From the NCBI GenBank assembly GCA_947625775.1, contig CANQPM010000009.1:88898-152897 (forward strand): a stretch of 64,000 nucleotides of DNA, written 5' to 3'. The position numbers and the translations under genes are program-made. Positions 1 through 64,000 of this stretch are shown one piece after another; position 1 is the stretch's first letter; each line of letters opens with the position of its first letter. Source of the stretch: an uncultured Lachnospiraceae bacterium. GTDB lineage: Bacteria > Bacillota > Clostridia > Lachnospirales > Lachnospiraceae. The notes below the pieces were generated by a model. That model was not told where the DNA came from and did not search any database. It worked only from the letters and a program-made list of their open reading frames with translations.

Positions 1-267
<267 letters not shown>

Positions 268-304
268 TTAAAAAGATAAAGATACAGGAAAGGAGGCTAA
301 AGGT

Positions 305-847
305 ATGATACTTGCTACAGAAACAGAGGGCCTGAGCCGTTTGTTTGACCTTGACCTTCAGCTCTTGGCAGATGCGGGGCTTATGATTATAGCGATGTTC
401 TTCCTTTTCATGTTTGCGTCGCACTTCTTATTTAATCCGGTAAGAAAGCTGTTGAGCGACAGGCAGGAAAAGATTAAGACAGAGCTTGACCAGGCGGCGA
501 GCGACCAGAAATCGGCAGCCGAGACACGCGCCCTCTATGAAGAGAAGCTAAAGCAGGTAGACAAGGAGGCGGAGGCAATTCTTGCCAACGCGCGCAAACG
601 CGGCATGGAAAATCAGGCTGAGATTGTAGCGCAGGCAAAGGAGGAGGCCGCAAAGATTATAGACAGAGCCAGAGTGGAGGCAGAGCTTGAAAAGCAGAAG
701 CTTACCGATGAGGTTAAGCGCGAGATGATAGCTGTAGCATCCGTGATGGCGGCTAAAATCGTTCAGGCAAACATTGACACAAACGCTCAGCATCAACTCA
801 TTGAGGATACTTTGAAAGAAATAGGTGATAGCACATGGCTAAGCTAG
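305..847 (+). CDS. atpF: ATP synthase Fo subunit b
   Basis: Subunit b is the peripheral stalk of ATP synthase and holds F1 against the membrane sector. The 180-residue protein has one membrane helix at about residues 24-44, followed by FNPVRKLL, then a long charged Ala/Glu/Lys-rich helix (about 50-165) that would form the coiled-coil stalk. A strong AGGAGG precedes the ATG. The last 13 bases overlap atpH, which suggests translational coupling inside the operon. Confidence 0.95.
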   Translation: MILATETEGLSRLFDLDLQLLADAGLMIIAMFFLFMFASHFLFNPVRKLLSDRQEKIKTELDQAASDQKSAAETRALYEEKLKQVDKEAEAILANARKRGMENQAEIVAQAKEEAAKIIDRARVEAELEKQKLTDEVKREMIAVASVMAAKIVQANIDTNAQHQLIEDTLKEIGDSTWLS

Positions 848-1380
848 TTTCCAAAACATATGCCCAAGCGCTTTTTGAGCTGGCTGTCGAGGAAAATGCT
901 GCTGCAAAAGTGTTGGAGGAGGTCACGGCGCTGCTCGATACAATCCGTCAGAATGAGGAGTTTGGCAGGTTTATGAATCACCCAAAAATCCCCAAAGACG
1001 ATAAGCTCCAGGTAGTCAAAAATGTTTTTGAGGGCAGATTGAGCAAAGAGCTGATTGGCTTTCTCGTCACCATCATTGAAAAAGACAGGTACAGCGAGAT
1101 TGAGGCAATACTTCTTGAAGTCATCGCAAGCATCAAGGAGTACAACAAAATCGGCACAGCCTATGTCACAACAGCCATAGCGCTTGAGGAAAAGGAAAAA
1201 AATGATATCGAACAGCGTCTGCTTGCTACCACCAAATATGATACGATCGAGTGCAGCTACAAGGTAGATAAAAGCTTGATCGGAGGCATGGTTATCCAGA
1301 TGGGTGACAAGGTTGTGGACAGCAGCATACGCACTAAGCTAAACAAGCTAGAGCGCGAGCTTTTGGCAATTCAGATGTAG
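835..1380 (+). CDS. atpH: ATP synthase F1 subunit delta
   Basis: Delta (OSCP homologue) links the peripheral stalk to the top of F1. The 181 residues begin with the family-typical MAKLVSKTYAQALFELA helix and end in the conserved C-terminal region LIGGMVIQMGDKVVDSSIRT (about 148-167). Length is normal for the family. It overlaps the end of atpF by 13 bases and has no separate strong ribosome binding site, so it is probably translated by coupling. The 109 bases between it and atpA hold no gene I can support. Confidence 0.95.
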   Translation: MAKLVSKTYAQALFELAVEENAAAKVLEEVTALLDTIRQNEEFGRFMNHPKIPKDDKLQVVKNVFEGRLSKELIGFLVTIIEKDRYSEIEAILLEVIASIKEYNKIGTAYVTTAIALEEKEKNDIEQRLLATTKYDTIECSYKVDKSLIGGMVIQMGDKVVDSSIRTKLNKLERELLAIQM

Positions 1381-1489
1381 TTCATGGCGATGGAAAACCT
1401 GCAGGATGTGTTTTCCGTTGTCGGCACGGACAGTTCGGCGGTCTGTCTGAGCTGTCATAAAAATAGTAACAAGAAAGGTGCATATCAAT

Positions 1490-2995
1490 ATGAATTTAAG
1501 ACCGGAAGAAATAAGTTCTGTGATTAAAGAGCAGATTAAAAGATATGCCGCTGATTTAGAGGTATCAGAGGTTGGTACTGTCATTCAGGTGGCAGATGGT
1601 ATTGCACGTGTACATGGGCTTGAAAAAGCGATGCAGGGCGAGCTTCTCGAGTTCCCAGGCGAGGTTTACGGCATGGTCATGAACCTTGAGGAGGACAATG
1701 TAGGCGCCGTTTTGCTGGGCAATTCAAAAAACATAAACGAGGGCGATACCGTAAAGACTACAGGGCGAGTTGTTGAGGTTCCCGTAGGCGACGCAATGCT
1801 CGGACGTGTAGTAAATTCTCTCGGACAGCCGATAGACGGCAAAGGCCCCATAAATACGGACAAATACCGTCAGATAGAGAGAGTGGCGTCAGGCGTTATC
1901 ACAAGAAAATCAGTAGATACGCCGCTGCAGACTGGTATTAAGGCTATTGATGCGATGGTTCCCATCGGCAGGGGACAGCGTGAGCTGATTATCGGCGACA
2001 GACAGACCGGTAAGACGGCGATAGCCATAGACACCATCATCAATCAAAAAGGACAGAAGGTTAAGTGCATATATGTCGCAATCGGACAGAAGGCTTCTAC
2101 GGTTGCGAGCATAGTTAAGACACTCGAGGAGGCGGGCGCTATGGCGTACACCACGGTAGTAGCTTCCACGGCGAGCGAGCTTGCGCCGTTACAGTATATC
2201 GCGCCATATGCGGGATGCGCTATCGGCGAGGAGTGGATGGAGAACGGCGAAGACGTACTCATTATATATGATGATTTGAGTAAGCATGCTACGGCATACC
2301 GTACACTCTCATTGCTTCTGAGGCGTCCGCCCGGCAGAGAGGCTTACCCCGGAGATGTATTCTATCTTCATTCAAGGCTTCTCGAGAGAGCAGCGCGCAT
2401 GAGCGAGGAATACGGCGGAGGTTCTATTACGGCGCTTCCTATCATTGAGACACAGGCGGGCGACGTTTCCGCGTACATTCCGACAAACGTTATTTCGATT
2501 ACAGACGGACAGATTTACCTCGAGACAGAAATGTTTAACTCAGGCTTCAGACCTGCCGTAAATGCGGGCTTGTCAGTTTCGCGAGTTGGCGGTTCGGCGC
2601 AGATCAAGGCGATGAAGAAAATCGCGGCGCCTATCCGAGTAGAGCTTGCCCAGTACAGAGAGCTTGCAAGCTTTGCACAGTTCGGCTCAGAGCTTGACGC
2701 CGATACGAAGGAAAAGCTGGAGCAGGGCGTCAGAATCAAAGAGGTATTGAAACAGCCGCAGTATAAGCCGATGCCTGTAGAGTATCAGGTTATCATCTTA
2801 TTTGTAGCTACAAGGAAATATCTGCTCGACATACCTGTAGAAGATATTACCAGATTTGAGACGGAGCTGTTTGAGTTCTTAGATACAAAATATGCTCAGA
2901 TACCCCGCGCAATCAGGGAAACACAGGTAATCTCCGACGAGACGGAAAAAGAGCTTATTTCAGCTATAGAGGAATTTAAAGGACGCTTTAAATAA
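1490..2995 (+). CDS. atpA: ATP synthase F1 subunit alpha
   Basis: Alpha is the non-catalytic nucleotide-binding subunit of the F1 hexamer. The Walker A loop GDRQTGKT lies near residue 170, and the alpha signature region [17 protein letters not shown] near residue 360. I place the start at ATG 1490 ([10 protein letters not shown]), 11 bases after AAAGG; an in-frame GTG at 1478 would overlap that binding site and is less likely. At 501 residues the length is standard. It sits in the usual order between atpH and atpG. Confidence 0.97.
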
Positions 2996-3026
2996 GAGGT
3001 GTTCCGTATAAGAAGGGAGTTTTCAT

Positions 3027-3881
3027 ATGGCCTCAATGAGAGATATTAAAAGGCGTAGAGGCTCCGTACAGAGTACGCAGCAGATTACCAAGGCCATGAA
3101 GCTTGTTTCCACAGTCAAACTGCAGAGAGCCAAGGGGCGCGCGGAGAGATCCAAGACGTACTTCAAATGTATGTATGACACGGTGGTTTCTATGCTTTCT
3201 AAAGCGGGAGAGATTAATCACCCTTATCTTAAAGCGGGCGAGTCGGCAAAGAAGGCGGTAATAGTGATTACAGCCAACAGAGGACTTGCGGGCGGCTATA
3301 ACTCCAACATTGTTAAGCTTGTCAAAAACAATGAGGATTGGAAAAAAGAGGATTTGATAATCTATCCTATAGGCAGCAAGGGCAGAGATGCGTTTGCGAG
3401 GGCAGGCTACGAGCTGGGCACGGACTATTCTGATGCCATTGAGGAGCCTATCTACGTAGATGCTATGAAAATCAGCCAGCAGGTGCTTGACGACTTTTCA
3501 CAGGGCAGGGTAGGCGAGATTTATATCGCGTACACAGGCTTCAAGAACACTGTCACGCATATACCTACATTATTAAAGCTGCTTCCTATTAAATTAGAGG
3601 ACGAGCGCACGGCGGAGGACAAAGCTGTATTGGATTTTGAACCTGAGACGGAGGAAGCGGTCGAGCTGATTATACCGAAGTATATCACAAGCCTGATTTA
3701 TGGCGCGATGATAGAGTCGGTTGCCAGCGAGAACGGCGCGCGTATGCAGGCGATGGATTCAGCTACGAGCAACGCAGAGGAAATGATTGATAAGCTGTCA
3801 TTACTCTACAACAGGGCGCGTCAGAGCTCTATTACACAGGAATTAACGGAAATTATCGCAGGCGCGGAGGCTATTTCATAG
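3027..3881 (+). CDS. atpG: ATP synthase F1 subunit gamma
   Basis: Gamma is the rotating central shaft of F1. The 284-residue protein starts MASMRDIKRRRGSVQSTQQI and ends with a long C-terminal helix (SATSNAEEMIDKLSLLYNRA, about 247-266), the two helices that form the shaft coiled coil. GAAGGGAG precedes the ATG at good spacing. It lies 31 bases after atpA and 79 bases before atpD in the operon. No insertion or truncation is apparent. Confidence 0.96.
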   Translation: MASMRDIKRRRGSVQSTQQITKAMKLVSTVKLQRAKGRAERSKTYFKCMYDTVVSMLSKAGEINHPYLKAGESAKKAVIVITANRGLAGGYNSNIVKLVKNNEDWKKEDLIIYPIGSKGRDAFARAGYELGTDYSDAIEEPIYVDAMKISQQVLDDFSQGRVGEIYIAYTGFKNTVTHIPTLLKLLPIKLEDERTAEDKAVLDFEPETEEAVELIIPKYITSLIYGAMIESVASENGARMQAMDSATSNAEEMIDKLSLLYNRARQSSITQELTEIIAGAEAIS

Positions 3882-3942
3882 CCCTGCCGCTTACGGTATT
3901 AAGGATTTCAGGCGTTTGCAGCAGCCTGTTATAGAATTTTAA

Positions 3943-5355
<1,413 letters not shown>

Positions 5356-5387
5356 TCGTCATAATTAGAAAGGGCATGGTTATCAAG

Positions 5388-5789
5388 ATGGCAGAGAGAT
5401 TTAAACTTACGATTGTGACGCCCGACCGTGAATTTTACAGTGATGATGCGGATATGGTTGAGTTCAATACGACCGAGGGTGAAATCGGTATCTATCAAGG
5501 TCATGCACCGTTGACGGTTATCGTAAAACCCGGCATTTTGACTATAACGCAGGGCGAAACAGTTAAAAACGCGGCGCTGCACGCAGGCTTTGTCCAGATA
5601 TTGCCCGAGGAAGTGACAATCCTTGCGGAAATAATAGAGTGGCCGAGTGAGATTGACACGCAGCGTGCCGAGGCCGCAAGAGAGAGAGCAGAAAACAGGC
5701 TGAAGGACAGAAGCCACATAGACGTGGCGCGTGCGGAGGCGGCGCTTATGCGCTCAATCGCGCGAATCAATGCCGCAAAGCTGCAGTAG
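5388..5789 (+). CDS. atpC: ATP synthase F1 subunit epsilon
   Basis: Epsilon couples the c ring to gamma and can inhibit ATP hydrolysis. The N-terminal beta barrel (MAERFKLTIVTPDREFYSDD, then GIYQGHAPL) and the C-terminal two-helix hairpin (RAEAARERAENRLKDR and VARAEAALMRSIARINAAKL) are both present. I choose ATG 5388 because AGAAAGGG ends at 5374; the in-frame ATG at 5376 would abut the binding site. It is the last gene of the atp operon. Confidence 0.93.
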   Translation: MAERFKLTIVTPDREFYSDDADMVEFNTTEGEIGIYQGHAPLTVIVKPGILTITQGETVKNAALHAGFVQILPEEVTILAEIIEWPSEIDTQRAEAARERAENRLKDRSHIDVARAEAALMRSIARINAAKLQ

Positions 5790-5981
5790 ATAAGATGTTC
5801 GGCAATGATATGTGCAGGCGGACATATGATGTATATGCTGGTTTGCGATGCGTGTTGATTTATTATTATTGATATTGGGTTCGGATTAATTGTGTCAGTA
5901 TGGCTGATTACAGCCGTATAACTGTTCACAGACATAAAGGGAAACGCATATGATAATCATAAAAAGAGAAGGACTTGGATT

Positions 5982-6449
5982 ATGGATTATTATAGGGCGT
6001 TTCCTTTTTATTCGGGATATCAGGGCTACAGCCGCTGGAGCAGCGCGCCTGAGGTGAACGAGGACAGGATAGCGGAGGACTTGGATTATCTGCGGCAGAT
6101 GTACCCGTCATATGCCAAAAAGTACCAGAGCGTAATATCAAGCGCAGTTGATAAGATGGATTACGACGGCAGTTTTATATACGACCAGTACCCCGACAAG
6201 CTCACAATGCAGCGTATGGTATCAGGCATAATGGCGGTTATCAAGACAAATGAGGAAAAGGACATGGAAAGGGAGAAGGAAAAAGAAGGTGACATGGAAA
6301 GCGCGGACGGCGCTTATGAAAGCAGGACACAGAGCGAACGCCAGCCATGGGCTGAAAAAGAGCCGTGGATAAAGGAGCTTGTCACGCTTGTCATGTTTTA
6401 TGAGATACTCGGCAGGAGACGGAAAAAGAGGAGTTACTTTTTTACATAA
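5982..6449 (+). CDS. hypothetical protein, 155 residues
   Basis: I do not recognise this protein. It has an aromatic N-terminus (MDYYRAFPFYSGYQGYSRW), a central part likely helical (residues 25-85, with the paired phrase IAEDLDYLRQMYPSYAKKYQ), a charged Glu/Lys linker (about 92-115) and a C-terminal hydrophobic helix VTLVMFYEILG followed by the basic tail RRRKKRSYFFT. There is no signal peptide or clear membrane span. A weak binding site (AAGGAC) precedes the ATG. It lies about 190 bases after atpC and is followed by a hairpin terminator. Size and codon use look like those of its neighbours, so it is probably a real gene. Confidence 0.7.
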   Translation: MDYYRAFPFYSGYQGYSRWSSAPEVNEDRIAEDLDYLRQMYPSYAKKYQSVISSAVDKMDYDGSFIYDQYPDKLTMQRMVSGIMAVIKTNEEKDMEREKEKEGDMESADGAYESRTQSERQPWAEKEPWIKELVTLVMFYEILGRRRKKRSYFFT

Positions 6450-6469
6450 TAGTCTGGGGCAGAGAAAAG

Positions 6470-6518
6470 AGCCGCTGCGGAGCGGATTAGGAATAATTCG
6501 TCTTGCGGCGGCTTTTTA
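6470..6518 (+). terminator. intrinsic terminator after the 155-residue gene
   Basis: Imperfect stem AGCCGC-GC pairing with GC-GCGGCT, followed by TTTTTATTTTA. It would also shield the region from the outward sigma-28 promoter of flagellin locus 1 when weakly bidirectional. Confidence 0.6.
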
Positions 6519-6560
6519 TTTTATAATGTGGTATAATAATATTGAATAAAACATAAATAA

Positions 6561-6592
6561 AAATGCAACACTTTAAATAAAATGTTGCATTT
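6561..6592 (+). repeat. recombination site, locus 1 left
   Basis: Arms AAATGCAACA and TGTTGCATTT face each other around an AT-rich core. The reverse complement differs from the right site by one base, and the core reads TTTTATTTAA in that orientation. Confidence 0.88.
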
Positions 6593-6620
6593 TTAACGGT
6601 AATTTATCTTTACATTCTAT

Positions 6621-6647
6621 ATATCGGTTCATAATCGGAATACTTTA
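6621..6647 (-). promoter_or_regulatory. sigma-28 (SigD) flagellar promoter, locus 1, pointing away from fliC
   Basis: On the minus strand: TAAA at 6647-6644, 15-base spacer, ACCGATAT at 6628-6621. This matches the SigD consensus TAAA-N15-(G)CCGATAT. It lies inside the invertible segment and fires leftward out of it in this orientation. Confidence 0.88.
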
Positions 6648-6730
6648 CCCCTTATTTGAAAAATTTTTAATTTTATTTGAAAAAATTATTGCCTGATGTG
6701 ATTGAGATTGCCTTAAAATACCGTGGACAT

Positions 6731-6758
6731 CTTAAAAAAGGGCATAGCAGCCCCCTGG
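6731..6758 (-). terminator. terminator of recombinase 1
   Basis: On the minus strand GGGC-TGCTAT-GCCC is followed by TTTTTT. It lies between the recombinase stop and the sigma-28 promoter, separating the two transcription units within the cassette. Confidence 0.75.
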
Positions 6759-6844
6759 TGAAGCAGATCTTTCTTTAGAAAAGGGCATTTCACGCGCATA
6801 AAATATAAAATAACATAAGCTACGCTATTCAGAAAATTACACCG

Positions 6845-7435
6845 TCAGAGTGCAACCTTCATAAATACCCTATCGCGCTCGTCCTGGTCTATTCCAAGAT
6901 AGCGCTTTGTGATTGCAAATGACGAATGATTGTATATATTCATAATCAAAATCGAGGAAATTTTGCAGAGCGCGGCAAAATATCCAAAGGTTTTACGCAG
7001 TGAATGGCATCCGATGTTTCCCTCTATTTTTAGTATTTTGGAGGCTTCTTTTATAATCCTGTATGCCTGTGAGCGGCTAAGCGGCTTGTTTGCGCTCTTT
7101 CTTCCCAGAAAAATGTAGTGTTCCGCGCTGATTTTGACATTTTCGAGCTTGTAATGTTTCATCAGCTTTTCCAGCGCGTACAGTGCGCCTTTATTTAAAA
7201 ATATCATATTTTTCTTGTGTGTTTTCTTTTCCGTAAGCTCAAGGTGCTTCTTAAACCGACGTCTGTCAAAATCGTAAACATCTCCCCATTTTAAATTGAG
7301 AATATCGCTTATGCGCAGCGCGGTATTTATTCCTACGCAGAATAAGGCGTAATTGCGTATCTCATTTTTCCCTAAAAAGTATTTTTTCATTGCTTCTAAT
7401 TTCTTCCTGTTTTTAATAGGTGACATTGTTCCCAT
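6845..7435 (-). CDS. FimB-sized tyrosine recombinase, locus 1 invertase
   Basis: This 196-residue tyrosine recombinase would cut and rejoin the flanking inverted sites. Catalytic residues are visible: Arg41 (ALRISDIL), His144 and Arg147 (CHSLRKTFGY), His170 (NHSS) and the nucleophile Tyr179 (KRYLGI). It lacks a full N-terminal arm-binding domain, like the fimbrial switch recombinases FimB and FimE (about 200 residues). The gene is wholly inside the segment it is predicted to invert. It is the most diverged of the four copies in the window; paralogues are at 32839, 37491 and 42159. GAGGAAA precedes the ATG on the minus strand. Substrate specificity is inferred from position. Confidence 0.92.
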   Translation of the reverse strand: MGTMSPIKNRKKLEAMKKYFLGKNEIRNYALFCVGINTALRISDILNLKWGDVYDFDRRRFKKHLELTEKKTHKKNMIFLNKGALYALEKLMKHYKLENVKISAEHYIFLGRKSANKPLSRSQAYRIIKEASKILKIEGNIGCHSLRKTFGYFAALCKISSILIMNIYNHSSFAITKRYLGIDQDERDRVFMKVAL

Positions 7436-7510
7436 AATAATTTCCTCCCTAAACGCTTCCTTGCGTCAGTGCCTTTTAATTTTAGCACAGATTTGCCCGC
7501 CATAAATATC

Positions 7511-7542
7511 AAATGCAACATTTTATTTAAAATGTTGCATTT
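7511..7542 (+). repeat. recombination site, locus 1 right
   Basis: Arms AAATGCAACA and TGTTGCATTT around core TTTTATTTAA. Inverted partner of 6561-6592. TTGATA, a possible -35 for the recombinase, overlaps its outer left edge on the minus strand (7512-7507); I see no canonical -10 at 17 bases here, unlike loci 2-4. Confidence 0.88.
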
Positions 7543-7625
7543 GATAAAACCCATAAGATAAATCAAAGTGGATAGGCTTTCGGCAAGATGAATAAAAGCT
7601 GCAAAGAAAACAAGGAGGTTTTTAT

Positions 7626-7847
7626 ATGTTAATGCTTACAGTACCCAAGGAAGAGTATCTGATGATAGGAAAGGATGTAAGGATTACCTTTCTCGGTGGA
7701 AACAATAATCAATTGCGCGTGATGATAGATGCCCCAAAGGACGTGAATATAGCAAGAGGCAGGGCTATACAGAAACGTGCTGCCAAGCGGGCAGCAAAAA
7801 AGGCAGCGGCAGCAGCGGCGAAGGCAGAATCCGCAATAGAAGAATAA
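7626..7847 (+). CDS. csrA: CsrA-type translational regulator, locus 1
   Basis: CsrA binds GGA-containing hairpins in mRNA leaders and blocks translation; in Bacillus the target is the flagellin mRNA and FliW is the antagonist. Of the 73 residues, the first 50 match the family: LMIGKDVRITFLGG, then IDAPKDVNIARGRAI with Arg44 at the RNA-contact position. Position 6 is Val where many CsrA have Arg. The C-terminus is an unusual Ala/Lys-rich tail. AAGGAGG precedes the ATG. It lies between the invertible segment and the flagellin, so promoter inversion should co-express both. No fliW is seen in the window. Confidence 0.9.
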   Translation: MLMLTVPKEEYLMIGKDVRITFLGGNNNQLRVMIDAPKDVNIARGRAIQKRAAKRAAKKAAAAAAKAESAIEE

Positions 7848-8054
7848 TCCAAATAATTAAAGGGTTAATAACCGCAGCCGCCTGTAAAAGCAGGCGCGCC
7901 GATATACGGGCGGCTTCGGATATTATAAATTAAAACTGAATAAGGAACAAAAAACAAACGGTGGGAAACGGAATTTTCCACGGCACAGCCAAAGCGCGGA
8001 TTTACTTATGTAAATTAAACCCAGGCGCGGCAGGCAAAACAAGGAGGTAAGATT
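7848..8054 (+). promoter_or_regulatory. structured csrA-fliC leader with CsrA-type hairpin, locus 1
   Basis: Two conserved elements occur. The first is a 10-bp stem at 7876-7885 / 7906-7915, with AAGCAGGCGCGCC in its loop, right after csrA. The second is a hairpin at 7961-7981 with an up to 8-bp stem and ACGGAA in the loop, a GGA-in-loop CsrA site. Loci 2-4 have the same structures with compensating base changes. A further GGA lies in the ribosome binding site before fliC. Confidence 0.75.
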
Positions 8055-9503
8055 ATGGTAGTACAGCACAATTTACAGGCAATGAACTCTAACAGAATGT
8101 TAGGTATCACACAGGGAACATTATCAAAGTCAACAGAGAAGCTTTCTTCTGGTTATAAGATTAACCGCGCGGCAGATAACGCAGCAGGTCTTGCTATATC
8201 AGAGAAGATGAGAAAACAGATCAGAGGACTTACACAGGCATCTGCAAACGCTGAGGACGGTATTTCATCTGTACAGACAGCAGAAGGCGCTTTGACAGAA
8301 GTACATGATATGCTTCAGAGAATGAACGAGCTTGCAGTACAGGCAGCAAACGGCACGAACTCACAGGACGACCGCTCATATATTCAGGATGAGATTGATC
8401 AGCTTACACAAGAGATTGACCGTGTGGCAGAGACAACCAAGTTCAATGAGACATACCTGTTAAAAGGCGATAAGGACAATGAGAAAGGATACAGCTTTGC
8501 ATACAAGAAGGCAGGGGCTGATGCGGGTGCCTCAGCAACAATGGTAAAAGATGCAGCTACAGAGGCTACAGCTAAGGTGACTTTTGCAACTAATGTAACA
8601 TCGACAGATGATCAGAACAACTTGGCAAAAGCTCTCCGGGATCAGGGACTTACTATTACATCTTCTACGGTAAATGGTAAACCTCAGATATCTATCGAAC
8701 TTAACGGCAGTGATGCAAAGAGCAATTATCAGATTAAAGTAACAGATCTTGATAACGGTCAATTTGAGATAGTAAATTTGGAAGGTAAAAAGGTTGCGGA
8801 TATTGAAGTAACTAAGGGTCAGCTTCAAGCAGGGGATAGTGTTGTAATTACAGCATCTACAGTAGCTGCAGCCACAAGTAAGAATGAAGTTTATTCATTC
8901 TATGACAAAGACGGAAACAGAATTTCAGCAAACGCTTTGGGCGACTATTTCACAGCAAGCGGCGGTACAGATGCTGATCCCTCAACTGGTGTAAGTGCAA
9001 AAGCAAGAGCAGACGCAGGAAAGGTTTATGATGCACTTGGAAAAGAAATTGAGCTTAAAGAAGACAATATTACGGCGACAAAGGATAAAATGGCGGCTCT
9101 CAACCTCAAGTTCCATGTAGGTGCTGATGGGACGAACAATAACAAGATTTCTATTAACATTGAAGCTCTTACGGCTAAGGGACTTGGTATAAATGGCTTA
9201 AAGGTTGATGGAGAAGATGGCGCTAGTGCTACAAAGGCAATTTCTGTAATTGCACAGGCTGTTAAGATTGTATCAACCCAGCGTTCAGCGCTCGGTGCAG
9301 TACAGAACCGCTTAGAGCATACGATCAACAACCTAGATAACATTGTAGAGAACACGACATCTGCAGAGTCAGCAATCCGTGATACAGATATGGCTGATGA
9401 GATGGTTAGGTACTCTAACAACAACATTCTTTCACAGGCAGGACAGTCAATGCTCGCACAGGCTAACCAGTCTAACCAGGGCGTACTCTCATTACTCGGC
9501 TAA
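8055..9503 (+). CDS. fliC: flagellin, locus 1 (482 residues)
   Basis: Flagellin polymerises into the flagellar filament. The conserved N-terminal D0/D1 region (about 1-140, MVVQHNLQAMNSNRMLG onward, with the QRMNELAVQAANGT helix) and C-terminal D1/D0 region (about 375-482, ending AQANQSNQGVLSLLG) are intact. The middle (about 145-370) is variable and shorter than in the other three copies. AAGGAGG precedes the ATG and may double as a CsrA site. Expression in this orientation should be low, since the only sigma-28 promoter nearby points the other way. It is closely related at both ends to the flagellins at 34067, 38718 and 43354. Confidence 0.96.
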   Translation: MVVQHNLQAMNSNRMLGITQGTLSKSTEKLSSGYKINRAADNAAGLAISEKMRKQIRGLTQASANAEDGISSVQTAEGALTEVHDMLQRMNELAVQAANGTNSQDDRSYIQDEIDQLTQEIDRVAETTKFNETYLLKGDKDNEKGYSFAYKKAGADAGASATMVKDAATEATAKVTFATNVTSTDDQNNLAKALRDQGLTITSSTVNGKPQISIELNGSDAKSNYQIKVTDLDNGQFEIVNLEGKKVADIEVTKGQLQAGDSVVITASTVAAATSKNEVYSFYDKDGNRISANALGDYFTASGGTDADPSTGVSAKARADAGKVYDALGKEIELKEDNITATKDKMAALNLKFHVGADGTNNNKISINIEALTAKGLGINGLKVDGEDGASATKAISVIAQAVKIVSTQRSALGAVQNRLEHTINNLDNIVENTTSAESAIRDTDMADEMVRYSNNNILSQAGQSMLAQANQSNQGVLSLLG

Positions 9504-9540
9504 TAAAACCTGTAAAGAGTTCAAAACAAACAACCATAAT

Positions 9541-9572
9541 AACGGCTGCCGTACACCACGGCAGCCGTTTTG
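9541..9572 (+). terminator. terminator after flagellin 1
   Basis: Perfect 12-bp stem AACGGCTGCCGT / ACGGCAGCCGTT with a 5-base loop and a following T run. Confidence 0.88.
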
Positions 9573-9771
9573 TCTGCAATTTATATTATTTTTTACATTT
9601 CAAACACTATTTTTGCCTAAATGCTTGTCAAATTTTAGCATTAATGATATAGTACGTTTTAATGAAACAAATCAATTTATCTTTAGAGTCTTTATTTATA
9701 AATTCTTTATTTTTCGGTTGATTTTCGTTTTACAAAATACCTAAACTGTAATATACTAAAAGAGAGGAAGC

Positions 9772-10776
9772 ATGAAAAAAGAAAAACTTAATATTGCTAA
9801 AATATTCAAACGCTTTGCGGTAAACAGATCACATAAGGACAGGCTGTTTCAGAGGGTATTTGCGGACAAAAGGGATCTGCTTGACTTGTACAATGCAGTA
9901 AACCACACGGACTACGCAAATCCTGACGAGCTTGAAATCACGACGCTTGAAGATGTCATTTATATGTCGATGAAAAATGATATATCCTTCATAATATCAT
10001 CATCGCTTAATCTTTACGAGCACCAGTCTACCTTTAATCCGAATATGCCCGTGCGTGAGCTGATGTATTTTGCGCGGCTGTATGAGGGATATATCAAAAA
10101 GCATGGCTTTGATATATACGGAAGCCGACTTGTCAGTCTGCCAAGACCTCAGTTTATAATTTTTTACAACGGCAGGAGCGAGTACCCTGATGAGATGATT
10201 TTAAAGCTGTCAGACGCATTTGTTCCGAAGATGTCGGACGCGCCTGTCCTTGAATGTCGTGCGACAATGCTAAACATTAACTACGGGCACAACAACGCTC
10301 TGCTGAACAGCTGCCGCCGCCTGCACGATTATTCGTATTTTATAGCCAAAGTAAATGAATGCATTGACAGCCGACATACAATAGAGGGCGCGATAAGTGA
10401 AGCGATAGACTATTGTATAGAAAAGGATATTTTGGCAGATATTTTAATTAAATGCAAGAGCGAGGTGACAAATATGCTGCTTACAGAGTTTGATGAAAAA
10501 CTGTATAAAAAGACTGTATATAACGAAGGCTACGAAGACGGCGTGAACGAGGGCTTTGAGCGCGGGCATGAGAGCGGAATCAGTGAAGGTTTTGAGAGTG
10601 GAATCAGTGAAGGCTTTAAACGCGGAATAAACGAAGCGCGCGAACAGGGTATAAAAAACAGCATAGAAATGCTGAGAAATTTAGATCTGCCTGATGAAAG
10701 AATAGCCGATTTGATATCTGAAAGTTATTCCATTGAGAAAGCGGATATCTTAAAAAGAGTGAGAGACTTGACTTAA
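9772..10776 (+). CDS. Rpn-like PD-(D/E)XK nuclease/transposase-family protein
   Basis: This 334-residue protein belongs to the Rpn (recombination-promoting nuclease, PD-(D/E)XK transposase-like) family. Asp70 (KNDISFI) and Glu83/Gln85 (LYEHQST) fit the D...ExQ catalytic pattern of that family. The C-terminal quarter is a Gly/Glu repeat (EGFERGHESGISEGFESGIS) that includes a near-perfect 10-residue tandem duplication, then a helical tail. Family members are linked to DNA cleavage and phage defence; a role here is not shown. Similar genes lie beside flagellin loci 2 and 3, so the family seems attached to this gene cassette. AGAGAGGAAGC precedes the ATG. Confidence 0.82.
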   Translation: MKKEKLNIAKIFKRFAVNRSHKDRLFQRVFADKRDLLDLYNAVNHTDYANPDELEITTLEDVIYMSMKNDISFIISSSLNLYEHQSTFNPNMPVRELMYFARLYEGYIKKHGFDIYGSRLVSLPRPQFIIFYNGRSEYPDEMILKLSDAFVPKMSDAPVLECRATMLNINYGHNNALLNSCRRLHDYSYFIAKVNECIDSRHTIEGAISEAIDYCIEKDILADILIKCKSEVTNMLLTEFDEKLYKKTVYNEGYEDGVNEGFERGHESGISEGFESGISEGFKRGINEAREQGIKNSIEMLRNLDLPDERIADLISESYSIEKADILKRVRDLT

Positions 10777-10861
10777 AATAAACATTCATATCAGCTTACT
10801 TGACAGTTTAAGCCAAATTTCGACAATTGAGGGACAATTAAGCGACAAAATTCATATTTGC

Positions 10862-10890
10862 TTGACAGCATAAACTATTTATGATAATAT
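10862..10890 (+). promoter_or_regulatory. sigma-A-like promoter of the kinase gene
   Basis: TTGACA, 17-base spacer, TAATAT, about 105 bases before the kinase start. Confidence 0.7.
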
Positions 10891-10993
10891 TCCAAATGCG
10901 TCTACGAATCAAGTAATCCGTTCGGAAAATTTTTCCACAATAAAAACAGCTTGAATTTTTTTCGCAAAATAACTTTAGAAAGGCAGCTGAATA

Positions 10994-12676
10994 ATGCTAA
11001 AGGCAGGAACCGTCATTGACGGGAAATACAAGATACTCAGCATCATAGGACATGGCGGCATGAGCACAGTGTATCTTGCCATAAATGAAAAGGCAAACAA
11101 GCCTTGGGCGATAAAGGAGGTCCGCCGTGACAGCAAGACAGAGTTTGACATAATCCGCCAGAGCCTTCTCACGGAAAAAAGAATACTTACGCGGCTTTCA
11201 CACAAAGGACTTCCAAGCATAATAGACGTGGTTGATTATGAAGAAAGCTTCCTGATAGTTATGGACTACATCGAGGGCATAACATTAAAAAAGCTCCTTG
11301 ATGAACAGGGCGCGCAGCCGCAGGCGTCAGTCGTTGACTGGGCGATACAGCTTTGCGGTACACTAGGGTATCTGCACAGCTTAAACCCGCCGATTATTTA
11401 CCGCGATATGAAGCCTTCAAATATCATGCTGTGCCCCGACGGTCATCTTATGCTGATTGATTTTGGGATTGCGCGGGAATACAAGGAAAAAAGCCTGTCA
11501 GACACTACTTGCCTTGGCACGCAGGGCTATGCGGCGCCAGAGCAGTTTGGCGGGCTTGGACAGACAGATGCCCGAACAGATATATACAGTCTTGGCGCGA
11601 CAATGCACCATTTGCTGACAGGGCGCAATCCTTCCGAACCGCCGTTTGAATTATCCCCTATCACAAAATGCAATCCCAATCTGTCTGACGGGCTTGAGCA
11701 TATCATATGCAAATGCACGCAGCCCAATCCCCAAAAAAGGTATCAATCTGTAGACGAGCTGCTTTATGCGTTAAAGCACTACAAAGAGCTTGAGAAAAAA
11801 ACAGTTAATAATTATAAGAAAAAAATGCGGCTGTTCTGCGCCTGCTTTTTACTGTCGGCATCAGCGTTTGTGTCCTCTCTTGCCATAGGAATCACTGCGC
11901 GTAGCGAACAGCGTGACGAGTACGAATATCTCATAGGCGTTGCGGACAAATCATCAGATTTTGGCACAAAGGCGGAGTATTACCTGAAAGCGATAGATAC
12001 TGACGCTCAGAAAAATGACGCATATTTCAAGCTTGCCGACAATTTTGTAAGCGATGGGATATTCACTGACGCTGAGGAGGAGGTTCTGATTAACCTTATC
12101 ATAAATACAGATGATTATTTAAAGAGCTTTGAGAAGGATAATCCTGAAAAATATGCGGATTTCTGCTATGCTGTGGGCAGCGCCTACTGGTTTTATTATG
12201 AACACGAGGAAAGCAGAAGAGCAAACGCGCTGAAATGGTATTCAAAGGCGCTTGAGCATTACAAAGACAATGAGAATAAGGCTGTGGAGTGGAAACGCTG
12301 CAGGCTTTACGTGGAAATGGGGAGATTTCACGGAAATGCCGCACTTTTGCAAACGGCTGAATATGGAAAGGAGGAATATATAAAATATTGGAAAAACCTT
12401 TTAGAGCTCAAAAAGCTTAACGACGCCGAGCATGACAGGGATATGGTGTCTTTAAGGCTATATGGGGAGATAGCCTGCAGCGCTGCGGAATATGCAGGGC
12501 TTTTGCTTGACGAAGGAGTTACACAGAAGGAAATCAATGAGCTTTTTGGGGAAATTAGGGACGATATGGGGCGAATAGAGAAAAAAGCGGCAGGGGTTGT
12601 TTTGGAGGAGATTGAAAAAGTGTACGCTCTGCTTGAAATAGCGGAGGAAATGACAGCAGTGCTGCCTGAGCGCTGA
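10994..12676 (+). CDS. membrane Ser/Thr protein kinase (PknB-type)
   Basis: A eukaryotic-type kinase domain (about 12-265) carries the Gly loop IGHGGMSTVY, Lys41 (AIKEV), the catalytic YRDMKPSN loop near 137 and DFGIARE near 156, so it should be active. A membrane span (about 277-299, LFCACFLLSASAFVSSLAIG) follows. The outside part (about 300-560) is helical with the look of tetratricopeptide-type repeats rather than PASTA domains. The kinase therefore probably senses something outside the cell. It ends 23 bases before the large Ig-like surface protein gene, suggesting an operon. Total length 560 residues. Confidence 0.92.
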   Translation: MLKAGTVIDGKYKILSIIGHGGMSTVYLAINEKANKPWAIKEVRRDSKTEFDIIRQSLLTEKRILTRLSHKGLPSIIDVVDYEESFLIVMDYIEGITLKKLLDEQGAQPQASVVDWAIQLCGTLGYLHSLNPPIIYRDMKPSNIMLCPDGHLMLIDFGIAREYKEKSLSDTTCLGTQGYAAPEQFGGLGQTDARTDIYSLGATMHHLLTGRNPSEPPFELSPITKCNPNLSDGLEHIICKCTQPNPQKRYQSVDELLYALKHYKELEKKTVNNYKKKMRLFCACFLLSASAFVSSLAIGITARSEQRDEYEYLIGVADKSSDFGTKAEYYLKAIDTDAQKNDAYFKLADNFVSDGIFTDAEEEVLINLIINTDDYLKSFEKDNPEKYADFCYAVGSAYWFYYEHEESRRANALKWYSKALEHYKDNENKAVEWKRCRLYVEMGRFHGNAALLQTAEYGKEEYIKYWKNLLELKKLNDAEHDRDMVSLRLYGEIACSAAEYAGLLLDEGVTQKEINELFGEIRDDMGRIEKKAAGVVLEEIEKVYALLEIAEEMTAVLPER

Positions 12677-12699
12677 TGTCTTAAAATGGAGGAGTATCT

Positions 12700-15600
12700 A
12701 TGAAAAAGAAGGTTTGTTACTTAATGATTTTGGCAATGCTGATGATAGAGGCATCAGTGCAGAATTACAGCGTTGCAGCTGCGGAAATGGATAATGCGCC
12801 GCAGACACGGCAGACGCAGGATGAAAATAATGAGAATGATGAGACACAGCAGAACGAAAATGATATGGCAGAGGAGCGGCAGGGCAATTCCCGCGAAGGC
12901 GAAGATGAGCAGAAACAGGGCGGCAGTGCCCGCGAAAGCGCAGATGGGCAGCCGAACAGCGAAGCAAGTGAAGGCGAAGATGAGCAGCAAATCAGCGACA
13001 CCAGTGAAGGCGCAGATGAGCAGCCAAGCAGTACAAGTGAAGATGATGAGACGTTGCCTGATAGCGGCAACAGCCACATTGAGGAGAAACAAAATAATAA
13101 CCAAGAAATTGAAGGGTCACGGCAACACAAAGAAACAGAAAACGACGGCGCGGCTGAAAATGTAAATGACGGCATTATAGATAACATAATCCCGCCAGCG
13201 GACGAAGAAAAGGACACAACGCCGCCGTCTGTTTCGCTGGTAAATAAAAAAGAAGGCGTATCAAAGAAAAAAGATGATACTGACATATATAATGACGGCG
13301 AATTTTGCTTTGAAATTTCCGATGACAGTGGCACGGAAAGCTTAAATATCAGCATAGAAGGACTTACGGACAGTATTAACGCTGATGAGATTATGAGTAT
13401 TTCCGATGACGGGGAAAATATTCAATGCACTGTAAAATTGCCAGACAATGTATATAGTGACAGCTTATGTCTGTTGGTATCAGACAATGCTGAAAATGTA
13501 ACAAGCTACCAATTTTTTACAGCGTCCAAAAACATTGTTGACACATGCAAGCCTGTCATAAAGGTGGAAGTTTTGGAAGGAAATGATAAAAGACCCTATG
13601 ACGGCAAAATTACAAACCAGCAGCTGGAAATTCGCGTAAATGCCGAGGCGCTGTCGGGTATAGAAAGTTTTGAAATGGCATTTGCCCCAAATGATATAGA
13701 GACGGCTGACTTGGAATGGGAGCAGGCAGTCCTTGAGGACAATATGTATTCGATAGTAATAGGCGCACCGCTTGAACGTGTTGACGGTTTTGATAAGGAC
13801 GCCAAGACAGGAGAACTTGAAACGGACGAGCAGACTGACACAGGCATGGAAAGCGTTTTGACAGATTCAGATGCAGAAGAAAAAGATGATGGGACAGTTC
13901 ATGAAGCAAGCCTTAGCATAAAAAACGGCACATATTATTTTCGTGCTAAATCTTACGCAGGCTTTGAAAATGAAGAAAACGCAAAAATAAATCTTCAGCA
14001 GAGAAACATCAAGATAAGGAATGCGGTCACGGATAAAGAAGCCGACAAAAGCGGCTGGTATAATATCAGCACAGGCGCTCCGTCTGTATGGGCAAATATT
14101 AATCAAAGCGCAAAGCTTTCGGATGATGACACAGGATATAATCTGACCATGCATATGCTTGTATATAAGGACACGCCTGAAGGCACTGAGAAGGTAATAC
14201 ACACCGCCAAGAGTACGCTTTTTATAAAAAACGAAAAAGACACTGAAAATCCCAAGGAGCTTCAAAAAGCAATAGAAGCGTTTGAAATGTCGGCGGACGG
14301 TACTTATACAATATATGTGTGGGGAAATGACGAAGCAGGGAATTACAGTGAGACGCAGAAATACATAATAAACGCGGATTATACCGCCCCAGAAAATTTG
14401 TCGATAACTGTTGGCGGCATAGACATGACAAACAATAAAAATGACACAAATGTCATATATACACATTTTTTTGACAAGGAGGTCATCGCGGAAGTTACAG
14501 GCTCTGATAATATAAGCCAGATAGATGACAGCCGCACAGTCCTGATGATAAAAAATTTCGCCGCTTCGTCTGAATCTGCAGAGGGAGATGATAATATAAC
14601 TGTTCCAATGGGCAGCAGATGTTACATAGAAGCATCACTGTATGACAAAGCAGGCAATATGTCCAGGATATGCTCTGACGGTTTCGTGACGGATAATCAG
14701 GCACCAAGCGGGAAAAATTCGGCAGATTTTACAATAATTCCAAAAGGCGCAAACTCAAACGGTTTCTTTAATGATGACTTTGAAGTTGAACTGTACATAA
14801 AAGACCAGCCAGACAAGAACAACAATTCCGCTTTAAAAGAAGTGAATTGCGCAATCAGCAACGGCAATGACGAACCAGAGACAGAACAGCTTTTTTATTT
14901 TGACGCGGTAAATGCCTCTGGCAGCCAGCTTAGCGAAAATTCGGTATATGAGGACAAGCTGAAAATAAAAGCATCAGACTATGAAGGCAATGAAGCGTAT
15001 ATAGAGATTACCGCAGCCGACAATGCAGGCAATGCCGCCACTACAAGGAAAGAGCTTAAAATTGATGTCACAGCGCCGGAAATCGAGCTCAAATTTGACA
15101 GCAACGCGCCTCAAAACGGCATATACTATAATAAGGCAAGGACAGCTGAAATAACAATACGCGAAAAAAATTTTGATGTAAACGGCGTAAGCTTTGAAAT
15201 AACAAAAAACGGCAGCAATATAACGGAATTAACGCCAGCTGCTGAAAACTGGGCATCAGATGGCGACACGCATACAGCCAGAATATCATTCAGCGATGAC
15301 GGCGCATATACCATAAAGGTAAAATGCATTGATTTAGCCGATAATGAAAGCGTATATGATGAATCCGACTATTTTGTCATAGACACAACGCCGCCGCAGG
15401 TATCAGTATCATATGATAAAACAGCATTAAATGAAATCTGGTACAATGCAAATGTGACAGCCGAAATAAAAATAGTTGAGCATAACTTTCGGGAAGAAGA
15501 TTTTAGCCTTATATCACAGCCTGCCAAAATGAATACTCCATGGAAGAATGACGGGGACATTCACATATCATCAATAATATTTGATGCTGATGGCGAATAC

Positions 15601-16869
15601 GCATACGGAATAAACTATACGGATTTGGCGGGCAATCAGGCGGCAGTCTCTGTAAATGAGCATTTTATAATAGACACGCAGCAGCCGCAGATAATTATAA
15701 GCGGCGTACAGGACAACTCGGCAAACTCTGGCGATATTGCGCCGTTCGTGAGCATAACCGACCAGAATATAGACGGCACATCAATAATGATAACGATGAC
15801 AGACGGATTAAACAATGAAATAGGGCTTCAAAGCAGCATTTCACAGACTGAGCAGGGCTTTACATACCAGCTTTTAAACGTATCAGGACAGCCCGACTCC
15901 ATATATCATCTAAAGGCGGCCGCAAGCGACATGGCAGGCAACCAGAATATAATGGATATCCGTTTTTCGCTAAACCGAAACGGCTCGTCATACGATATAA
16001 CAGACGCTTATCCGATCGTCAGCCAGATGTACAACAAATATGAAAATCTCCATGACATAAGACTGATAGAAACAAATGTAGATGAGGTACAGCAGTTTAA
16101 TATTTATATGAACCGCAATGGAGAGCTTGTAAAAAGCGTGAACACTTCACAAAAACCATGGCATTTTAGCCAAAACAAGCTTTATTACACTACAGAGCGT
16201 TATGGCAGCCCTGAGCTTGGATATACATATGAATACATTATATATAAGGAAAACTTTCAAAAGGAGGGTAGCTATAAGCTTACGTTCAGCTCAGTCGATA
16301 AGGCGGGCAACCACGTCAACAATACGCTTGAAAATAAGGAGGCGCAGATTTCCTTTATAGTAGACGACACTCCTCCTGCGGTGTACATAGACGGCGTAAA
16401 GACGGACAAGCCCTATGTAGTTGTCGGGACTTCGGCAAATGTCTATATAAAAGACAATTTTAAATTTGAGGAGGCGGAATTGTACCTTATAAACGAGGAT
16501 AATAAACGCGTTAAAACATGGAACTATATGGATTTAGTCCAAAAAGCCCAGAATACTGGCGAGGGCATAACTCTTGACCTGCCCGCAGACGGTAAAAAAC
16601 GGTCGCTCATATTTTATGTAAAGGATTGCGCGGGAAATGAGGCCGCCACGCTTGCGGATAACACAGAGGTGCCAAGGAGCCCTTCAATAACTAATGGCGC
16701 CGCCGCAGAAATTCCAAATCCTGCGGAAAATGAAAACCAGATGCAGACAGCGCAGAACACGCCGCGGATTATTGCGCCTGTTGTAATTTTTTCCTCTGTA
16801 TTATGTATATGCATATTATTTATCTGCCTTGCAAAGAGGGCAAAAAGCAGAACGGACACTCATTCATAA
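12700..16869 (+). CDS. large Ig-like surface protein with C-terminal membrane anchor
   Basis: This 1389-residue protein has a signal peptide (1-28, MKKKVCYLMILAMLMIEASV), then an acidic Gln/Ser/Glu low-complexity region (about 30-150) with degenerate EGEDEQ/EGADEQ repeats. Several Ig-like modules follow, each introduced by phrases such as DTTPPSVSL, DVTAPEIELKFD and DTTPPQVSVSYD. A membrane helix (about 1358-1380) and a basic tail KRAKSRTD close it; there is no LPXTG motif. It should be a surface protein anchored in the membrane. The kinase gene immediately upstream suggests a shared function at the envelope. The ligand is unknown. Confidence 0.85.
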   Translation: MKKKVCYLMILAMLMIEASVQNYSVAAAEMDNAPQTRQTQDENNENDETQQNENDMAEERQGNSREGEDEQKQGGSARESADGQPNSEASEGEDEQQISDTSEGADEQPSSTSEDDETLPDSGNSHIEEKQNNNQEIEGSRQHKETENDGAAENVNDGIIDNIIPPADEEKDTTPPSVSLVNKKEGVSKKKDDTDIYNDGEFCFEISDDSGTESLNISIEGLTDSINADEIMSISDDGENIQCTVKLPDNVYSDSLCLLVSDNAENVTSYQFFTASKNIVDTCKPVIKVEVLEGNDKRPYDGKITNQQLEIRVNAEALSGIESFEMAFAPNDIETADLEWEQAVLEDNMYSIVIGAPLERVDGFDKDAKTGELETDEQTDTGMESVLTDSDAEEKDDGTVHEASLSIKNGTYYFRAKSYAGFENEENAKINLQQRNIKIRNAVTDKEADKSGWYNISTGAPSVWANINQSAKLSDDDTGYNLTMHMLVYKDTPEGTEKVIHTAKSTLFIKNEKDTENPKELQKAIEAFEMSADGTYTIYVWGNDEAGNYSETQKYIINADYTAPENLSITVGGIDMTNNKNDTNVIYTHFFDKEVIAEVTGSDNISQIDDSRTVLMIKNFAASSESAEGDDNITVPMGSRCYIEASLYDKAGNMSRICSDGFVTDNQAPSGKNSADFTIIPKGANSNGFFNDDFEVELYIKDQPDKNNNSALKEVNCAISNGNDEPETEQLFYFDAVNASGSQLSENSVYEDKLKIKASDYEGNEAYIEITAADNAGNAATTRKELKIDVTAPEIELKFDSNAPQNGIYYNKARTAEITIREKNFDVNGVSFEITKNGSNITELTPAAENWASDGDTHTARISFSDDGAYTIKVKCIDLADNESVYDESDYFVIDTTPPQVSVSYDKTALNEIWYNANVTAEIKIVEHNFREEDFSLISQPAKMNTPWKNDGDIHISSIIFDADGEYAYGINYTDLAGNQAAVSVNEHFIIDTQQPQIIISGVQDNSANSGDIAPFVSITDQNIDGTSIMITMTDGLNNEIGLQSSISQTEQGFTYQLLNVSGQPDSIYHLKAAASDMAGNQNIMDIRFSLNRNGSSYDITDAYPIVSQMYNKYENLHDIRLIETNVDEVQQFNIYMNRNGELVKSVNTSQKPWHFSQNKLYYTTERYGSPELGYTYEYIIYKENFQKEGSYKLTFSSVDKAGNHVNNTLENKEAQISFIVDDTPPAVYIDGVKTDKPYVVVGTSANVYIKDNFKFEEAELYLINEDNKRVKTWNYMDLVQKAQNTGEGITLDLPADGKKRSLIFYVKDCAGNEAATLADNTEVPRSPSITNGAAAEIPNPAENENQMQTAQNTPRIIAPVVIFSSVLCICILFICLAKRAKSRTDTHS

Positions 16870-16910
16870 AGTTAAGATTTTTAACAAATAATAAAATATT
16901 ATTATTTTCA

Positions 16911-16940
16911 TTGACTTATCCTTGTGAAAAAGGTTATAAT
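16911..16940 (+). promoter_or_regulatory. promoter of SRP RNA
   Basis: TTGACT, 18-base spacer, TATAAT, 7 bases before the predicted RNA 5' end. Confidence 0.8.
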
Positions 16941-16946
16941 AATATA

Positions 16947-17212
16947 ACCGTGCAGCCGGGGAGTCAGCGGTGCCCTGTACCTGCAATCCGCTATAGCAGG
17001 GGTGATGGGAGGCCGAGGGTTTGCGTTTGTATAGCTGCCCTTTATAAGTGGCGTTGAAGTTTGGGTCTTGCGCAATATGTGCCATTGAACCGTGTCAGGA
17101 CAGGAATGTAGCAGCACTAAGGTGGATTTCGTATGTGCCGCAAGGGCGCCTGGGCGGAGCAAACTGTAAAGGTAACGTGTATGGATATAAAATTCAAAGC
17201 ATCCCGCGCGGT
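16947..17212 (+). ncRNA. ffs: signal recognition particle RNA, long Bacillus type
   Basis: The 5' Alu-like domain shows GCGGTGCCCTGTACCTGCAA and the central SRP54-binding domain shows GAACCGTGTCAGG followed by AGCAGCACTAAGG, all diagnostic of SRP RNA. Ends ACCGTGC and GCGCGGT pair. About 266 nt, the long form with an Alu domain as in Bacillus. It guides ribosomes with signal peptides to the membrane together with Ffh. Confidence 0.95.
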
Positions 17213-17286
17213 ATAGAGAGAAAATATTGCGATTAGCATACTTAAGGACTAAGAGCGCGAAACACCGCGCAGAAAAGAGGAGAACA

Positions 17287-18435
17287 GTGAAAAGGAAAAA
17301 TATTCAAGGCAAGGGAATGGCGCTGATTTTGGCGGTTACGCTTGCAGCGGCGCTTTGTGGCTGCGGCTCAAACAAGGACACAGAGGAGCCCGCTACAGAG
17401 ATTGATTTTTCAAATATTACCAATAATGCGTCAGATAATACTGCGGAAACAGAGCCGCAGACAGAGATGGCATCAACAGAGGCGGCCACTGAGGAGGAAG
17501 TTCCTGAGGGTATGTACCGCAGCGAGATTACAAATGAGTGGATTGACGAGAGCCTTAAGGATCAGCGCCCTGTCGCCATAATGGTTGACAATGAAACCAA
17601 GGCGCTTCCGCATTATGGGCTTACAGAGGCTGACGTGGTTTATGAGCTTATGAACAGCACGGCAAACGGCAGAATTACGCGTCTGATGGCTATTGTCAAG
17701 GACTGGGGCAAGATTGAGCAGTTTGGCAGCATAAGGAGCACAAGGCCGACTAATGTTATGCTTGCGGCGGAGTGGAACGCTGTGCTTGTCCATGATGGCG
17801 GTCCTTTCTATATTGACCAGTATATTGCAAAGGATTATTCGGCAAACTTCAGCGGCGGCTTTACCCGTGTAAATAACGGCAAGGCAAGGGAGTACACAGA
17901 GTATGTGTGCACGGGAGATTTGGACTCCAGATTTGCAAATTCAAAGTACAGTACAGAGTATAATGAGAATTATGCCGGCCAGCATTTTGTATTCTCGGAT
18001 TCAGAGGTAGAGCTTACAGCGGATAGAGGGGCAATTGACTGTACGCGCATAGAGCTTCCGTTCCCTCACAACGAGTCTACGCTTGAATATAATGAGGAAA
18101 CTGGCACTTACGATTATTCAGAGTATGGAAAGGCGCATACAGATCCTCTCCACGACAACGCGCAGCTTACCTTTAAAAACCTTTTAATTCAGGATTGCAC
18201 ATTTGCGCAGCTTGATGAGAACGGATATATGATTTACAATGTGGTTGGACAAGGCGAGAATGCTTACTATATCACAAATGGCAAGGCTATAGAGGTTGTC
18301 TGGATTAAGCCGTCAGAGAGCGAGCCTACCATTTTCCTTGACAAGCAGACAGGCGAGCAGGTTGAGATGAACACAGGCAAGACATATATAGCGATTGTTC
18401 CTTCGGACAGCTGGGATGATTTAGTTATCCAGTAA
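17287..18435 (+). CDS. DUF3048 lipoprotein (YerB-like)
   Basis: A secreted lipoprotein of the DUF3048 family. I choose GTG 17287 (MKRKNIQGKGMALILAV) because AGAGGAG lies just upstream; an upstream in-frame TTG at 17227 falls next to the SRP RNA. The lipobox is near residue 28 (LCGC), then a Glu/Thr-rich linker (to about 75). The DUF3048 body follows with PVAIMVDNETKALPHYGL, the RITRLMAIV core and QFGSIRSTRPT. The mature protein should be tethered to the outer face of the membrane. The family's function is unknown. It is 382 residues and lies 74 bases after the SRP RNA. Confidence 0.88.
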   Translation: MKRKNIQGKGMALILAVTLAAALCGCGSNKDTEEPATEIDFSNITNNASDNTAETEPQTEMASTEAATEEEVPEGMYRSEITNEWIDESLKDQRPVAIMVDNETKALPHYGLTEADVVYELMNSTANGRITRLMAIVKDWGKIEQFGSIRSTRPTNVMLAAEWNAVLVHDGGPFYIDQYIAKDYSANFSGGFTRVNNGKAREYTEYVCTGDLDSRFANSKYSTEYNENYAGQHFVFSDSEVELTADRGAIDCTRIELPFPHNESTLEYNEETGTYDYSEYGKAHTDPLHDNAQLTFKNLLIQDCTFAQLDENGYMIYNVVGQGENAYYITNGKAIEVVWIKPSESEPTIFLDKQTGEQVEMNTGKTYIAIVPSDSWDDLVIQ

Positions 18436-18530
18436 ATAAAATTAAGATTTTTGGGACTGTGGCAAGGGCTGAGCTTTTAGCCCGAGCGATAGTCCTATTT
18501 TTTATATTAGATTTTGAGGAGGAATGGAAT

Positions 18531-20573
18531 TTGTCTAAGTTATATGCAATTTCAGGGGGCAAATATAAAGAAAAGTGTGCGTCAATGGAAAAAATGCAGG
18601 ACGCTGAGTATCTTGACGATGCTTTGAAATATGACGGAAATGACCTTGGCGCTATATACGGCAAGGACAAGACCGTGTTTAAGCTGTGGGCGCCTACGGC
18701 GTCAGGGGTAAGGCTCAATCTATACGAAAAGGGCGACGGCGGTTTGCCTGTGGAAATTGTTGATATGACAGCGGGAGAAAAGGGTACATGGTTTTGTGAA
18801 AAGAGCGGGGATTTGAACGGAGTTTATTACACATACTCTGTCACTGTAGGAGGTCATACAAATGAGACAGTAGACCTTTATGCGCGGGCAGCAGGCGTAA
18901 ACGGCAATAGAGGTATGGTGATTGACCTTGACGCGACAAATCCCGAGGGCTTTGAAAATGACATCAGGCCTGCATTTGAAAATGCGACAGATGCGGTAAT
19001 CTATGAAATTCATGTCAGGGACTTGTCATCAGACGCTTCATCAGGCATTCGCAATATCGGCAAATTTTTAGGTTTTACGGAAACAGGCGCTAAAAACAGT
19101 GACGGGCTTGCCACAGGCCTTGACCACATAAAGGATTTGGGAGTTACGCATATTCAGATTCTGCCAAGTTTTGACTATGCGACGGTTGACGAAACGAAAC
19201 CTGACACGGCGCAGTTTAACTGGGGCTATGATCCTAAAAATTACAATGTGCCCGAGGGTTCATACAGCACAGATCCCTACCACGGAGAGGTACGCATAAA
19301 AGAGATGAAGCAGATGGTTCAGGCGCTCCACGCAAACGGCATACGAGTGAATATGGACGTGGTATTTAACCATACCTACAATATAAAGGATTCGTGGTTT
19401 CAGAAGACAGTCCCCGACTACTACTATAGAAAGGCTGGCGACAGCTATTCCAACGCGTCAGGCTGCGGCAATGAGACAGCCTCAGAACGCGCCATGATGC
19501 GAAAATACATAGTTGATTCCGTAGTGTACTGGGCTAGGGAATACCATATTGACGGCTTTAGGTTTGACCTTATGGCAGTGCATGACATTGATACCATGAA
19601 TGCGGTAAGGGCGGCGCTGGATGAGGTTGATCCTACAATTATGGTATATGGCGAGGGCTGGACGGCAGACAACGCGGGCATACCATCATCAGAGCAGGCA
19701 TTAAAGCGCAATATGGCAAAAATGGAGGGCGTAGGCGCCTTCAGCGATGACATAAGGGATGCCGTAAAGGGCAATGTATTTGACGCGCTTGACAGGGGCT
19801 TTGTAAATGGCAGGAGCGGCATGGAGGAGCGCATTAAATTCAGCATAGCAGGCGCTGTCCCGCATCCTCAGATTATGGCATCACCAAAAGAAAATGCAGG
19901 CAAAAGCTGGGCGGCAGCCCCGTCACAGAGCATAAATTACGTGTCGTGCCACGATAATCTTACCTTCTGGGATAAGCTTGCCATCTCAAACGCTGACGAC
20001 AGCGAGGAGATAAGAATAAAGATGAATAAGCTCGGCATTGCCATAGTGCTTACCTCTCAGGGAGTGCCGTTTTTTCAGGCGGGCGAGGAAATGCTCCGCT
20101 CTAAGCCTTCTGATAAATCTGACACAGGATTTGACGAGAACAGCTATATATCGCCTGATTCTACAAACAGCATTAAGTGGGACGGCAAGGCAAAGGCATA
20201 TGATGTCTATGAATACTACAAAGGGCTTATAGCCTTCCGCAAGGCGCATGGCGCGCTTCGCATGACTACGGCGAAGGATATTCAGAATAATCTTGTGTTT
20301 ATGGGCGGGCTTGATGCAAACGTGGTAGCATACATTATTTCAAATAAGCCGAATAATGAAACCGCCGAAAGGCTCATAGTTATTTTCAACGCGAACAGGA
20401 ACGCCGTAAATATATGGCTCCCATCAGGCGAATGGGACATATGCGTAAACGGCGCGGCAGCAGGCACAGCTCCAATCGGCACGGCGGCAGGCAGCGTATC
20501 TGTTGACGGCATTTCGGCAATGGCGCTTGTTCAGGGCGACAGTGCTATTGAGAAAATTATGACTGGTAAATGA
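18531..20573 (+). CDS. pulA: type I pullulanase (GH13), cytoplasmic
   Basis: This 680-residue enzyme should hydrolyse alpha-1,6 branches in pullulan, starch or glycogen limit dextrins. An N-terminal CBM48-like module (LGAIYGKDKTVFKLWAPTA, about 45-130) precedes the GH13 barrel. The type I pullulanase signature NWGYDP is near 230, the nucleophile region DGFRFDLM near 345, the acid/base region VYGEGW near 375 and the third carboxylate in SCHDN near 475. The start is TTG 18531 because GAGGAGG sits at the right spacing; the upstream GTG at 18459 has no binding site. No signal peptide, so it acts inside the cell. Confidence 0.92.
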   Translation: MSKLYAISGGKYKEKCASMEKMQDAEYLDDALKYDGNDLGAIYGKDKTVFKLWAPTASGVRLNLYEKGDGGLPVEIVDMTAGEKGTWFCEKSGDLNGVYYTYSVTVGGHTNETVDLYARAAGVNGNRGMVIDLDATNPEGFENDIRPAFENATDAVIYEIHVRDLSSDASSGIRNIGKFLGFTETGAKNSDGLATGLDHIKDLGVTHIQILPSFDYATVDETKPDTAQFNWGYDPKNYNVPEGSYSTDPYHGEVRIKEMKQMVQALHANGIRVNMDVVFNHTYNIKDSWFQKTVPDYYYRKAGDSYSNASGCGNETASERAMMRKYIVDSVVYWAREYHIDGFRFDLMAVHDIDTMNAVRAALDEVDPTIMVYGEGWTADNAGIPSSEQALKRNMAKMEGVGAFSDDIRDAVKGNVFDALDRGFVNGRSGMEERIKFSIAGAVPHPQIMASPKENAGKSWAAAPSQSINYVSCHDNLTFWDKLAISNADDSEEIRIKMNKLGIAIVLTSQGVPFFQAGEEMLRSKPSDKSDTGFDENSYISPDSTNSIKWDGKAKAYDVYEYYKGLIAFRKAHGALRMTTAKDIQNNLVFMGGLDANVVAYIISNKPNNETAERLIVIFNANRNAVNIWLPSGEWDICVNGAAAGTAPIGTAAGSVSVDGISAMALVQGDSAIEKIMTGK

Positions 20574-20667
20574 GAAGGCAGGTATGCAAAATTGTATGCA
20601 GCCATAGATAAGCAAGTACAAATTGTTCAAAAAATATATAAAAATTAAAAAATATATACAAATCCCC

Positions 20668-20702
20668 TTGAATATACTATAGTTCTATGCTATAACTATA
20701 GT
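20668..20702 (+). promoter_or_regulatory. promoter with overlapping 27-bp palindromic operator
   Basis: TTGAAT, 17-base spacer, TATAAC at 20691-20696. A perfect inverted repeat ACTATAGTT-N9-AACTATAGT (20676-20702) covers the spacer and -10, the position of a repressor operator. It precedes the 64-residue gene at 20787. Confidence 0.7.
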
Positions 20703-20786
20703 ACAAAAACACTGAAAATTTGCGGATAAATGTCAAAAAATAGTACATTTTGCGCAAAAATCTTGAAATTGGAGGGGGAGCGTGTT

Positions 20787-20981
20787 ATGGAGTACATAGA
20801 AGGAAAAGGCGCGGCTCGTGTTATCAATGATTACATAGAAAGGGAAGTGTCAGAATTTAAAAGAACCGCGGACAACGAATTTTCTGGAGGAGTAGCTCCC
20901 GAGGCAAAGGCGGCATTTGCAAGAAAACCCTGCTACAAGGTCATGGGAATGAATCTTAAAAGCCGACCGGTGCTGAGATAA
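20787..20981 (+). CDS. hypothetical small protein, 64 residues
   Basis: I do not recognise this protein. It starts MEYIEGKGAARVINDYIERE after GGAGGGGG, is likely helical over residues 8-30, and has a basic C-terminus ending NLKSRPVLR with a single Cys. It has its own promoter, operator and a strong terminator, which supports a real single-gene unit. It could be a small regulator-controlled cytoplasmic protein; no domain is visible. Confidence 0.6.
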   Translation: MEYIEGKGAARVINDYIEREVSEFKRTADNEFSGGVAPEAKAAFARKPCYKVMGMNLKSRPVLR

Positions 20982-20997
20982 TTAATTATGGAATAGT

Positions 20998-21050
20998 CAA
21001 AAACCGTTATCAGAATATGCTTTAATTTCCTGATAGCGGTTTTTATTTTA
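20998..21050 (+). terminator. terminator after the 64-residue gene
   Basis: Stem AAAACCGTTATCAG / CTGATAGCGGTTTT with one mismatch and a trailing TTTTTATTTT. Confidence 0.85.
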
Positions 21051-21120
21051 TGGCTTTATGATTATAATGAGATAAATGCAAAAGTGATGAGGAGGAGCCT
21101 GCCAGCGGCATCATAATAAA

Positions 21121-22737
21121 TTAAAGCATCTGGACAACCTCAGCCAAAAGCTGCACGAGAGCCGAATTCCAATACACAGTCACTTCATTTGTGGAATAGC
21201 TCCCTGTCATATCGACAATCGCCTTGGCGGGAGCCGTATTTTCAGAAAGCATCTGCTTTGCAAGCTCGTCAAGGCGCGCGCTGCAAGGTCCTCCAGAGAG
21301 CATGCCCGCCATAGCGCGTCCGTTAAAGCCTGACGGTCTGTGATGAGGGTGCTTTACCGCGTCTGTGCCGCAGTCGGTAAGATAGCAAAGCCCCATAGGA
21401 TTGCGTCCAAGCAGATAATGGAGCTGCTGTGCGGCGGCATTAAGGTATTTCGTATCGTTTGTAAGCTTATATGCATCGTAGAGATGTATGCCGTTGCAGG
21501 CGACATAGAGGTTGCTGCCCCAAATGTAGCCGTCGGCGGTCAGTGATGCGCCGTACCCGTCGGAAAGCGTATTTGAAATGAGCCTGTCGGCAAGCTCAAG
21601 CATAGATGCCTTGATGCGCTCGGCAAGCCCCGCATCGACAGGATATCCGCAGGTAATATAGGCGCGGTTGCCGTAGCTTCCCATATCCTCCCAGCCGTAG
21701 CCGTGATATATTTTTTCACTGGCAAGCTGTTCAAAGTCTTTTCTGTACTGTTCGTCGCCAAAGGTCTTGTAAAGCTCGGCAGCAGCCCAGTAACGTTCGT
21801 CAGTGTCGCAGGCATCTCCGTATTCGCCTGTGCTGATTTCGGGAGGATTTTTAAATCCGCCCTCAAGCGTCATGCTGCGCATAGCTTGGTAAGCCTGCTT
21901 TGACGCGTTTGCAAGCGTATCTGAAAATTCTGCGTCAGCCTCTCTGTACAGGCGGGACGCCATAGCCGCCGCAGCCGCAAAATCCGCTGTCGCCGTGACA
22001 GACGCGGGGCTGATTACAAGCTCCTCCTTTTCCATATCGGGCATGATAAAGCCGCAGAAGCTCCTGCATGAAACCTTATGAAAAAGCTTTCCGTCGCTGT
22101 CCTGCATTTTAAGCATCCAGTCAAGCTCATATTTTATCTCGTCAAGGAAAGGCGAGGGCTTTGTGTCATTGATTTCACTGTCGGGAGAAAGATAGAGCGA
22201 CGAAAGCTTTTTGTTTTCTTCGTATGCATACATAAGCTGCGCGACAGCCATAGCCGCGGGAGCAATATAGCGCCCGTAATCGCCCGCGTCGTGCCAGCCG
22301 CCGCTTACATCTATTTTGCGGTTGCTGCCATATACGACGGCAGGCTCGGTGTGGCATGCGCCATGTGAATATATGCCGCCCGCGCGTTTAGGAATGGCGC
22401 AGCCGCAGCGCTGTAAGTAGAAAAAGGCAGACGCTTTCTGAAAAACGTCATTATATACATCAGCGCCAATTTCAAATGTATCGGATTCGCCATATCCGTC
22501 GGCAGTGATATAATATCTGCCAGGCGCCGTAACCTCGGAAAAATCGCCGATATAATTTATTTCCTTAGCTGAGGGATTATCGGAGCGCTTTGCTGCCGTG
22601 CCGGAATAGACAGATGCGCCGTCGCTTTTTAACACGTTAAAGCTCACGGGCTTGTCAATGCCTGTACTGTTAAATGTAACAAGCTTTTCCATATAGGGCA
22701 GATAGCCGCACTGGTTTATAAAGATGCGTTTATACAT
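21121..22737 (-). CDS. glycoside hydrolase family 9 glucanase, cytoplasmic
   Basis: This 538-residue protein has an N-terminal Ig-like CelD_N module (about 1-90, INQCGYLPYMEKLVTF) and a GH9 catalytic domain. The DAGDYGRY motif with catalytic Asp is near 149, HHRPSGFNGRAM near 465, and the catalytic Glu in NEVTVYWNSALVQLL near 525. There is no signal peptide, so it probably works on imported cello-oligosaccharides or mixed-linkage glucan fragments rather than on polymer outside. It stands alone on the minus strand with GGAGGA before the ATG. Confidence 0.92.
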   Translation of the reverse strand: MYKRIFINQCGYLPYMEKLVTFNSTGIDKPVSFNVLKSDGASVYSGTAAKRSDNPSAKEINYIGDFSEVTAPGRYYITADGYGESDTFEIGADVYNDVFQKASAFFYLQRCGCAIPKRAGGIYSHGACHTEPAVVYGSNRKIDVSGGWHDAGDYGRYIAPAAMAVAQLMYAYEENKKLSSLYLSPDSEINDTKPSPFLDEIKYELDWMLKMQDSDGKLFHKVSCRSFCGFIMPDMEKEELVISPASVTATADFAAAAAMASRLYREADAEFSDTLANASKQAYQAMRSMTLEGGFKNPPEISTGEYGDACDTDERYWAAAELYKTFGDEQYRKDFEQLASEKIYHGYGWEDMGSYGNRAYITCGYPVDAGLAERIKASMLELADRLISNTLSDGYGASLTADGYIWGSNLYVACNGIHLYDAYKLTNDTKYLNAAAQQLHYLLGRNPMGLCYLTDCGTDAVKHPHHRPSGFNGRAMAGMLSGGPCSARLDELAKQMLSENTAPAKAIVDMTGSYSTNEVTVYWNSALVQLLAEVVQML

Positions 22738-22988
22738 AAGTTATCCTCCTTCGCTGCAGGCGCCAATCTGCCGTATGCTTCCCTTGACGGACACAGGTGT
22801 TTCTTTATAAAAAGCATATCGGCAGAATGTCTCCGCAGGCGCCTGACAATAGTATTTTGAAATGCAATCATATACAGTATAGCAGTGAATACGGCAAAAG
22901 CATATCAAATAGCTGTTATTTTTGACGTATTATTTGCCAAAGCGCATTTACATAAGAGCGCGCCAAAAAAGCGCGGGCAAAATGCGCG

Positions 22989-23273
22989 CTACTCAGTCTT
23001 TATCACGCCGATTTCCTTTAGGAAAAGCACGCAGTCCTTAAAGCCCTGCGCATAGGAAAGCTTGACCGACAGCGCGCCTTCCGCCGTATATGCGCATACA
23101 AGGCGGTCTATCAGTTTTAACTCATCCGCGCTGAAACCGTGCGCTTCGACCTCTTTTGTGACGGCGCCGATATCCCTTTGCGCCTGCTTATATTCCTCAT
23201 TGCTTAAAACTATGCTGTCCAGCCGCTCATTTATGACGCGGTCAACCAGCATATCAAAAATGCCTGAATCCAT
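22989..23273 (-). CDS. hypothetical helical protein, 94 residues
   Basis: I do not recognise a named family. The protein is predicted all-helical (for example NEEYKQAQRDIGAVTKEVEA) with no signal peptide or membrane span. AGGAGGT precedes the ATG on the minus strand. It sits alone between the GH9 gene and the fatty acid operon promoter region. Likely cytoplasmic. Confidence 0.65.
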   Translation of the reverse strand: MDSGIFDMLVDRVINERLDSIVLSNEEYKQAQRDIGAVTKEVEAHGFSADELKLIDRLVCAYTAEGALSVKLSYAQGFKDCVLFLKEIGVIKTE

Positions 23274-23545
23274 AATTACCTCCTCTGTATCAACTCCTAA
23301 ATATCCAAGGACTATGTCATAACATAATTATAACCAGATAATTATGCTATAAATGCATCGATGTAATAAATAACCGATATTTGAATTAACATAAAGGTAA
23401 TTTCGCTGTATTAATTGCTGAAAAGTAGGATATATTTAATATACCATTAGTCCGCAAAATATGCAATACCATTAGCGAAAATATGTTCGATTTATTATCG
23501 GGATTATAATACAAAAATAATTGTAAAATTAACAACAAAAAACTA

Positions 23546-23574
23546 TTGACAAATATACCCAATAGGTATATTCT
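23546..23574 (+). promoter_or_regulatory. promoter of the fatty acid synthesis operon
   Basis: TTGACA, 17-base spacer, TATTCT. A 21-bp inverted repeat AATATACC-N5-GGTATATT (23552-23572) fills the spacer and overlaps the -10, so a repressor there would block polymerase. The rest of 23274-23545 is AT-rich and I see no gene in it. Confidence 0.75.
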
Positions 23575-23587
23575 GTATCAGACAATT

Positions 23588-23604
23588 ATTTTGAAACTCA
23601 AAAT
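23588..23604 (+). promoter_or_regulatory. FabT-type operator
   Basis: Perfect 17-bp palindrome ATTTTGA-AAC-TCAAAAT just downstream of the predicted transcription start. It matches the FabT box pattern AnTTTGA-N3-TCAAAnT known from streptococci, and a FabT-like MarR gene ends the same gene cluster (31544). Confidence 0.8.
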
Positions 23605-23677
23605 ATTTGAAGGCAAAAATATTTGAAAGCCAAAATTTTATTATCATTTATTATCAATCGAAAGGAAGGAAACCACA

Positions 23678-23911
23678 ATGTTAGAAAGAGTAAAAGAGAT
23701 TATCGAGGAGCAGTTAAATCTTGACGGAGTTGAAATCACTGAGGAGACGCGCTTTAAGGAGGATTTGGAGGCGGATTCGCTTGACCTTTTCGAGCTTGTA
23801 ATGGCATTCGAGGAGGAGTACGGTGTAGAAATACCTTCTGAGGATTTGGAAGGCATCACTACAGTAGGCTCAATCATTGAATATATGAAGTCAAAAGGCG
23901 TAGAGGCATAA
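23678..23911 (+). CDS. acpP: acyl carrier protein
   Basis: This 77-residue acyl carrier protein shuttles growing fatty acids. Ser in EADSLDLFEL (about residue 37) is the phosphopantetheine attachment site. The protein is acidic and four-helical as expected. AAGGAAGG precedes the ATG. It is first in the fatty acid operon, 176 bases before fabK. The gap carries a degenerate copy of the gene's 3' end (near 23951-23980, ATATGAAG-CAAAAGG). Confidence 0.96.
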   Translation: MLERVKEIIEEQLNLDGVEITEETRFKEDLEADSLDLFELVMAFEEEYGVEIPSEDLEGITTVGSIIEYMKSKGVEA

Positions 23912-24087
23912 TCGCAGCCTTTTGCATTTGGGCGGTATGCCGCGATTGCTTATATGAAGCCAAAAGGTGCAGGACATAAGCGCGGAGCGGGCTTCATACT
24001 CCTGCAGTCTGATTTTTAACAGTATGCCGCATGAAACTGATTATAAGGCATGAGAGGCATTAAGGCATTATAGAGGAACATGAAAAT

Positions 24088-25014
24088 ATGAAAACAAGAG
24101 TCACAGACATTTTAGGAATTGAGTACCCAATTATACAAGGCGGCATGGCGTGGGTTGCAGAGCACAATCTCGCCGCCGCCGTATCAAATGCGGGCGGCTT
24201 AGGCATTATCGGCGCGGGCGGCGCGTCAGCTGAATTTGTCAGGGATCAGATAAGGCAGGTAAAGCAGGCGACAGACAAACCCTTTGGCGTCAACATAATG
24301 CTTATGAATCCCGAAGCTGACGCCATAGCGCAGGCAGTAGCGGACGAGGGCGTACAGGTAGTCACCACAGGCGCGGGCAATCCAGGAAAATATATGAATA
24401 TGTGGAAAGAAGCTGGCGTAAAGGTTATACCCGTAGTAGCAAGCGTGGCAATGGCTAAGCTTATGGAAAGAGGCGGCGCGGATGCCGTAATCGCTGAGGG
24501 AATGGAAAGCGGCGGTCACATAGGATCCACGACGACAATGGCGCTTGTGCCGCAGGTAGCCGACGCGGTGACAATCCCTGTAATCGCGGCGGGCGGCATA
24601 GCCGACGGCAGAGGTTTTGCGGCGGCGTTTATGCTCGGCGCGGAGGCAGTCCAGATGGGTACGCGCTTTGTCGCGGCAAAGGAGTCAGTCGTACACCAAA
24701 ACTACAAGGATATGCTCATCAAGGCAAAAGACATAGATTCAGCAGTCACAGGCATGTCCACAGGGCATCCCGTAAGAAGCATACGCAACAAGATGACGAA
24801 AGAATACCTGCGCCTTGAAAAAGAGGGCGCGGATTTAATGGAGCTTGAAAAGCTCACGCTCGGCTCACTCAGAAAGGCGGTAGTCGAGGGCGACGTCGTA
24901 AACGGCACAGTAATGGCAGGCCAGATTGCGGGGCTTATAAAAAAAGAGCAGACGTGCGCAGAGATAATAAATGAAATCATGGCACAGGCGCAAAAGTTGC
25001 TTAAAATCAACTGA
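24088..25014 (+). CDS. fabK: enoyl-ACP reductase II (FMN-dependent)
   Basis: FabK reduces enoyl-ACP in the last step of each elongation cycle. This 308-residue nitronate monooxygenase-fold protein starts MKTRVTDILGIEYPIIQGGM and shows the flavin-binding stretches NAGGLGIIGAGG, EGMESGGHIG and IAAGGIADGRG. FabK enzymes are FMN-dependent and naturally resistant to triclosan. No fabI is seen in the cluster, so this is probably the main enoyl reductase of the cell. Position between acpP and fabD is the typical Gram-positive order. Confidence 0.95.
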   Translation: MKTRVTDILGIEYPIIQGGMAWVAEHNLAAAVSNAGGLGIIGAGGASAEFVRDQIRQVKQATDKPFGVNIMLMNPEADAIAQAVADEGVQVVTTGAGNPGKYMNMWKEAGVKVIPVVASVAMAKLMERGGADAVIAEGMESGGHIGSTTTMALVPQVADAVTIPVIAAGGIADGRGFAAAFMLGAEAVQMGTRFVAAKESVVHQNYKDMLIKAKDIDSAVTGMSTGHPVRSIRNKMTKEYLRLEKEGADLMELEKLTLGSLRKAVVEGDVVNGTVMAGQIAGLIKKEQTCAEIINEIMAQAQKLLKIN

Positions 25015-25122
25015 CGCCTTGTAGTTACTTTATAACGATTGAAGGGCATTTGCATGGCTCTATTCAGACGCTGGAAACAAGCCTTGCAATTGCATATAAA
25101 TTGACGGAATGAGAGATGAAAT

Positions 25123-26043
25123 ATGGGCAAAACAGCATTTATTTTCCCTGGACAGGGTTCTCAGTACGCTGGAATGGGAAAGGATTTTTATGATACATAC
25201 GAAGAGGCAAGGGCAGTCTACAAGCTTGCGGGCGAAGCCACGGGGCTTGACATGGAGGAGCTGTGCTTTACGGAAAATGACAGGCTGGACATCACGGAGT
25301 ACACGCAGATAGCAATGCTTGCCACTGAAGTGGCGCTGCTAAAGGTACTTGAGTCGAAGGGAAAAAAGGCTGATGTCGCTGCGGGCTTGAGCCTTGGCGA
25401 ATACGGTGCGCTGGCAGCCGCAGACGTAATGGAGCTAAAGGACTTATTCCACTTGATAAGAAAGCGCGGTATTTATATGCAGGAGGCTTATCCGACAGGC
25501 GGAGCCATGACGGCGGTTCTTGGCATGGATAGCGGCAAAATCCTTGAAATCTGTAATCAGACGGAAGGCATAGTCACCATAGCAAACTACAACTGCCCTG
25601 GGCAGATAGTAATAACGGGCGAGGAAAAAGCCGTGGCGAAAGCGTCAGAGGCTTTAAGTGCTGCAGGCGCAAAAAGATGCGTGCCGTTAAAGGTGAGCGG
25701 TCCATTCCACTCAGCGCTTTTGCAGGACGCGGGCAGGAAGCTTCGCGAGGAGCTTGATAAGGTCGAGGTCAAAACTCCAAAAATTCCGTATGTCTGCAAC
25801 GTCAGCGCAAGCTATGTGACAGATGCGTCAGAAATCAGGGACTTGCTTGAAAAGCAGGTTTCAAGCTCAGTACGCTGGCAGCAGAGCGTTGAAAAAATGA
25901 TAGCCGACGGCGTAGACACCTTTGTGGAAATAGGACCAGGCAGGACACTCAGCGGCTTTATGAGAAAGATAAATAAAGACGTGAAATGCGTCAATATGGA
26001 TAAGCTTGCCGATTTGGACAATGTGCTGCAGATTTTGGCATAG
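25123..26043 (+). CDS. fabD: malonyl-CoA:ACP transacylase
   Basis: FabD loads malonyl groups onto ACP. The 306-residue protein shows FPGQGSQYAGMGKDFY at the N-terminus, the nucleophile Ser in GLSLGEYGAL near residue 90, and the catalytic His in GPFHSALL near 195. It lies 108 bases after fabK and 50 before fabG in the same operon. ATG is preceded by GAGAGATGAA, a moderate binding site. Confidence 0.95.
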   Translation: MGKTAFIFPGQGSQYAGMGKDFYDTYEEARAVYKLAGEATGLDMEELCFTENDRLDITEYTQIAMLATEVALLKVLESKGKKADVAAGLSLGEYGALAAADVMELKDLFHLIRKRGIYMQEAYPTGGAMTAVLGMDSGKILEICNQTEGIVTIANYNCPGQIVITGEEKAVAKASEALSAAGAKRCVPLKVSGPFHSALLQDAGRKLREELDKVEVKTPKIPYVCNVSASYVTDASEIRDLLEKQVSSSVRWQQSVEKMIADGVDTFVEIGPGRTLSGFMRKINKDVKCVNMDKLADLDNVLQILA

Positions 26044-26093
26044 CCCAAAAGTGACACATATGTCATTTTATATGACGAATGGAGGAATAAAAA

Positions 26094-26834
26094 ATGCTTA
26101 CAGGTAAGGTTGCTATCGTCACTGGGGCGGGCAGAGGCATAGGGCGCGAGATAGCGCTTGCGCTTGCGGCAGACGGCGCGACAGTTATTGTAAATTACAA
26201 CGGCTCAAAGGAGGCGGCAGACGAAACAGTGTCACAGATAACGGCAGACGGCGGCACAGCCGAGGCGGTACAGTGCAATGTTTCCGATTTTGCGGCGAGC
26301 GAGGCGTTTGTAAAAAAGGTGCTTGAAAAGTATAAAAAAGTTGACATACTCGTCAACAATGCAGGCGTGACAAGAGACAATCTCATTATGAGAATGTCCG
26401 AGGAGGATTACGACGCGGTTCTTGACACAAACCTAAAAGGCGCTTTCAATATGATAAAACACCTGTCGCGCAGCTTTATAAAGCAGAGAAGCGGCAAGAT
26501 AATAAACATATCATCGGTAAGCGGCATACGCGGCAATGCGGGACAGTCAAATTATTCGGCGTCAAAGGCGGGGCTGATAGGGCTTACAAAGAGCGTGGCA
26601 AAGGAGCTTGCAAGCCGCGGGATAAACGTAAACGCGGTGGCTCCAGGTCTTATAGACACTGACATGACAAGGGCGCTTTCAGACGACGCGAAAAAGCAGC
26701 TTGCGGCATCCATACCGATGGGAAAAATCGGCAGCCCCTCAGACGTGGCAAAGCTTGTGCTGTTTCTGGCAGGAGAAGGCTCGGACTATATTACAGGGCA
26801 GGTCATCAGTGTAGACGGCGGTTTAGCGATATAA
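26094..26834 (+). CDS. fabG: 3-oxoacyl-ACP reductase
   Basis: FabG is the NADPH-dependent ketoacyl-ACP reductase. The 246-residue short-chain dehydrogenase has the cofactor loop TGAGRGIG near residue 12, NNAG near 86, Ser in SSVSGIRGN near 138 and the active YSASK near 151. It ends with the typical YITGQVISVDGGLAI. GGAGGA precedes the ATG. It is close to fabF downstream (34 bases). Confidence 0.96.
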   Translation: MLTGKVAIVTGAGRGIGREIALALAADGATVIVNYNGSKEAADETVSQITADGGTAEAVQCNVSDFAASEAFVKKVLEKYKKVDILVNNAGVTRDNLIMRMSEEDYDAVLDTNLKGAFNMIKHLSRSFIKQRSGKIINISSVSGIRGNAGQSNYSASKAGLIGLTKSVAKELASRGINVNAVAPGLIDTDMTRALSDDAKKQLAASIPMGKIGSPSDVAKLVLFLAGEGSDYITGQVISVDGGLAI

Positions 26835-26868
26835 AATGCGCAGAGCTTGGCGCAGAAAAGAGGAAGGT

Positions 26869-28107
26869 ATGAAAAGGAGAGTAGTAGTAACAGGCATGGG
26901 CGCGATTACCCCTATAGGCAACAGCGTCGAGGAATTTTGGGCAGGAGTCAAGGCGGGTAAAATCGGATTTGACAAAATCAGCTACTTTGACACTACTGAT
27001 TATAAATGTAAGCTGGCAGCGGAGGTAAAAAACTTCGACGCTGCTAATTTTATGGACAAAAAAGCCGCGCGCAGAATGGAGCAGTTTTCACAGTACGCGG
27101 TAGCGGCGGCAAAGGAGGCAATCGAGGACTCAGGACTCGACATGGAAAAAGAGGACGCATACAGGGCAGGCTGCGCTATAGGTAACGGCATAGGCAGCCT
27201 CCAGGCAATGGAGAGAGAGTACACAAGACTTGTGGAAAAAGGTCCTTCAAGGGTTGCGCCGCTTTTTGTCCCGATGGTTATCTCAAACATAGCGGCGGGA
27301 AACGTGAGCATTGCCTATAATCTCAAGGGCAAGAGCATAAATGTAGTGTCAGCGTGCGCCACAGGCACAAATTCAATAGGCGAGGCGTACAGGACAATCC
27401 AGTACGGAGATGCCGACATAATGCTGGCGGGCGGCACGGAGGCGTCAATCACGCCGCTTGGCATAGCAGGCTTCGCATCGCTCACGGCGCTTTCACCATG
27501 CGATGATCCTACGCGCTGTTCAATCCCGTTTGACAAGGACAGAAGCGGTTTTGTAATGGGCGAGGGCTCGGCAGTGGTAGTGCTGGAGGAGCTTGAGCAT
27601 GCAAAGGCAAGGGGCGCGAAAATATACGCGGAGGTGGCAGGCTACGGCTGCTCGTCAGACGCATTCCATATCACGTCGCCCGCAGAGGACGGCGCTGGCG
27701 CGGCGCGCGCAATGCTGAACGCCATAAACGACGCGGGCATTTCCACAGACGACATTACTTACATAAACGCACACGGCACCAGCACGCACCACAATGATTT
27801 GTTTGAGACAAGGGCAATCAAGCTCGCATTTGGCGGGCATGCAAAGGACATAAAGATTAATTCCACCAAGTCAATGGTAGGACATCTTCTCGGCGCGGCA
27901 GGCGCGGTGGAGTTTGTCACCTGCGTCAAGGAGATTGAAGAAGGCTATATCCACAGGACAGTAGGGTTGCAGGAGAGCGAGGAGGAGCTTGACCTCAATT
28001 ACTGTAAGGAGAGCTACAATGAGGACATCACATACGCACTCAGCAACTCGCTTGGCTTTGGCGGGCACAATGCAAGTATTCTGATAAAGAAATACACAGA
28101 GGCGTAA
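26869..28107 (+). CDS. fabF: beta-ketoacyl-ACP synthase II
   Basis: FabF extends acyl-ACP by condensation with malonyl-ACP. The catalytic triad Cys-His-His is visible: Cys in SACATGTNS near 163, His in HGTSTHHND near 303 and His in [11 protein letters not shown] near 340. I use ATG 26869 ([17 protein letters not shown]), which follows AGAGGAAGG; the longer frame from 26836 has no binding site. The protein is 412 residues, the normal length. Confidence 0.96.
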
Positions 28108-28129
28108 GAAAATAAGGAAGGTGACACAG

Positions 28130-28561
28130 ATGTCAGTTTATACGGCAAAGGAAATAATGGAAATCATACCGCACAGGCATCCTTTCATGCTGATAGATTC
28201 CATAGAGGAGCTTGAAGAAGGCAAAAGGGCGCTTGGAAAGAAGTGTGTAAGCTTTAATGAGCCGTACTTTGCGGGACATTTTCCACAGAATCCCGTTATG
28301 CCAGGCGTACTCATAATAGAAGCGTTGGCGCAGGTCGGCGCTGTGGCGGTATTAGGACAGCCCGAATGGAAGGGAAAGACAGCATATTTTGTAGGCATAG
28401 ACAAGGCGCGCTTTAAGCAGAAGGTAATCCCAGGTGATGTGCTTATGCTTGAGACAAAGATAATCAAGGTAAAGGGACCTATCGGCGTAGGCGAGGCGAC
28501 GGCAACTGTAAACGGCAAGCTTGTCTGCAAGGCGGAGCTGACATTTGCAGTCGGTGACTGA
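28130..28561 (+). CDS. fabZ: 3-hydroxyacyl-ACP dehydratase
   Basis: FabZ removes water from hydroxyacyl-ACP. The 143-residue hot-dog protein shows [12 protein letters not shown] near 14, the catalytic His in [12 protein letters not shown] near 50 and Glu in VLIIEALAQ near 65. ATG 28130 is chosen because AAGGAAGG ends 8 bases before it; the GTG at 28121 overlaps the binding site. It lies 22 bases after fabF. Confidence 0.95.
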
Positions 28562-28616
28562 CCGCTGACAGCTTTTTTGGGCATATTTGCATTGAGCGTA
28601 ATGGAGGGAAATTGTA

Positions 28617-30389
28617 ATGGATAAGAAACAGTCAGGCAGGGCAGTAAGACAGTTTCCGAACTTGTACAACAGATTGGAGGAAAAGCTGAGAAATAAGGCA
28701 GCCGAGCCTGTAAAGGAGAATCATTCCGACGAGCAGGCGGCGGAGGACAAAAGCCTTGTAAAATGCCCTAAATGCGGCAAAATGTTAGAGCGCGGCAGGG
28801 TAGTAAGAAAAAGATATGAGTGCTACGAATGTGGCGCGTATTTCAGGGTGAAAACCAAAAACCGAATCCGCATGGTAGCCGATTACAATACATTTGAGCC
28901 ATGGTTTGAGGATATGGAGGTAAGCAATCCTCTTGATTATGAAGGCTATGAGGGAAAGCTCGCGGCGGCTAGGGAAAAAACAGGCTTAAACGAGGCGGTC
29001 ACAGTCGGGCGCTGTAAGGTATTTGGCGAGGATATTGTCCTTGGCGTGTGCGATTCGCGCTTTCTCATGGCAAGCATGGGGCATGTAGTCGGCGAGAAAA
29101 TCACAAGGGCGATTGAGCAGGCTACGAAGCTGCGGCTTCCTGTATTTATGTTCTGCTGTTCAGGCGGCGCGAGAATGCAGGAGGGAATAATTTCTCTTAT
29201 GCAGATGGCAAAGACTTCCGCGGCAATAAAAAAGCACGGCGACGCGGGACTTTTGTACAGCACGATACTCACGGATCCTACGACAGGTGGTGTCACGGCA
29301 AGCTTTGCAATGCTCGGCGATGTCATAATGGCTGAACCAGGAGCGCTTATAGGCTTTGCAGGACCGCGCGTCATAAAACAGACAATAGGGCAGGAGCTTC
29401 CAGAGGGCTTTCAGACGGCGGAGTTTCTGTTGGAGCACGGCTTTATTGACGGCATAGTGTGCAGGGAAAACCTCAAAAAGACTATATATTTCCTGATAAA
29501 GTCGCACAAATGCGGCGGAAAAAAGATATATGCGGATTTTAGCGAAAATAAGGACTCTCACTTTGAACTCAGCGAGGAGGTCAAGGAGCACAGCTGGTAT
29601 TCAAGCCCGCGCAGCGCGTGGGAGAAGGTTATGGCAGTGCGCCGCGTGGAGCGTCCCGCTGCTACTGATTATATGAAGCATATATTTGACGTGTTCGTGG
29701 AGGCGCACGGCGACAGAGGCTTTAGCGATGACAGGGCGGTAGTCGGCGGCATAGCGTTTCTCGACGGGCAGCCTGTGACAGTCATTGCCGACATAAAGGG
29801 CAAGGACATCAAGGAATGTCAGGAGCGCAACTTTGGCATGCCGCTTCCAGAGGGCTACAGAAAAGCGCTGCGCCTTATGAAGCAGGCGGAAAAATTTAAC
29901 CGCCCCATCATAAGCTTTGTAAACACGTCGGGCGCGTTCTGCGGCATAGAGGCGGAGGAGCGCGGGCAGGGCGAGGCAATCGCACGGAATCTGCTTGAAA
30001 TGTCAGGTCTGAAAGTTCCCGTGCTCTGCATACTGATAGGCGAGGGCGGCAGCGGCGGCGCGCTCGCGACAGCGGTAGGCAACGAGGTGTGGATGATGGA
30101 AAATGCCACATATTCGATTCTCTCGCCCGAAGGCTTTGCATCAATTCTCTGGAAGGACTCCAACAGGGCAAAGGAGGCAAGCGAGGTCATGAACATCACG
30201 GCACAGGATTTAAAGCGCCTGGGCGTGATAGAGCGCATAGTGCCTGAATTTGGCGGCGCGGACAAAAAGACCACGGAGGCAATCGCAGGCTATATGAAGG
30301 AGCACATAAAGGAGTTTCTTGCAAAATATGACGGCAGGAGCGGCGAGGAAATAGCAGCGGAGCGATATGACAGGTTCAGGGCGTTTTAG
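28617..30389 (+). CDS. accDA: fused acetyl-CoA carboxylase carboxyltransferase, beta plus alpha
   Basis: The protein transfers the carboxyl group from biotin to acetyl-CoA to make malonyl-CoA. In one 590-residue chain it joins AccD (about 45-310) and AccA (about 325-590). The AccD part has the four-Cys zinc ribbon CPKCGK...CYECGA (Cys50, 53, 69, 72) and [11 protein letters not shown]. The AccA part has [15 protein letters not shown] and [11 protein letters not shown]. These are separate proteins in Escherichia coli. The reading frame is continuous with no stop between. accB and accC are not in the cluster and must be encoded elsewhere. It follows fabZ after 55 bases. Confidence 0.94.
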
Positions 30390-30462
30390 GCGGAAACGCT
30401 TGTAATGCCTGCAGAGCGGACAGAATAGAAACAGTGGCGGAAATAATGGAGGAGTTTTCATA

Positions 30463-31461
30463 ATGACAGTTAAAATCAGCGGCACAGGAAGCGCGCTGCC
30501 CGAAAAAACAGTTACTAATTTTGATATGGCGAAGCTTGTCGATACCTCTGATGAATGGATTCGTGAAAGGACAGGAATAGCGGAGCGCAGAATTTCAACA
30601 AAGGACACAGTATCGACGCTTGCGGCAAAAGCTTGTCAGGCTGCGCTCGAAAACGCGGGGGCTTCGGCGGAGGAGGTAGAGCTGATAATCGTGGCGACCT
30701 GCTCACCCGAGCTTCTGCTTCCATGCTGCGCGTGTCAGGTGCAGAGCATAATAGACGCGCCGCATGCAGCCGCATTTGACATAAATGCCGCATGCTCGGG
30801 ATTTTTATTTGCGCTTAATACAGCCTATGCCTATATGAATACAGGACTATACAAAAATGCGCTGATTGTCGGTAGCGAGGTGCTTTCAAAGCTTGTGGAC
30901 TGGAGTGACCGTTCTACCTGCGTGCTTTTTGGCGACGGGGCGGGAGCGGCGTATATTCAGATGGTAGACGATAAAGATGCGCAGTGTGAAAACGGCAGGC
31001 GCTCAGGAATAGAGAGCATAGTACAGGGCTCAGACGGAGCAAGGGGGGCGGCGCTTTCGTGCGGCGAGCGCGGCGTTTCCAATCCGTTTGCTGTGGACAG
31101 TGAGCAGCCGTCAAAATATATACATATGGACGGACAGGAGGTATATAAGTTTGCCACAAGACAAGTGCCTGCGTGTATAAGCGAGGCGCTTGACAAGGCG
31201 GGGATTGGCGCCAGCGACGTGGATAAATTTGTGCTGCATCAGGCAAATGTAAGGATAATAGAGTCAGTGGCAAAGCGCCTGAAAGCGGACATTTCCAAGT
31301 TTCCGATGAATTTGGACAGGGTAGGGAATATGTCGTCAGCAACTATTCCAGTGCTGCTTGACGAGCTGAACAGAAGCGGTCAGCTAAAGCGCGGCGACAG
31401 GCTTGTGCTGTCAGGCTTTGGCGCAGGGCTGACTTATGGCGCGAGCGTGATTGTTTGGTAA
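30463..31461 (+). CDS. fabH: beta-ketoacyl-ACP synthase III
   Basis: FabH starts fatty acid synthesis by condensing acyl-CoA with malonyl-ACP. The 332-residue thiolase-fold protein has the nucleophile Cys in NAACSGFLFAL near 112, His in LHQANVRI near 257 and Asn in GNMSSATIPV near 287. The N-terminus shows the DEWIRERTGIAER signature. GGAGG precedes the ATG. Its position late in the operon, after accDA and before fabT, differs from the Streptococcus order fabT-fabH-acpP. Confidence 0.95.
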   Translation: MTVKISGTGSALPEKTVTNFDMAKLVDTSDEWIRERTGIAERRISTKDTVSTLAAKACQAALENAGASAEEVELIIVATCSPELLLPCCACQVQSIIDAPHAAAFDINAACSGFLFALNTAYAYMNTGLYKNALIVGSEVLSKLVDWSDRSTCVLFGDGAGAAYIQMVDDKDAQCENGRRSGIESIVQGSDGARGAALSCGERGVSNPFAVDSEQPSKYIHMDGQEVYKFATRQVPACISEALDKAGIGASDVDKFVLHQANVRIIESVAKRLKADISKFPMNLDRVGNMSSATIPVLLDELNRSGQLKRGDRLVLSGFGAGLTYGASVIVW

Positions 31462-31543
31462 AAACACAAGGGCGGCGTTTTTCACGAGTTTTGACTATTT
31501 ATTTATATTGAATATTGATAAGAAGCGAAGGGAGGTGACGGAT

Positions 31544-31996
31544 ATGCAGAGGAGCGAGAACAGGGCTTTAAACAATATGATTGTAAAGCTGTTCAACAAC
31601 ATAATGGATATCGAGGAAAAGGCTATAATCACAAGCGAATTTAAGGATATCACAAACAACGATATGCACATTATGGACGCAATCGGAATCGACGAGCCTC
31701 AGAGCATGTCCGTCATAGCAAAAAAACTCTCCGTGACAGTAGGCACGCTCACCACGAATATGAACAGCTTAGAGGATAAAGGCTATATAATAAGGGAACG
31801 CAGCAAAAATGACAAGCGTGTCGTTTTAACGCGCCTGACTGATAAGGGCAGAAAAGCCTTTTACCACCACAGGAACTTCCACCAGAATATGATAAAGGCA
31901 ATACTCCGCGACATGGAGGAGGACGAGCTTAAAGCGATGATAAAAGGACTTCTCAACCTAAGTGACTTTCTTGAAGAAATGGAGAAAAAAGTATAG
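31544..31996 (+). CDS. fabT: MarR-family regulator, FabT-like
   Basis: A 150-residue winged-helix MarR protein (recognition helix region about 55-80, SVTVGTLTTNMNSLEDKGY, then the wing ERSKNDKRVVLTRLTDKG). Its place at the end of the fatty acid operon, and the FabT-type palindrome at 23588, point to FabT, which represses fab genes when bound to acyl-ACP. I start at ATG 31544 because GGGAGGTGA sits just upstream; the longer frame overlaps fabH. FabT identity is inferred from context plus family. Confidence 0.85.
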   Translation: MQRSENRALNNMIVKLFNNIMDIEEKAIITSEFKDITNNDMHIMDAIGIDEPQSMSVIAKKLSVTVGTLTTNMNSLEDKGYIIRERSKNDKRVVLTRLTDKGRKAFYHHRNFHQNMIKAILRDMEEDELKAMIKGLLNLSDFLEEMEKKV

Positions 31997-32152
31997 TACC
32001 GTAGCACAAATATCTGCCTGATATTTTGTGCAGAATAAATGTAGCAGACGACATTAAAAAATGTTATACTTTTTGCAACAGAGCATATAATGCCATACGC
32101 AGCGGCACATATGAAAGCGGCGTATGAGAAAGATAGAAGGGGAGGGCAAGTG

Positions 32153-32386
32153 ATGAGTGACAGGGAAAGGGCAGTACAATTATTGGAGCAGATACCAGAA
32201 AGCAAAATGCTGTTTGTTGTGGATATGTTAAACAGCATCAGAAATTTACTTATTGATGAAGTTGAGCCCGACGAATGGGACATAAGAATGATGAAGGAAG
32301 CGGAAGTGGAAAATAACGGTGAAACAATATCACTGGATGAATTATTAAAGAGAGATGGTTTGACATATGCAGACTTACAAGATTAG
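32153..32386 (+). CDS. antitoxin-like small protein
   Basis: A 77-residue acidic protein starting MSDRERAVQLLEQIPESKML after GGGGAGGG. The N-terminal helix and the acidic end (EPDEWDIRMMKEAEVENNGE, then SLDELLKRDGLTYADLQD) resemble antitoxins paired with RelE/ParE toxins. It overlaps a fragment of such a toxin by 20 bases, which supports the assignment. With the toxin broken, it is probably an orphan. Confidence 0.7.
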   Translation: MSDRERAVQLLEQIPESKMLFVVDMLNSIRNLLIDEVEPDEWDIRMMKEAEVENNGETISLDELLKRDGLTYADLQD

Positions 32387-32504
32387 TAATCTATTCCGCT
32401 TGAGAGTAGGAGATTACAGAATATTATATACTATTGATGAAATAGTTAAAATTATTTCAATAGAAAATATAGACAATAGAGGAGATATTTATAAACGATA
32501 TTAG
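32367..32504 (+). pseudogene. RelE/ParE toxin, C-terminal fragment
   Basis: Only 45 codons remain. FRLRVGDYRILYTID followed by DNRGDIYKRY matches the C-terminal strands of RelE toxins (pattern LRVGDYRVIY...HRRDVY). The N-terminal half of the toxin is absent and there is no room for it before the overlapping antitoxin stop. An RNase activity is unlikely. Confidence 0.7.
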
Positions 32505-32513
32505 ATTTTTTAT

Positions 32514-32561
32514 TAAAGCCACCCCAAAATTTGAATGGTAATAGGGTGGTTTTTATTTTAT
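32514..32561 (+). terminator. terminator after the RelE fragment
   Basis: Stem AGCCACCC / GGGTGGTT with a 19-base loop and TTTTTATTTTATT. It lies between the toxin-antitoxin remnant and flagellin cassette 2. Confidence 0.75.
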
Positions 32562-32578
32562 TATATGGTTATAATAAG

Positions 32579-32610
32579 AAATGCAACATTCTAGCCAGAA
32601 TGTTGCATTT
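32579..32610 (-). repeat. recombination site, locus 2 left
   Basis: On the minus strand it begins AAATGCAACATTCTGGCTA, with the second arm TGTTGCATTT. Core CTGGCTA is unique to locus 2. Confidence 0.88.
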
Positions 32611-32641
32611 TTTAACGCTATTTTTTGTTCTTACACCTTAT

Positions 32642-32668
32642 ATATCGGTTATTGTCTGAAATACTTTA
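32642..32668 (-). promoter_or_regulatory. sigma-28 promoter, locus 2, pointing away from fliC
   Basis: Minus strand TAAA (32668-32665), 15 bases, ACCGATAT (32649-32642). Inside the invertible segment. Confidence 0.9.
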
Positions 32669-32744
32669 CCCTTTATACGAAAAATTTTTGAATTTTACAG
32701 AAAAATGCTTTTCGAGTACATAATGAATGTCCCTGAATTAGCCG

Positions 32745-32767
32745 TAAAAAGGCATAGTTATACCATA
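32745..32767 (-). terminator. terminator of recombinase 2
   Basis: Minus strand GGTAT-AACT-ATGCC then TTTTT, just downstream of the recombinase stop. Confidence 0.6.
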
Positions 32768-32838
32768 AGACGTAAAAATGTTTAAGACGGCATTATAGAA
32801 TTGTATATTTGACACCCATGGCGATTATTCCTAAGCTG

Positions 32839-33429
32839 CTAAAGCGCAATCTTCATAAATACCTCGTCGCGTTCGTCCTGCTCTATGCCCAGATAGCGGC
32901 GTGTTATCGGGAATGATGAGTGGTTAAAGATATTCATAAGCATTGTAGATGGAATACCCATGCGCGCGGCAAAGTAGCCAAAGGTCTTTCTTAGCGAATG
33001 GCAGCCGATATTTCCCGCTATTTTCAACACTTTTGCGGCGCCGCTTATAATGCGGTATGCCTGCGAGCGGCTCAGCGGCTTGCCTGTGTGCTTTTTCCCA
33101 GTAAATATAAAATCGTTTTCTTTTATTGGCAGGCGGCTTTTGCTACAATATGTCAGCAGCTTTTTTAAGGCATTTAACGCTTCCTTATTTAAAAATATTG
33201 AGGATGCCTTTTTTGTCTTTTGCTCTCTTAGCTGCAGGTGTTTTTTAAATGAGCGGCATTTAAAGTCATATACGTCTTTCCAGCGCAGGCTTAAAATGTC
33301 GCTTATGCGCAGAGCGGTATTAATTCCTACGCAGAACAGCGTGTAGTTTCTTATCTCATTTTTTCCCAAAAAGTATTTTTTCATAGCTTCCAGCTCTCTT
33401 TTGTCCTTGATAGGCGACATCGTACTCAT
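32839..33429 (-). CDS. FimB-sized tyrosine recombinase, locus 2 invertase
   Basis: A 196-residue recombinase starting MSTMSPIKDKRELEAM. Catalytic positions Arg41, His144, Arg147, His170 and Tyr179 are as in the locus 1 copy (ALRISDIL, CHSLRKTFGY, NHSS, RRYLGI). Overall it is much closer to the locus 3 and 4 enzymes than to locus 1. Divergence from its paralogues is concentrated in residues 55-115 (for example CSKSRLPIKENDFIFTGKKH), a stretch that could contribute to site choice. It is predicted to invert its own flanking sites. Confidence 0.92.
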   Translation of the reverse strand: MSTMSPIKDKRELEAMKKYFLGKNEIRNYTLFCVGINTALRISDILSLRWKDVYDFKCRSFKKHLQLREQKTKKASSIFLNKEALNALKKLLTYCSKSRLPIKENDFIFTGKKHTGKPLSRSQAYRIISGAAKVLKIAGNIGCHSLRKTFGYFAARMGIPSTMLMNIFNHSSFPITRRYLGIEQDERDEVFMKIAL

Positions 33430-33479
33430 AATTTTACCCTTCTCTAAACGTTTCCTTTCGTCAGATTTCCTTTCATTTT

Positions 33480-33508
33480 AATATAATTCGTTTCACGGCA
33501 AATATCAA
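33480..33508 (-). promoter_or_regulatory. sigma-A-like promoter of recombinase 2
   Basis: Minus strand TTGATA (33508-33503), 17 bases, TATATT (33485-33480), about 50 bases before the recombinase ATG. The -35 overlaps the edge of the right site, so recombinase binding could repress its own gene. Confidence 0.75.
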
Positions 33509-33538
33509 ATGCAACATTCTGGCTAATTTGTCGCATTC
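33507..33538 (+). repeat. recombination site, locus 2 right
   Basis: AAATGCAACATTCTGGCTA then a diverged outer arm TTTGTCGCATTC. Inverted partner of 32579-32610. Confidence 0.88.
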
Positions 33539-33590
33539 GGAAATTTATCCGCAAAAGCGCATTTTTCACGAAAAACAAGGAGGTTTTTAT

Positions 33591-33860
33591 ATGCTGATGC
33601 TCACAGTGCCAAAGGAAGAATATCTGATGATAGGAAAAAATGTCAAAATCACTTTTCTTGGGGGAAACAACAACCAGCTGCGGCTGATGATAGACGCACC
33701 CAAGGAGGTAAACATCGCAAGGGGCAGGGCAATCCAAAAGCGCGCGGTAAAGCGCAGGAACGCGGCGTTGCAACAGGCGCATGCGCAGGAAGAAAGCGGC
33801 GCGGAGGCTTCAATTGAAAAAGCGGAGGAAATTTCCGCTGAAAAAGCGCAGGAGGCGTAG
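33591..33860 (+). CDS. csrA: CsrA-type translational regulator, locus 2
   Basis: An 89-residue CsrA (MLMLTVPKEEYLMIGKNVKI, IDAPKEVNIARGRAI with Arg44). The core is followed by an extra 38-residue Lys/Ala/Glu tail with AEEISAEKAQEA. The protein is identical to the locus 3 copy. I start at ATG 33591 after AAGGAGG; the longer frame begins in the recombination site. Predicted to repress translation of the adjacent flagellin. The tail may bind a partner such as FliW, which is speculation. Confidence 0.9.
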   Translation: MLMLTVPKEEYLMIGKNVKITFLGGNNNQLRLMIDAPKEVNIARGRAIQKRAVKRRNAALQQAHAQEESGAEASIEKAEEISAEKAQEA

Positions 33861-34066
33861 CAGCCGCAGGCAGTGATAATAGCTGAATACAGTCCGTCAA
33901 AGCAGGCGCGCCAAAAGGCGGACTGTATTCGGATTATTATATACAACTGAATATTGAAAACAATGTAACTCAAAAACAAACGGCGGGAAACGGAAATTCC
34001 CGCGGCACGGCTAAGGCGCAGGATTGGAAAATTATAAAGCGCCAAGGCAGACAAGGAGGTAATTTT
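33861..34066 (+). promoter_or_regulatory. structured csrA-fliC leader, locus 2
   Basis: Perfect 12-bp stem 33885-33896 / 33919-33930 (GAATACAGTCCG) with AAGCAGGCGCGCC in the loop. Then a perfect 7-bp hairpin at 33983-34003, GCGGGAA / TTCCCGC, with ACGGAAA as loop, a textbook CsrA-type GGA presentation. GCAGGATTGGA further down gives two more GGA motifs before the AAGGAGG. Confidence 0.82.
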
Positions 34067-36085
34067 ATGGTAGTACAGCACAATTTACAGGCAATCAATT
34101 CTAACAGAATGTTAGGCATCACACAGGGAACGCTTTCAAACTCTACAGAAAAGCTTTCGTCAGGGTATAAGATTAACCGTGCGGCAGACAACGCAGCGGG
34201 CTTGACAATTTCAGAGAAGATGAGAAAGCAGATTAGAGGACTTACACAGGCATCTACAAACGCAGAGGATGGCGTATCAGCGGTACAGACAGCAGAAGGC
34301 GCGCTGACAGAGGTTCATGATATGCTGCAGAGAATGAACGAGCTTGCAGTGCAAGCGGCAAATGGCACAAACTCAGAGTCAGACCGTCAGGCCATACAGG
34401 ATGAGATAGACCAGCTTGTAACAGAAGTAGACCGCGTATCAGAGACAACAAAGTTTAATGAGATTTACCTGTTAAAGGGAAATTCAGAAGGCACAACGGA
34501 AGAAATGAAAGTTAATGCTCATGATGCAGGTATTAAAGGCACATTGTTGGACAAAGGCAATACGGCAGTATTTTCTTTGGGGAAGGCACTGGAAGATGGC
34601 GATAAAATTAATGTGGCTGGTGAGGAGTATACTATCGGTGGAGAAAAAAAGCAGGCTCCAGGTGAGATTCTTGATCCAAGAAAGATGAGAAATGACACTG
34701 ATGGGTATGTGGATTATGATACGACGGCTAATTTTGGTGATGTTGTTGGATTTAAAGCAGGTGACAGTTTCACTGTAAATGGTGAGACATATACGATGAC
34801 AGATAAGATTGCACTGGATGAAATTGAATTTACAACTACAGGTGATGTAACTACATTCCAGATAGGAGAAAGATACTATCAACTGGGTGCGACTAATGAT
34901 TATGGTGAAGGTGCAAGTAAAGATGGACTTACTAGCGCTAATGCTTGGACAGTAGATGAAGAAACAGCTAAGAAACTTATAAAGAAAGCAATAGATGAAG
35001 AACAGCAAGTCACTATAACTGACAATGCTACGATAGGTGGAGTTGACATTGCTAATCCAACGCAGGTTGTTTTAGAACATGCTGAAAATGAAATTTTCGT
35101 ACAGGCAGGCGACAAATTGCAGGATTTGGCAAAAAAAGTATTGGATGATGCTGCTTATACAATGCAGATAGGCGACAGCTACACAAAAATTAATGATGAC
35201 GGTGAGGCGGAAACAATTATTGGAGTAGAAAATCCACAATCTGCAAAAGCTACATATACAGCTATCAAAGCCCTTGCTGACGACGATTATGTTATCTTGG
35301 GAACAGCGGAAGATGCAAAGAAGTATACTATTATTGCTGATGATGAAGAAGAAGATCTTGCGTCATATAAGCTTCATAAGGACACTATTCTTTCAATGAT
35401 TCATGACGGAGATGTGGTAGGCGTAAATTCGATCACTCTAAAAACTGTTATTGGAGACATTGGCGTACCTGAATCAGAGGAAAACGGCACTGAAGAAGCA
35501 ACTATCAGTGCAGAGGAAGCGTATGAGAAAATTGCGGAAGAACTGACAAAGGCGAGTAGCATCGGCGCAGACGAGGGCAAAGAGGCAACTGTAGAAAGCG
35601 ACGGAGAAGGAAACTTTACAATCACAAAGGGCTCAACCAATGTAACAGAGCCGCTCTCTTTTAACCTCCATGTTGGAGCAGACGCTGACATGACGAATAA
35701 GATAGGTGTTGACATTAATGCAATGAGCGCAAAAGGTCTTGGTATACAGAACTTGAAGGTTGTTGCAGTAGATGACAGCGGTAAGACAATTAATGACGGT
35801 GGTATGAACGCAACGTACGCAGTTGATGCAATTGCAGACGCAATCGCGAAAGTATCTGCACAGCGTTCAGCTCTTGGCGCGGTACAGAACCGCTTAGAGC
35901 ATACAATTAAGAATCTTGACAACGTAGTAGAGAACACCACGGCAGCAGAATCACGTATTCGTGATACGGATATGGCAACGGAGATGGTTAGATATTCTAA
36001 CAACAATATCCTTGCACAGGCAGGCCAGTCAATGCTCGCGCAGGCTAACCAGTCTAACCAGGGCGTACTCTCATTACTTGGCTAA
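34067..36085 (+). CDS. fliC: flagellin, locus 2 (672 residues)
   Basis: Filament protein with conserved ends: N-terminal D0/D1 (about 1-145, MVVQHNLQAINSNRMLGITQ) and C-terminal D1/D0 (about 560-672, ending AQANQSNQGVLSLLG). The long centre (about 150-555) is acidic and variable and would form the exposed outer domains. It shares stretches with locus 3 (KALEDGDKIN-AGEEYTIG, KLHKDTILSMIHDGDVV) but is otherwise diverged. AAGGAGG precedes the ATG. Predicted silent in the shown orientation. Confidence 0.96.
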   Translation: MVVQHNLQAINSNRMLGITQGTLSNSTEKLSSGYKINRAADNAAGLTISEKMRKQIRGLTQASTNAEDGVSAVQTAEGALTEVHDMLQRMNELAVQAANGTNSESDRQAIQDEIDQLVTEVDRVSETTKFNEIYLLKGNSEGTTEEMKVNAHDAGIKGTLLDKGNTAVFSLGKALEDGDKINVAGEEYTIGGEKKQAPGEILDPRKMRNDTDGYVDYDTTANFGDVVGFKAGDSFTVNGETYTMTDKIALDEIEFTTTGDVTTFQIGERYYQLGATNDYGEGASKDGLTSANAWTVDEETAKKLIKKAIDEEQQVTITDNATIGGVDIANPTQVVLEHAENEIFVQAGDKLQDLAKKVLDDAAYTMQIGDSYTKINDDGEAETIIGVENPQSAKATYTAIKALADDDYVILGTAEDAKKYTIIADDEEEDLASYKLHKDTILSMIHDGDVVGVNSITLKTVIGDIGVPESEENGTEEATISAEEAYEKIAEELTKASSIGADEGKEATVESDGEGNFTITKGSTNVTEPLSFNLHVGADADMTNKIGVDINAMSAKGLGIQNLKVVAVDDSGKTINDGGMNATYAVDAIADAIAKVSAQRSALGAVQNRLEHTIKNLDNVVENTTAAESRIRDTDMATEMVRYSNNNILAQAGQSMLAQANQSNQGVLSLLG

Positions 36086-36123
36086 TCATTCTCAGAATGA
36101 AATAAATAACACAACCCCTAAAA

Positions 36124-36155
36124 AAGAACCGACGCAAAATTGCGTCGGTCCTTTT
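36124..36155. terminator. terminator after flagellin 2, bidirectional
   Basis: Stem ACCGACGCA-AAAT-TGCGTCGGT flanked by A-rich and CCTTTT tracts. It serves flagellin 2 and possibly the convergent Rpn-like gene. Confidence 0.85.
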
Positions 36156-36205
36156 AATCTTACGTTATTATTACTGAAAAACAAAAATTACCTAATAATT
36201 CTATA

Positions 36206-37036
36206 CTATGCCATAATCGGCTCCGCCAACTCCCTGACTTCATCAAGTGACAAGCCAGAATACAACGCAATTTTTTCGATTGGCAGCTCTCCGTCTTTAA
36301 TCATACAAACAGCTATTTTTTTCGCCTTGTCCAACTCTGCTTTTTGTGCTGCTTCCCGCGCCGCCTCATTCCTCATATCCTCCAGCATCTTGCACATTGA
36401 CTTCACTCCTTCCTCGTTCTGTTTGAAATACCTCGCCTTTTTTGCAAGCACGTCATAATTCATATCATCGGGATTGGTACAGGAAAAATCATGCATCAGC
36501 CTGCCGATTTCATCATCGCCGCGATATTTTCCATTAACATATATTATATGCGAACCATCGCCAAACAATACTTTTTCATCACCGACTGAAACATATCTCT
36601 CTACCGAATAAATTGGCTTGTCGCCCTTCATCACATCATTTTCTGTAATAAAAATGACATAACTGTCAGGAATATCCTCTGTATTTTCCCCAGGCTTTAG
36701 GATATGCGCGTCAAGTAAGCTGCTGTTATGCCTTGCCCTTTTTGCGCCCGCGCCCGCATCTGAACGCTGAATTTCTATGTCCGCCTCTTTATCATCAGCG
36801 TCAATTACATGTACATCCAATATTGCTGAACGCCCCTGAAGATTTTTCAATACTTCCTGCGTGCGGATTGATTTAATTCTTACCTCTTTTCCCAACACAA
36901 TCCGAAGTATCAGCTCCACCGCTTCAAAATTATCTTCAAGACAGACTGTAAAAAAGTCATCGTCCATATATCGTAGTGATTGCAGACGCTCCAAGTCCTG
37001 TTGATGTATCTGCTCTGCCGTATTCAAGAATACCAC
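36206..37036 (-). CDS. PD-(D/E)XK nuclease-family protein (Rpn/transposase-like)
   Basis: A 276-residue member of the PD-(D/E)XK transposase-like family. Asp74 (AILDVHVID) and Glu88-Ile-Gln90 (ADIEIQRSD) form the D...ExQ motif. The C-terminus is a helical Ala/Glu-rich tail ending ELAEPIMA. GTG start, with GAGGGAAAG upstream. It lies convergent to flagellin 2 and downstream of the outward sigma-28 promoter of cassette 3, about 270 bases away with no strong terminator between. It could be expressed when flagellin 3 is OFF (inference). Confidence 0.8.
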   Translation of the reverse strand: MVFLNTAEQIHQQDLERLQSLRYMDDDFFTVCLEDNFEAVELILRIVLGKEVRIKSIRTQEVLKNLQGRSAILDVHVIDADDKEADIEIQRSDAGAGAKRARHNSSLLDAHILKPGENTEDIPDSYVIFITENDVMKGDKPIYSVERYVSVGDEKVLFGDGSHIIYVNGKYRGDDEIGRLMHDFSCTNPDDMNYDVLAKKARYFKQNEEGVKSMCKMLEDMRNEAAREAAQKAELDKAKKIAVCMIKDGELPIEKIALYSGLSLDEVRELAEPIMA

Positions 37037-37245
37037 CCGCTTTCCCTCTTAAATTATACATCGAACGCCTTTTATTGAAAACTGATTTTCGTAAAATTTT
37101 CATGAAAAAATTTTCATGAAATCCCCATAAAAATCTCAATGGAATTTTCAAATTTTTTTAACGCATAACATAAGAATACAAAAAAGCGAAAAAAGCATAT
37201 CCATAAAATTATTAGTATATATCCCTAAAAAATGGTACAATATAA

Positions 37246-37277
37246 AAATGCAACAATCTAAACAGAATGTTGCATTT
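37246..37277 (-). repeat. recombination site, locus 3 left
   Basis: Minus strand AAATGCAACATTCTGTTTA, then arm TTGTTGCATTT. Core CTGTTTA is unique to locus 3. Confidence 0.88.
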
Positions 37278-37307
37278 TTTGACGCTATTTTTGTTCTTAC
37301 ACTCTAT

Positions 37308-37334
37308 ATATCGGTTATTGTTTAAAATACTTTA
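37308..37334 (-). promoter_or_regulatory. sigma-28 promoter, locus 3, pointing toward the Rpn-like gene
   Basis: Minus strand TAAA (37334-37331), 15 bases, ACCGATAT (37315-37308). In this orientation it fires toward the minus-strand gene at 36206-37036. Confidence 0.9.
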
Positions 37335-37410
37335 CCCCTTGACTGAAAAAATTTTGATGATTTTGTAAAAATGATTTGTAAGTACATAATAAATGACCTC
37401 AGATTAACTG

Positions 37411-37430
37411 AAAAAAGGCATAGTTATGCC
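37411..37430 (-). terminator. terminator of recombinase 3
   Basis: Minus strand GGCAT-AACT-ATGCC followed by TTTTTT. Confidence 0.75.
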
Positions 37431-37490
37431 ATAGACGCTCAAAATTTAAAAAAGTATTAAATAATCAATCAGTTTTGCCAGCCGCTTTTG

Positions 37491-38081
37491 CTAAAGCGCT
37501 ATCTGCATAAACACTTCATCGCGCTCGTCCTGCTCTATGCCCAGATAGCGCCTTGTGATTGGAAATGATGAATGGTTGAAAATATTCATAATCAGCACGG
37601 AAGAAATACCCCTGCGCGCCGCGAAATAGCCAAAGGTTTTTCTGAGCGAATGACAGCCGATATTTCCAGCTATTTTCAATACTCTGGCTGCGCCGTTTAT
37701 AATGCGGTACGCTTGGGAGCGACTCATTGGCTTTCCTGTATTTTCCCTTCCGACAAATATAAAGCTGTTTTCTTTTATATGCATTTTGCCTCGGCTAAGG
37801 TGCGAAAATAGCTTTTTTAGGGCCTTTACAGCCTCTTTATTTAGAAATACCTCATTTCTTTTCCTCGTTTTTTGCTCCCTTATCTGTAAATGCTTTTTGA
37901 ATGAATGGCTTTTAAAATCATATACGTCTCCCCAGCGCAGCTTCAAAAGATCGCTTATGCGCAAGGCGGTATTGATGCCTACGCAAAACAGCGCATAATT
38001 TCTTATTTCGTTTTTTCTCAAAAAGTATTTTTTCATAGCATCCAGCTCTCTTTTGTCCTTGATAGGTGACATTGTACTCAT
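37491..38081 (-). CDS. FimB-sized tyrosine recombinase, locus 3 invertase
   Basis: A 196-residue recombinase (MSTMSPIKDKRELDAMKKYF) with Arg41, His144, Arg147, His170 and Tyr179 conserved. It is closest to the locus 4 copy. I start at 38081 after GAGAGGGG; the frame continues upstream to 38168 but that extension would run into the recombination site. Predicted to act on its own flanking sites. Confidence 0.92.
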   Translation of the reverse strand: MSTMSPIKDKRELDAMKKYFLRKNEIRNYALFCVGINTALRISDLLKLRWGDVYDFKSHSFKKHLQIREQKTRKRNEVFLNKEAVKALKKLFSHLSRGKMHIKENSFIFVGRENTGKPMSRSQAYRIINGAARVLKIAGNIGCHSLRKTFGYFAARRGISSVLIMNIFNHSSFPITRRYLGIEQDERDEVFMQIAL

Positions 38082-38130
38082 AGCTTTACCCCTCTCTAAA
38101 CGTTTCCTTTCGTCAGATTTCCTTTCCTTT

Positions 38131-38159
38131 AATATAATTCGTTCTGCGGCAGATATCAA
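38131..38159 (-). promoter_or_regulatory. sigma-A-like promoter of recombinase 3
   Basis: Minus strand TTGATA (38159-38154), 17 bases, TATATT (38136-38131). The -35 touches the right recombination site. Confidence 0.75.
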
Positions 38160-38189
38160 ATGCAACATTCTGTTTAAATTGTCGCATTC
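38158..38189 (+). repeat. recombination site, locus 3 right
   Basis: AAATGCAACATTCTGTTTA, then AATTGTCGCATTC. Inverted partner of 37246-37277. Confidence 0.88.
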
Positions 38190-38241
38190 GGAAATTTATC
38201 CGCAAAAGCGCATTTTTCACGAAAAACAAGGAGGTTTTTAT

Positions 38242-38511
38242 ATGCTGATGCTCACAGTGCCAAAGGAAGAATATCTGATGATAGGAAAAAATGTCAAAAT
38301 CACTTTTCTTGGGGGAAACAACAACCAGCTGCGGCTGATGATAGACGCACCCAAGGAGGTAAACATCGCAAGGGGCAGGGCAATCCAAAAGCGCGCGGTA
38401 AAGCGCAGGAACGCGGCGTTGCAACAGGCGCATGCGCAGGAAGAAAGCGGCGCGGAGGCTTCAATTGAAAAAGCGGAGGAAATTTCCGCTGAAAAAGCGC
38501 AGGAGGCGTAG
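38242..38511 (+). CDS. csrA: CsrA-type translational regulator, locus 3
   Basis: The 89-residue protein is identical to locus 2 CsrA, including the 38-residue C-terminal extension. The DNA from about 38179 into the start of the flagellin is almost the same as the locus 2 copy, pointing to recent duplication or gene conversion. ATG 38242 follows AAGGAGG. Confidence 0.9.
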   Translation: MLMLTVPKEEYLMIGKNVKITFLGGNNNQLRLMIDAPKEVNIARGRAIQKRAVKRRNAALQQAHAQEESGAEASIEKAEEISAEKAQEA

Positions 38512-38717
38512 CAGCCGCAGGCAGTGATAATAGCTGAATACAGTCCGTCAAAGCAGGCGCGCCAAAAGGCGGACTGTATTCGGATTATTATATACAACTG
38601 AATATTGAAAACAATGTAACTCAAAAACAAACGGCGGGAAACGGAAATTTCCGCGGCACGGCTAAGGCGCAGGATTGGAAAATTATAAAGCGCCAAGGCG
38701 GACAAGGAGGTAATTTT
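38512..38717 (+). promoter_or_regulatory. structured csrA-fliC leader, locus 3
   Basis: Same elements as locus 2: 12-bp stem 38536-38547 / 38570-38581 and the GGA hairpin at 38634-38654. One C-to-T change in the hairpin replaces a G-C pair by G-T, keeping the stem. Confidence 0.8.
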
Positions 38718-40712
38718 ATGGTAGTACAGCACAATTTACAGGCAATGAACTCTAACCGTATGCTCGGCATTACACAGGGAACACTTTCAAAATCAACAGA
38801 AAAGCTTTCATCAGGCTACAAGATTAACCGCGCGGCAGACAACGCGGCAGGCTTGGCTATATCTGAGAAGATGAGAAAACAGATAAGAGGACTTACACAG
38901 GCTTCTGCAAACGCTGAGGATGGTATCAGCGCAGTACAGACAGCAGAAGGCGCATTGACAGAGGTGCATGATATGCTTCAGAGAATGAATGAGCTTGCAA
39001 ATCAGGCAGCGAATGGTACACAGTCAGCGACAGACCGCCAGTACATTCAAGACGAGATTTCACAGCTTACGACAGAGATTGACCGTGTATCTGAAACGAC
39101 CAAGTTCAATGAGATTTATCTGTTAAAAGGTAATGAGGAAGGCGTTTATAAGGAAACAAAGGCAAATGCACATGACGCTGGTATCAATGGCAAACTTGTG
39201 GATAACGGAAACACGGCTGTTTTCTCACTTGAGAAGGCACTGGAGGATGGTGACAAAATCAACATTGCGGGAGAAGAATATACAATAGGTGAGACAAACG
39301 CTGGAGGAGCACTTCCAGGTGAAGTCCTGAAGCGTAAGGATATGAATACCAGTACAGACGGTTACGCGGATTTGGAAACAGCAGGTGATTTTACAGATTT
39401 GGATACACTGGGGGCTGGGGACAGCTTCACGGTTGATGGGGAAACATATACATTGACGGATAAGATTGCACAAGATGATATTACTTGGGCAACAGATGAT
39501 ACTTTTAAAATAGGTGATGTTACTTATACGATTGTAGCAGATGCTGATGTTGATAAAGATGCTCATAAGATTACAGCCGACGATGCAAAAAAGGTTATAT
39601 CAGATGCTTTAGAAGCAGGGCAGCAAGTGTACGCAACGAAATTTACGACTACAAAGGAAGACGGGACGGCAAGTGCTTCAATTACGACTCCGACACAGAT
39701 TGTTTCTGAGTACGCTAAAAATGAAGTCAGCATGGTTGGCACTACAGACAAAAAGTTATCAACTTATGCCAAGAAAGCAAATGCAGGCGAGGCGGTTACA
39801 TTCGAGCCAGGCGACAGCTACACAAAAGACGGCAAAACAATAACTGCTGTAAATAAGCCGACTGCTGCGCGTGCTGTTTATGATGAGCTTATAGCACTTG
39901 ATAAAGATGGAAGCAAGACGATTACAATTGGAACTGGTGAGGATGCTAAAGAATATACTATCATTGGCGACGGTGATGAGGAGGATGCCGATTCTTATAA
40001 GCTTCATTTAGACACTATACTGTCAATGATTCATGATGGTGATGTGGTAAATTATACTGGCGCTGCGAATGCGGTAACTGTTATCGGCGATATAGGCGCA
40101 CCTGCGGAGGATGCAGCGGATGAAAAGACCATCAGCGCAGAGGAAGCATACGCCAAAATTACAGAGGAATTGCAGAAAGCAAGCAGCATCGGTACAGATG
40201 AGGGCAAAGAAGCTTCTGTAAAGAGCGACGGCAAAGGAAACTTCACAATCACAAAGGGTTCAATCACTGTAAAGGATGACCTTAATTTTAACCTTCACGT
40301 AGGTGCAGACGCTGACATGACAAACAAAATTGGCGTTAGCATCAAGGCAATGAGCACAGCAGGTCTTGGTGTAAAGGACTTGAAGGTAACTGCCGTTGAC
40401 GAAAATGGAAAAGCAATAAATGACGACGGTATCGCTGCGACATATGCAATCGACGCAATCTCAGACGCAATCGAGACAGTTTCAAGACAGCGTTCGGCAC
40501 TTGGCGCTGTTCAGAACAGACTGGAGCACACAATCAAGAACCTCGATAACGTAGTAGAGAATACACAGAGCGCAGAGTCTGCAATCCGTGACACAGATAT
40601 GGCTGACGAGATGGTTAAATACTCTAACAACAACATTCTCGCACAGGCAGGTCAGTCAATGCTCGCACAGGCTAACCAGTCTAACCAGGGCGTACTCTCA
40701 TTACTTGGCTAA
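38718..40712 (+). CDS. fliC: flagellin, locus 3 (664 residues)
   Basis: The flagellin has intact D0/D1 ends (MVVQHNLQAMNSNRMLG at the N-terminus; AQANQSNQGVLSLLG at the C-terminus). The variable centre (about 145-550) is alignable in part with locus 2 but has different sequence over most of its length. AAGGAGG precedes the ATG. At the DNA level the near-identity with locus 2 stops within the first 30 bases of the gene, after which many silent differences appear. Predicted silent in this orientation. Confidence 0.96.
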   Translation: MVVQHNLQAMNSNRMLGITQGTLSKSTEKLSSGYKINRAADNAAGLAISEKMRKQIRGLTQASANAEDGISAVQTAEGALTEVHDMLQRMNELANQAANGTQSATDRQYIQDEISQLTTEIDRVSETTKFNEIYLLKGNEEGVYKETKANAHDAGINGKLVDNGNTAVFSLEKALEDGDKINIAGEEYTIGETNAGGALPGEVLKRKDMNTSTDGYADLETAGDFTDLDTLGAGDSFTVDGETYTLTDKIAQDDITWATDDTFKIGDVTYTIVADADVDKDAHKITADDAKKVISDALEAGQQVYATKFTTTKEDGTASASITTPTQIVSEYAKNEVSMVGTTDKKLSTYAKKANAGEAVTFEPGDSYTKDGKTITAVNKPTAARAVYDELIALDKDGSKTITIGTGEDAKEYTIIGDGDEEDADSYKLHLDTILSMIHDGDVVNYTGAANAVTVIGDIGAPAEDAADEKTISAEEAYAKITEELQKASSIGTDEGKEASVKSDGKGNFTITKGSITVKDDLNFNLHVGADADMTNKIGVSIKAMSTAGLGVKDLKVTAVDENGKAINDDGIAATYAIDAISDAIETVSRQRSALGAVQNRLEHTIKNLDNVVENTQSAESAIRDTDMADEMVKYSNNNILAQAGQSMLAQANQSNQGVLSLLG

Positions 40713-40747
40713 TCATTCTCAGAATGAAATAAATAACACAACCCCTA

Positions 40748-40784
40748 ACAAAAAGGACCGACGCGAAACCGCGTCGGTCCTTTT
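40748..40784 (+). terminator. terminator after flagellin 3
   Basis: Stem AAAAGGACCGACGCG / CGCGTCGGTCCTTTT, 15 bp with a short loop. Confidence 0.9.
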
Positions 40785-40933
40785 ACATAGAAAAGTATTT
40801 TAGAGAGCGGAATGAGACAGAAATTTAACGTGAATTTTGTTGTAAATTCAGGCGTTTTTCGATATAATGAAAATATAGCAGGAAAACGGTAAATAATTCA
40901 CTGCCGCAGGTTTATAGAAATTGAGGTGATATA

Positions 40934-41785
40934 GTGTCGGAAGACACACAGGAAGTCAAGGCGAAACGAACTGCAAAGAACAGCGTGTTTCTTGACCTTT
41001 TTCAAAATAAAAGTTATTTGTTGAAGCTGTACCAGACGCTTCATCCAGAAGATAAAGAAGCAACAGAGGAGTCGCTTACTGATGTAACTATCGAAAATGT
41101 ATTAACGGACAATCTCTATAATGATTTAGGCTTTATTGTCCACAACAAACTTATGATACTTGTAGAGGCGCAGTCCACATGGACGATGAATATTTTAGTT
41201 CGGATTCTGCTATATTTGGCGCAAAGCTATCATGAATATTTTCAGCGTACCAGACAAGACTATTATAAAAGTCGGAAAGTAAAGATGCCAAAGCCAGAGC
41301 TTTATGTGATATTCACGGGAAACAAAGGACAAAAACCTGATAAAATATTATTATCGGAAGAATTTTTTGATGGCGCGGATATTGACATTGAAGTGAAAGC
41401 AAAGGTCATTTATGAGAGTGATACGGATGACATAATCAACCAGTACATCATTTTCTGCAAAGTGTTTAACGAGCAGACAAGGCAGCATGGAATGACGCGG
41501 AAAGCTGTTATGGAAACAATTCGGGTATGCAGGGACCAGAATGTGCTGTGTGATTATCTGGCAGAGCGCGAAAGGGAGGTTGTGACAATTATGATGAGTT
41601 TGTTTGATGAAGAACAGATCATTAAATCATTTATCAGAAGTGAGAGGCATGATGAAGCAAGGGAAACTGCTGAAAGAATGATAAGGGACGGCGAACTTTC
41701 TCTCGATAAAATTGCGCATTATATACCGTCTTTATCAATGGACGAATTGAAGGAGTTGGAAGCTGAGATTATGCAGATGGCATAA
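40934..41785 (+). CDS. Rpn-like PD-(D/E)XK nuclease-family protein
   Basis: A 283-residue Rpn-family protein. Asp64 (YNDLGFIV) and Glu78-Ala-Gln80 (LVEAQST) form the D...ExQ motif. The C-terminus is helical (ARETAERMIRDGELSLDKIA). GTG start preceded by GAGGTGA. It follows flagellin 3 in the same direction with its own apparent transcription region between. The outward sigma-28 promoter of cassette 4 faces this gene from downstream and would make antisense RNA across it while flagellin 4 is OFF. Confidence 0.82.
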   Translation: MSEDTQEVKAKRTAKNSVFLDLFQNKSYLLKLYQTLHPEDKEATEESLTDVTIENVLTDNLYNDLGFIVHNKLMILVEAQSTWTMNILVRILLYLAQSYHEYFQRTRQDYYKSRKVKMPKPELYVIFTGNKGQKPDKILLSEEFFDGADIDIEVKAKVIYESDTDDIINQYIIFCKVFNEQTRQHGMTRKAVMETIRVCRDQNVLCDYLAEREREVVTIMMSLFDEEQIIKSFIRSERHDEARETAERMIRDGELSLDKIAHYIPSLSMDELKELEAEIMQMA

Positions 41786-41899
41786 CGAATCAAAAATATA
41801 ATGCAGTGACAGCATTAGGGCGTGTAGAATCAATTTCTATGCGCTCTGATTTTTGCATACAGGGGCTGAATATTTTTTTCCTAATATGGTACAATATAA

Positions 41900-41931
41900 A
41901 AATGCAACAATCTGGGCAGAATGTTGCATTT
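41900..41931 (-). repeat. recombination site, locus 4 left
   Basis: Minus strand AAATGCAACATTCTGCCCA, then GATTGTTGCATTT. Core CTGCCCA is unique to locus 4. Confidence 0.88.
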
Positions 41932-41961
41932 TTTAACGCTGTTTTTGTTCTTACACTTTAT

Positions 41962-41988
41962 ATATCGGTTATTGTTCAAAATACTTTA
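41962..41988 (-). promoter_or_regulatory. sigma-28 promoter, locus 4, pointing away from fliC
   Basis: Minus strand TAAA (41988-41985), 15 bases, ACCGATAT (41969-41962). Confidence 0.9.
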
Positions 41989-42065
41989 CCCCTTGCCTGA
42001 AAAAATTTTCGCTGATTTTATAAAAATGATTTATAAGTACATAATAAATGACCTCAGATTAACCG

Positions 42066-42086
42066 AAAAAAGGCATAGTTATGCCA
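42066..42086 (-). terminator. terminator of recombinase 4
   Basis: Minus strand GGCAT-AACT-ATGCC followed by TTTTTT. Confidence 0.72.
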
Positions 42087-42158
42087 TAGACGCGCAAAAC
42101 TTAAAAACGATTTTAAAACAATATTAAATAATCACTCAACCTTTTCCAGCCGCTTTTG

Positions 42159-42749
42159 CTAAAGCGCTATCCGCATAAACACTTCATCGCGCTCGTCCTG
42201 CTCTATGCCCAGATAGCGCCTTGTGATTGGAAATGATGAGTGGTTGAAAATATTCATAATCATCACGGCGGAAATCCCCCTGCGCGCCGCGAAATAGCCA
42301 AAGGTTTTCCTAAGTGAATGACAGCCGATATTCCCAGCTATTTTCAATACTCTGGCGGCGCCGTTTATGATGCGGTACGCCTGAGAGCGGCTCAGCGGCT
42401 TGCCCGTATTTTCCCTTCCGACAAATATAAAGCTGTTTTCCCTTATCGGCGTATTGCCTCGGTTAAAGTGCGCAAACAGCTTCTTTAAGGCTTTCACGGC
42501 TTCCTTATTTAAAAGTATTTCGTTTCTCTTTTTCGTTTTTTGTTCCCTTATCTGCAAATGCCTTTTAAATGAATGGCTTTTAAAATCATACACATCTTTC
42601 CAGCGCAGCTTCAAAAGATCGCTTATGCGCAGGGCGGTATTGATGCCTACACAAAACAGCGCATAATTTCTTATCTCATTTTTCCCCAGAAAATATTTTT
42701 TCATAGCCTCCAGCTCTCTTTTGTCCTTGATAGGCGACATTGTACTCAT
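42159..42749 (-). CDS. FimB-sized tyrosine recombinase, locus 4 invertase
   Basis: A 196-residue recombinase (MSTMSPIKDKRELEAMKKYF) with Arg41, His144, Arg147, His170 and Tyr179. It is very similar to the locus 3 enzyme. The start is ATG 42749 after GAGAGGGG; the open frame reaches 42836 but that part overlaps the promoter and recombination site. Predicted to invert 41900-42857. Confidence 0.92.
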   Translation of the reverse strand: MSTMSPIKDKRELEAMKKYFLGKNEIRNYALFCVGINTALRISDLLKLRWKDVYDFKSHSFKRHLQIREQKTKKRNEILLNKEAVKALKKLFAHFNRGNTPIRENSFIFVGRENTGKPLSRSQAYRIINGAARVLKIAGNIGCHSLRKTFGYFAARRGISAVMIMNIFNHSSFPITRRYLGIEQDERDEVFMRIAL

Positions 42750-42798
42750 AGCTTTACCCCTCTCTAAACGTTTCCTTTCGTTAGATTTCCTTTCCTTA

Positions 42799-42827
42799 AT
42801 ATTAATTCGTTTTGCGGCAGATATCAA
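42799..42827 (-). promoter_or_regulatory. sigma-A-like promoter of recombinase 4
   Basis: Minus strand TTGATA (42827-42822), 17 bases, TAATAT (42804-42799). The -35 touches the right site. Confidence 0.75.
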
Positions 42828-42857
42828 ATGCAACATTCTGCCCAGATTGTCGCGCAG
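42826..42857 (+). repeat. recombination site, locus 4 right
   Basis: AAATGCAACATTCTGCCCA, then GATTGTCGCGCAG. Inverted partner of 41900-41931. Confidence 0.86.
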
Positions 42858-42909
42858 GCGGTCAAAGCCGGCGGAATGGGCATTTATAGGAAAACAAGGA
42901 GGTTTTTAT

Positions 42910-43149
42910 ATGCTAATGCTTACATTACCAAAGGAAGAATACCTGCTGATAGGCAAGGACATCAAAATTACTTTTCTCGGAGGCAACAACAACCAGCTGA
43001 GGCTGATGATAGATGCGCCGCGGGAGGTAAACGTCGCAAGAGGCAGGGCAATCAAAAAACGCGCTGAAAAGCGCAGAAACGCGGCGCTGAAAAAAGCACA
43101 GGAGGAAAGCGGCGCTGATATTTCCACTGGAAAAGCGCAGGAGGCATAG
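42910..43149 (+). CDS. csrA: CsrA-type translational regulator, locus 4
   Basis: A 79-residue CsrA (MLMLTLPKEEYLLIGKDIKI, IDAPREVNVARGRAI with Arg44) with a shorter Lys/Ala/Glu tail than loci 2 and 3. AAGGAGG precedes ATG 42910. It sits between cassette 4 and flagellin 4 and should be co-transcribed with it after inversion. Confidence 0.9.
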   Translation: MLMLTLPKEEYLLIGKDIKITFLGGNNNQLRLMIDAPREVNVARGRAIKKRAEKRRNAALKKAQEESGADISTGKAQEA

Positions 43150-43353
43150 CAGCCGCAGGCAGTGATAATAGCCGAATACAGCCCATACAAGCAGGCGCGC
43201 CAAAAAATGAGCCGTATTCGGATTATTATATACAACTGAATATTGAAAACAATGTAACTCAAAAACAAACGGCGGGAAACGGAAATTTCCGCGGCAGGGC
43301 TAAGGCGCAGAGGTTGGAAATTATGAAGCGCCAAGGCAGACAAGGAGGTATTT
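43150..43353 (+). promoter_or_regulatory. structured csrA-fliC leader, locus 4
   Basis: Stem 43172-43186 / 43207-43221 with two mismatches and the same AAGCAGGCGCGCC loop. The GGA hairpin at 43272-43292 is identical to locus 3. The sequence between differs from loci 2-3 at several paired positions. Confidence 0.78.
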
Positions 43354-45525
43354 ATGGTAGTACAGCACAATTTACAGGCAATCAATTCTAACAGGCTTTT
43401 AGGCATTACGCAGGGAACGCTTTCAGGCTCTACAGAGAAGCTTTCCTCAGGCTACAAAATCAACCGTGCGGCAGACAACGCGGCAGGCTTGACAATTTCA
43501 GAGAAGATGAGAAAGCAGATTAGAGGACTCACACAGGCGTCTACAAACGCGGAGGACGGCGTTTCAGCAGTACAGACAGCAGAAGGTGCGCTGACAGAGG
43601 TGCATGACATGCTGCAGAGAATGAATGAGCTCGCGGTACAGGCATCAAACGGCACAAACTCAGAATCTGACCGTCAGGCAATTCAGGACGAGATAAGCCA
43701 GCTTACGACAGAGATTGACCGTGTAGCGGAGACGACGAAGTTCAACGAGATTTACTTGTTAAAGGGAAATGCAGACGGAACAAAGTCTGAGAATCTTGTA
43801 GCGGCTCATGACGCAGGTCTTGACGGAAAGCTTGTTGACAACGGCGACGGAACATATTCCTTCAAGCTTGAAGAAGCCCTTAAGGCTGGCGACAGTGTTA
43901 AGATTGGCGGACAGGAGTATGAGATTGGAGAGTCAAAGGATAAGCTGGACTATGTTTCCATATCAACAGTAACCAGCTGGGGAGAGGCAAAGGCTGCAGG
44001 CACGATTTATGACAGCACTATCGCCACCACTACTGTAGCTTCAAAGGCAGGTCAGGCAGCCGCGTTAAAGCTTAAAGACGGCGACAGCATAACAAACAGC
44101 AACGGCGAAAAGACAACATTTGTTGAAAAGCTTACGGCAGAGGATGTAATAAAGCATTTGACTGATGGCACTGGCACTGGCGACGCGACGGAATCGTGGA
44201 AAAACGGTGATTCCATTACCATAAAGGGCATTGACGGCACAATAACGACATATACAGTTAGTTCAAGCGCCACAGCTACTGATTTGGAAAGGGGAATAAT
44301 TAAAGCCAGTGAAGTAGGTGAAGCATTAACAAGTTTGCTGAAAGAGGGCACAGTAATCACCGACATAAATAATAAGCAGTATAAGGATCTCCTTGACGAT
44401 AATAAGGCTAACGACATAATAGGAATGAAAATAGAGAAGCTTGAGGAAGGCGAGGTAAATATATTCGCAACAAGCACCGACAATCAAAAAGCCTTAAAGG
44501 AGAACGCAATAGCTAAATACTACTCAGAGGCGGAGGTAGGAGACAAGATTGTACTTGGTGGCAAAGAGCAGCAGATTACAGCGGGTACTCCTTCTACATT
44601 TGACGATTTGAAATCCGCTCTTGAAAAGCTCGGCGAGGGCGCATGGGTTGTAGTAGGCGAGGACTCTCTTACAGGAAAGCCTAATGTATATCAGATAGGA
44701 ACAGGCAAGGGTGATGAGCCGCTTGAAAAGACAGTGGACGGCTATCAGAAGCTTACTGTAGACCAGATTCTCGCCAGAATTAAGGATGGCGATACAGTAA
44801 GGACATACAGCAAGACTAATACGGCAGGTCTGAAGGACGAAGGCACAAATGACGGTGTGAACAGTGTTATTACTGGCTCAACAATCCCTGACGGCAGACT
44901 TGATGCTATGCTCACCGCTGATATGCTTAAAAAGGCTGAAAAAGTATATACGGCATTAGACGGCAATAAGAAGAATATTACCACGGCGGAAGCCTATGAT
45001 ATGATGACGGAGGAGCTTGAAAAGGCAAGCTCAATCGGTACGGACAAGGCGGCGGAGGTAGAGCATTTGGGCGAAGGCAGCTTCAATATTAAGCAAGGCT
45101 CAGTAACCTACACGGATGCTTTGAATTTCAGCCTCCATGTAGGCGCTGACGCTGATATGACCAACAAGATTATGGTTAATATCGAGTCAATGAGCACGGC
45201 AGGACTTGGCATTAAGAATCTTAATGTAAAGGATGCGACAGGCGCAGCGGCGACATACGCAATCGACGCAATCGCAGACGCGGTTGCCAAGGTATCAGCG
45301 CAGCGCTCAGCTCTCGGTGCGGTACAGAACAGACTCGACCACACAATCAAGAACCTCGACAACGTAGTAGAGAACACCACAGCGGCAGAGTCACGCATCC
45401 GCGACACGGATATGGCTACAGAGATGGTACAATACTCTAACGCCAACATCCTCGCGCAGGCAGGCCAGTCAATGCTCGCGCAGGCTAACCAGTCTAACCA
45501 GGGCGTACTCTCATTACTTGGCTAA
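43354..45525 (+). CDS. fliC: flagellin, locus 4 (723 residues)
   Basis: The longest of the four flagellins. Conserved ends: MVVQHNLQAINSNRLLGITQ at the N-terminus and AQANQSNQGVLSLLG at the C-terminus. The central part (about 150-610) is mostly unlike loci 1-3, with phrases such as VSISTVTSWGEAKAAGTIYD, so its outer surface should be antigenically distinct. AAGGAGG precedes the ATG. Predicted silent in this orientation. cheD follows downstream, consistent with a motility neighbourhood. Confidence 0.96.
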   Translation: MVVQHNLQAINSNRLLGITQGTLSGSTEKLSSGYKINRAADNAAGLTISEKMRKQIRGLTQASTNAEDGVSAVQTAEGALTEVHDMLQRMNELAVQASNGTNSESDRQAIQDEISQLTTEIDRVAETTKFNEIYLLKGNADGTKSENLVAAHDAGLDGKLVDNGDGTYSFKLEEALKAGDSVKIGGQEYEIGESKDKLDYVSISTVTSWGEAKAAGTIYDSTIATTTVASKAGQAAALKLKDGDSITNSNGEKTTFVEKLTAEDVIKHLTDGTGTGDATESWKNGDSITIKGIDGTITTYTVSSSATATDLERGIIKASEVGEALTSLLKEGTVITDINNKQYKDLLDDNKANDIIGMKIEKLEEGEVNIFATSTDNQKALKENAIAKYYSEAEVGDKIVLGGKEQQITAGTPSTFDDLKSALEKLGEGAWVVVGEDSLTGKPNVYQIGTGKGDEPLEKTVDGYQKLTVDQILARIKDGDTVRTYSKTNTAGLKDEGTNDGVNSVITGSTIPDGRLDAMLTADMLKKAEKVYTALDGNKKNITTAEAYDMMTEELEKASSIGTDKAAEVEHLGEGSFNIKQGSVTYTDALNFSLHVGADADMTNKIMVNIESMSTAGLGIKNLNVKDATGAAATYAIDAIADAVAKVSAQRSALGAVQNRLDHTIKNLDNVVENTTAAESRIRDTDMATEMVQYSNANILAQAGQSMLAQANQSNQGVLSLLG

Positions 45526-45563
45526 TCATTCTCAGAATGAAATAAATAACACAACCCCTAACA

Positions 45564-45597
45564 AAAAGGACCGGCGCGGTTTCGCGCCGGTTCTTCT
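45564..45597 (+). terminator. terminator after flagellin 4
   Basis: Stem AGGACCGGCGCG / CGCGCCGGTTCTT with loop GTTT. The stem differs from that after flagellin 3 by paired changes. Confidence 0.85.
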
Positions 45598-45699
45598 GCG
45601 TCTGTAAGCAACTCAAAAGGCTTCCGAAAAACTCTAAAGCGCCATCGTTTTTTATTGAAAGCGCAAAAAATATATGGTATATTTACAAATAGGAGACTG

Positions 45700-45790
45700 G
45701 AAAACTAAGGCGGATGCCCTTCGTTCGCAGGGTTAATCCTCCAAGCCGAAGGGAAGTAACAAAAATACACATATTTTGGAGGACAGGAAA
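45700..45790 (+). promoter_or_regulatory. structured leader of cheD
   Basis: CCCT/AGGG hairpin nested in GGCGGAT/ATCCTCC (45709-45743), followed by AAGGG that could pair with CCCTT instead. TCCTCC at 45738-45743 is complementary to the cheD binding site GGAGGA (45778-45783). It may be a regulatory leader; I match it to no known riboswitch. Confidence 0.4.
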
Positions 45791-46303
45791 GTGGCGTTTA
45801 CACTGGACGAGCTGCAGAGCATGATAACCGTCGATATGGGCGATTACAAGCTTGCAAGGGGCTCGCAAAGGCTTATAACAAGGGATTTAGGCTCATGCGT
45901 GGCAGTCGCCATGCGCGATCCGCAGACAGGAGTAGGCGGGCTTCTCCATATCATGCTTCCTCGCTATACAGACATAGATTTAGGCACGGAGCGAAATCTG
46001 GCAAAATACGCGGACACAGGCATAGAGGAACTCGTCAAAAATCTCGTGCTAAAGGGCGCAAAGCGCGAAAGGCTTGTGGTAAAGCTTGCGGGCGGCGCGC
46101 ATATGGTGAGGAGCGAGGGCGTGAGCGAGAGCAGTGACATATCATCAAGAAACGTCAGCGCAGTCAAGCAGAAGCTTATGAAAATGAATATTCCCGTGCT
46201 CGCCGCAGAGCTCGGAGGATACCACCCGCGCACAGTCATATTTGAGCCAGGCAGCGGGATATTCCGAATCTTAACCGCGGGAAAAACCGACAGGACACTA
46301 TAA
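45791..46303 (+). CDS. cheD: chemoreceptor glutamine deamidase CheD
   Basis: CheD deamidates glutamines of chemoreceptors and works with CheC in adaptation. The 170-residue protein carries the catalytic Cys in DLGSCVAV and His in GGLLHIMLPR, plus KLAGGAHM and the closing ELGGYHPRTVIFEPGSG. I start at GTG 45791 because GGAGGA ends 7 bases upstream; an in-frame TTG at 45776 overlaps that site. It follows flagellin 4 and its leader, and precedes a 54-residue gene after 10 bases. Confidence 0.93.
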   Translation: MAFTLDELQSMITVDMGDYKLARGSQRLITRDLGSCVAVAMRDPQTGVGGLLHIMLPRYTDIDLGTERNLAKYADTGIEELVKNLVLKGAKRERLVVKLAGGAHMVRSEGVSESSDISSRNVSAVKQKLMKMNIPVLAAELGGYHPRTVIFEPGSGIFRILTAGKTDRTL

Positions 46304-46313
46304 AGGGGGAGCT

Positions 46314-46478
46314 ATGTCAGAATTAAACGAAATGGAGCTTTTAGAAAAAAACATCATCAGCCGCTACAACGAAATACTCAAGGCGCTTATAGAGGAGGGT
46401 GATATGGACACCCTCGAAAAAGTGATAATGGACGACAGCTACCGTGAGGAAATGATGAACTCAAAACACAGACATTAA
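46314..46478 (+). CDS. small protein of 54 residues after cheD
   Basis: A short frame MSELNEMELLEKNIISRYNE ending NSKHRH, with GGGGGA before the ATG and only 10 bases after cheD. It is acidic and probably a single long helix. I do not recognise it. Coupling to cheD suggests a motility or chemotaxis link, which is a guess. Confidence 0.6.
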   Translation: MSELNEMELLEKNIISRYNEILKALIEEGDMDTLEKVIMDDSYREEMMNSKHRH

Positions 46479-46561
46479 GGAGCGCGAAAATATTTGCATT
46501 TGTCATGGCGCAGCTGCAGATATTTTTACATTCCAAATAACTGTAGCAGGCATAAAAAATG

Positions 46562-46606
46562 CCGCCTGAAACAGCCAGACATTGCTGTTTTCAGACGGCA
46601 TTAAGC
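46562..46606. terminator. bidirectional terminator between cheD unit and PHP gene
   Basis: Stem AATGCCG-CTGAAA / TTTCAG-CGGCATT with inner ACAGC/GCTGT. A-rich on the left and T-rich on the right. Confidence 0.75.
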
Positions 46607-46608
46607 TT

Positions 46609-47382
46609 TTAATTCTTCAACAAAGCCAGCGCCAGCTTTCTCTTATGACGACGGTAAAGGCTTGCGAATCTATTGTAAAACCAGAAGGACTCAACGAGCA
46701 CATGGTTAAATATTCCAATCCTGCTCTTGACAGTACCATGATAATAAGTACCGCCATATCCGATGTTTTTCTTTTCACGCACAAGGCTTATAAGGTCGCT
46801 CTCTGTCCTGACAGTGTCGGGCAGCTCAGTATAGGCAGTGCCCACACATTCGGGGTGGTGTGAATCGCTGCCGCCAAACATAGGCAGGTCATATTCAAGC
46901 GCAAGAGCTCTCGCGTTTGCGTTTGCCTCGGGCGCCTCGCAGGCGTTAAACGCCTCGACAAAGTCAAAACCCTTCATTATATTGTGATTCCTTTTATACG
47001 AGCGGGTGCGCGTAATGCTCAGATGACGCTCTCCGCAAGGGTGTGCAGGACCGAGAATGCCGCCGTTTCTATGCACTATGTCCTGCAGCAGCTTTACGGG
47101 AAGTCCGCGGCACTCCAAAATCAGAAGTTTGACATTTGAGGGCATAATCACAAGAATATGTCCCGCGTCTATCGTGTCATATTCAATTCCCTTTAAGACG
47201 ACGAAGCCGTCAGCCTTTTCCTTATAAAAATCACGGTACGCGCGGAAACCGTTGTAGGAGTCGTGGTCGGTGACAAGCATGCCGCCGTAGCCGTTGTCCT
47301 TTAAAAGCTCTATATACTCATCTATGGGGATTTTCCCGTCTAATGAGCCCTCCTGGGTATGACAATGCATATCAAACTTCAT
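46609..47382 (-). CDS. PHP-domain metal-dependent phosphoesterase
   Basis: A 257-residue PHP-family hydrolase. Metal ligands are visible in the expected order: HCH (MKFDMHCHTQEGS), DHD (LVTDHDS), Glu in LKGIEYDT, His in AHPCGER and GSDSHH. Substrates of such stand-alone PHP proteins include nucleotides and phosphorylated sugars; this one's is unknown. It is convergent with the cheD unit and has an upstream binding site AGGTATCAAG of moderate quality. Confidence 0.85.
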   Translation of the reverse strand: MKFDMHCHTQEGSLDGKIPIDEYIELLKDNGYGGMLVTDHDSYNGFRAYRDFYKEKADGFVVLKGIEYDTIDAGHILVIMPSNVKLLILECRGLPVKLLQDIVHRNGGILGPAHPCGERHLSITRTRSYKRNHNIMKGFDFVEAFNACEAPEANANARALALEYDLPMFGGSDSHHPECVGTAYTELPDTVRTESDLISLVREKKNIGYGGTYYHGTVKSRIGIFNHVLVESFWFYNRFASLYRRHKRKLALALLKN

Positions 47383-47683
47383 AATCGACTTGATACCTCC
47401 AAAATCAGCAATCTGCCCTCAATGCTTATATTCTACAGCAAAACAATTCAATAAGCAAACATCATTTTATGGAAAAAATTTAAAAAAATTCACAAAAAAA
47501 ACGCGATGTTATTAGCAATTAATGTCATTGGGCAGACACGCGTTATTAAAAACCAACAATTTACAGAAGATTTTTTCATATTTTGTGTACGCTATATCTA
47601 ACAGCGGATTGTTTTTGCCGCGCACAGCAGATTTTTGCCTGTATCTTAAACAAATTTTAATAAAGTTTTATACATTATATAAG

Positions 47684-47712
47684 TTGACACTTAAAAACAC
47701 ATATTCTATAAT
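47684..47712 (+). promoter_or_regulatory. sigma-A promoter of the PAP2 gene
   Basis: Perfect TTGACA, 17-base spacer, perfect TATAAT. The rest of the 402-base gap 47383-47784 is AT-rich with no gene I can support. Confidence 0.85.
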
Positions 47713-47784
47713 AATATACTTGAAAAGGGCAAAAATGCTACGCTCATTAAAGTATTTAGAGCCATATTTCGGGGGGATTTTATT

Positions 47785-48465
47785 ATGAAAAGCTTTATTG
47801 TTAAAATGCGCGGGCTTATAAGTGAGTACCGCTCGCTTGCCGTGATGGCGGTTTACGCTGTGCTGTATCTGACGGCGTTCTATTATCTGGAGCACAGAAA
47901 CGTGTCATACCACGTAATCAATTTTAAGATTGACGAGTATATACCATTCTGCGAGATATTTATAGTGCCGTACATTATGTGGTTCGGATACGTGGCGTTT
48001 ACGGTCATACTGTTCTGCATAAAGGACAAAGCGGAGGCGGATAAGCTGGTGCGCTTTCTGATTGCGGGAATGACGATATTTATAGTCGTATCGGCGGTTT
48101 TCCCAAACGGACACCATTTAAGACCGAGGGTTTTTGAGCGCGACAACATATTTACAGACGTGATAAAAGTACTGTATGCCACAGACACGCCGACAAACGT
48201 GCTCCCGAGCATACATGTGTACAATTCAGTCGCCATTATGATTGCGGTGTGGAGGAGCAGGCTGTTTGCAGACCACAAGGCAGTAAAATGGGAGCTGCTC
48301 TTATTGGGCGCGAGCATCATATGCTCTACAGTTCTTATAAAACAACATTCAATGCTTGACGTGCTCCTTGCGCTGCTGCTTGCATCAATTATGTACTCTG
48401 TCTGCTACAGGAGAGAGACAGTCAGGGAGAAAAGAGAGGTCATCGACCGCCAGAGCGTTCATTAA
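47785..48465 (+). CDS. membrane PAP2-type phosphatase
   Basis: A 226-residue membrane protein with about five or six helices. The PAP2 motifs are HHLRPR (about 110-115), PSIHVYNS (about 141-148) and STVLIKQHSMLDV (about 180-192), the last with the catalytic His and Asp. It should dephosphorylate a lipid phosphate at the membrane. GGGGG precedes the ATG at 9 bases. It is convergent with the glycerophosphodiesterase gene, suggesting related lipid turnover only by proximity. Confidence 0.85.
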   Translation: MKSFIVKMRGLISEYRSLAVMAVYAVLYLTAFYYLEHRNVSYHVINFKIDEYIPFCEIFIVPYIMWFGYVAFTVILFCIKDKAEADKLVRFLIAGMTIFIVVSAVFPNGHHLRPRVFERDNIFTDVIKVLYATDTPTNVLPSIHVYNSVAIMIAVWRSRLFADHKAVKWELLLLGASIICSTVLIKQHSMLDVLLALLLASIMYSVCYRRETVREKREVIDRQSVH

Positions 48466-48494
48466 CAGCTGACAGTGTGGAAATATAAGTACAA

Positions 48495-48530
48495 TAAAAA
48501 AAGAGCTTAAATGCTCTTTTTTTATTATAT
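48495..48530. terminator. bidirectional terminator
   Basis: AAAAAAAGAGC-TTAAAT-GCTCTTTTTTT between convergent genes. Confidence 0.88.
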
Positions 48531-48531
48531 T

Positions 48532-49365
48532 TTATCCAGCCATCGGCGGCTGCGCGGGGACAAAATCCTCAAATATAAACAAGTCAAAGCTTTTTGACAC
48601 CTTCTGCAGCTCCTCCTGCGAGCGGACTGTCCACGCAACGCTTAAGCTCTTATAGAGGCGGCGGCATATGTTTCTTGAAAGCTCATTCTTGTGCTTGCAG
48701 TTGTACGCCACAAAATCGGGCGCGGCATAGCAGTTGCCGATTAAATGCGACAGCAGGAAATACGGGATACTGATGCGCTTTTCCCTTGTAAAATCCTCGG
48801 AAAGCTGTCCGCGCACTATGTTCGGTCTATGCTTGCGGTACCAGCGCACGGCAAGCGGATGAAACGATTCAATACAGTAAATTCCGTTATAATCAGCCAG
48901 AATCCTGTCGCATATGCCGCACAGGCGGGAGGCGTTTTTCTCCACCTTATATTCGATAATCAGCGGCACTCTGCCGTCAACCATATCAAGTATATCCTTC
49001 AGCCTTGGGATTTTTTCGTCAGTGCCGAGAAGTCTGAATTGCTGCAGCTCGTCAAAGGTGTAATCCCTCAAATACCCCTTAACTCCACATATGCGCCAGA
49101 GAGAATCGTCGTGGAATACGACAGGGATATTATCCTTAGTCAAATGCACGTCAAATTCAATGCCGTAGCCCAAATCAGCCGCCCGTTTTATCGCCGCAAA
49201 AGAATTTTCGGGATAAGGCGTCATATTGTGCAGCCCCCTGTGCGCGTACATATGTCCGTAAAACGGCTTGTAATCAGGTCTGCCATACACGCGCGGCATA
49301 ATGGAAATCAAATAAAGCATAACAGTCACACAGCAGAAAATCAAAAAAGTTGATACAAAAAACAC
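48532..49365 (-). CDS. glycerophosphodiester phosphodiesterase
   Basis: A 277-residue GDPD enzyme with an N-terminal membrane anchor (about 2-23, FFVSTFLIFCCVTVMLYLIS). The catalytic HRGLHN is near 42, GIEFDVHLTKDNIPVVFHDD near 68-87 and IEYKVEKN further on. It should release glycerol phosphate from glycerophosphodiesters such as lipid head groups. GTG start with AAAGG upstream. It lies 22 bases after the alpha/beta hydrolase gene and probably shares its transcript. Confidence 0.9.
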   Translation of the reverse strand: MFFVSTFLIFCCVTVMLYLISIMPRVYGRPDYKPFYGHMYAHRGLHNMTPYPENSFAAIKRAADLGYGIEFDVHLTKDNIPVVFHDDSLWRICGVKGYLRDYTFDELQQFRLLGTDEKIPRLKDILDMVDGRVPLIIEYKVEKNASRLCGICDRILADYNGIYCIESFHPLAVRWYRKHRPNIVRGQLSEDFTREKRISIPYFLLSHLIGNCYAAPDFVAYNCKHKNELSRNICRRLYKSLSVAWTVRSQEELQKVSKSFDLFIFEDFVPAQPPMAG

Positions 49366-49387
49366 TAAAATCAGGACCTTTCAAAGC

Positions 49388-50377
49388 TTAAATGTATTTG
49401 CCTATAAAATCAAAAACGCGTCTGTAATATTCGTCAGTGTCATAAAAAGCGCTGCAGCAGTGCTCGGCGCCTGCCACCGTGTATTTATCCTTGGGGGCGC
49501 TGCACGCCTCAAAAAGCGGCTCCTGCATTGAGCACGGCACGAAGTCATCGCCTGTACCATGGATAAAAAGCGTGGGGGTATGCGACTTGGCAACCTGTTT
49601 AAGCGCCGACGCCTCGCGGAAGCTGTAGTCAGCCTTGCGCTGTGAAAGCATCGAGGCGGTATTTAAAATAGGAAACTTTGGGAGACCGAAACGCACGTCA
49701 AGCTCCGAGCCGAGTATATCGTTTACGGAGGTATAGCCGCTGTCCTCAATGATAACCTTTACGTTTGGGGGGAGCGTTTCTTCGCCTGAAACCATCATGA
49801 CAGCCGCAGCGCCCATAGACTCGCCGTGCAGCACTATTTTGGCATCTGAATTGAGCGATAAAATATAATCAATCCAGCTTAGTATATCCTTGCGGTCAAG
49901 CCAGCCCATTCCTATATAGTCGCCCTCGCTGCTGCCGCACCCGCGCAGATCGGGCAGCAGCACATTGTAGCCCTTCTGCCAGTAATGGTATGCGTAGTGG
50001 TACATGGCAGAGGTGTCAGCCTTGTAGCCGTGGACAAGGATTACATACAGGCTGCTTGAAGGTTCTTTGGAGAAAAGCACAGCGTTGAGCATAAGACCGT
50101 CGTGCGAGGTAATCATAATATATGAATTGGGAACTGTGTCAAACCAAGCCTTTCCCATAGCGCGCTCAAGGTCGTGCGTAGCCCTTGCGGAGGCATCTTT
50201 TATGTAATATTCCTCCTCGCCATCTGTCTTTTCGGCTTTCTTCTTTACCTTGCGGTTATTGCTTGCGCTGTTGCGCGAGGTGGTGTATTTTAACAGATAA
50301 TGGCTCAATGCGACGTCGCATGCGGCAGCTGCCGATACCACAATGCCAAGTCCCGCCATAATATTGCGTTTTTTCAT
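49388..50377 (-). CDS. alpha/beta hydrolase, membrane anchored
   Basis: A 329-residue serine hydrolase. An N-terminal membrane or signal segment (MKKRNIMAGLGIVVSAAAAC) is followed by a charged linker, then the alpha/beta fold with VHGYKAD, the nucleophile Ser in HGESMGAAA near 203, Asp in GTGDDFVP and the final His in GAEHCC. The start is ATG 50377 after GGAGGAA; the longer frame has no binding site. It may be an extracellular esterase or lipase; the substrate is not clear. Confidence 0.88.
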   Translation of the reverse strand: MKKRNIMAGLGIVVSAAAACDVALSHYLLKYTTSRNSASNNRKVKKKAEKTDGEEEYYIKDASARATHDLERAMGKAWFDTVPNSYIMITSHDGLMLNAVLFSKEPSSSLYVILVHGYKADTSAMYHYAYHYWQKGYNVLLPDLRGCGSSEGDYIGMGWLDRKDILSWIDYILSLNSDAKIVLHGESMGAAAVMMVSGEETLPPNVKVIIEDSGYTSVNDILGSELDVRFGLPKFPILNTASMLSQRKADYSFREASALKQVAKSHTPTLFIHGTGDDFVPCSMQEPLFEACSAPKDKYTVAGAEHCCSAFYDTDEYYRRVFDFIGKYI

Positions 50378-50543
50378 ATTCCTCCATTCTACCGCTTTGC
50401 CCCAAACGGTGAAAATTATTATTTTGGCGCGCATATGCGCATCTGTGTCTATTTTACCACTAAATACTATGCGTAAACATAAAAAAATGATAAAAAAATA
50501 AAAATTGGTTATTTTCACTAATTATTAAGTTAAAATTGCGCTG

Positions 50544-50572
50544 TTGTACTTTGGACAATTTTAGTATAATAT
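50544..50572 (+). promoter_or_regulatory. promoter of the M13 peptidase gene
   Basis: TTGTAC, 17-base spacer, TAATAT. Confidence 0.6.
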
Positions 50573-50632
50573 AATATGTAGTGGCAGTATCGGTTTTGAA
50601 TGGTTTTATTAATGATAGGAATGAGGAAATTT

Positions 50633-52750
50633 ATGAGAAAGAAAATAATAGCGGTGTTTCTTGCGGCGCTTACGGCTTTTCAGCTCACAGGCTGCACGCA
50701 GCTTATTACAAGGCAGATAATGGAAAAACAGCCTGACTCTGAAAGCGCAGTCGGCGAGGGAATGGAGGAAGACAGAGGGCAGGACACCGAAGGCGGCACG
50801 GTGGAGGGCATAAAACAGGAGAGCGCAGCTGACGGGGAAAGCTCAAGCGAGGTTAGATACCAGGACGATTACTATGAGTATGTAAATGAAAACATACTGA
50901 ACGAAATAGAGCTTGACGCTACTGACGCGCACTGGGACTGGTTCAGCGAGCTTAGCGCGTATGTGAGCGAGGAAATGTCGGACATCACAAGAGATTTGGT
51001 AAATGACGAAAATGTTTACCCCAAAGGCAGCAGCGAGCAGAAAATAAAGGATTTATACGAGTGCGTTTCAAATATTGAAAACAGGAACGAGACGGGGCTT
51101 GGCGAGCTGCAGGAGTATATGGACGCAATCCGCAGCGCCAAGACGATAGACGAGTATGTGATGGCGCTTGCAAAGCTAAGCGGCGATTACGGTTTCAGCA
51201 GCATTATCGGAGGCTACACGGTAATGCAGGACAGGGCGGATTCGAGCAAATACGCCGTATATATGATGTATGCCGACACCCTGATAGGAAAGGAATACAT
51301 CGAAAACCAAAGCGCGGGAGAGTATGTTGATTTGTACCTTGATTACATATGCGATATGCTCACGGAGTTTGGAATGAGCGGCAGCGAGGCGGCAAAGAGC
51401 GCTGACGAGATAGAGACGCTCCTGCGCGACATATGCGCATCAACTCTTTCCGCGGAGCAGCTCTACGATCCCGCCATAACCTATAATACATATACAAAAG
51501 AGCAGCTGCAGAAGCTTTACACAAATGTAGACGTAGACGATATGCTCAGGGCGCTGAGGATTGACGGGCAGGATAAATATATAGTGATGGACGTGGGGCA
51601 GGCGGAAAAGATAAACTCCCTGCTCGTCGAGGAGAACCTGCAGGCATTAAAGGACTATTCAACCTTTGTGCTGCTGAATGACACGGCTGAGTATTCGTCG
51701 CAGAATTACGCAAGGCTCAAGGAGGACATGGACAATGCGCTTTACGGCATAACGCAGCGCTGGGACGATGAGCGCGTGTATATGAACATGACGCAGGATT
51801 TGCTCCCTTGGGATTTCGGCGAAATATATGTTGACAGGCATTTTTCCGAAAAGGACAAGAAAAATGTGGAGGATATGATAGAGCTTATCCTTGACGAATA
51901 CGAGGACATCATTATGCGCCAGACGTGGCTCAGCGACGCTACAAAGCGCAAGGCTGTCAGAAAGCTTGAGACAATGCAGGTGAAAATAGGCTATCCTGAC
52001 GAGTGGCCTGCAGCCAAGGACATGATGCAGGTTGTGCCCGTATCGGAGGGCGGCAGCCTTATGTCAAATATGCTCACAAGCATGCAGGTCGCAATTGACG
52101 ACAGCTTAAGCCGTCTTGGCGAGGAGGTTGACAGAAGCGAATGGGACGTAACCCCTCAGACTATAAACGCGTACTATTCGCCGCAGAACAATGAGATAGT
52201 ATTCCCAGCGGCGATTTTGCAGAGCCCGTTCTATTCGGGCAAAAGAAGCGATGCCGCAAACCTCGGCGGCATAGGCTACATAATTGCCCACGAGGTAAGC
52301 CATGCATTTGATTCGAGCGGCTCCCTCTATGATGAGTACGGCAATTACAATGTATGGTGGACAGATGAGGAGAGGGAGGAATACGCAAGGCTTACACAGT
52401 CCATAATCGACTACTACAACGGATATGAGATTATGGGCATAGCCGTAGACGGTGAGCTTACGCTTATGGAAAATATAGCGGATCTTGGGGCTGTTACGTG
52501 CATAGCTGCGATTATAGGCGATGACGAGGAGGCTCTTGACGAAGCCTTTGGGCAGATGGCGTACAACTGGGCGAGCGAGGATACGGCGAGCTACATGATG
52601 TACCTGATAAATACGGACACGCATGCGCCAAACAAAATAAGGGTAAACGCGGTGCTGAGCTCATGCGACGCGTTTTATGAGATTTATGATATAAGCGAGA
52701 GCGACGGAATGTACGTCGCGCCAGAGGACAGGGTTGGCATTTGGAGATAA
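50633..52750 (+). CDS. M13-family metallopeptidase, lipoprotein
   Basis: A 705-residue zinc endopeptidase of the neprilysin/PepO family. It is secreted as a lipoprotein (MRKKIIAVFLAALTAFQLTG then Cys, lipobox LTGC). The zinc site HEVSH is in IIAHEVSHAFDSSG, the third ligand in ENIADLGAV, and the substrate motif NAYYSP lies before them. ATG 50633 follows GAGGAAA; upstream in-frame ATGs lack a binding site. It probably trims peptides outside the cell. The SH3 protein gene follows after 16 bases. Confidence 0.92.
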   Translation: MRKKIIAVFLAALTAFQLTGCTQLITRQIMEKQPDSESAVGEGMEEDRGQDTEGGTVEGIKQESAADGESSSEVRYQDDYYEYVNENILNEIELDATDAHWDWFSELSAYVSEEMSDITRDLVNDENVYPKGSSEQKIKDLYECVSNIENRNETGLGELQEYMDAIRSAKTIDEYVMALAKLSGDYGFSSIIGGYTVMQDRADSSKYAVYMMYADTLIGKEYIENQSAGEYVDLYLDYICDMLTEFGMSGSEAAKSADEIETLLRDICASTLSAEQLYDPAITYNTYTKEQLQKLYTNVDVDDMLRALRIDGQDKYIVMDVGQAEKINSLLVEENLQALKDYSTFVLLNDTAEYSSQNYARLKEDMDNALYGITQRWDDERVYMNMTQDLLPWDFGEIYVDRHFSEKDKKNVEDMIELILDEYEDIIMRQTWLSDATKRKAVRKLETMQVKIGYPDEWPAAKDMMQVVPVSEGGSLMSNMLTSMQVAIDDSLSRLGEEVDRSEWDVTPQTINAYYSPQNNEIVFPAAILQSPFYSGKRSDAANLGGIGYIIAHEVSHAFDSSGSLYDEYGNYNVWWTDEEREEYARLTQSIIDYYNGYEIMGIAVDGELTLMENIADLGAVTCIAAIIGDDEEALDEAFGQMAYNWASEDTASYMMYLINTDTHAPNKIRVNAVLSSCDAFYEIYDISESDGMYVAPEDRVGIWR

Positions 52751-52766
52751 AAGAGGGATATAGAAT

Positions 52767-53666
52767 ATGAAAAAAATAAACATAAAAATGCTTGCGGCGG
52801 CGGTTCTGGCGGCAGGCGTTATGGCATCGGGCATAGCCGCCAGCTCATATGCGGGGGCAGATGTCGCAAACGCGGCGGAATTTACGGTTGAGGAAAAAAA
52901 GGCAGTGCTCTATACAAACGGAAACACAAAGGTATATGAAAAGCCTGACATAAATTCAACAGTTGTGACGACAATTGCGGGAGGGCTGCCTATAGATGTC
53001 ACGGGGATTACATCAAACGGGTGGTTCAGGGTAAATCTTGAGGGAACGTATTACATCCAAGGGAACGGTCTTGTGGAAAACGCCGTGACGGGAGCGTCAA
53101 ATATAACGTCAAGCGACTTAAAGCAGCTCACGAAGGGCACGTTTTCATTTTACAAAAATCCGCAGCTGAGTGATTTTGACGCTGATGATATTGAAGACAT
53201 GGACGAAAACACATACATAAAATATATGGACTCATTCCTGATGGGATATGCCATAATAGACAACTGCATACTTCGGGACACGGGCGAAACGCTGAAAACC
53301 GTGTACACAAGGGAGTCAAAAAAAGATGCCTCCATAGCGGCGCTTACAATGCAGGCATATCTGATAAATTACAGAAACAAATATTTCAGTGACAGCATGA
53401 CAGGACCGTTTAGGAGTGAAAAGGATCTAAAGCTCGCCCTCAACCGCGCGATACGGTATGATATAAAGAACTTCGGCAGCGTATATAGAAATGCCTCAAT
53501 CGGCAGCAATGAAGACAAGATGAAGGACTTTATGGAGGACGTCATTGACGACATGAAGGCGGAGCAGGGAGTGTCGTTTACGTGCAAAATGGAATACGGC
53601 ACATACAAGGAATCGGACGGTAGCGAATCTAAAGGTTGGATAATCAGTTTTACAAAGAAAGATTAA
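52767..53666 (+). CDS. secreted SH3-domain protein
   Basis: A 299-residue exported protein with a signal peptide (1-36, ending SSYAGADVANAA). A bacterial SH3 domain follows (about 45-102, VLYTNGNTKVYEKPDINSTV, then NGWFRVNLEG). The remaining 190 residues are not recognised. SH3b domains usually bind cell wall peptides. It is transcribed with the M13 peptidase. Confidence 0.8.
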   Translation: MKKINIKMLAAAVLAAGVMASGIAASSYAGADVANAAEFTVEEKKAVLYTNGNTKVYEKPDINSTVVTTIAGGLPIDVTGITSNGWFRVNLEGTYYIQGNGLVENAVTGASNITSSDLKQLTKGTFSFYKNPQLSDFDADDIEDMDENTYIKYMDSFLMGYAIIDNCILRDTGETLKTVYTRESKKDASIAALTMQAYLINYRNKYFSDSMTGPFRSEKDLKLALNRAIRYDIKNFGSVYRNASIGSNEDKMKDFMEDVIDDMKAEQGVSFTCKMEYGTYKESDGSESKGWIISFTKKD

Positions 53667-53723
53667 TCAATGGCGTGGCGCAAAGCGCGGCTTAGTGATT
53701 AATCAGTGATAATTGGAGGCTTA

Positions 53724-54482
53724 ATGGCGAATATAGAGCACACCGTTACTGTTGACAGCGAAGGGTATTTCTACTGCAGGGCAGTGGAAAGCAGGCTTAG
53801 TTACAGGGAAAACCAGCAGGTTTGCGGCAAAGGCTGCCCATGCTTTGTGGAGGCGGCAGAGGCAATGGTTGTATGCCAGTATGAGGAGGAGGAAAATCCC
53901 CCGCTTTTTCCGCATGTTTCAAGACTTGACGAGAGTCTTTACAAGGCGTATGCGTATGCCGCACATGCGCACAAGGGACAGCTTAGGAAGGGGACAAAAA
54001 TCCCGTATTTCAGCCACATAATCACTACTATGAATTATGCCATGGAATTGACCGACAGCCTGAATGTGCTGATGGCGGCAATACTTCATGACACAGTGGA
54101 GGACACGCCTGTGACAATCGAGGACATACGCCATGAGTTTGGAAAGCGCGTGGCTTTTTTGGTGGAGGCGGAGACAGAGGACAAGCGCCGCGACAAACCC
54201 GCGAGCGAGACATGGGAGATACGAAAGCAGGAAACCATAGAGCATTTAAAGGATATGCCGCGCGACGTAAAGATTATCGCCCTTGCGGACAAGACGGCAA
54301 ATGCCGAGTCGCTTGTGAGGGAGTACAGGCTTGTGGGCGATAAGCTCTGGGAAAAGTTCAACCAGACAGACAAGCAGATGCAGGAGTGGTACTTCAGAAA
54401 ATGTGCTGAGGCATTGGAGGAGTTTTCTGGCACAAATGTCATGAAAACGTATCTCAGCTATATAGATGAACTGTTTGAATAA
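53724..54482 (+). CDS. HD-domain protein, (p)ppGpp hydrolase-like
   Basis: A 252-residue protein with an N-terminal Cys-rich stretch (CGKGCPCF) and an HD domain like that of RelA/SpoT and small alarmone hydrolases. The metal motif is seen as AAHAHKGQLRKGTKIPYFSH, then ILHDTVEDT. It lacks the synthetase domain. It could degrade (p)ppGpp, but HD proteins of this size have other substrates too. ATG 53724 follows TTGGAGG. Confidence 0.8.
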   Translation: MANIEHTVTVDSEGYFYCRAVESRLSYRENQQVCGKGCPCFVEAAEAMVVCQYEEEENPPLFPHVSRLDESLYKAYAYAAHAHKGQLRKGTKIPYFSHIITTMNYAMELTDSLNVLMAAILHDTVEDTPVTIEDIRHEFGKRVAFLVEAETEDKRRDKPASETWEIRKQETIEHLKDMPRDVKIIALADKTANAESLVREYRLVGDKLWEKFNQTDKQMQEWYFRKCAEALEEFSGTNVMKTYLSYIDELFE

Positions 54483-54535
54483 AAGGCGGCTTGGAAAAAG
54501 CAGCTTATGTAAATTTTTGCAGAAGGAGAGCAGCA

Positions 54536-55738
54536 ATGGCAGAGGCGGCAGTTACGATAAAAAAGGGAGAGGGCAGAAGCTTAAAGGCAGGCGGGCTCTG
54601 GATTTATGACAACGAGATTGAGCGCGTGGAGGGCGAATTTGAAAACGGCGATATTGTCGCCGTGCATGACTTTGACGGATATATGCTCGGCAGGGGATTT
54701 ATAAATGAAAATTCAAAAATCCGCATACGGATGATGACGCGGGACAAGGAACAGTGCATAGACGCGGATTTTCTGGAGAAACGCATACGGGCAGCTTGGG
54801 AGTACCGTAAAAAGACGGTTGACACATCAAGCTGCCGTGTCATTTTTGGGGAGGCGGATTTCCTGCCTGGGCTTGTGGTGGACAAGTTTAGTGACGTATT
54901 GGTTGTGGAGTCGCTTGCGCTTGGCATTGACAGGATGAAAAACGAGATAATCTCAATACTAAAACGCGTGCTCGCAGATGACGGAATAAATATCCGCGGC
55001 GTATATGAGAGAAGCGACGCGAAAGTGCGCCTTCAAGAGGGAATGGAGCGTTTTAAGGGCTTTATCGGTGATGAGTTTGACACAAACGTTGAAATTATGG
55101 AAAACGGCGTCAGATATATAGTAGATGTAAAAGACGGTCAGAAAACAGGCTTTTTTCTCGACCAGAAATATAACAGGCTTGCCGTGCAAAGATTATGCAA
55201 AGACGCGAAAGTGCTGGATTGTTTTACGCACACGGGCTCGTTTGCGCTTAATGCGGGAATAGCGGGGGCAAAGAGCGTGCTGGGCGTTGATGCGTCTGAG
55301 CTTGCGGTAAATCAGGCGCGCGAAAATGCAAGGCTGAACGGGCTTGAAAAGACAGTTGAATTTGTCTGTGAAGATGTATTTGGCTTTCTGCCAAAGCTTG
55401 AGGCTGCGGGGGAGCGCTTTGACGTGGTAATTCTCGATCCGCCCGCGTTTGCAAAGTCGCGCAATTCCATAAAAAACGCGGTAAAGGGCTACCGCGAGAT
55501 AAACCTGCGCGGCATGAAGCTTGTAAAGGACGGCGGATTTCTTGCGACCTGCTCATGCTCGCATTTTATGGATTACGAGCTTTTTACGCAGACAATAGCT
55601 CAGGCGGCGAAGAACGTCCACTGCCGCCTGCGTCAGGTGGAGTACAGGACACAGTCCGCCGACCATCCGATACTGTGGAGCGCGGACGAGTCGTATTATT
55701 TGAAGTTTTATATTTTTCAAGTGATATGGGAGAGGTGA
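54536..55738 (+). CDS. rlmI: 23S rRNA m5C methyltransferase RlmI-type
   Basis: A 400-residue class I SAM methyltransferase. An N-terminal PUA domain (KKGEGRSLKAGGLWIYDNEI, about 8-75) precedes the Rossmann fold with CFTHTGSFALNA and the catalytic motif ILDPPAFAKS. RlmI methylates C1962 of 23S rRNA in Escherichia coli. ATG 54536 is preceded by AAGGAGA; the longer frame from 54491 lies in the gap after the HD gene. Confidence 0.9.
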   Translation: MAEAAVTIKKGEGRSLKAGGLWIYDNEIERVEGEFENGDIVAVHDFDGYMLGRGFINENSKIRIRMMTRDKEQCIDADFLEKRIRAAWEYRKKTVDTSSCRVIFGEADFLPGLVVDKFSDVLVVESLALGIDRMKNEIISILKRVLADDGINIRGVYERSDAKVRLQEGMERFKGFIGDEFDTNVEIMENGVRYIVDVKDGQKTGFFLDQKYNRLAVQRLCKDAKVLDCFTHTGSFALNAGIAGAKSVLGVDASELAVNQARENARLNGLEKTVEFVCEDVFGFLPKLEAAGERFDVVILDPPAFAKSRNSIKNAVKGYREINLRGMKLVKDGGFLATCSCSHFMDYELFTQTIAQAAKNVHCRLRQVEYRTQSADHPILWSADESYYLKFYIFQVIWER

Positions 55739-55977
55739 CGCCGATTGTGACGGATATGCAGTACCCGCTTTCTGACGGCGCAGATGTAGACGTGGAGGCG
55801 GGCATTAAGCTTATCAGGCATCTTGGGAAGGAGAGGTTGGATATTCCCGTCATCATCTGCTCCAGCGGAGACTATTCGGCTCTGGAGGACGAGCCCTTTG
55901 TGCTTGGCGCAGTTTTGTACGGAATTAACTACGACATCAATATGCCGTTTAAGAAGCTGATTGACAAATTAAAGTAA
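55726..55977 (+). pseudogene. receiver-like domain fragment
   Basis: An 83-residue frame that overlaps the end of rlmI by 13 bases. PIVTDMQYPL with the phosphoacceptor-like Asp and RLDIPVIICSS match the middle and end of a response-regulator receiver. The N-terminal third of the fold, with the acidic pocket, is missing. It is probably the remnant of a larger gene; a functional minimal protein is less likely. Confidence 0.5.
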
Positions 55978-56017
55978 AGAAAAGCGCACGGACAGCTGCG
56001 CGGAAATGAGGTAAGCA

Positions 56018-57172
56018 ATGGCGGATATGCAAAAATGCCCGTATGTAAACAGATGCGGCGGCTGCCACATCGGCAGGGAAAGCTATGAGGAGGAGCTTGC
56101 GGGCAAGCAGAAGTGGATTGAGGAAAACATCGGAAAATATTGCAAGGTGAACGGCATATTGGGCATGTACTATCCTTATTATTATAGGAATAAGGTTCAC
56201 GCTGTTTTTGGACATGCCAAAGACGAGATAGTTGCAGGAATGTATGAGGAGGGCACGCACGATATAGTTCCTGTAAAGAACTGTCTTATAGAGGACAAGC
56301 AGGCGGCGGCTATTATTGAAACGGCGACGCAGCTTATAAATTCCTTTAAAATATGGGCTTACAATGAGGACACAGGGCGCGGCGTGATGCGTCATATACT
56401 GATACGTAAGGGAATGTCCACAAAGCAGATAATGGTGGTGATTGTGACGGCAGGCCCTGAATTTCCGCACAAAAACAATTTTGTTGACGAGCTTAGGAAA
56501 CGCCACCCAGAGATAACCACGATAGTCCAGAACATAAACGGGCAGGACACGACAATGGTGCTTGGCGGGAAAAATAAGCCGCTCTATGGCGACGGCTATA
56601 TAGAGGACGTGCTGTGCGGGCTGCGCTTTAGGATATCGCCGAACTCATTTTACCAGATAAACTCGGCGCAGACACAGGCGCTTTACAAAAAAGCGATACA
56701 GGCGGCGGAGCTGACAGGAAAGGAAACGGTCATTGACGCGTATTGCGGCATCGGCACGATTGGCATGGCTATGGCTTCAAAGGCGGGCAGGGTTATCGGC
56801 GTGGAGCTTAACGCTCAGGCTGTAAAGGATGCCAAGGCGAACGCGAAACGCAACAATATAAATAATATACATTTTGTCAATGCCGACGCTGCGGAATATA
56901 TGACACAGATGTCAGAAAACAGCCAGCGCGCAGATGTTGTTGTCCTTGATCCCCCAAGGAGCGGCACTACGGAGGAGTTCGTCAGAGCCGTGGCGCTGGT
57001 AAAGCCGTCAAGGGTGGTGTATGTGTCATGCAATCCTGAGACGCTGGGGCGTGACCTTGAATACTTTAAGAAGGCAGGGTATAAGGCGAAAGAGGCTTGG
57101 GGGGTGGATATGTTTCCGTTTACGGGGAATGTGGAAACGGTGTGCTTGCTGTCCAAAATTAATGTCAGGTAG
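56018..57172 (+). CDS. rlmD: 23S rRNA m5U methyltransferase RlmD/RumA-type
   Basis: A 384-residue uracil-C5 methyltransferase. The N-terminal Cys cluster (CPYVNRCGGC) likely binds an iron-sulfur cluster. The SAM fold shows DAYCGIGTIGMAM, VVLDPPRSGTT and the nucleophile Cys in YVSCNPETLGRD. It has no TRAM domain. The start follows a GAGGTAAGC site. Two rRNA methyltransferase genes lie in sequence here. Confidence 0.9.
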   Translation: MADMQKCPYVNRCGGCHIGRESYEEELAGKQKWIEENIGKYCKVNGILGMYYPYYYRNKVHAVFGHAKDEIVAGMYEEGTHDIVPVKNCLIEDKQAAAIIETATQLINSFKIWAYNEDTGRGVMRHILIRKGMSTKQIMVVIVTAGPEFPHKNNFVDELRKRHPEITTIVQNINGQDTTMVLGGKNKPLYGDGYIEDVLCGLRFRISPNSFYQINSAQTQALYKKAIQAAELTGKETVIDAYCGIGTIGMAMASKAGRVIGVELNAQAVKDAKANAKRNNINNIHFVNADAAEYMTQMSENSQRADVVVLDPPRSGTTEEFVRAVALVKPSRVVYVSCNPETLGRDLEYFKKAGYKAKEAWGVDMFPFTGNVETVCLLSKINVR

Positions 57173-57201
57173 TATATTGAAGTGGAACTAAAACAGATGA
57201 A

Positions 57202-57369
57202 ATGGATCTGACGGCAGCGGAGAAAAAAGCTAGTTATGAGAAAATCAAGGCGTATGTGTTGAAGAAACTTGGGTTGAAGGCCAGCAATCGGTATATCGCA
57301 CAGGTTAAGAGGAAATGTGGGATTATTTATGCTTGGTATAATACGAGGAGGATGCAGCAGAATGGATAA
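57202..57369 (+). pseudogene. helical C-terminal remnant after rlmD
   Basis: A 55-codon frame, MDLTAAEKKASYEKIKAYVL then KKLGLKASNRYIAQVKRKCG. It looks like the tail of a larger protein, broken off by the start of the accessory island. It overlaps the next gene by 8 bases. I do not assign a function. Confidence 0.45.
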
Positions 57370-57916
57370 CAGAGAGCATATGGGAAAGAATAAGGATGGA
57401 GTAATATTTCCCATTGCTCCAAATCTTTCCGAAATGGGTGGCAGTTATTTGGAGTTTATAGAAAAAATTAAGACGGAAATTCAAAAGCAGAGGGTTTCTG
57501 TTGTAATGAATGCCAATGTCGGCATGATCTGCCTTTATTGGAATATCGGCAGGGATATTTTAGCAAAACAGGAAGAAGAAGGATGGGGAGCCAAAGTTAT
57601 TGATCGCATGGCAAAGGATTTGAAGGAAGCGTTCCCTGATATGTCTGGATTTTCCCCAAGAAATATTAAGTATATGCGCAAATTTGCTCAGTGTTGGTCG
57701 GACTATGAAATTGTGCAACGGGTCGTTGCACAAATACCGTGGCGCACAAATATATCATTAATGGACAAACTAAAAACGGAGGAAGAACGCATATGGTATG
57801 CTGGTAAAACTATAGAAAATGGCTGGAGTAAAGCGATTCTGGAGTTGCAGATTCAGAACAGATTGATGGAGCGTACTGGAAAGACGGTCAATAATTTCTC
57901 TGCGGCATTACTATGA
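57362..57916 (+). pseudogene. DUF1016 (YhcG-type) protein, N-terminal domain only
   Basis: A 184-residue frame with the DUF1016 N-terminal domain (YWNIGRDILAKQEEEGWGAK, then GFSPRNIKYMRKFA, ending RTGKTVNNFSAALL). The C-terminal PD-(D/E)XK nuclease domain of full-length YhcG proteins is absent: the frame stops at 57916, right where the nuclease half should begin. Different sequence follows, so this is a deletion junction. Confidence 0.75.
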
Positions 57917-58082
57917 TGCAGCAGAGATACAGATTTTTGAGGACAGGCAGCCTAACGGTCAATGGCTGAAATCAATAAAATTCAGGCTTCCCATTATTGA
58001 GGAAGATATGGAAGTAAGTTTGGATAATGATGAACATGTGGAAACGGTTGTTTGCTTGTTCTGGCAAAAGTCGGGGGATTAA
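57906..58082 (+). pseudogene. unidentified C-terminal gene fragment
   Basis: An open frame with no start of its own, shifted by one from the DUF1016 frame: HYYDAAEIQIFEDRQPNGQW and on to EHVETVVCLFWQK. It is a remnant fused by deletion. I do not recognise the parent family with confidence. Confidence 0.45.
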
Positions 58083-58129
58083 CTTTTAGCCTTAATTGGT
58101 TACTCATTATATTTAGGAGGTTTTTGGTA

Positions 58130-59638
58130 ATGCTTGATAAAACTAACGCCAACATTGGCTTTGAAAAACAATTGTGGGATGCTGCCTGTGTCCTGTGGGG
58201 ACATATTCCTGCGGCAGAATACAGAAAGGTAATCATTGGACTCATTTTTCTGCGCTACATTTCTGCTGCCTTTGATAAGAGATATCAAGAGCTTATCGCT
58301 GAGGGGGACGGTTTCGAAGACGACCGCGATGCTTATACGATGGAAAATGTGTTCTTCGTGCCGGAAGAAGCAAGATGGAGCACCATTGCTTCCGCAGCGC
58401 ATACTCCGGAAATCGGAACGGTTATCGATACGGCTATGAGAGCTATTGAAGCCGAGAATAAGACATTGAAGAATGTTCTTCCGAAGAATTACGCCAGCCC
58501 GGACCTCGATAAGCGAGTGCTCGGTGATGTAGTCGACATCTTCACGAACAATATCGATATGAGTGGCACGGAAGAGAGCGAAGATCTGCTGGGTCGTACT
58601 TATGAATACTGTATTGCGCAGTTCGCAGAAAAGGAAGGCGTAGGCGGTGGTGAATTCTATACACCGTCCAGCGTGGTTAAAACGCTCGTTTCAATCCTGC
58701 GTCCATTTGATAATTGCCGTGTGTATGATTGCTGTTGCGGTTCCGGCGGTATGTTCGTTCAAAGCGCTAAGTTCATTCAGGCACATTCCGGTAAGCGTGG
58801 AGCCATTTCCGTTTACGGGCAGGAAGCCAATGCGGATACGTGGAAGATGGCCAAGATGAACATGGCAATCCGTGGCATTGATGCCGACTTTGGTCCTTAT
58901 CAGGCAGATACCTTTACGAATGACCTGCATCCAACATTGAAGGCAGACTTCATTCTGGCAAATCCGCCGTTCAACTATCATCCTTGGAATCAAGAAAAGT
59001 TGCTGGAAGATGTCCGCTGGAAATACGGTACTCCTCCCGCGGGTAACGCAAACTATGCATGGATTCAGCATATGATCCATCACCTCGCACCGACCGGGAA
59101 AATCGGTCTTGTACTTGCAAACGGAGCGCTTTCCACACAGTCCAGCGGCGAGGGTGAAATTCGTAAAAGAATTATAGAAGACGATTTGATCGAAGGCATC
59201 ATCGCAATGCCGACGCAGCTCTTTTATAGCGTAACCATTCCGGTTACCCTGTGGTTCATTACGAAGGGAAAGGAGCAGAAAGGCAAAACCCTTTTTATTG
59301 ATGCCCGCAAAATGGGTCACATGGTAGACCGCAAGCACAGGGATTTCTCGGATGAGGATATTCAGAAACTGGCGGATACCTTCGAGGCATTCCATAACGG
59401 AACGCTTGAGGATGTAAAGGGATTTTGCTCTGTTGCCACGCTGCAGGATATTGCAAAGCAAGATTATATTCTGACACCGGGACGTTATGTCGGCATTGAG
59501 GAACAGGAGGATGACGGTGAGCCGTTTGAAGAGAAAATGGCGAGACTAACCTCAGAGCTGTCTGACATGTTTAAAAAGTCTCATGAACTGGAGAAGGAGA
59601 TTAGGAAAAAGTTGGGGGCGATTGGGTATGAAATTTGA
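58130..59638 (+). CDS. hsdM: type I restriction-modification methyltransferase subunit
   Basis: HsdM methylates adenines in the sequence chosen by HsdS. The 502-residue protein has the HsdM N-terminal helical domain (about 5-130), motif I region CCGSGGMFVQSAKF and the catalytic NPPFNYHPW. ATG 58130 follows AGGAGG. It overlaps hsdS by 11 bases. No hsdR is present in the window; it may lie elsewhere or be lost. Confidence 0.95.
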   Translation: MLDKTNANIGFEKQLWDAACVLWGHIPAAEYRKVIIGLIFLRYISAAFDKRYQELIAEGDGFEDDRDAYTMENVFFVPEEARWSTIASAAHTPEIGTVIDTAMRAIEAENKTLKNVLPKNYASPDLDKRVLGDVVDIFTNNIDMSGTEESEDLLGRTYEYCIAQFAEKEGVGGGEFYTPSSVVKTLVSILRPFDNCRVYDCCCGSGGMFVQSAKFIQAHSGKRGAISVYGQEANADTWKMAKMNMAIRGIDADFGPYQADTFTNDLHPTLKADFILANPPFNYHPWNQEKLLEDVRWKYGTPPAGNANYAWIQHMIHHLAPTGKIGLVLANGALSTQSSGEGEIRKRIIEDDLIEGIIAMPTQLFYSVTIPVTLWFITKGKEQKGKTLFIDARKMGHMVDRKHRDFSDEDIQKLADTFEAFHNGTLEDVKGFCSVATLQDIAKQDYILTPGRYVGIEEQEDDGEPFEEKMARLTSELSDMFKKSHELEKEIRKKLGAIGYEI

Positions 59639-60179
59639 ATGGAAGAAATACACCCTTGACGAAGTATGCTCACGGATTTATAGCGGTGGAACACCGTCAA
59701 CTCGGCACCCTGAATACTGGAACGGTAATCTTAAGTGGTTATCATCTGGAGAGACCTCCCAACGTTTCATATATGATACCGAACGGACAATTACTCAAAA
59801 AGGCGTAGATAATTCATCCACGAAACTTGCCAAGAAGGGCTGTACGGTCGTAGCAACTGCGGGGCAAGGATATACAAGAGGTCAAGCCAGTTTCCTGATG
59901 ATTGATACTTATATGAATCAGTCTGTTATTGCATGTGAAGCTGATCCAAGATATATTCTGCCGTTATATCTTTATTATAATTTGGACAATCGATATGAGG
60001 AGTTTAGGCTTCTTTCGGATGGGACAAGTACAAGAGGCGGTTTGTCAGGGTGGATTCTAAAACGAATGGATATTGAACTTCCGCCCTTAGATGGGCAAAA
60101 AAAGATAGTGAATATACTGGAGGGAATCGATAGGAAGATAGAAATCAATAATAAAATAAACGATAATTTAGTGGCTTAA
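59628..60179 (+). CDS. hsdS: type I specificity subunit, half-length form
   Basis: HsdS recognises the DNA target through two target recognition domains. This frame has only one (about 1-150) plus the first conserved helix (LPPLDGQKKIVNILEGIDRK), and stops two codons after an 18-bp inverted repeat (NDNL-VA). At 183 residues it is half the usual size. A second half lies inverted just downstream (60176-60817). Inversion between the repeats would give a single 394-residue HsdS. A half HsdS can work as a dimer in some systems, so the current form may still be active. Confidence 0.9.
   Translation: MKFEWKKYTLDEVCSRIYSGGTPSTRHPEYWNGNLKWLSSGETSQRFIYDTERTITQKGVDNSSTKLAKKGCTVVATAGQGYTRGQASFLMIDTYMNQSVIACEADPRYILPLYLYYNLDNRYEEFRLLSDGTSTRGGLSGWILKRMDIELPPLDGQKKIVNILEGIDRKIEINNKINDNLVA
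60154..60171 (+). repeat. hsdS inverted repeat, left copy
   Basis: AAATAAACGATAATTTAG, coding for INDNL at the conserved region between the two HsdS halves. Exact inverted copy at 60817-60834. Confidence 0.9.
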
Positions 60180-60817
60180 AGATTAATGTTGGACACATCA
60201 ATCTCGCCGGACATCAGACGAGGGAGTAAAGTGTCCCTCAAGGTTGCAAGGTGCTTGTTTTCCAAACAGTTATTGACGATTTGATTTATCATTGGTGTCG
60301 TTATAGCGCCAAAATCATCAAGTGTCTTTCTGTCTGGCAAAAGGATTTCAAATGCGTCATAATCCTTTTTGCCGATGTGAATGACCGTTGTTGCGACTTG
60401 AGTTTGCTCAATAACGCTTAGAAGCGGCTTGATGCTAAACAAAACGAAAGCTTTATCGTTTGAGTTTTTGTTCTCAAAGATACATACTCGCTGATTTAGC
60501 CAAGCCTCTGTGTTGCCCCAAAGGTAAGGGCGAAACTCGCCGTCCATACCTACTACTATATCGCCAGGTTGTATCAAATGACCTTTTGGGTGAACCTCGG
60601 TTGTATATGTAACAAATGCTTGCTCTTTAAGGTCGCGGATGCGAATAATAGGCTTTCCAAGTCCTTCCGTATTAAAGAGTTTTGAAGAAAAAGGCGCACC
60701 ATATATGATATTGGCGACAGAATAAATGTTGGATTTCTGCCATTTTGATGGTTTCGTTCCACCAAAAGGCTCGAACTTAACAAACCACGCCTTGTATAGC
60801 GCCTGCGCTTGCTCTTC
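60176..60817 (-). pseudogene. hsdS: silent second half of hsdS, inverted
   Basis: On the minus strand, an open frame of 213 codons follows directly from the inverted repeat: EEQAQALYKAWFVKFEPFGG, then a second target recognition domain, then CLENKHLATLRDTLLPRLMS and a stop. It has no start signal of its own and fits in frame onto codon 181 of the plus-strand hsdS. It is therefore a cassette rather than a decayed gene; I class it as pseudogene because it is unexpressed in this orientation. Confidence 0.88.
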
Positions 60818-60834
60818 TAAATTATCGTTTATTT
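60817..60834 (-). repeat. hsdS inverted repeat, right copy
   Basis: Minus strand AAATAAACGATAATTTAG, exact match to 60154-60171. Confidence 0.9.
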
Positions 60835-60864
60835 ACCGCAAAATAGTAGAAAGGAAACAGTAAT

Positions 60865-61167
60865 ATGCAAAATGCAGTATTAACAATAGAAAACATAATT
60901 AATATGGTTAAACCGATTGCCGAAAAATATCATGTAGATCAGATTTATTTATTTGGTTCCTATGCCAGAGGAGAGGCGGGAATAGATAGTGATTTAGATT
61001 TTTTGGTATATGGTGGAGATAACTTCAAACTTACCATGATTTTTGCGCTTGCCGAAGAATTGCGGGAAGTACTGGATAAGAAGGTGGATGTATTTGAAAT
61101 TCACGAAATTAATCAGGAGAGTGAATTTTACAATACAATTATGAAAGAGAGGCTGCTTGTAGCATGA
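60865..61167 (+). CDS. mntA: MNT-domain antitoxin nucleotidyltransferase
   Basis: A 100-residue minimal nucleotidyltransferase with the motif GSYARGEAGIDSDLDFLV (GSx10DxD). In the known HEPN/MNT pairs, MntA attaches AMP units to a Tyr of the HepT toxin and silences it. AGAAAGGAAAC precedes the ATG. It overlaps the HEPN gene by 4 bases (ATGA), the usual coupling. Confidence 0.9.
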   Translation: MQNAVLTIENIINMVKPIAEKYHVDQIYLFGSYARGEAGIDSDLDFLVYGGDNFKLTMIFALAEELREVLDKKVDVFEIHEINQESEFYNTIMKERLLVA

Positions 61168-61514
61168 AATATTCAGATCAGCAACGTGTCCAAAGAATAT
61201 ATAACAATGCCGTAAAACTGTATGAATATATTAAGGATAATCAAGTCAAAAAAGAGGATTTGTTAAGGGAAACTGCTTTGCAATGGCTTGTTACAACACC
61301 ATTATATAATATTGGAGAGCATGTCTATCATTTGTCAAAAGATTATAAAGAAGCCCATCAAGATATTCAGTGGACAATGATTGCCGGCGTCAGACACAGA
61401 CTGGTTCATGACTACGATGGGACAAACTGGAATATCATAGCGGATGTAGTTTTTGAGGAACTGCCGATTTTGATAAACCAACTGAAAGAACTGCTTGATA
61501 CAGAAGAAATATAA
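61164..61514 (+). CDS. hepT: HEPN-domain toxin
   Basis: A 116-residue HEPN RNase-like toxin (DUF86). The active motif is RHRLVHDY near residue 77, giving R-x4-H with the adjacent Tyr that the partner modifies. The helical domain is complete. It is translated from within the end of mntA. Such pairs guard mobile elements and restriction loci, and act in phage defence in some species. Confidence 0.9.
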   Translation: MKYSDQQRVQRIYNNAVKLYEYIKDNQVKKEDLLRETALQWLVTTPLYNIGEHVYHLSKDYKEAHQDIQWTMIAGVRHRLVHDYDGTNWNIIADVVFEELPILINQLKELLDTEEI

Positions 61515-61605
61515 AAGAAGATATACTCTCACCAACGGCGAGAGTCAAACCAACGGAACTGCCGTTGATGTCGTTCTCTGGAAATATTAGAAATGGAGAA
61601 AAGAC

Positions 61606-62232
61606 ATGAAAGAAGAACTGATGACAGAGATCATGCAGCAAATGCTGTCTTGTCTCGACAATGCCCAGTTAAAACAGCTTCGGCAAGTGATGGAACAAAC
61701 GCTCTGCCATTACGATGTGACAAGCGTACAAGTCAAGCCGAAGGAGGATGATAGCAATAACCTGATTGCGATGTTTATAGCTGCCAAACGGATTGAAGGC
61801 TGCTCGGAAAAGACGCTGAAGTATTACCAAACCACGATAGACGCAATGGTGTCTTCCCTTGGGAAAAATGTTCGCCACATTCTTACGGAGGATTTACGGT
61901 TATACCTTACCGAATATCAGAGAAAAAATCAATCAAGCCGTGTAACCATTGACAATATCCGTAGAATCTTGTCCAGCTTCTTTTCTTGGCTGGAAGACGA
62001 GGACTATATCATCAAAAGTCCGGTGCGCCGAATCCATAAGGTGAAAACGGCAAGCAGCATCAAGGAAACCTATTCTGATGAAGATTTGGAAAAGATGCGC
62101 GATAGCTGTGAAGAACTGCGGGACTTGGCTATGATCGATATGCTGGCTTCAACAGGTATGCGTGTTGGAGATGCTTACGGTAAAATAAGACTAAAGTTAG
62201 ACAAACCCAGTAAATACAAGGGTTTGATCTGA
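61606..62232 (+). pseudogene. truncated tyrosine recombinase, probable former hsdS invertase
   Basis: A 208-residue frame with an N-terminal SAM-like domain (KRIEGCSEKTLKYYQTTIDA, about 55-135) and the start of the catalytic domain. It keeps the first catalytic Arg (LASTGMRVG) but then switches to unrelated residues and stops. The His-x-x-Arg, His and Tyr parts are gone. Such recombinases commonly sit beside invertible hsdS genes. GGAGAAAAGAC precedes the ATG. Confidence 0.85.
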
Positions 62233-62410
62233 TTTAGTCCTTTCTCAAAATTGCAACGAAGCAAGGTATTGATGGGAGGCAGCGCTGTTTTACCAATCAA
62301 ATATCTCACAAATGCCAGTGGTGCATCAGGGTTCCGGCGGGGATATATGCCATGTGGCTTTAAAGGGGTGAAGATTGTTTTTCTGATGCAAAAAAATATA
62401 GAAACTATTT

Positions 62411-62479
62411 AGGCAGGACTAAATTAGCTCTCAAAACGGATATTCCGTTTGTGTAACGCTAATCTGGTCCTGCCTTTTT
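62411..62479 (+). terminator. long hairpin with T run before conjugation-type genes
   Basis: Stem AGGCAGGAC / GTCCTGCCT, inner pairs ATTAGC/GCTAAT and AACGGA/TCCGTT, then TTTTT. It may be an attenuator for the downstream genes. In 62233-62410 I see only a short frame (near 62271-62409) without support. Confidence 0.7.
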
Positions 62480-62502
62480 GTTTTGAGAAGGAGGATTTAC
62501 AG

Positions 62503-62895
62503 ATGGGCTTTACAAAAAGGGAGCTGATTCAGTTCTTAGACGGGCTGGTGGAGTTAGCCAGCGGGGAAAACAAGGCAAAAGCAGTATTGGCAAAAGAAAA
62601 GTTCCTAAGTGACTTTGAAAACATTTATGGATACGAAAAGGAGGGGATCACAGAAGCTTCAAAGCTGCCGCCACGCTATATAGCGGCAATGCCGGATATG
62701 GTACAGGAAGAAATCAGGCAGAAAGTAATGACAGCGCTGGTGGAACACGGCGAATGCACTCCTGAAAATGTTGACCGTGCCATGAGTTCCAAAATCCATG
62801 ACTTAGAAGGTTTGATTGACATTCGTGAGTATGCAGAGCGGATGGAAGCGGAACAGAGGAAGAAAGCGGAGCAGAAAGGGAGGGGCGGCAGATGA
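62503..62895 (+). CDS. conjugative-element protein of unknown function
   Basis: A 130-residue protein starting MGFTKRELIQFLDGLVELAS after AAGGAGG, helical and highly charged at the end (AEQRKKAEQKGRGGR). It resembles small accessory proteins of Tn1549-like integrative conjugative elements, an assignment made from memory and context. The next frame starts at its stop (ATGA overlap). Confidence 0.6.
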   Translation: MGFTKRELIQFLDGLVELASGENKAKAVLAKEKFLSDFENIYGYEKEGITEASKLPPRYIAAMPDMVQEEIRQKVMTALVEHGECTPENVDRAMSSKIHDLEGLIDIREYAERMEAEQRKKAEQKGRGGR

Positions 62896-63056
62896 TACAG
62901 GCAGCGGCAGGCATTATAACAGCGGCAGCATTTGTGTTTTATTTATCGCTTGCAAAATCAGCAGGCATAAGAACTTGCGGTGTTTGCCACGTTCCGGTTG
63001 CCTGCCAGTGTGGAAAAGGCAATAGAACCGATCGGCACGATGACCATGATCTTTAA
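62892..63056 (+). pseudogene. short conjugative-element gene broken by inversion
   Basis: The first 25 codons (MIQAAAGIITAAAFVFYLSL) code for a signal or membrane helix. After ATAAGAA at 62967 the frame continues into sequence that is antisense to the trbL-like fragment and soon stops. The original C-terminus is missing. Confidence 0.6.
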
Positions 63057-63587
63057 AAACCGGAAGTACACCGTGTATATCATGAAAAAGCCGCAGATAA
63101 TGACAATCACGCTTAACAGCGCCGCCAGTATCAGCATGATAAGCCCCTCGCCGAAGCCTAAATTCTTTATGACGTCTGCCTGTGCGCTGTCAATGGCAAG
63201 TGTGGTATAACTCCCCGCCGACAGTGCATTTACGAGGTTTCCGGCTGTATTGAAGAATGCCTTCATGATGGTCACGTTGTTTGCCACGAGCCATTCCGCA
63301 AGTCCGAGCCTTATAAGCATGCGCAGGATTACCTCAAAGCGCATTTCCTCACGGACATCCACGCTCTCCGAGCAGAACCCGATCACGAAGAACAGCACCA
63401 CAAGGGAAGAACCCACTGCCACGAAGATCGGTTCCACGCTTTCCACCAGCGCCCACGGGCCTCCGCCCTTAAAATTTACCGGGGACTGCCCCAGCAGGGC
63501 AAATACAAGATTTACCTGATTGTTCCAGAACCCAAACACCATTTCCAGAAGCGCCAGTATCTTATCCCCCAGCTTGAAAATATCCAC
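62958..63587 (-). pseudogene. TrbL/VirB6-like conjugation membrane protein, N-terminal part, inverted
   Basis: The first 200 or so residues of a multi-span membrane protein (GTG start, MDIFKLGDKILALLEMVFGF). Helices are clear at about 55-75 (FVAVGSSLVVLFFVIGFC), 150-180 and 185-200. It ends at an inversion junction (TASSYAC). The missing C-terminal part lies on the opposite strand at 63611-63814. The original protein would be part of the mating channel. Confidence 0.7.
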
Positions 63588-63610
63588 TTAATGCCAAATA
63601 TTTCTTATCC

Positions 63611-63814
63611 GTGGTGTTTGAGGCAGTCACGATGGCGCTTGCGGTCATGCTGTGCAATGCCTTCATCAGTGCAGGGCTTCCGTCCTTTACGGGCAGTTAC
63701 GCAGACTGGGCAAAAACGCTCATCTATCTGTGTGAGATGACCTTTACGATTGCCCTTACAGTGGGAAGCGTAAAAGGCGCACAGTCACTTACCAGCAGGG
63801 CATTAGGATTATAG
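63611..63814 (+). pseudogene. TrbL/VirB6-like protein, C-terminal part
   Basis: A 67-residue frame of two membrane helices (FEAVTMALAVMLCNAFISAG and LIYLCEMTFTIALTVGSVKG) with a normal stop. It fits as the C-terminus of the inverted gene on the other strand. There is no true start codon context. Confidence 0.65.
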
Positions 63815-63823
63815 GAGGGCTGT

Positions 63824-64000
63824 ATGGAAATAAGACCATTGACAGAAGCAGAAAGGAAATACACTTATACACAGAGTATGCAGATCCAGGGGCAGACAGG
63901 GTGTATCGGGCATCTGAGGGGGGATTTTGACAGGAATGGAAACGGCTTTTTCACTTCATGGGACGATCACTGGGAACAGTGGAAAACCGATGAATTTAAG
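63824..64000 (+). CDS. conjugative-element protein, N-terminal part (runs off window)
   Basis: Starts MEIRPLTEAERKYTYTQSMQ after AGGAGGG, 9 bases after the trbL-like stop, and is open to the window end (59 codons seen). GCIGHLRGDFDRNGNGFFTS suggests a soluble protein common in Tn1549-like elements; the function is unknown. Confidence 0.65.
   Translation, partial: MEIRPLTEAERKYTYTQSMQIQGQTGCIGHLRGDFDRNGNGFFTSWDDHWEQWKTDEFK

What the first reader, a model, noticed from the sequence alone, without database searches (positions are those of the whole stretch)
6561..45525. Four parallel self-contained flagellin phase switches, each with its own invertible sigma-28 promoter, recombinase, csrA and flagellin
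At four places the same order is seen: inverted 32-bp site, sigma-28 promoter, terminator, tyrosine recombinase, inverted site, csrA, structured leader, flagellin. The only flagellar-type promoter near each flagellin is inside the invertible segment and points away from the gene. Known flagellin switches (Salmonella Hin, the Clostridioides difficile flg switch) act on one operon. A set of four independent promoter inversions, each coupling a flagellin with a private CsrA, would allow up to 16 expression states. I am not aware of this exact arrangement being described.
Basis: partly seen in the sequence, partly recalled or inferred. Interest (0 to 1): 0.96.

Follow-up and report, generated by a model that had tools for sequence, protein, structure and literature searches.

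The report
Parallel self-flipping flagellin switches
A bacterium of the family Lachnospiraceae, likely from the gut, carries at least six flagellin gene cassettes, each with its only flagellar promoter on a DNA segment that is predicted to flip by its own recombinase, which would let the cell swap the protein coat of its flagella in many combinations.

Summary
All four window loci have paired 32-bp sites enclosing a sigma-28-type promoter and a tyrosine recombinase, then csrA, a hairpin leader and a flagellin; the window's four strict promoter matches are the four inside the segments, all pointing away. The genome holds two more complete cassettes, one probably split across contigs, and one fixed-promoter flagellin. 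One cassette (C14) is ON; its paralogue C8 and a probable orthologue are OFF, the segment being reversed between matching flanks (far-side match only 20-30 bp). Of 80 related recombinases examined, 53 sit beside csrA; 39 of 40 readable promoters are OFF. New points: a 6-bp core identical in 17 of 17 site pairs but 1 of 34 cross-locus pairs, a probable locus address; a site that is a predicted terminator at the OFF exit only, 37 of 37 by T-run; a separate CsrA class paired in this genus with A[C/T]GGA hairpin leaders, where FliW-linked flagellins have two AAGGA hairpins. Eight literature searches found no description. Switching in cells, transcripts and CsrA binding are untested. New variant of a known kind.

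The parts
6561..6592 (.). cassette 1 far-side recombination site (core TAAATA); predicted OFF-exit terminator on the minus strand
6621..6647 (-). cassette 1 sigma-28-type promoter, pointing away from csrA/flagellin (OFF)
6845..7435 (-). cassette 1 tyrosine recombinase, 196 aa
7511..7542 (.). cassette 1 csrA-side recombination site
7626..7847 (+). cassette 1 switch-class csrA, 73 aa, with ACAAGGAGGT at its ribosome-binding site
7848..8054 (+). cassette 1 flagellin leader: ACGGA hairpin plus ACAAGGAGGT at the ribosome-binding site
8055..9503 (+). cassette 1 flagellin, 482 aa
32579..32610 (.). cassette 2 far-side site (core TAGCCA)
32642..32668 (-). cassette 2 sigma-28-type promoter (OFF)
32839..33429 (-). 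cassette 2 tyrosine recombinase, 196 aa
33480..33508 (-). cassette 2 promoter-like TTGATA-N17-TATATT for the recombinase, abutting the site's inner arm
   Evidence: consensus match only
33507..33538 (.). cassette 2 csrA-side site
33591..33860 (+). cassette 2 switch-class csrA, 89 aa
33861..34066 (+). cassette 2 flagellin leader with ACGGA hairpin
34067..36085 (+). cassette 2 flagellin, 672 aa
37246..37277 (.). cassette 3 far-side site (core TAAACA)
37308..37334 (-). cassette 3 sigma-28-type promoter (OFF)
37417..37430 (-). cassette 3 terminator-like hairpin between recombinase and promoter
37491..38081 (-). cassette 3 tyrosine recombinase, 196 aa from the conserved start
38158..38189 (.). cassette 3 csrA-side site
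38242..38511 (+). cassette 3 switch-class csrA, 89 aa, identical in protein to cassette 2
38512..38717 (+). cassette 3 flagellin leader with ACGGA hairpin
38718..40712 (+). cassette 3 flagellin, 664 aa
41900..41931 (.). cassette 4 far-side site (core TGGGCA)
41962..41988 (-). cassette 4 sigma-28-type promoter (OFF)
42072..42085 (-). cassette 4 terminator-like hairpin between recombinase and promoter
42159..42749 (-). cassette 4 tyrosine recombinase, 196 aa from the conserved start
42826..42857 (.). cassette 4 csrA-side site, outer arm strongly altered
42910..43149 (+). cassette 4 switch-class csrA, 79 aa
43150..43353 (+). cassette 4 flagellin leader with ACGGA hairpin
43354..45525 (+). cassette 4 flagellin, 723 aa

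Best explanation
These are parallel flagellin phase-variation cassettes, four in the window and two more complete ones in the genome, in which a 0.94-1.0-kb segment carrying a sigma-28-type promoter and a small tyrosine recombinase likely inverts between two 32-bp sites to turn a downstream csrA-flagellin pair on or off. OFF (all four in the window): the promoter points outward through the far site, whose palindrome plus outer U-run is predicted to act as an intrinsic terminator (prediction). ON (seen in C14): the promoter points through the csrA-side site, which lacks the U-run, into csrA, the leader and the flagellin (orientation shown; transcription inferred). The recombinase is inside the segment, so the switch is self-contained (shown by sequence; activity inferred). 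The 6-bp centre of the site matches within each pair and mostly differs between loci, so strand exchange is probably kept within a locus (pattern shown; role inferred from how tyrosine recombinases work). The CsrA between site and flagellin belongs to a class distinct from the FliW-linked CsrA and probably represses translation of its own csrA and flagellin mRNA by binding a GGA-loop hairpin and the CANGGAGG ribosome-binding site, i.e. each flip would install a flagellin together with its own translational governor (inferred).
For: Promoters only inside segments, 4 of 4, chance 0.17. Same segment in opposite orientation: L037 (C14) against L038 (C8) and against L045, segment in direct sense at 94% and 84% identity while the flanks match in reverse, over more than 2 kb on the csrA-flagellin side and 20-30 bp beyond the site on the far side. 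53 of 80 examined recombinases have csrA beside them (52 of the 69 that score 178 bits or more), 45 with a flanking inverted-repeat pair, 37 with the promoter too; 39 OFF, 1 ON of 40 readable. Core identical in 17 of 17 pairs against 1 of 34 same-genome cross-locus pairs; 0 of 20000 permutations reach 17. OFF-exit hairpin more stable in 17 of 17 (mean -16.8 against -10.6 kcal/mol), T in the next 10 nt 7.4 against 1.8; wider set: more T on the far side in 37 of 37, 7.7 against 1.8 of 12. Recombinase columns R41, K71, H144, R147, H170, Y179 invariant in 40 sequences, fold nearest XerA. CsrA fold nearest CsrA/RsmA/RsmE. GGA-loop hairpin: 42 of 50 leaders at p<0.05; genus 32 of 32 switched leaders, 31 ACGGA and 1 ATGGA; 6 of 6 FliW-linked leaders within reach have two AAGGA hairpins each. 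Diagnostic CsrA columns in 23 FliW-linked against 54 others.
Against: No reads or cultures: inversion was never seen happening. Only 1 of 40 readable loci is ON; with 94%-identical C8/C14 segments and near-identical 32-bp repeats a wrong join in the assembly is possible, and the far-side flank match that anchors the comparison is only 20-30 bp. 27 of 80 recombinases had no csrA within range, and the nine loci fetched from the phylum search had neither csrA nor flagellin within about 1.5 kb, so the recombinase family as a whole is not specific to flagellin. Core privacy is not complete: two loci of one relative share TAGATA, and C22 shares TAAATA with cassette 1. Terminators and hairpins are predictions; cassette 1 keeps a stable csrA-side hairpin (-14.8). 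The leader-loop difference is not universal: outside the genus 5 of 17 switched leaders have no hairpin by the rule and 4 of the other 12 have AAGGA. Loss of N55 and of the canonical C-terminus argues against ordinary FliW control, so the regulator of the switch CsrA, if any, is unknown.
Confidence: 0.85

Rival explanations
1. The segments no longer invert; the promoters are stuck pointing outward and the flagellins are silent reserve genes, with C14 the product of one old inversion.
For: 39 of 40 readable promoters are OFF.
Against: Searches report an in-frame stop in 1 of the 80 census recombinases (G345:C61; three more, C22, G310 and G183, are partial matches), and the catalytic columns are invariant in the 40 aligned; site cores stay identical within pairs while outer arms drift; flagellin ends stay 79-99% identical among the C19 and switch copies; C14 is opposite to both its paralogue and its probable orthologue.
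Confidence: 0.07
2. The orientation of C14 is an assembly error, so no ON example exists here; the loci could still be switches but the direct comparison would be lost.
For: C8 and C14 segments are 94% identical and flanked by near-identical 32-bp repeats; C22/C16 suggests that the assembly does break in these loci.
Against: C14 carries its own core TGGATA at both ends, the same as L045, while C8 carries TGGGTA; the locus lies inside a 104-kb contig.
Confidence: 0.1
3. The private CsrA works like Salmonella FljA: its main target is the mRNA of the fixed flagellin or of other flagellins, so turning a cassette on replaces the coat rather than adding to it.
For: Same logic as hin-fljBA, where FljA made with FljB blocks fliC mRNA translation (PMC2652032, passages); the fixed leader also carries GGA hairpins and ACAAGGAGGT.
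Against: In the genus the FliW-linked leaders use AAGGA hairpins, 12 of 12, and the switched ones A[C/T]GGA, 32 of 32, which fits separate partners better; csrA lies upstream of its own flagellin, with its own leader.
Confidence: 0.3
4. The unit between the sites is a mobile cassette that moves between loci, and inversion is a side effect.
For: Several copies per genome; cassettes 2 and 3 share a 98-100%-identical csrA-leader block starting at the site while their segments are 59-92% alike; an integrase gene lies beside C14.
Against: The sites of the 17 pairs read are inverted, not direct, so the recombinase would invert rather than excise; csrA and flagellin lie outside the segment.
Confidence: 0.06

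Closest known systems
Salmonella hin-fljBA flagellar phase switch
   Same: Invertible segment with the promoter (and, recalled, its recombinase gene), flagellin downstream, a post-transcriptional flagellin repressor in the same transcript (PMC2652032 passages; serine recombinase named in PMC11868660 passages).
   Different: Tyrosine, not serine, recombinase; six or seven cassettes, not one; CsrA-class regulator upstream of the flagellin instead of FljA downstream; sites predicted to double as terminators; locus-specific cores.
Clostridioides difficile flagellar (flg) switch with RecV
   Same: Tyrosine recombinase inverts a regulatory segment that governs flagella (PMC10889297 and PMC7446863 passages).
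   Different: There a 154-bp segment with 21-bp repeats before the early flgB operon, turned by a RecV that also serves other switches; here ~1-kb segments with their own recombinase and a sigma-28-type promoter, acting on single csrA-flagellin units.
FimB/FimE fimbrial invertases of E. coli
   Same: Small tyrosine recombinases of about 200 aa; NCBIfam invertase models PRK09870/PRK09871 match below cut-off. That these models are FimB and FimE, and their fimbrial role, is recalled.
   Different: Scores 38-56 bits against cut-offs of 221-222, so not members; the recombinase here lies inside the segment.
FliW-CsrA-Hag flagellin homeostasis of Bacillus subtilis
   Same: CsrA blocks the ribosome-binding site of flagellin mRNA; near 1:1:1 stoichiometry (PMC6529632 passages; PMC7652899 passages).
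   Different: Switch CsrA lacks asparagine 55 and the canonical C-terminus, and in this genus pairs with another leader loop; in this genome the single fliW lies beside another csrA.

Membership tests
Invertible-promoter flagellar phase switch (functional kind) | Promoter inside a segment bounded by inverted recombination sites | tested here: met
Invertible-promoter flagellar phase switch (functional kind) | Both orientations of the same segment exist | tested here: met
   C14 ON against C8 and L045 OFF, across paralogue and probable orthologue, not within one culture
Invertible-promoter flagellar phase switch (functional kind) | Reversible inversion in living cells that changes flagellin expression | not testable with these tools
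   no reads, no cultures
Hin/hix (serine invertase) family | Serine recombinase in the segment | tested here: not met
   the four window recombinases are Phage_integrase (tyrosine) family, Pfam over cut-off
FimB/FimE invertase subfamily | Score over the NCBIfam cut-off | tested here: not met
   38-56 bits against 221-222 (two proteins scanned)
C. difficile flg switch | Segment placed before the flgB operon | tested here: not met
   the window segments lie before csrA-flagellin units
C. difficile flg switch | Recombinase orthologous to RecV | not tested
   no RecV sequence was compared
Tyrosine recombinase superfamily | Catalytic-domain fold and conserved R-K-H-R-H-Y | tested here: met
   invariant R41, K71, H144, R147, H170, Y179 in 40 sequences (that these are the catalytic residues is recalled); fold nearest XerA
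CsrA family (Pfam PF02599) | Pfam cut-off and CsrA fold | tested here: met
   61.6 and 62.2 bits against 27, all four over cut-off; fold of cassette 1 CsrA
CsrA equivalog (NCBIfam) | Score over the equivalog cut-off | tested here: not met
   46.7 against 73 and 34.9 against 70.1 (one protein)
FliW-controlled CsrA | Asparagine 55 and canonical C-terminus (role of N55 recalled; FliW binding the CsrA C-terminus) | tested here: not met
   N55 in 22 of 22 FliW-linked CsrA that reach it, 0 of 54 others (one of the 54, L151, was read out of register)

The most novel reading that the evidence does not exclude
Gut Lachnospiraceae carry an addressable, combinatorial flagellin-coat switch: each cassette is a self-contained inverton whose recombination site serves at once as crossover point, locus address (6-bp core) and OFF-state terminator, and each flip installs a flagellin together with a second, FliW-independent class of CsrA that, in this genus, reads its own A[C/T]GGA leader code, separate from the AAGGA code of the FliW-CsrA housekeeping flagellin, so two insulated translational governors run in one cell.
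Probability: 0.4. Interest if true: 0.93.

Novelty: new variant of a known kind. Interest (0 to 1): 0.85.

Why it matters
Flagellins of gut Eubacterium and Roseburia have been studied as pro-inflammatory proteins (PMC3720852, passages), and the words recombinase and phase variation do not occur in that paper's main text. If these cassettes switch, flagellin protein abundance cannot be read from gene content in bacteria that carry them, and antibody or receptor studies need the switch state. The site-as-terminator design and a second CsrA/leader pairing are compact regulatory ideas that can be tested directly, and the orientation can be scored in existing long-read metagenomes.

Tried and rejected
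Static relics, assembly error, mobile cassette and FljA-like cross-repression were weighed as rivals (see there). I looked for ON loci in relatives: of 40 readable only C14 is ON; a wider phylum search gave recombinases whose nine fetched loci had no csrA or flagellin within about 1.5 kb, so it added no examples. C22 and C16 were tested as the two halves of one locus by comparing with relatives: the C22 segment half and the C16 flagellin both match L053, but their outer flanks do not, so the pairing of the two contigs stays an inference. A search of 5.8 billion proteins with the recombinase alignment gave 7985 relatives among 7997 scored, 120 listed, the few named ones only as 'tyrosine-type recombinase/integrase'; it did not add function. 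Literature: searched for flagellin with invertible promoters, invertons, recombinase, csrA, Lachnospiraceae or Roseburia and phase variation; none listed a multi-cassette flagellin switch of this kind. Searches were for CsrA-FliW and hin-fljA background. The library holds open-licence papers only, so absence there is weak evidence.

Rows dropped: 80 of 87 distinct recombinase matches were examined in the census; seven weak genus matches (two in G020, three in G001, one each in G025 and G030) were not fetched with wide flanks. The close-group site test used 17 pairs; L047 (no right site found), L121 and C22/C16 were left out. In one search the csrA-side dyad of cassette 4 and of L126 was placed in the wrong register; cassette 4 is read correctly. 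Leader counts use the 49 loci where csrA and flagellin were both within reach; one of the 32 genus leaders (L127) belongs to a second csrA behind the switch-adjacent one. Of 23 FliW loci fetched only 6 had a flagellin within reach, one of them (L205) without a strict promoter match. In one search one of the 54 non-FliW CsrA (L151) was read out of register. The hairpin p-values use 200 single-base shuffles each. Most loci are related by descent, so the counts are not independent events.

Full report
What is there. The window is part of contig C9 of a 3.75-Mb genome in 42 contigs, 98.8% complete. Its nearest named relatives, which match genomes G033-G035 of the same genus by contig position, are Lachnospiraceae MAGs labelled 'Lapin', i.e. 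probably from rabbit gut (that reading is mine). At four places there is the order far site, sigma-28-type promoter (minus), recombinase (minus), csrA-side site, csrA, leader, flagellin. Segments are 982, 960, 944 and 958 bp. The promoter pattern TAAA-N14-17-CCGATAT occurs four times in 64 kb, all four inside segments and all pointing away from the flagellin (0.17 expected). Genome-wide, of 29 matches to a looser pattern, eight begin TAAAGTATT: in the four window cassettes, C8, C14, C22 and the fixed locus C19 (read from its list).

The rest of the genome. Six recombinases of this type are complete and one is cut by a contig end. C14 has a complete cassette with recombinase, promoter, csrA and flagellin all on the same strand: ON. 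C8 has the same cassette OFF, with an identical CsrA protein. C22 starts inside a segment and C16 starts at a flagellin ribosome-binding site, so a seventh cassette is probably split between them. C19 holds fliW and csrA with a fixed sigma-28-type promoter before a flagellin; the genes before them look like flgK and flgL (my reading). FliW occurs once in the genome. C5 has a distant flagellin without such a promoter. Apart from C5, the flagellins are 85-99% identical over the first 140 residues and 79-98% over the last 90, but 20-80% in the middle, which is what coat variation needs.

Has inversion happened? L037 (C14) and L038 (C8) match in reverse over 2.1 kb on the csrA-flagellin side and over 30 bp beyond the far site, while the segment between the sites matches in the direct sense at 94%. 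The same holds for L037 and L045, a locus of another species with the same core TGGATA: segment direct at 84%, csrA-flagellin side and the next gene in reverse, 20 bp beyond the far site in reverse. So this segment has lain in both orientations relative to its csrA-flagellin. The far-side anchor is short, and this is evolutionary, not cell-level, evidence.

How general is it? Searches with the recombinase gave matches in 24 of 38 genomes of the genus and 36 of 397 drawn from the family, E at or below 1e-30, own genome counted in both. Of 87 distinct matches I examined 80: 53 have csrA beside them (52 of the 69 scoring 178 bits or more, 1 of 11 below), 48 have an inverted-repeat pair, 45 both, 37 also the strict promoter. 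The promoter direction could be read at 40: 39 OFF, 1 ON. Two loci, L153 and L163, have the recombinase turned the other way inside the segment but are still OFF. In the phylum 39 of 398 genomes had a match at 1e-45 (own genome included, only part of the candidates scored); the nine fetched loci had neither csrA nor flagellin within about 1.5 kb. So a broad recombinase family seems to have a flagellin-switch branch in Lachnospiraceae.

The site as address. In 17 complete site pairs of the close group, the six bases at positions 14-19 of the 32-bp site are identical within every pair. Between loci of one genome they are identical in 1 of 34 pairs; no permutation of 20000 reached 17. For the six complete cassettes of this genome the cores are all different: TAAATA, TAGCCA, TAAACA, TGGGCA, TGGATA, TGGGTA; the split locus C22 shares TAAATA with cassette 1. 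That tyrosine recombinases need matching sequence between cleavage points is established knowledge (recalled); locus privacy is the inference.

The site as terminator. The far outer arm restores a full palindrome with the promoter-side inner arm and is followed by a T-run; the csrA-side outer arm is often altered and has no T-run. In the OFF exit the modelled RNA hairpin is more stable in 17 of 17 loci (mean -16.8 against -10.6 kcal/mol) and the next ten bases hold 7.4 against 1.8 T. In the wider set the far side has more T in 37 of 37 (7.7 against 1.8 of 12; A 2.6 against 4.9), and a better palindrome in 34, equal in 2, worse in 1. This holds in 20 of 20 loci outside the closest group (T count). 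I read it as a design in which the OFF promoter fires into its own recombination site and stops there; termination itself is a prediction.

The private CsrA. Among 54 CsrA of the recombinase loci, one of them (L151) read out of register, leucine 4 is kept in 45 and arginine 44 in 53; position 6 is valine, leucine or isoleucine in 54 where the 23 FliW-linked ones have arginine; lysine 45 and asparagine 55 never occur, against 23 of 23 and 22 of 22 readable. Cassette 1 CsrA passes Pfam's CsrA cut-off but not NCBI's equivalog ones, and its model is closest to CsrA, RsmA and RsmE structures. That N55 matters for FliW is recalled; that FliW binds the CsrA C-terminus is in a review (PMC7652899, passages).

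The leader code. Between csrA and flagellin 42 of 50 leaders (the fixed C19 one included) have a hairpin with GGA in its loop at p below 0.05, although the stems differ in sequence between lineages. In the genus 32 of 32 switched leaders have one such hairpin, 31 with ACGGA and 1 with ATGGA; the 6 FliW-linked leaders within reach, of 23 FliW loci fetched, have two each, all AAGGA. In the wider family 12 of 17 switched leaders have one: 7 ACGGA, 4 AAGGA, 1 ATGGA, so the loop difference is a rule of this genus, not of the family. The ribosome-binding site reads CA[A/C/T]GGAGG in 47 of 49 switched leaders and AAAGGAGG in 2. A GGA in a hairpin loop upstream plus one at the ribosome-binding site is a described arrangement of CsrA-repressed mRNAs, with the loop bases of ANGGAN affecting affinity (PMC7652899, passages). 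Two CsrA classes with two loop types in one cell suggest two separate governors; the FliW-linked loci are orthologous, so their agreement is not six independent events.

Compared with what is known. In logic it is closest to Salmonella hin-fljBA, but with a different recombinase class, many copies, a different regulator and the site features above. It differs from the C. difficile flg switch in size, target, promoter and recombinase location. The FliW-CsrA-Hag homeostat of B. subtilis, with near 1:1:1 stoichiometry (PMC6529632, passages), suggests why a new flagellin might bring its own CsrA.

Verdict. New variant of a known kind, high interest.

Noticed in passing
33539-34098 and 38190-38749: Cassettes 2 and 3 share a csrA-leader block that is 98-100% identical and begins at the recombination site, while their segments are only 59-92% alike; module exchange or gene conversion with a border at the site.
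   Followed up: partly
L037:123-1268: A full-length phage-type integrase gene ends about 120 bp before the far site of the ON cassette on C14.
   Followed up: no
33480-33508, 38131-38159, 42799-42827: A promoter-like TTGATA box for the recombinase abuts the inner arm of the csrA-side site in cassettes 2-4, so bound recombinase might repress its own gene (consensus match only).
   Followed up: no
L053:7218-7403: The flagellin of this OFF cassette, at the place matching cassette 1 in another species, is seen only as a 62-aa open stretch; it may be broken or misassembled.
   Followed up: no
L054:2276-7569: Three flagellin genes in a row follow one switch, each with its own CsrA-like ribosome-binding site.
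   Followed up: no
L153 and L163: Segments with the recombinase pointing toward csrA and the promoter at the other end, still OFF; a second internal layout with GTAACA-type sites.
   Followed up: partly
L040:3179-4952 and L048:14813-16586: A stretch downstream of the C16 flagellin matches a stretch on the far side of the L048 switch, pointing to a rearrangement around these loci.
   Followed up: no
36206-37036 and 40934-41785: Two open reading frames between cassettes; the first weakly resembles PD-(D/E)XK transposase-like nucleases, below cut-off, the second has no Pfam match.
   Followed up: no
L183:1253-2219: A related recombinase outside the family lies between 53-bp near-perfect inverted repeats with no csrA or flagellin found in the 3.6 kb held.
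   Followed up: no
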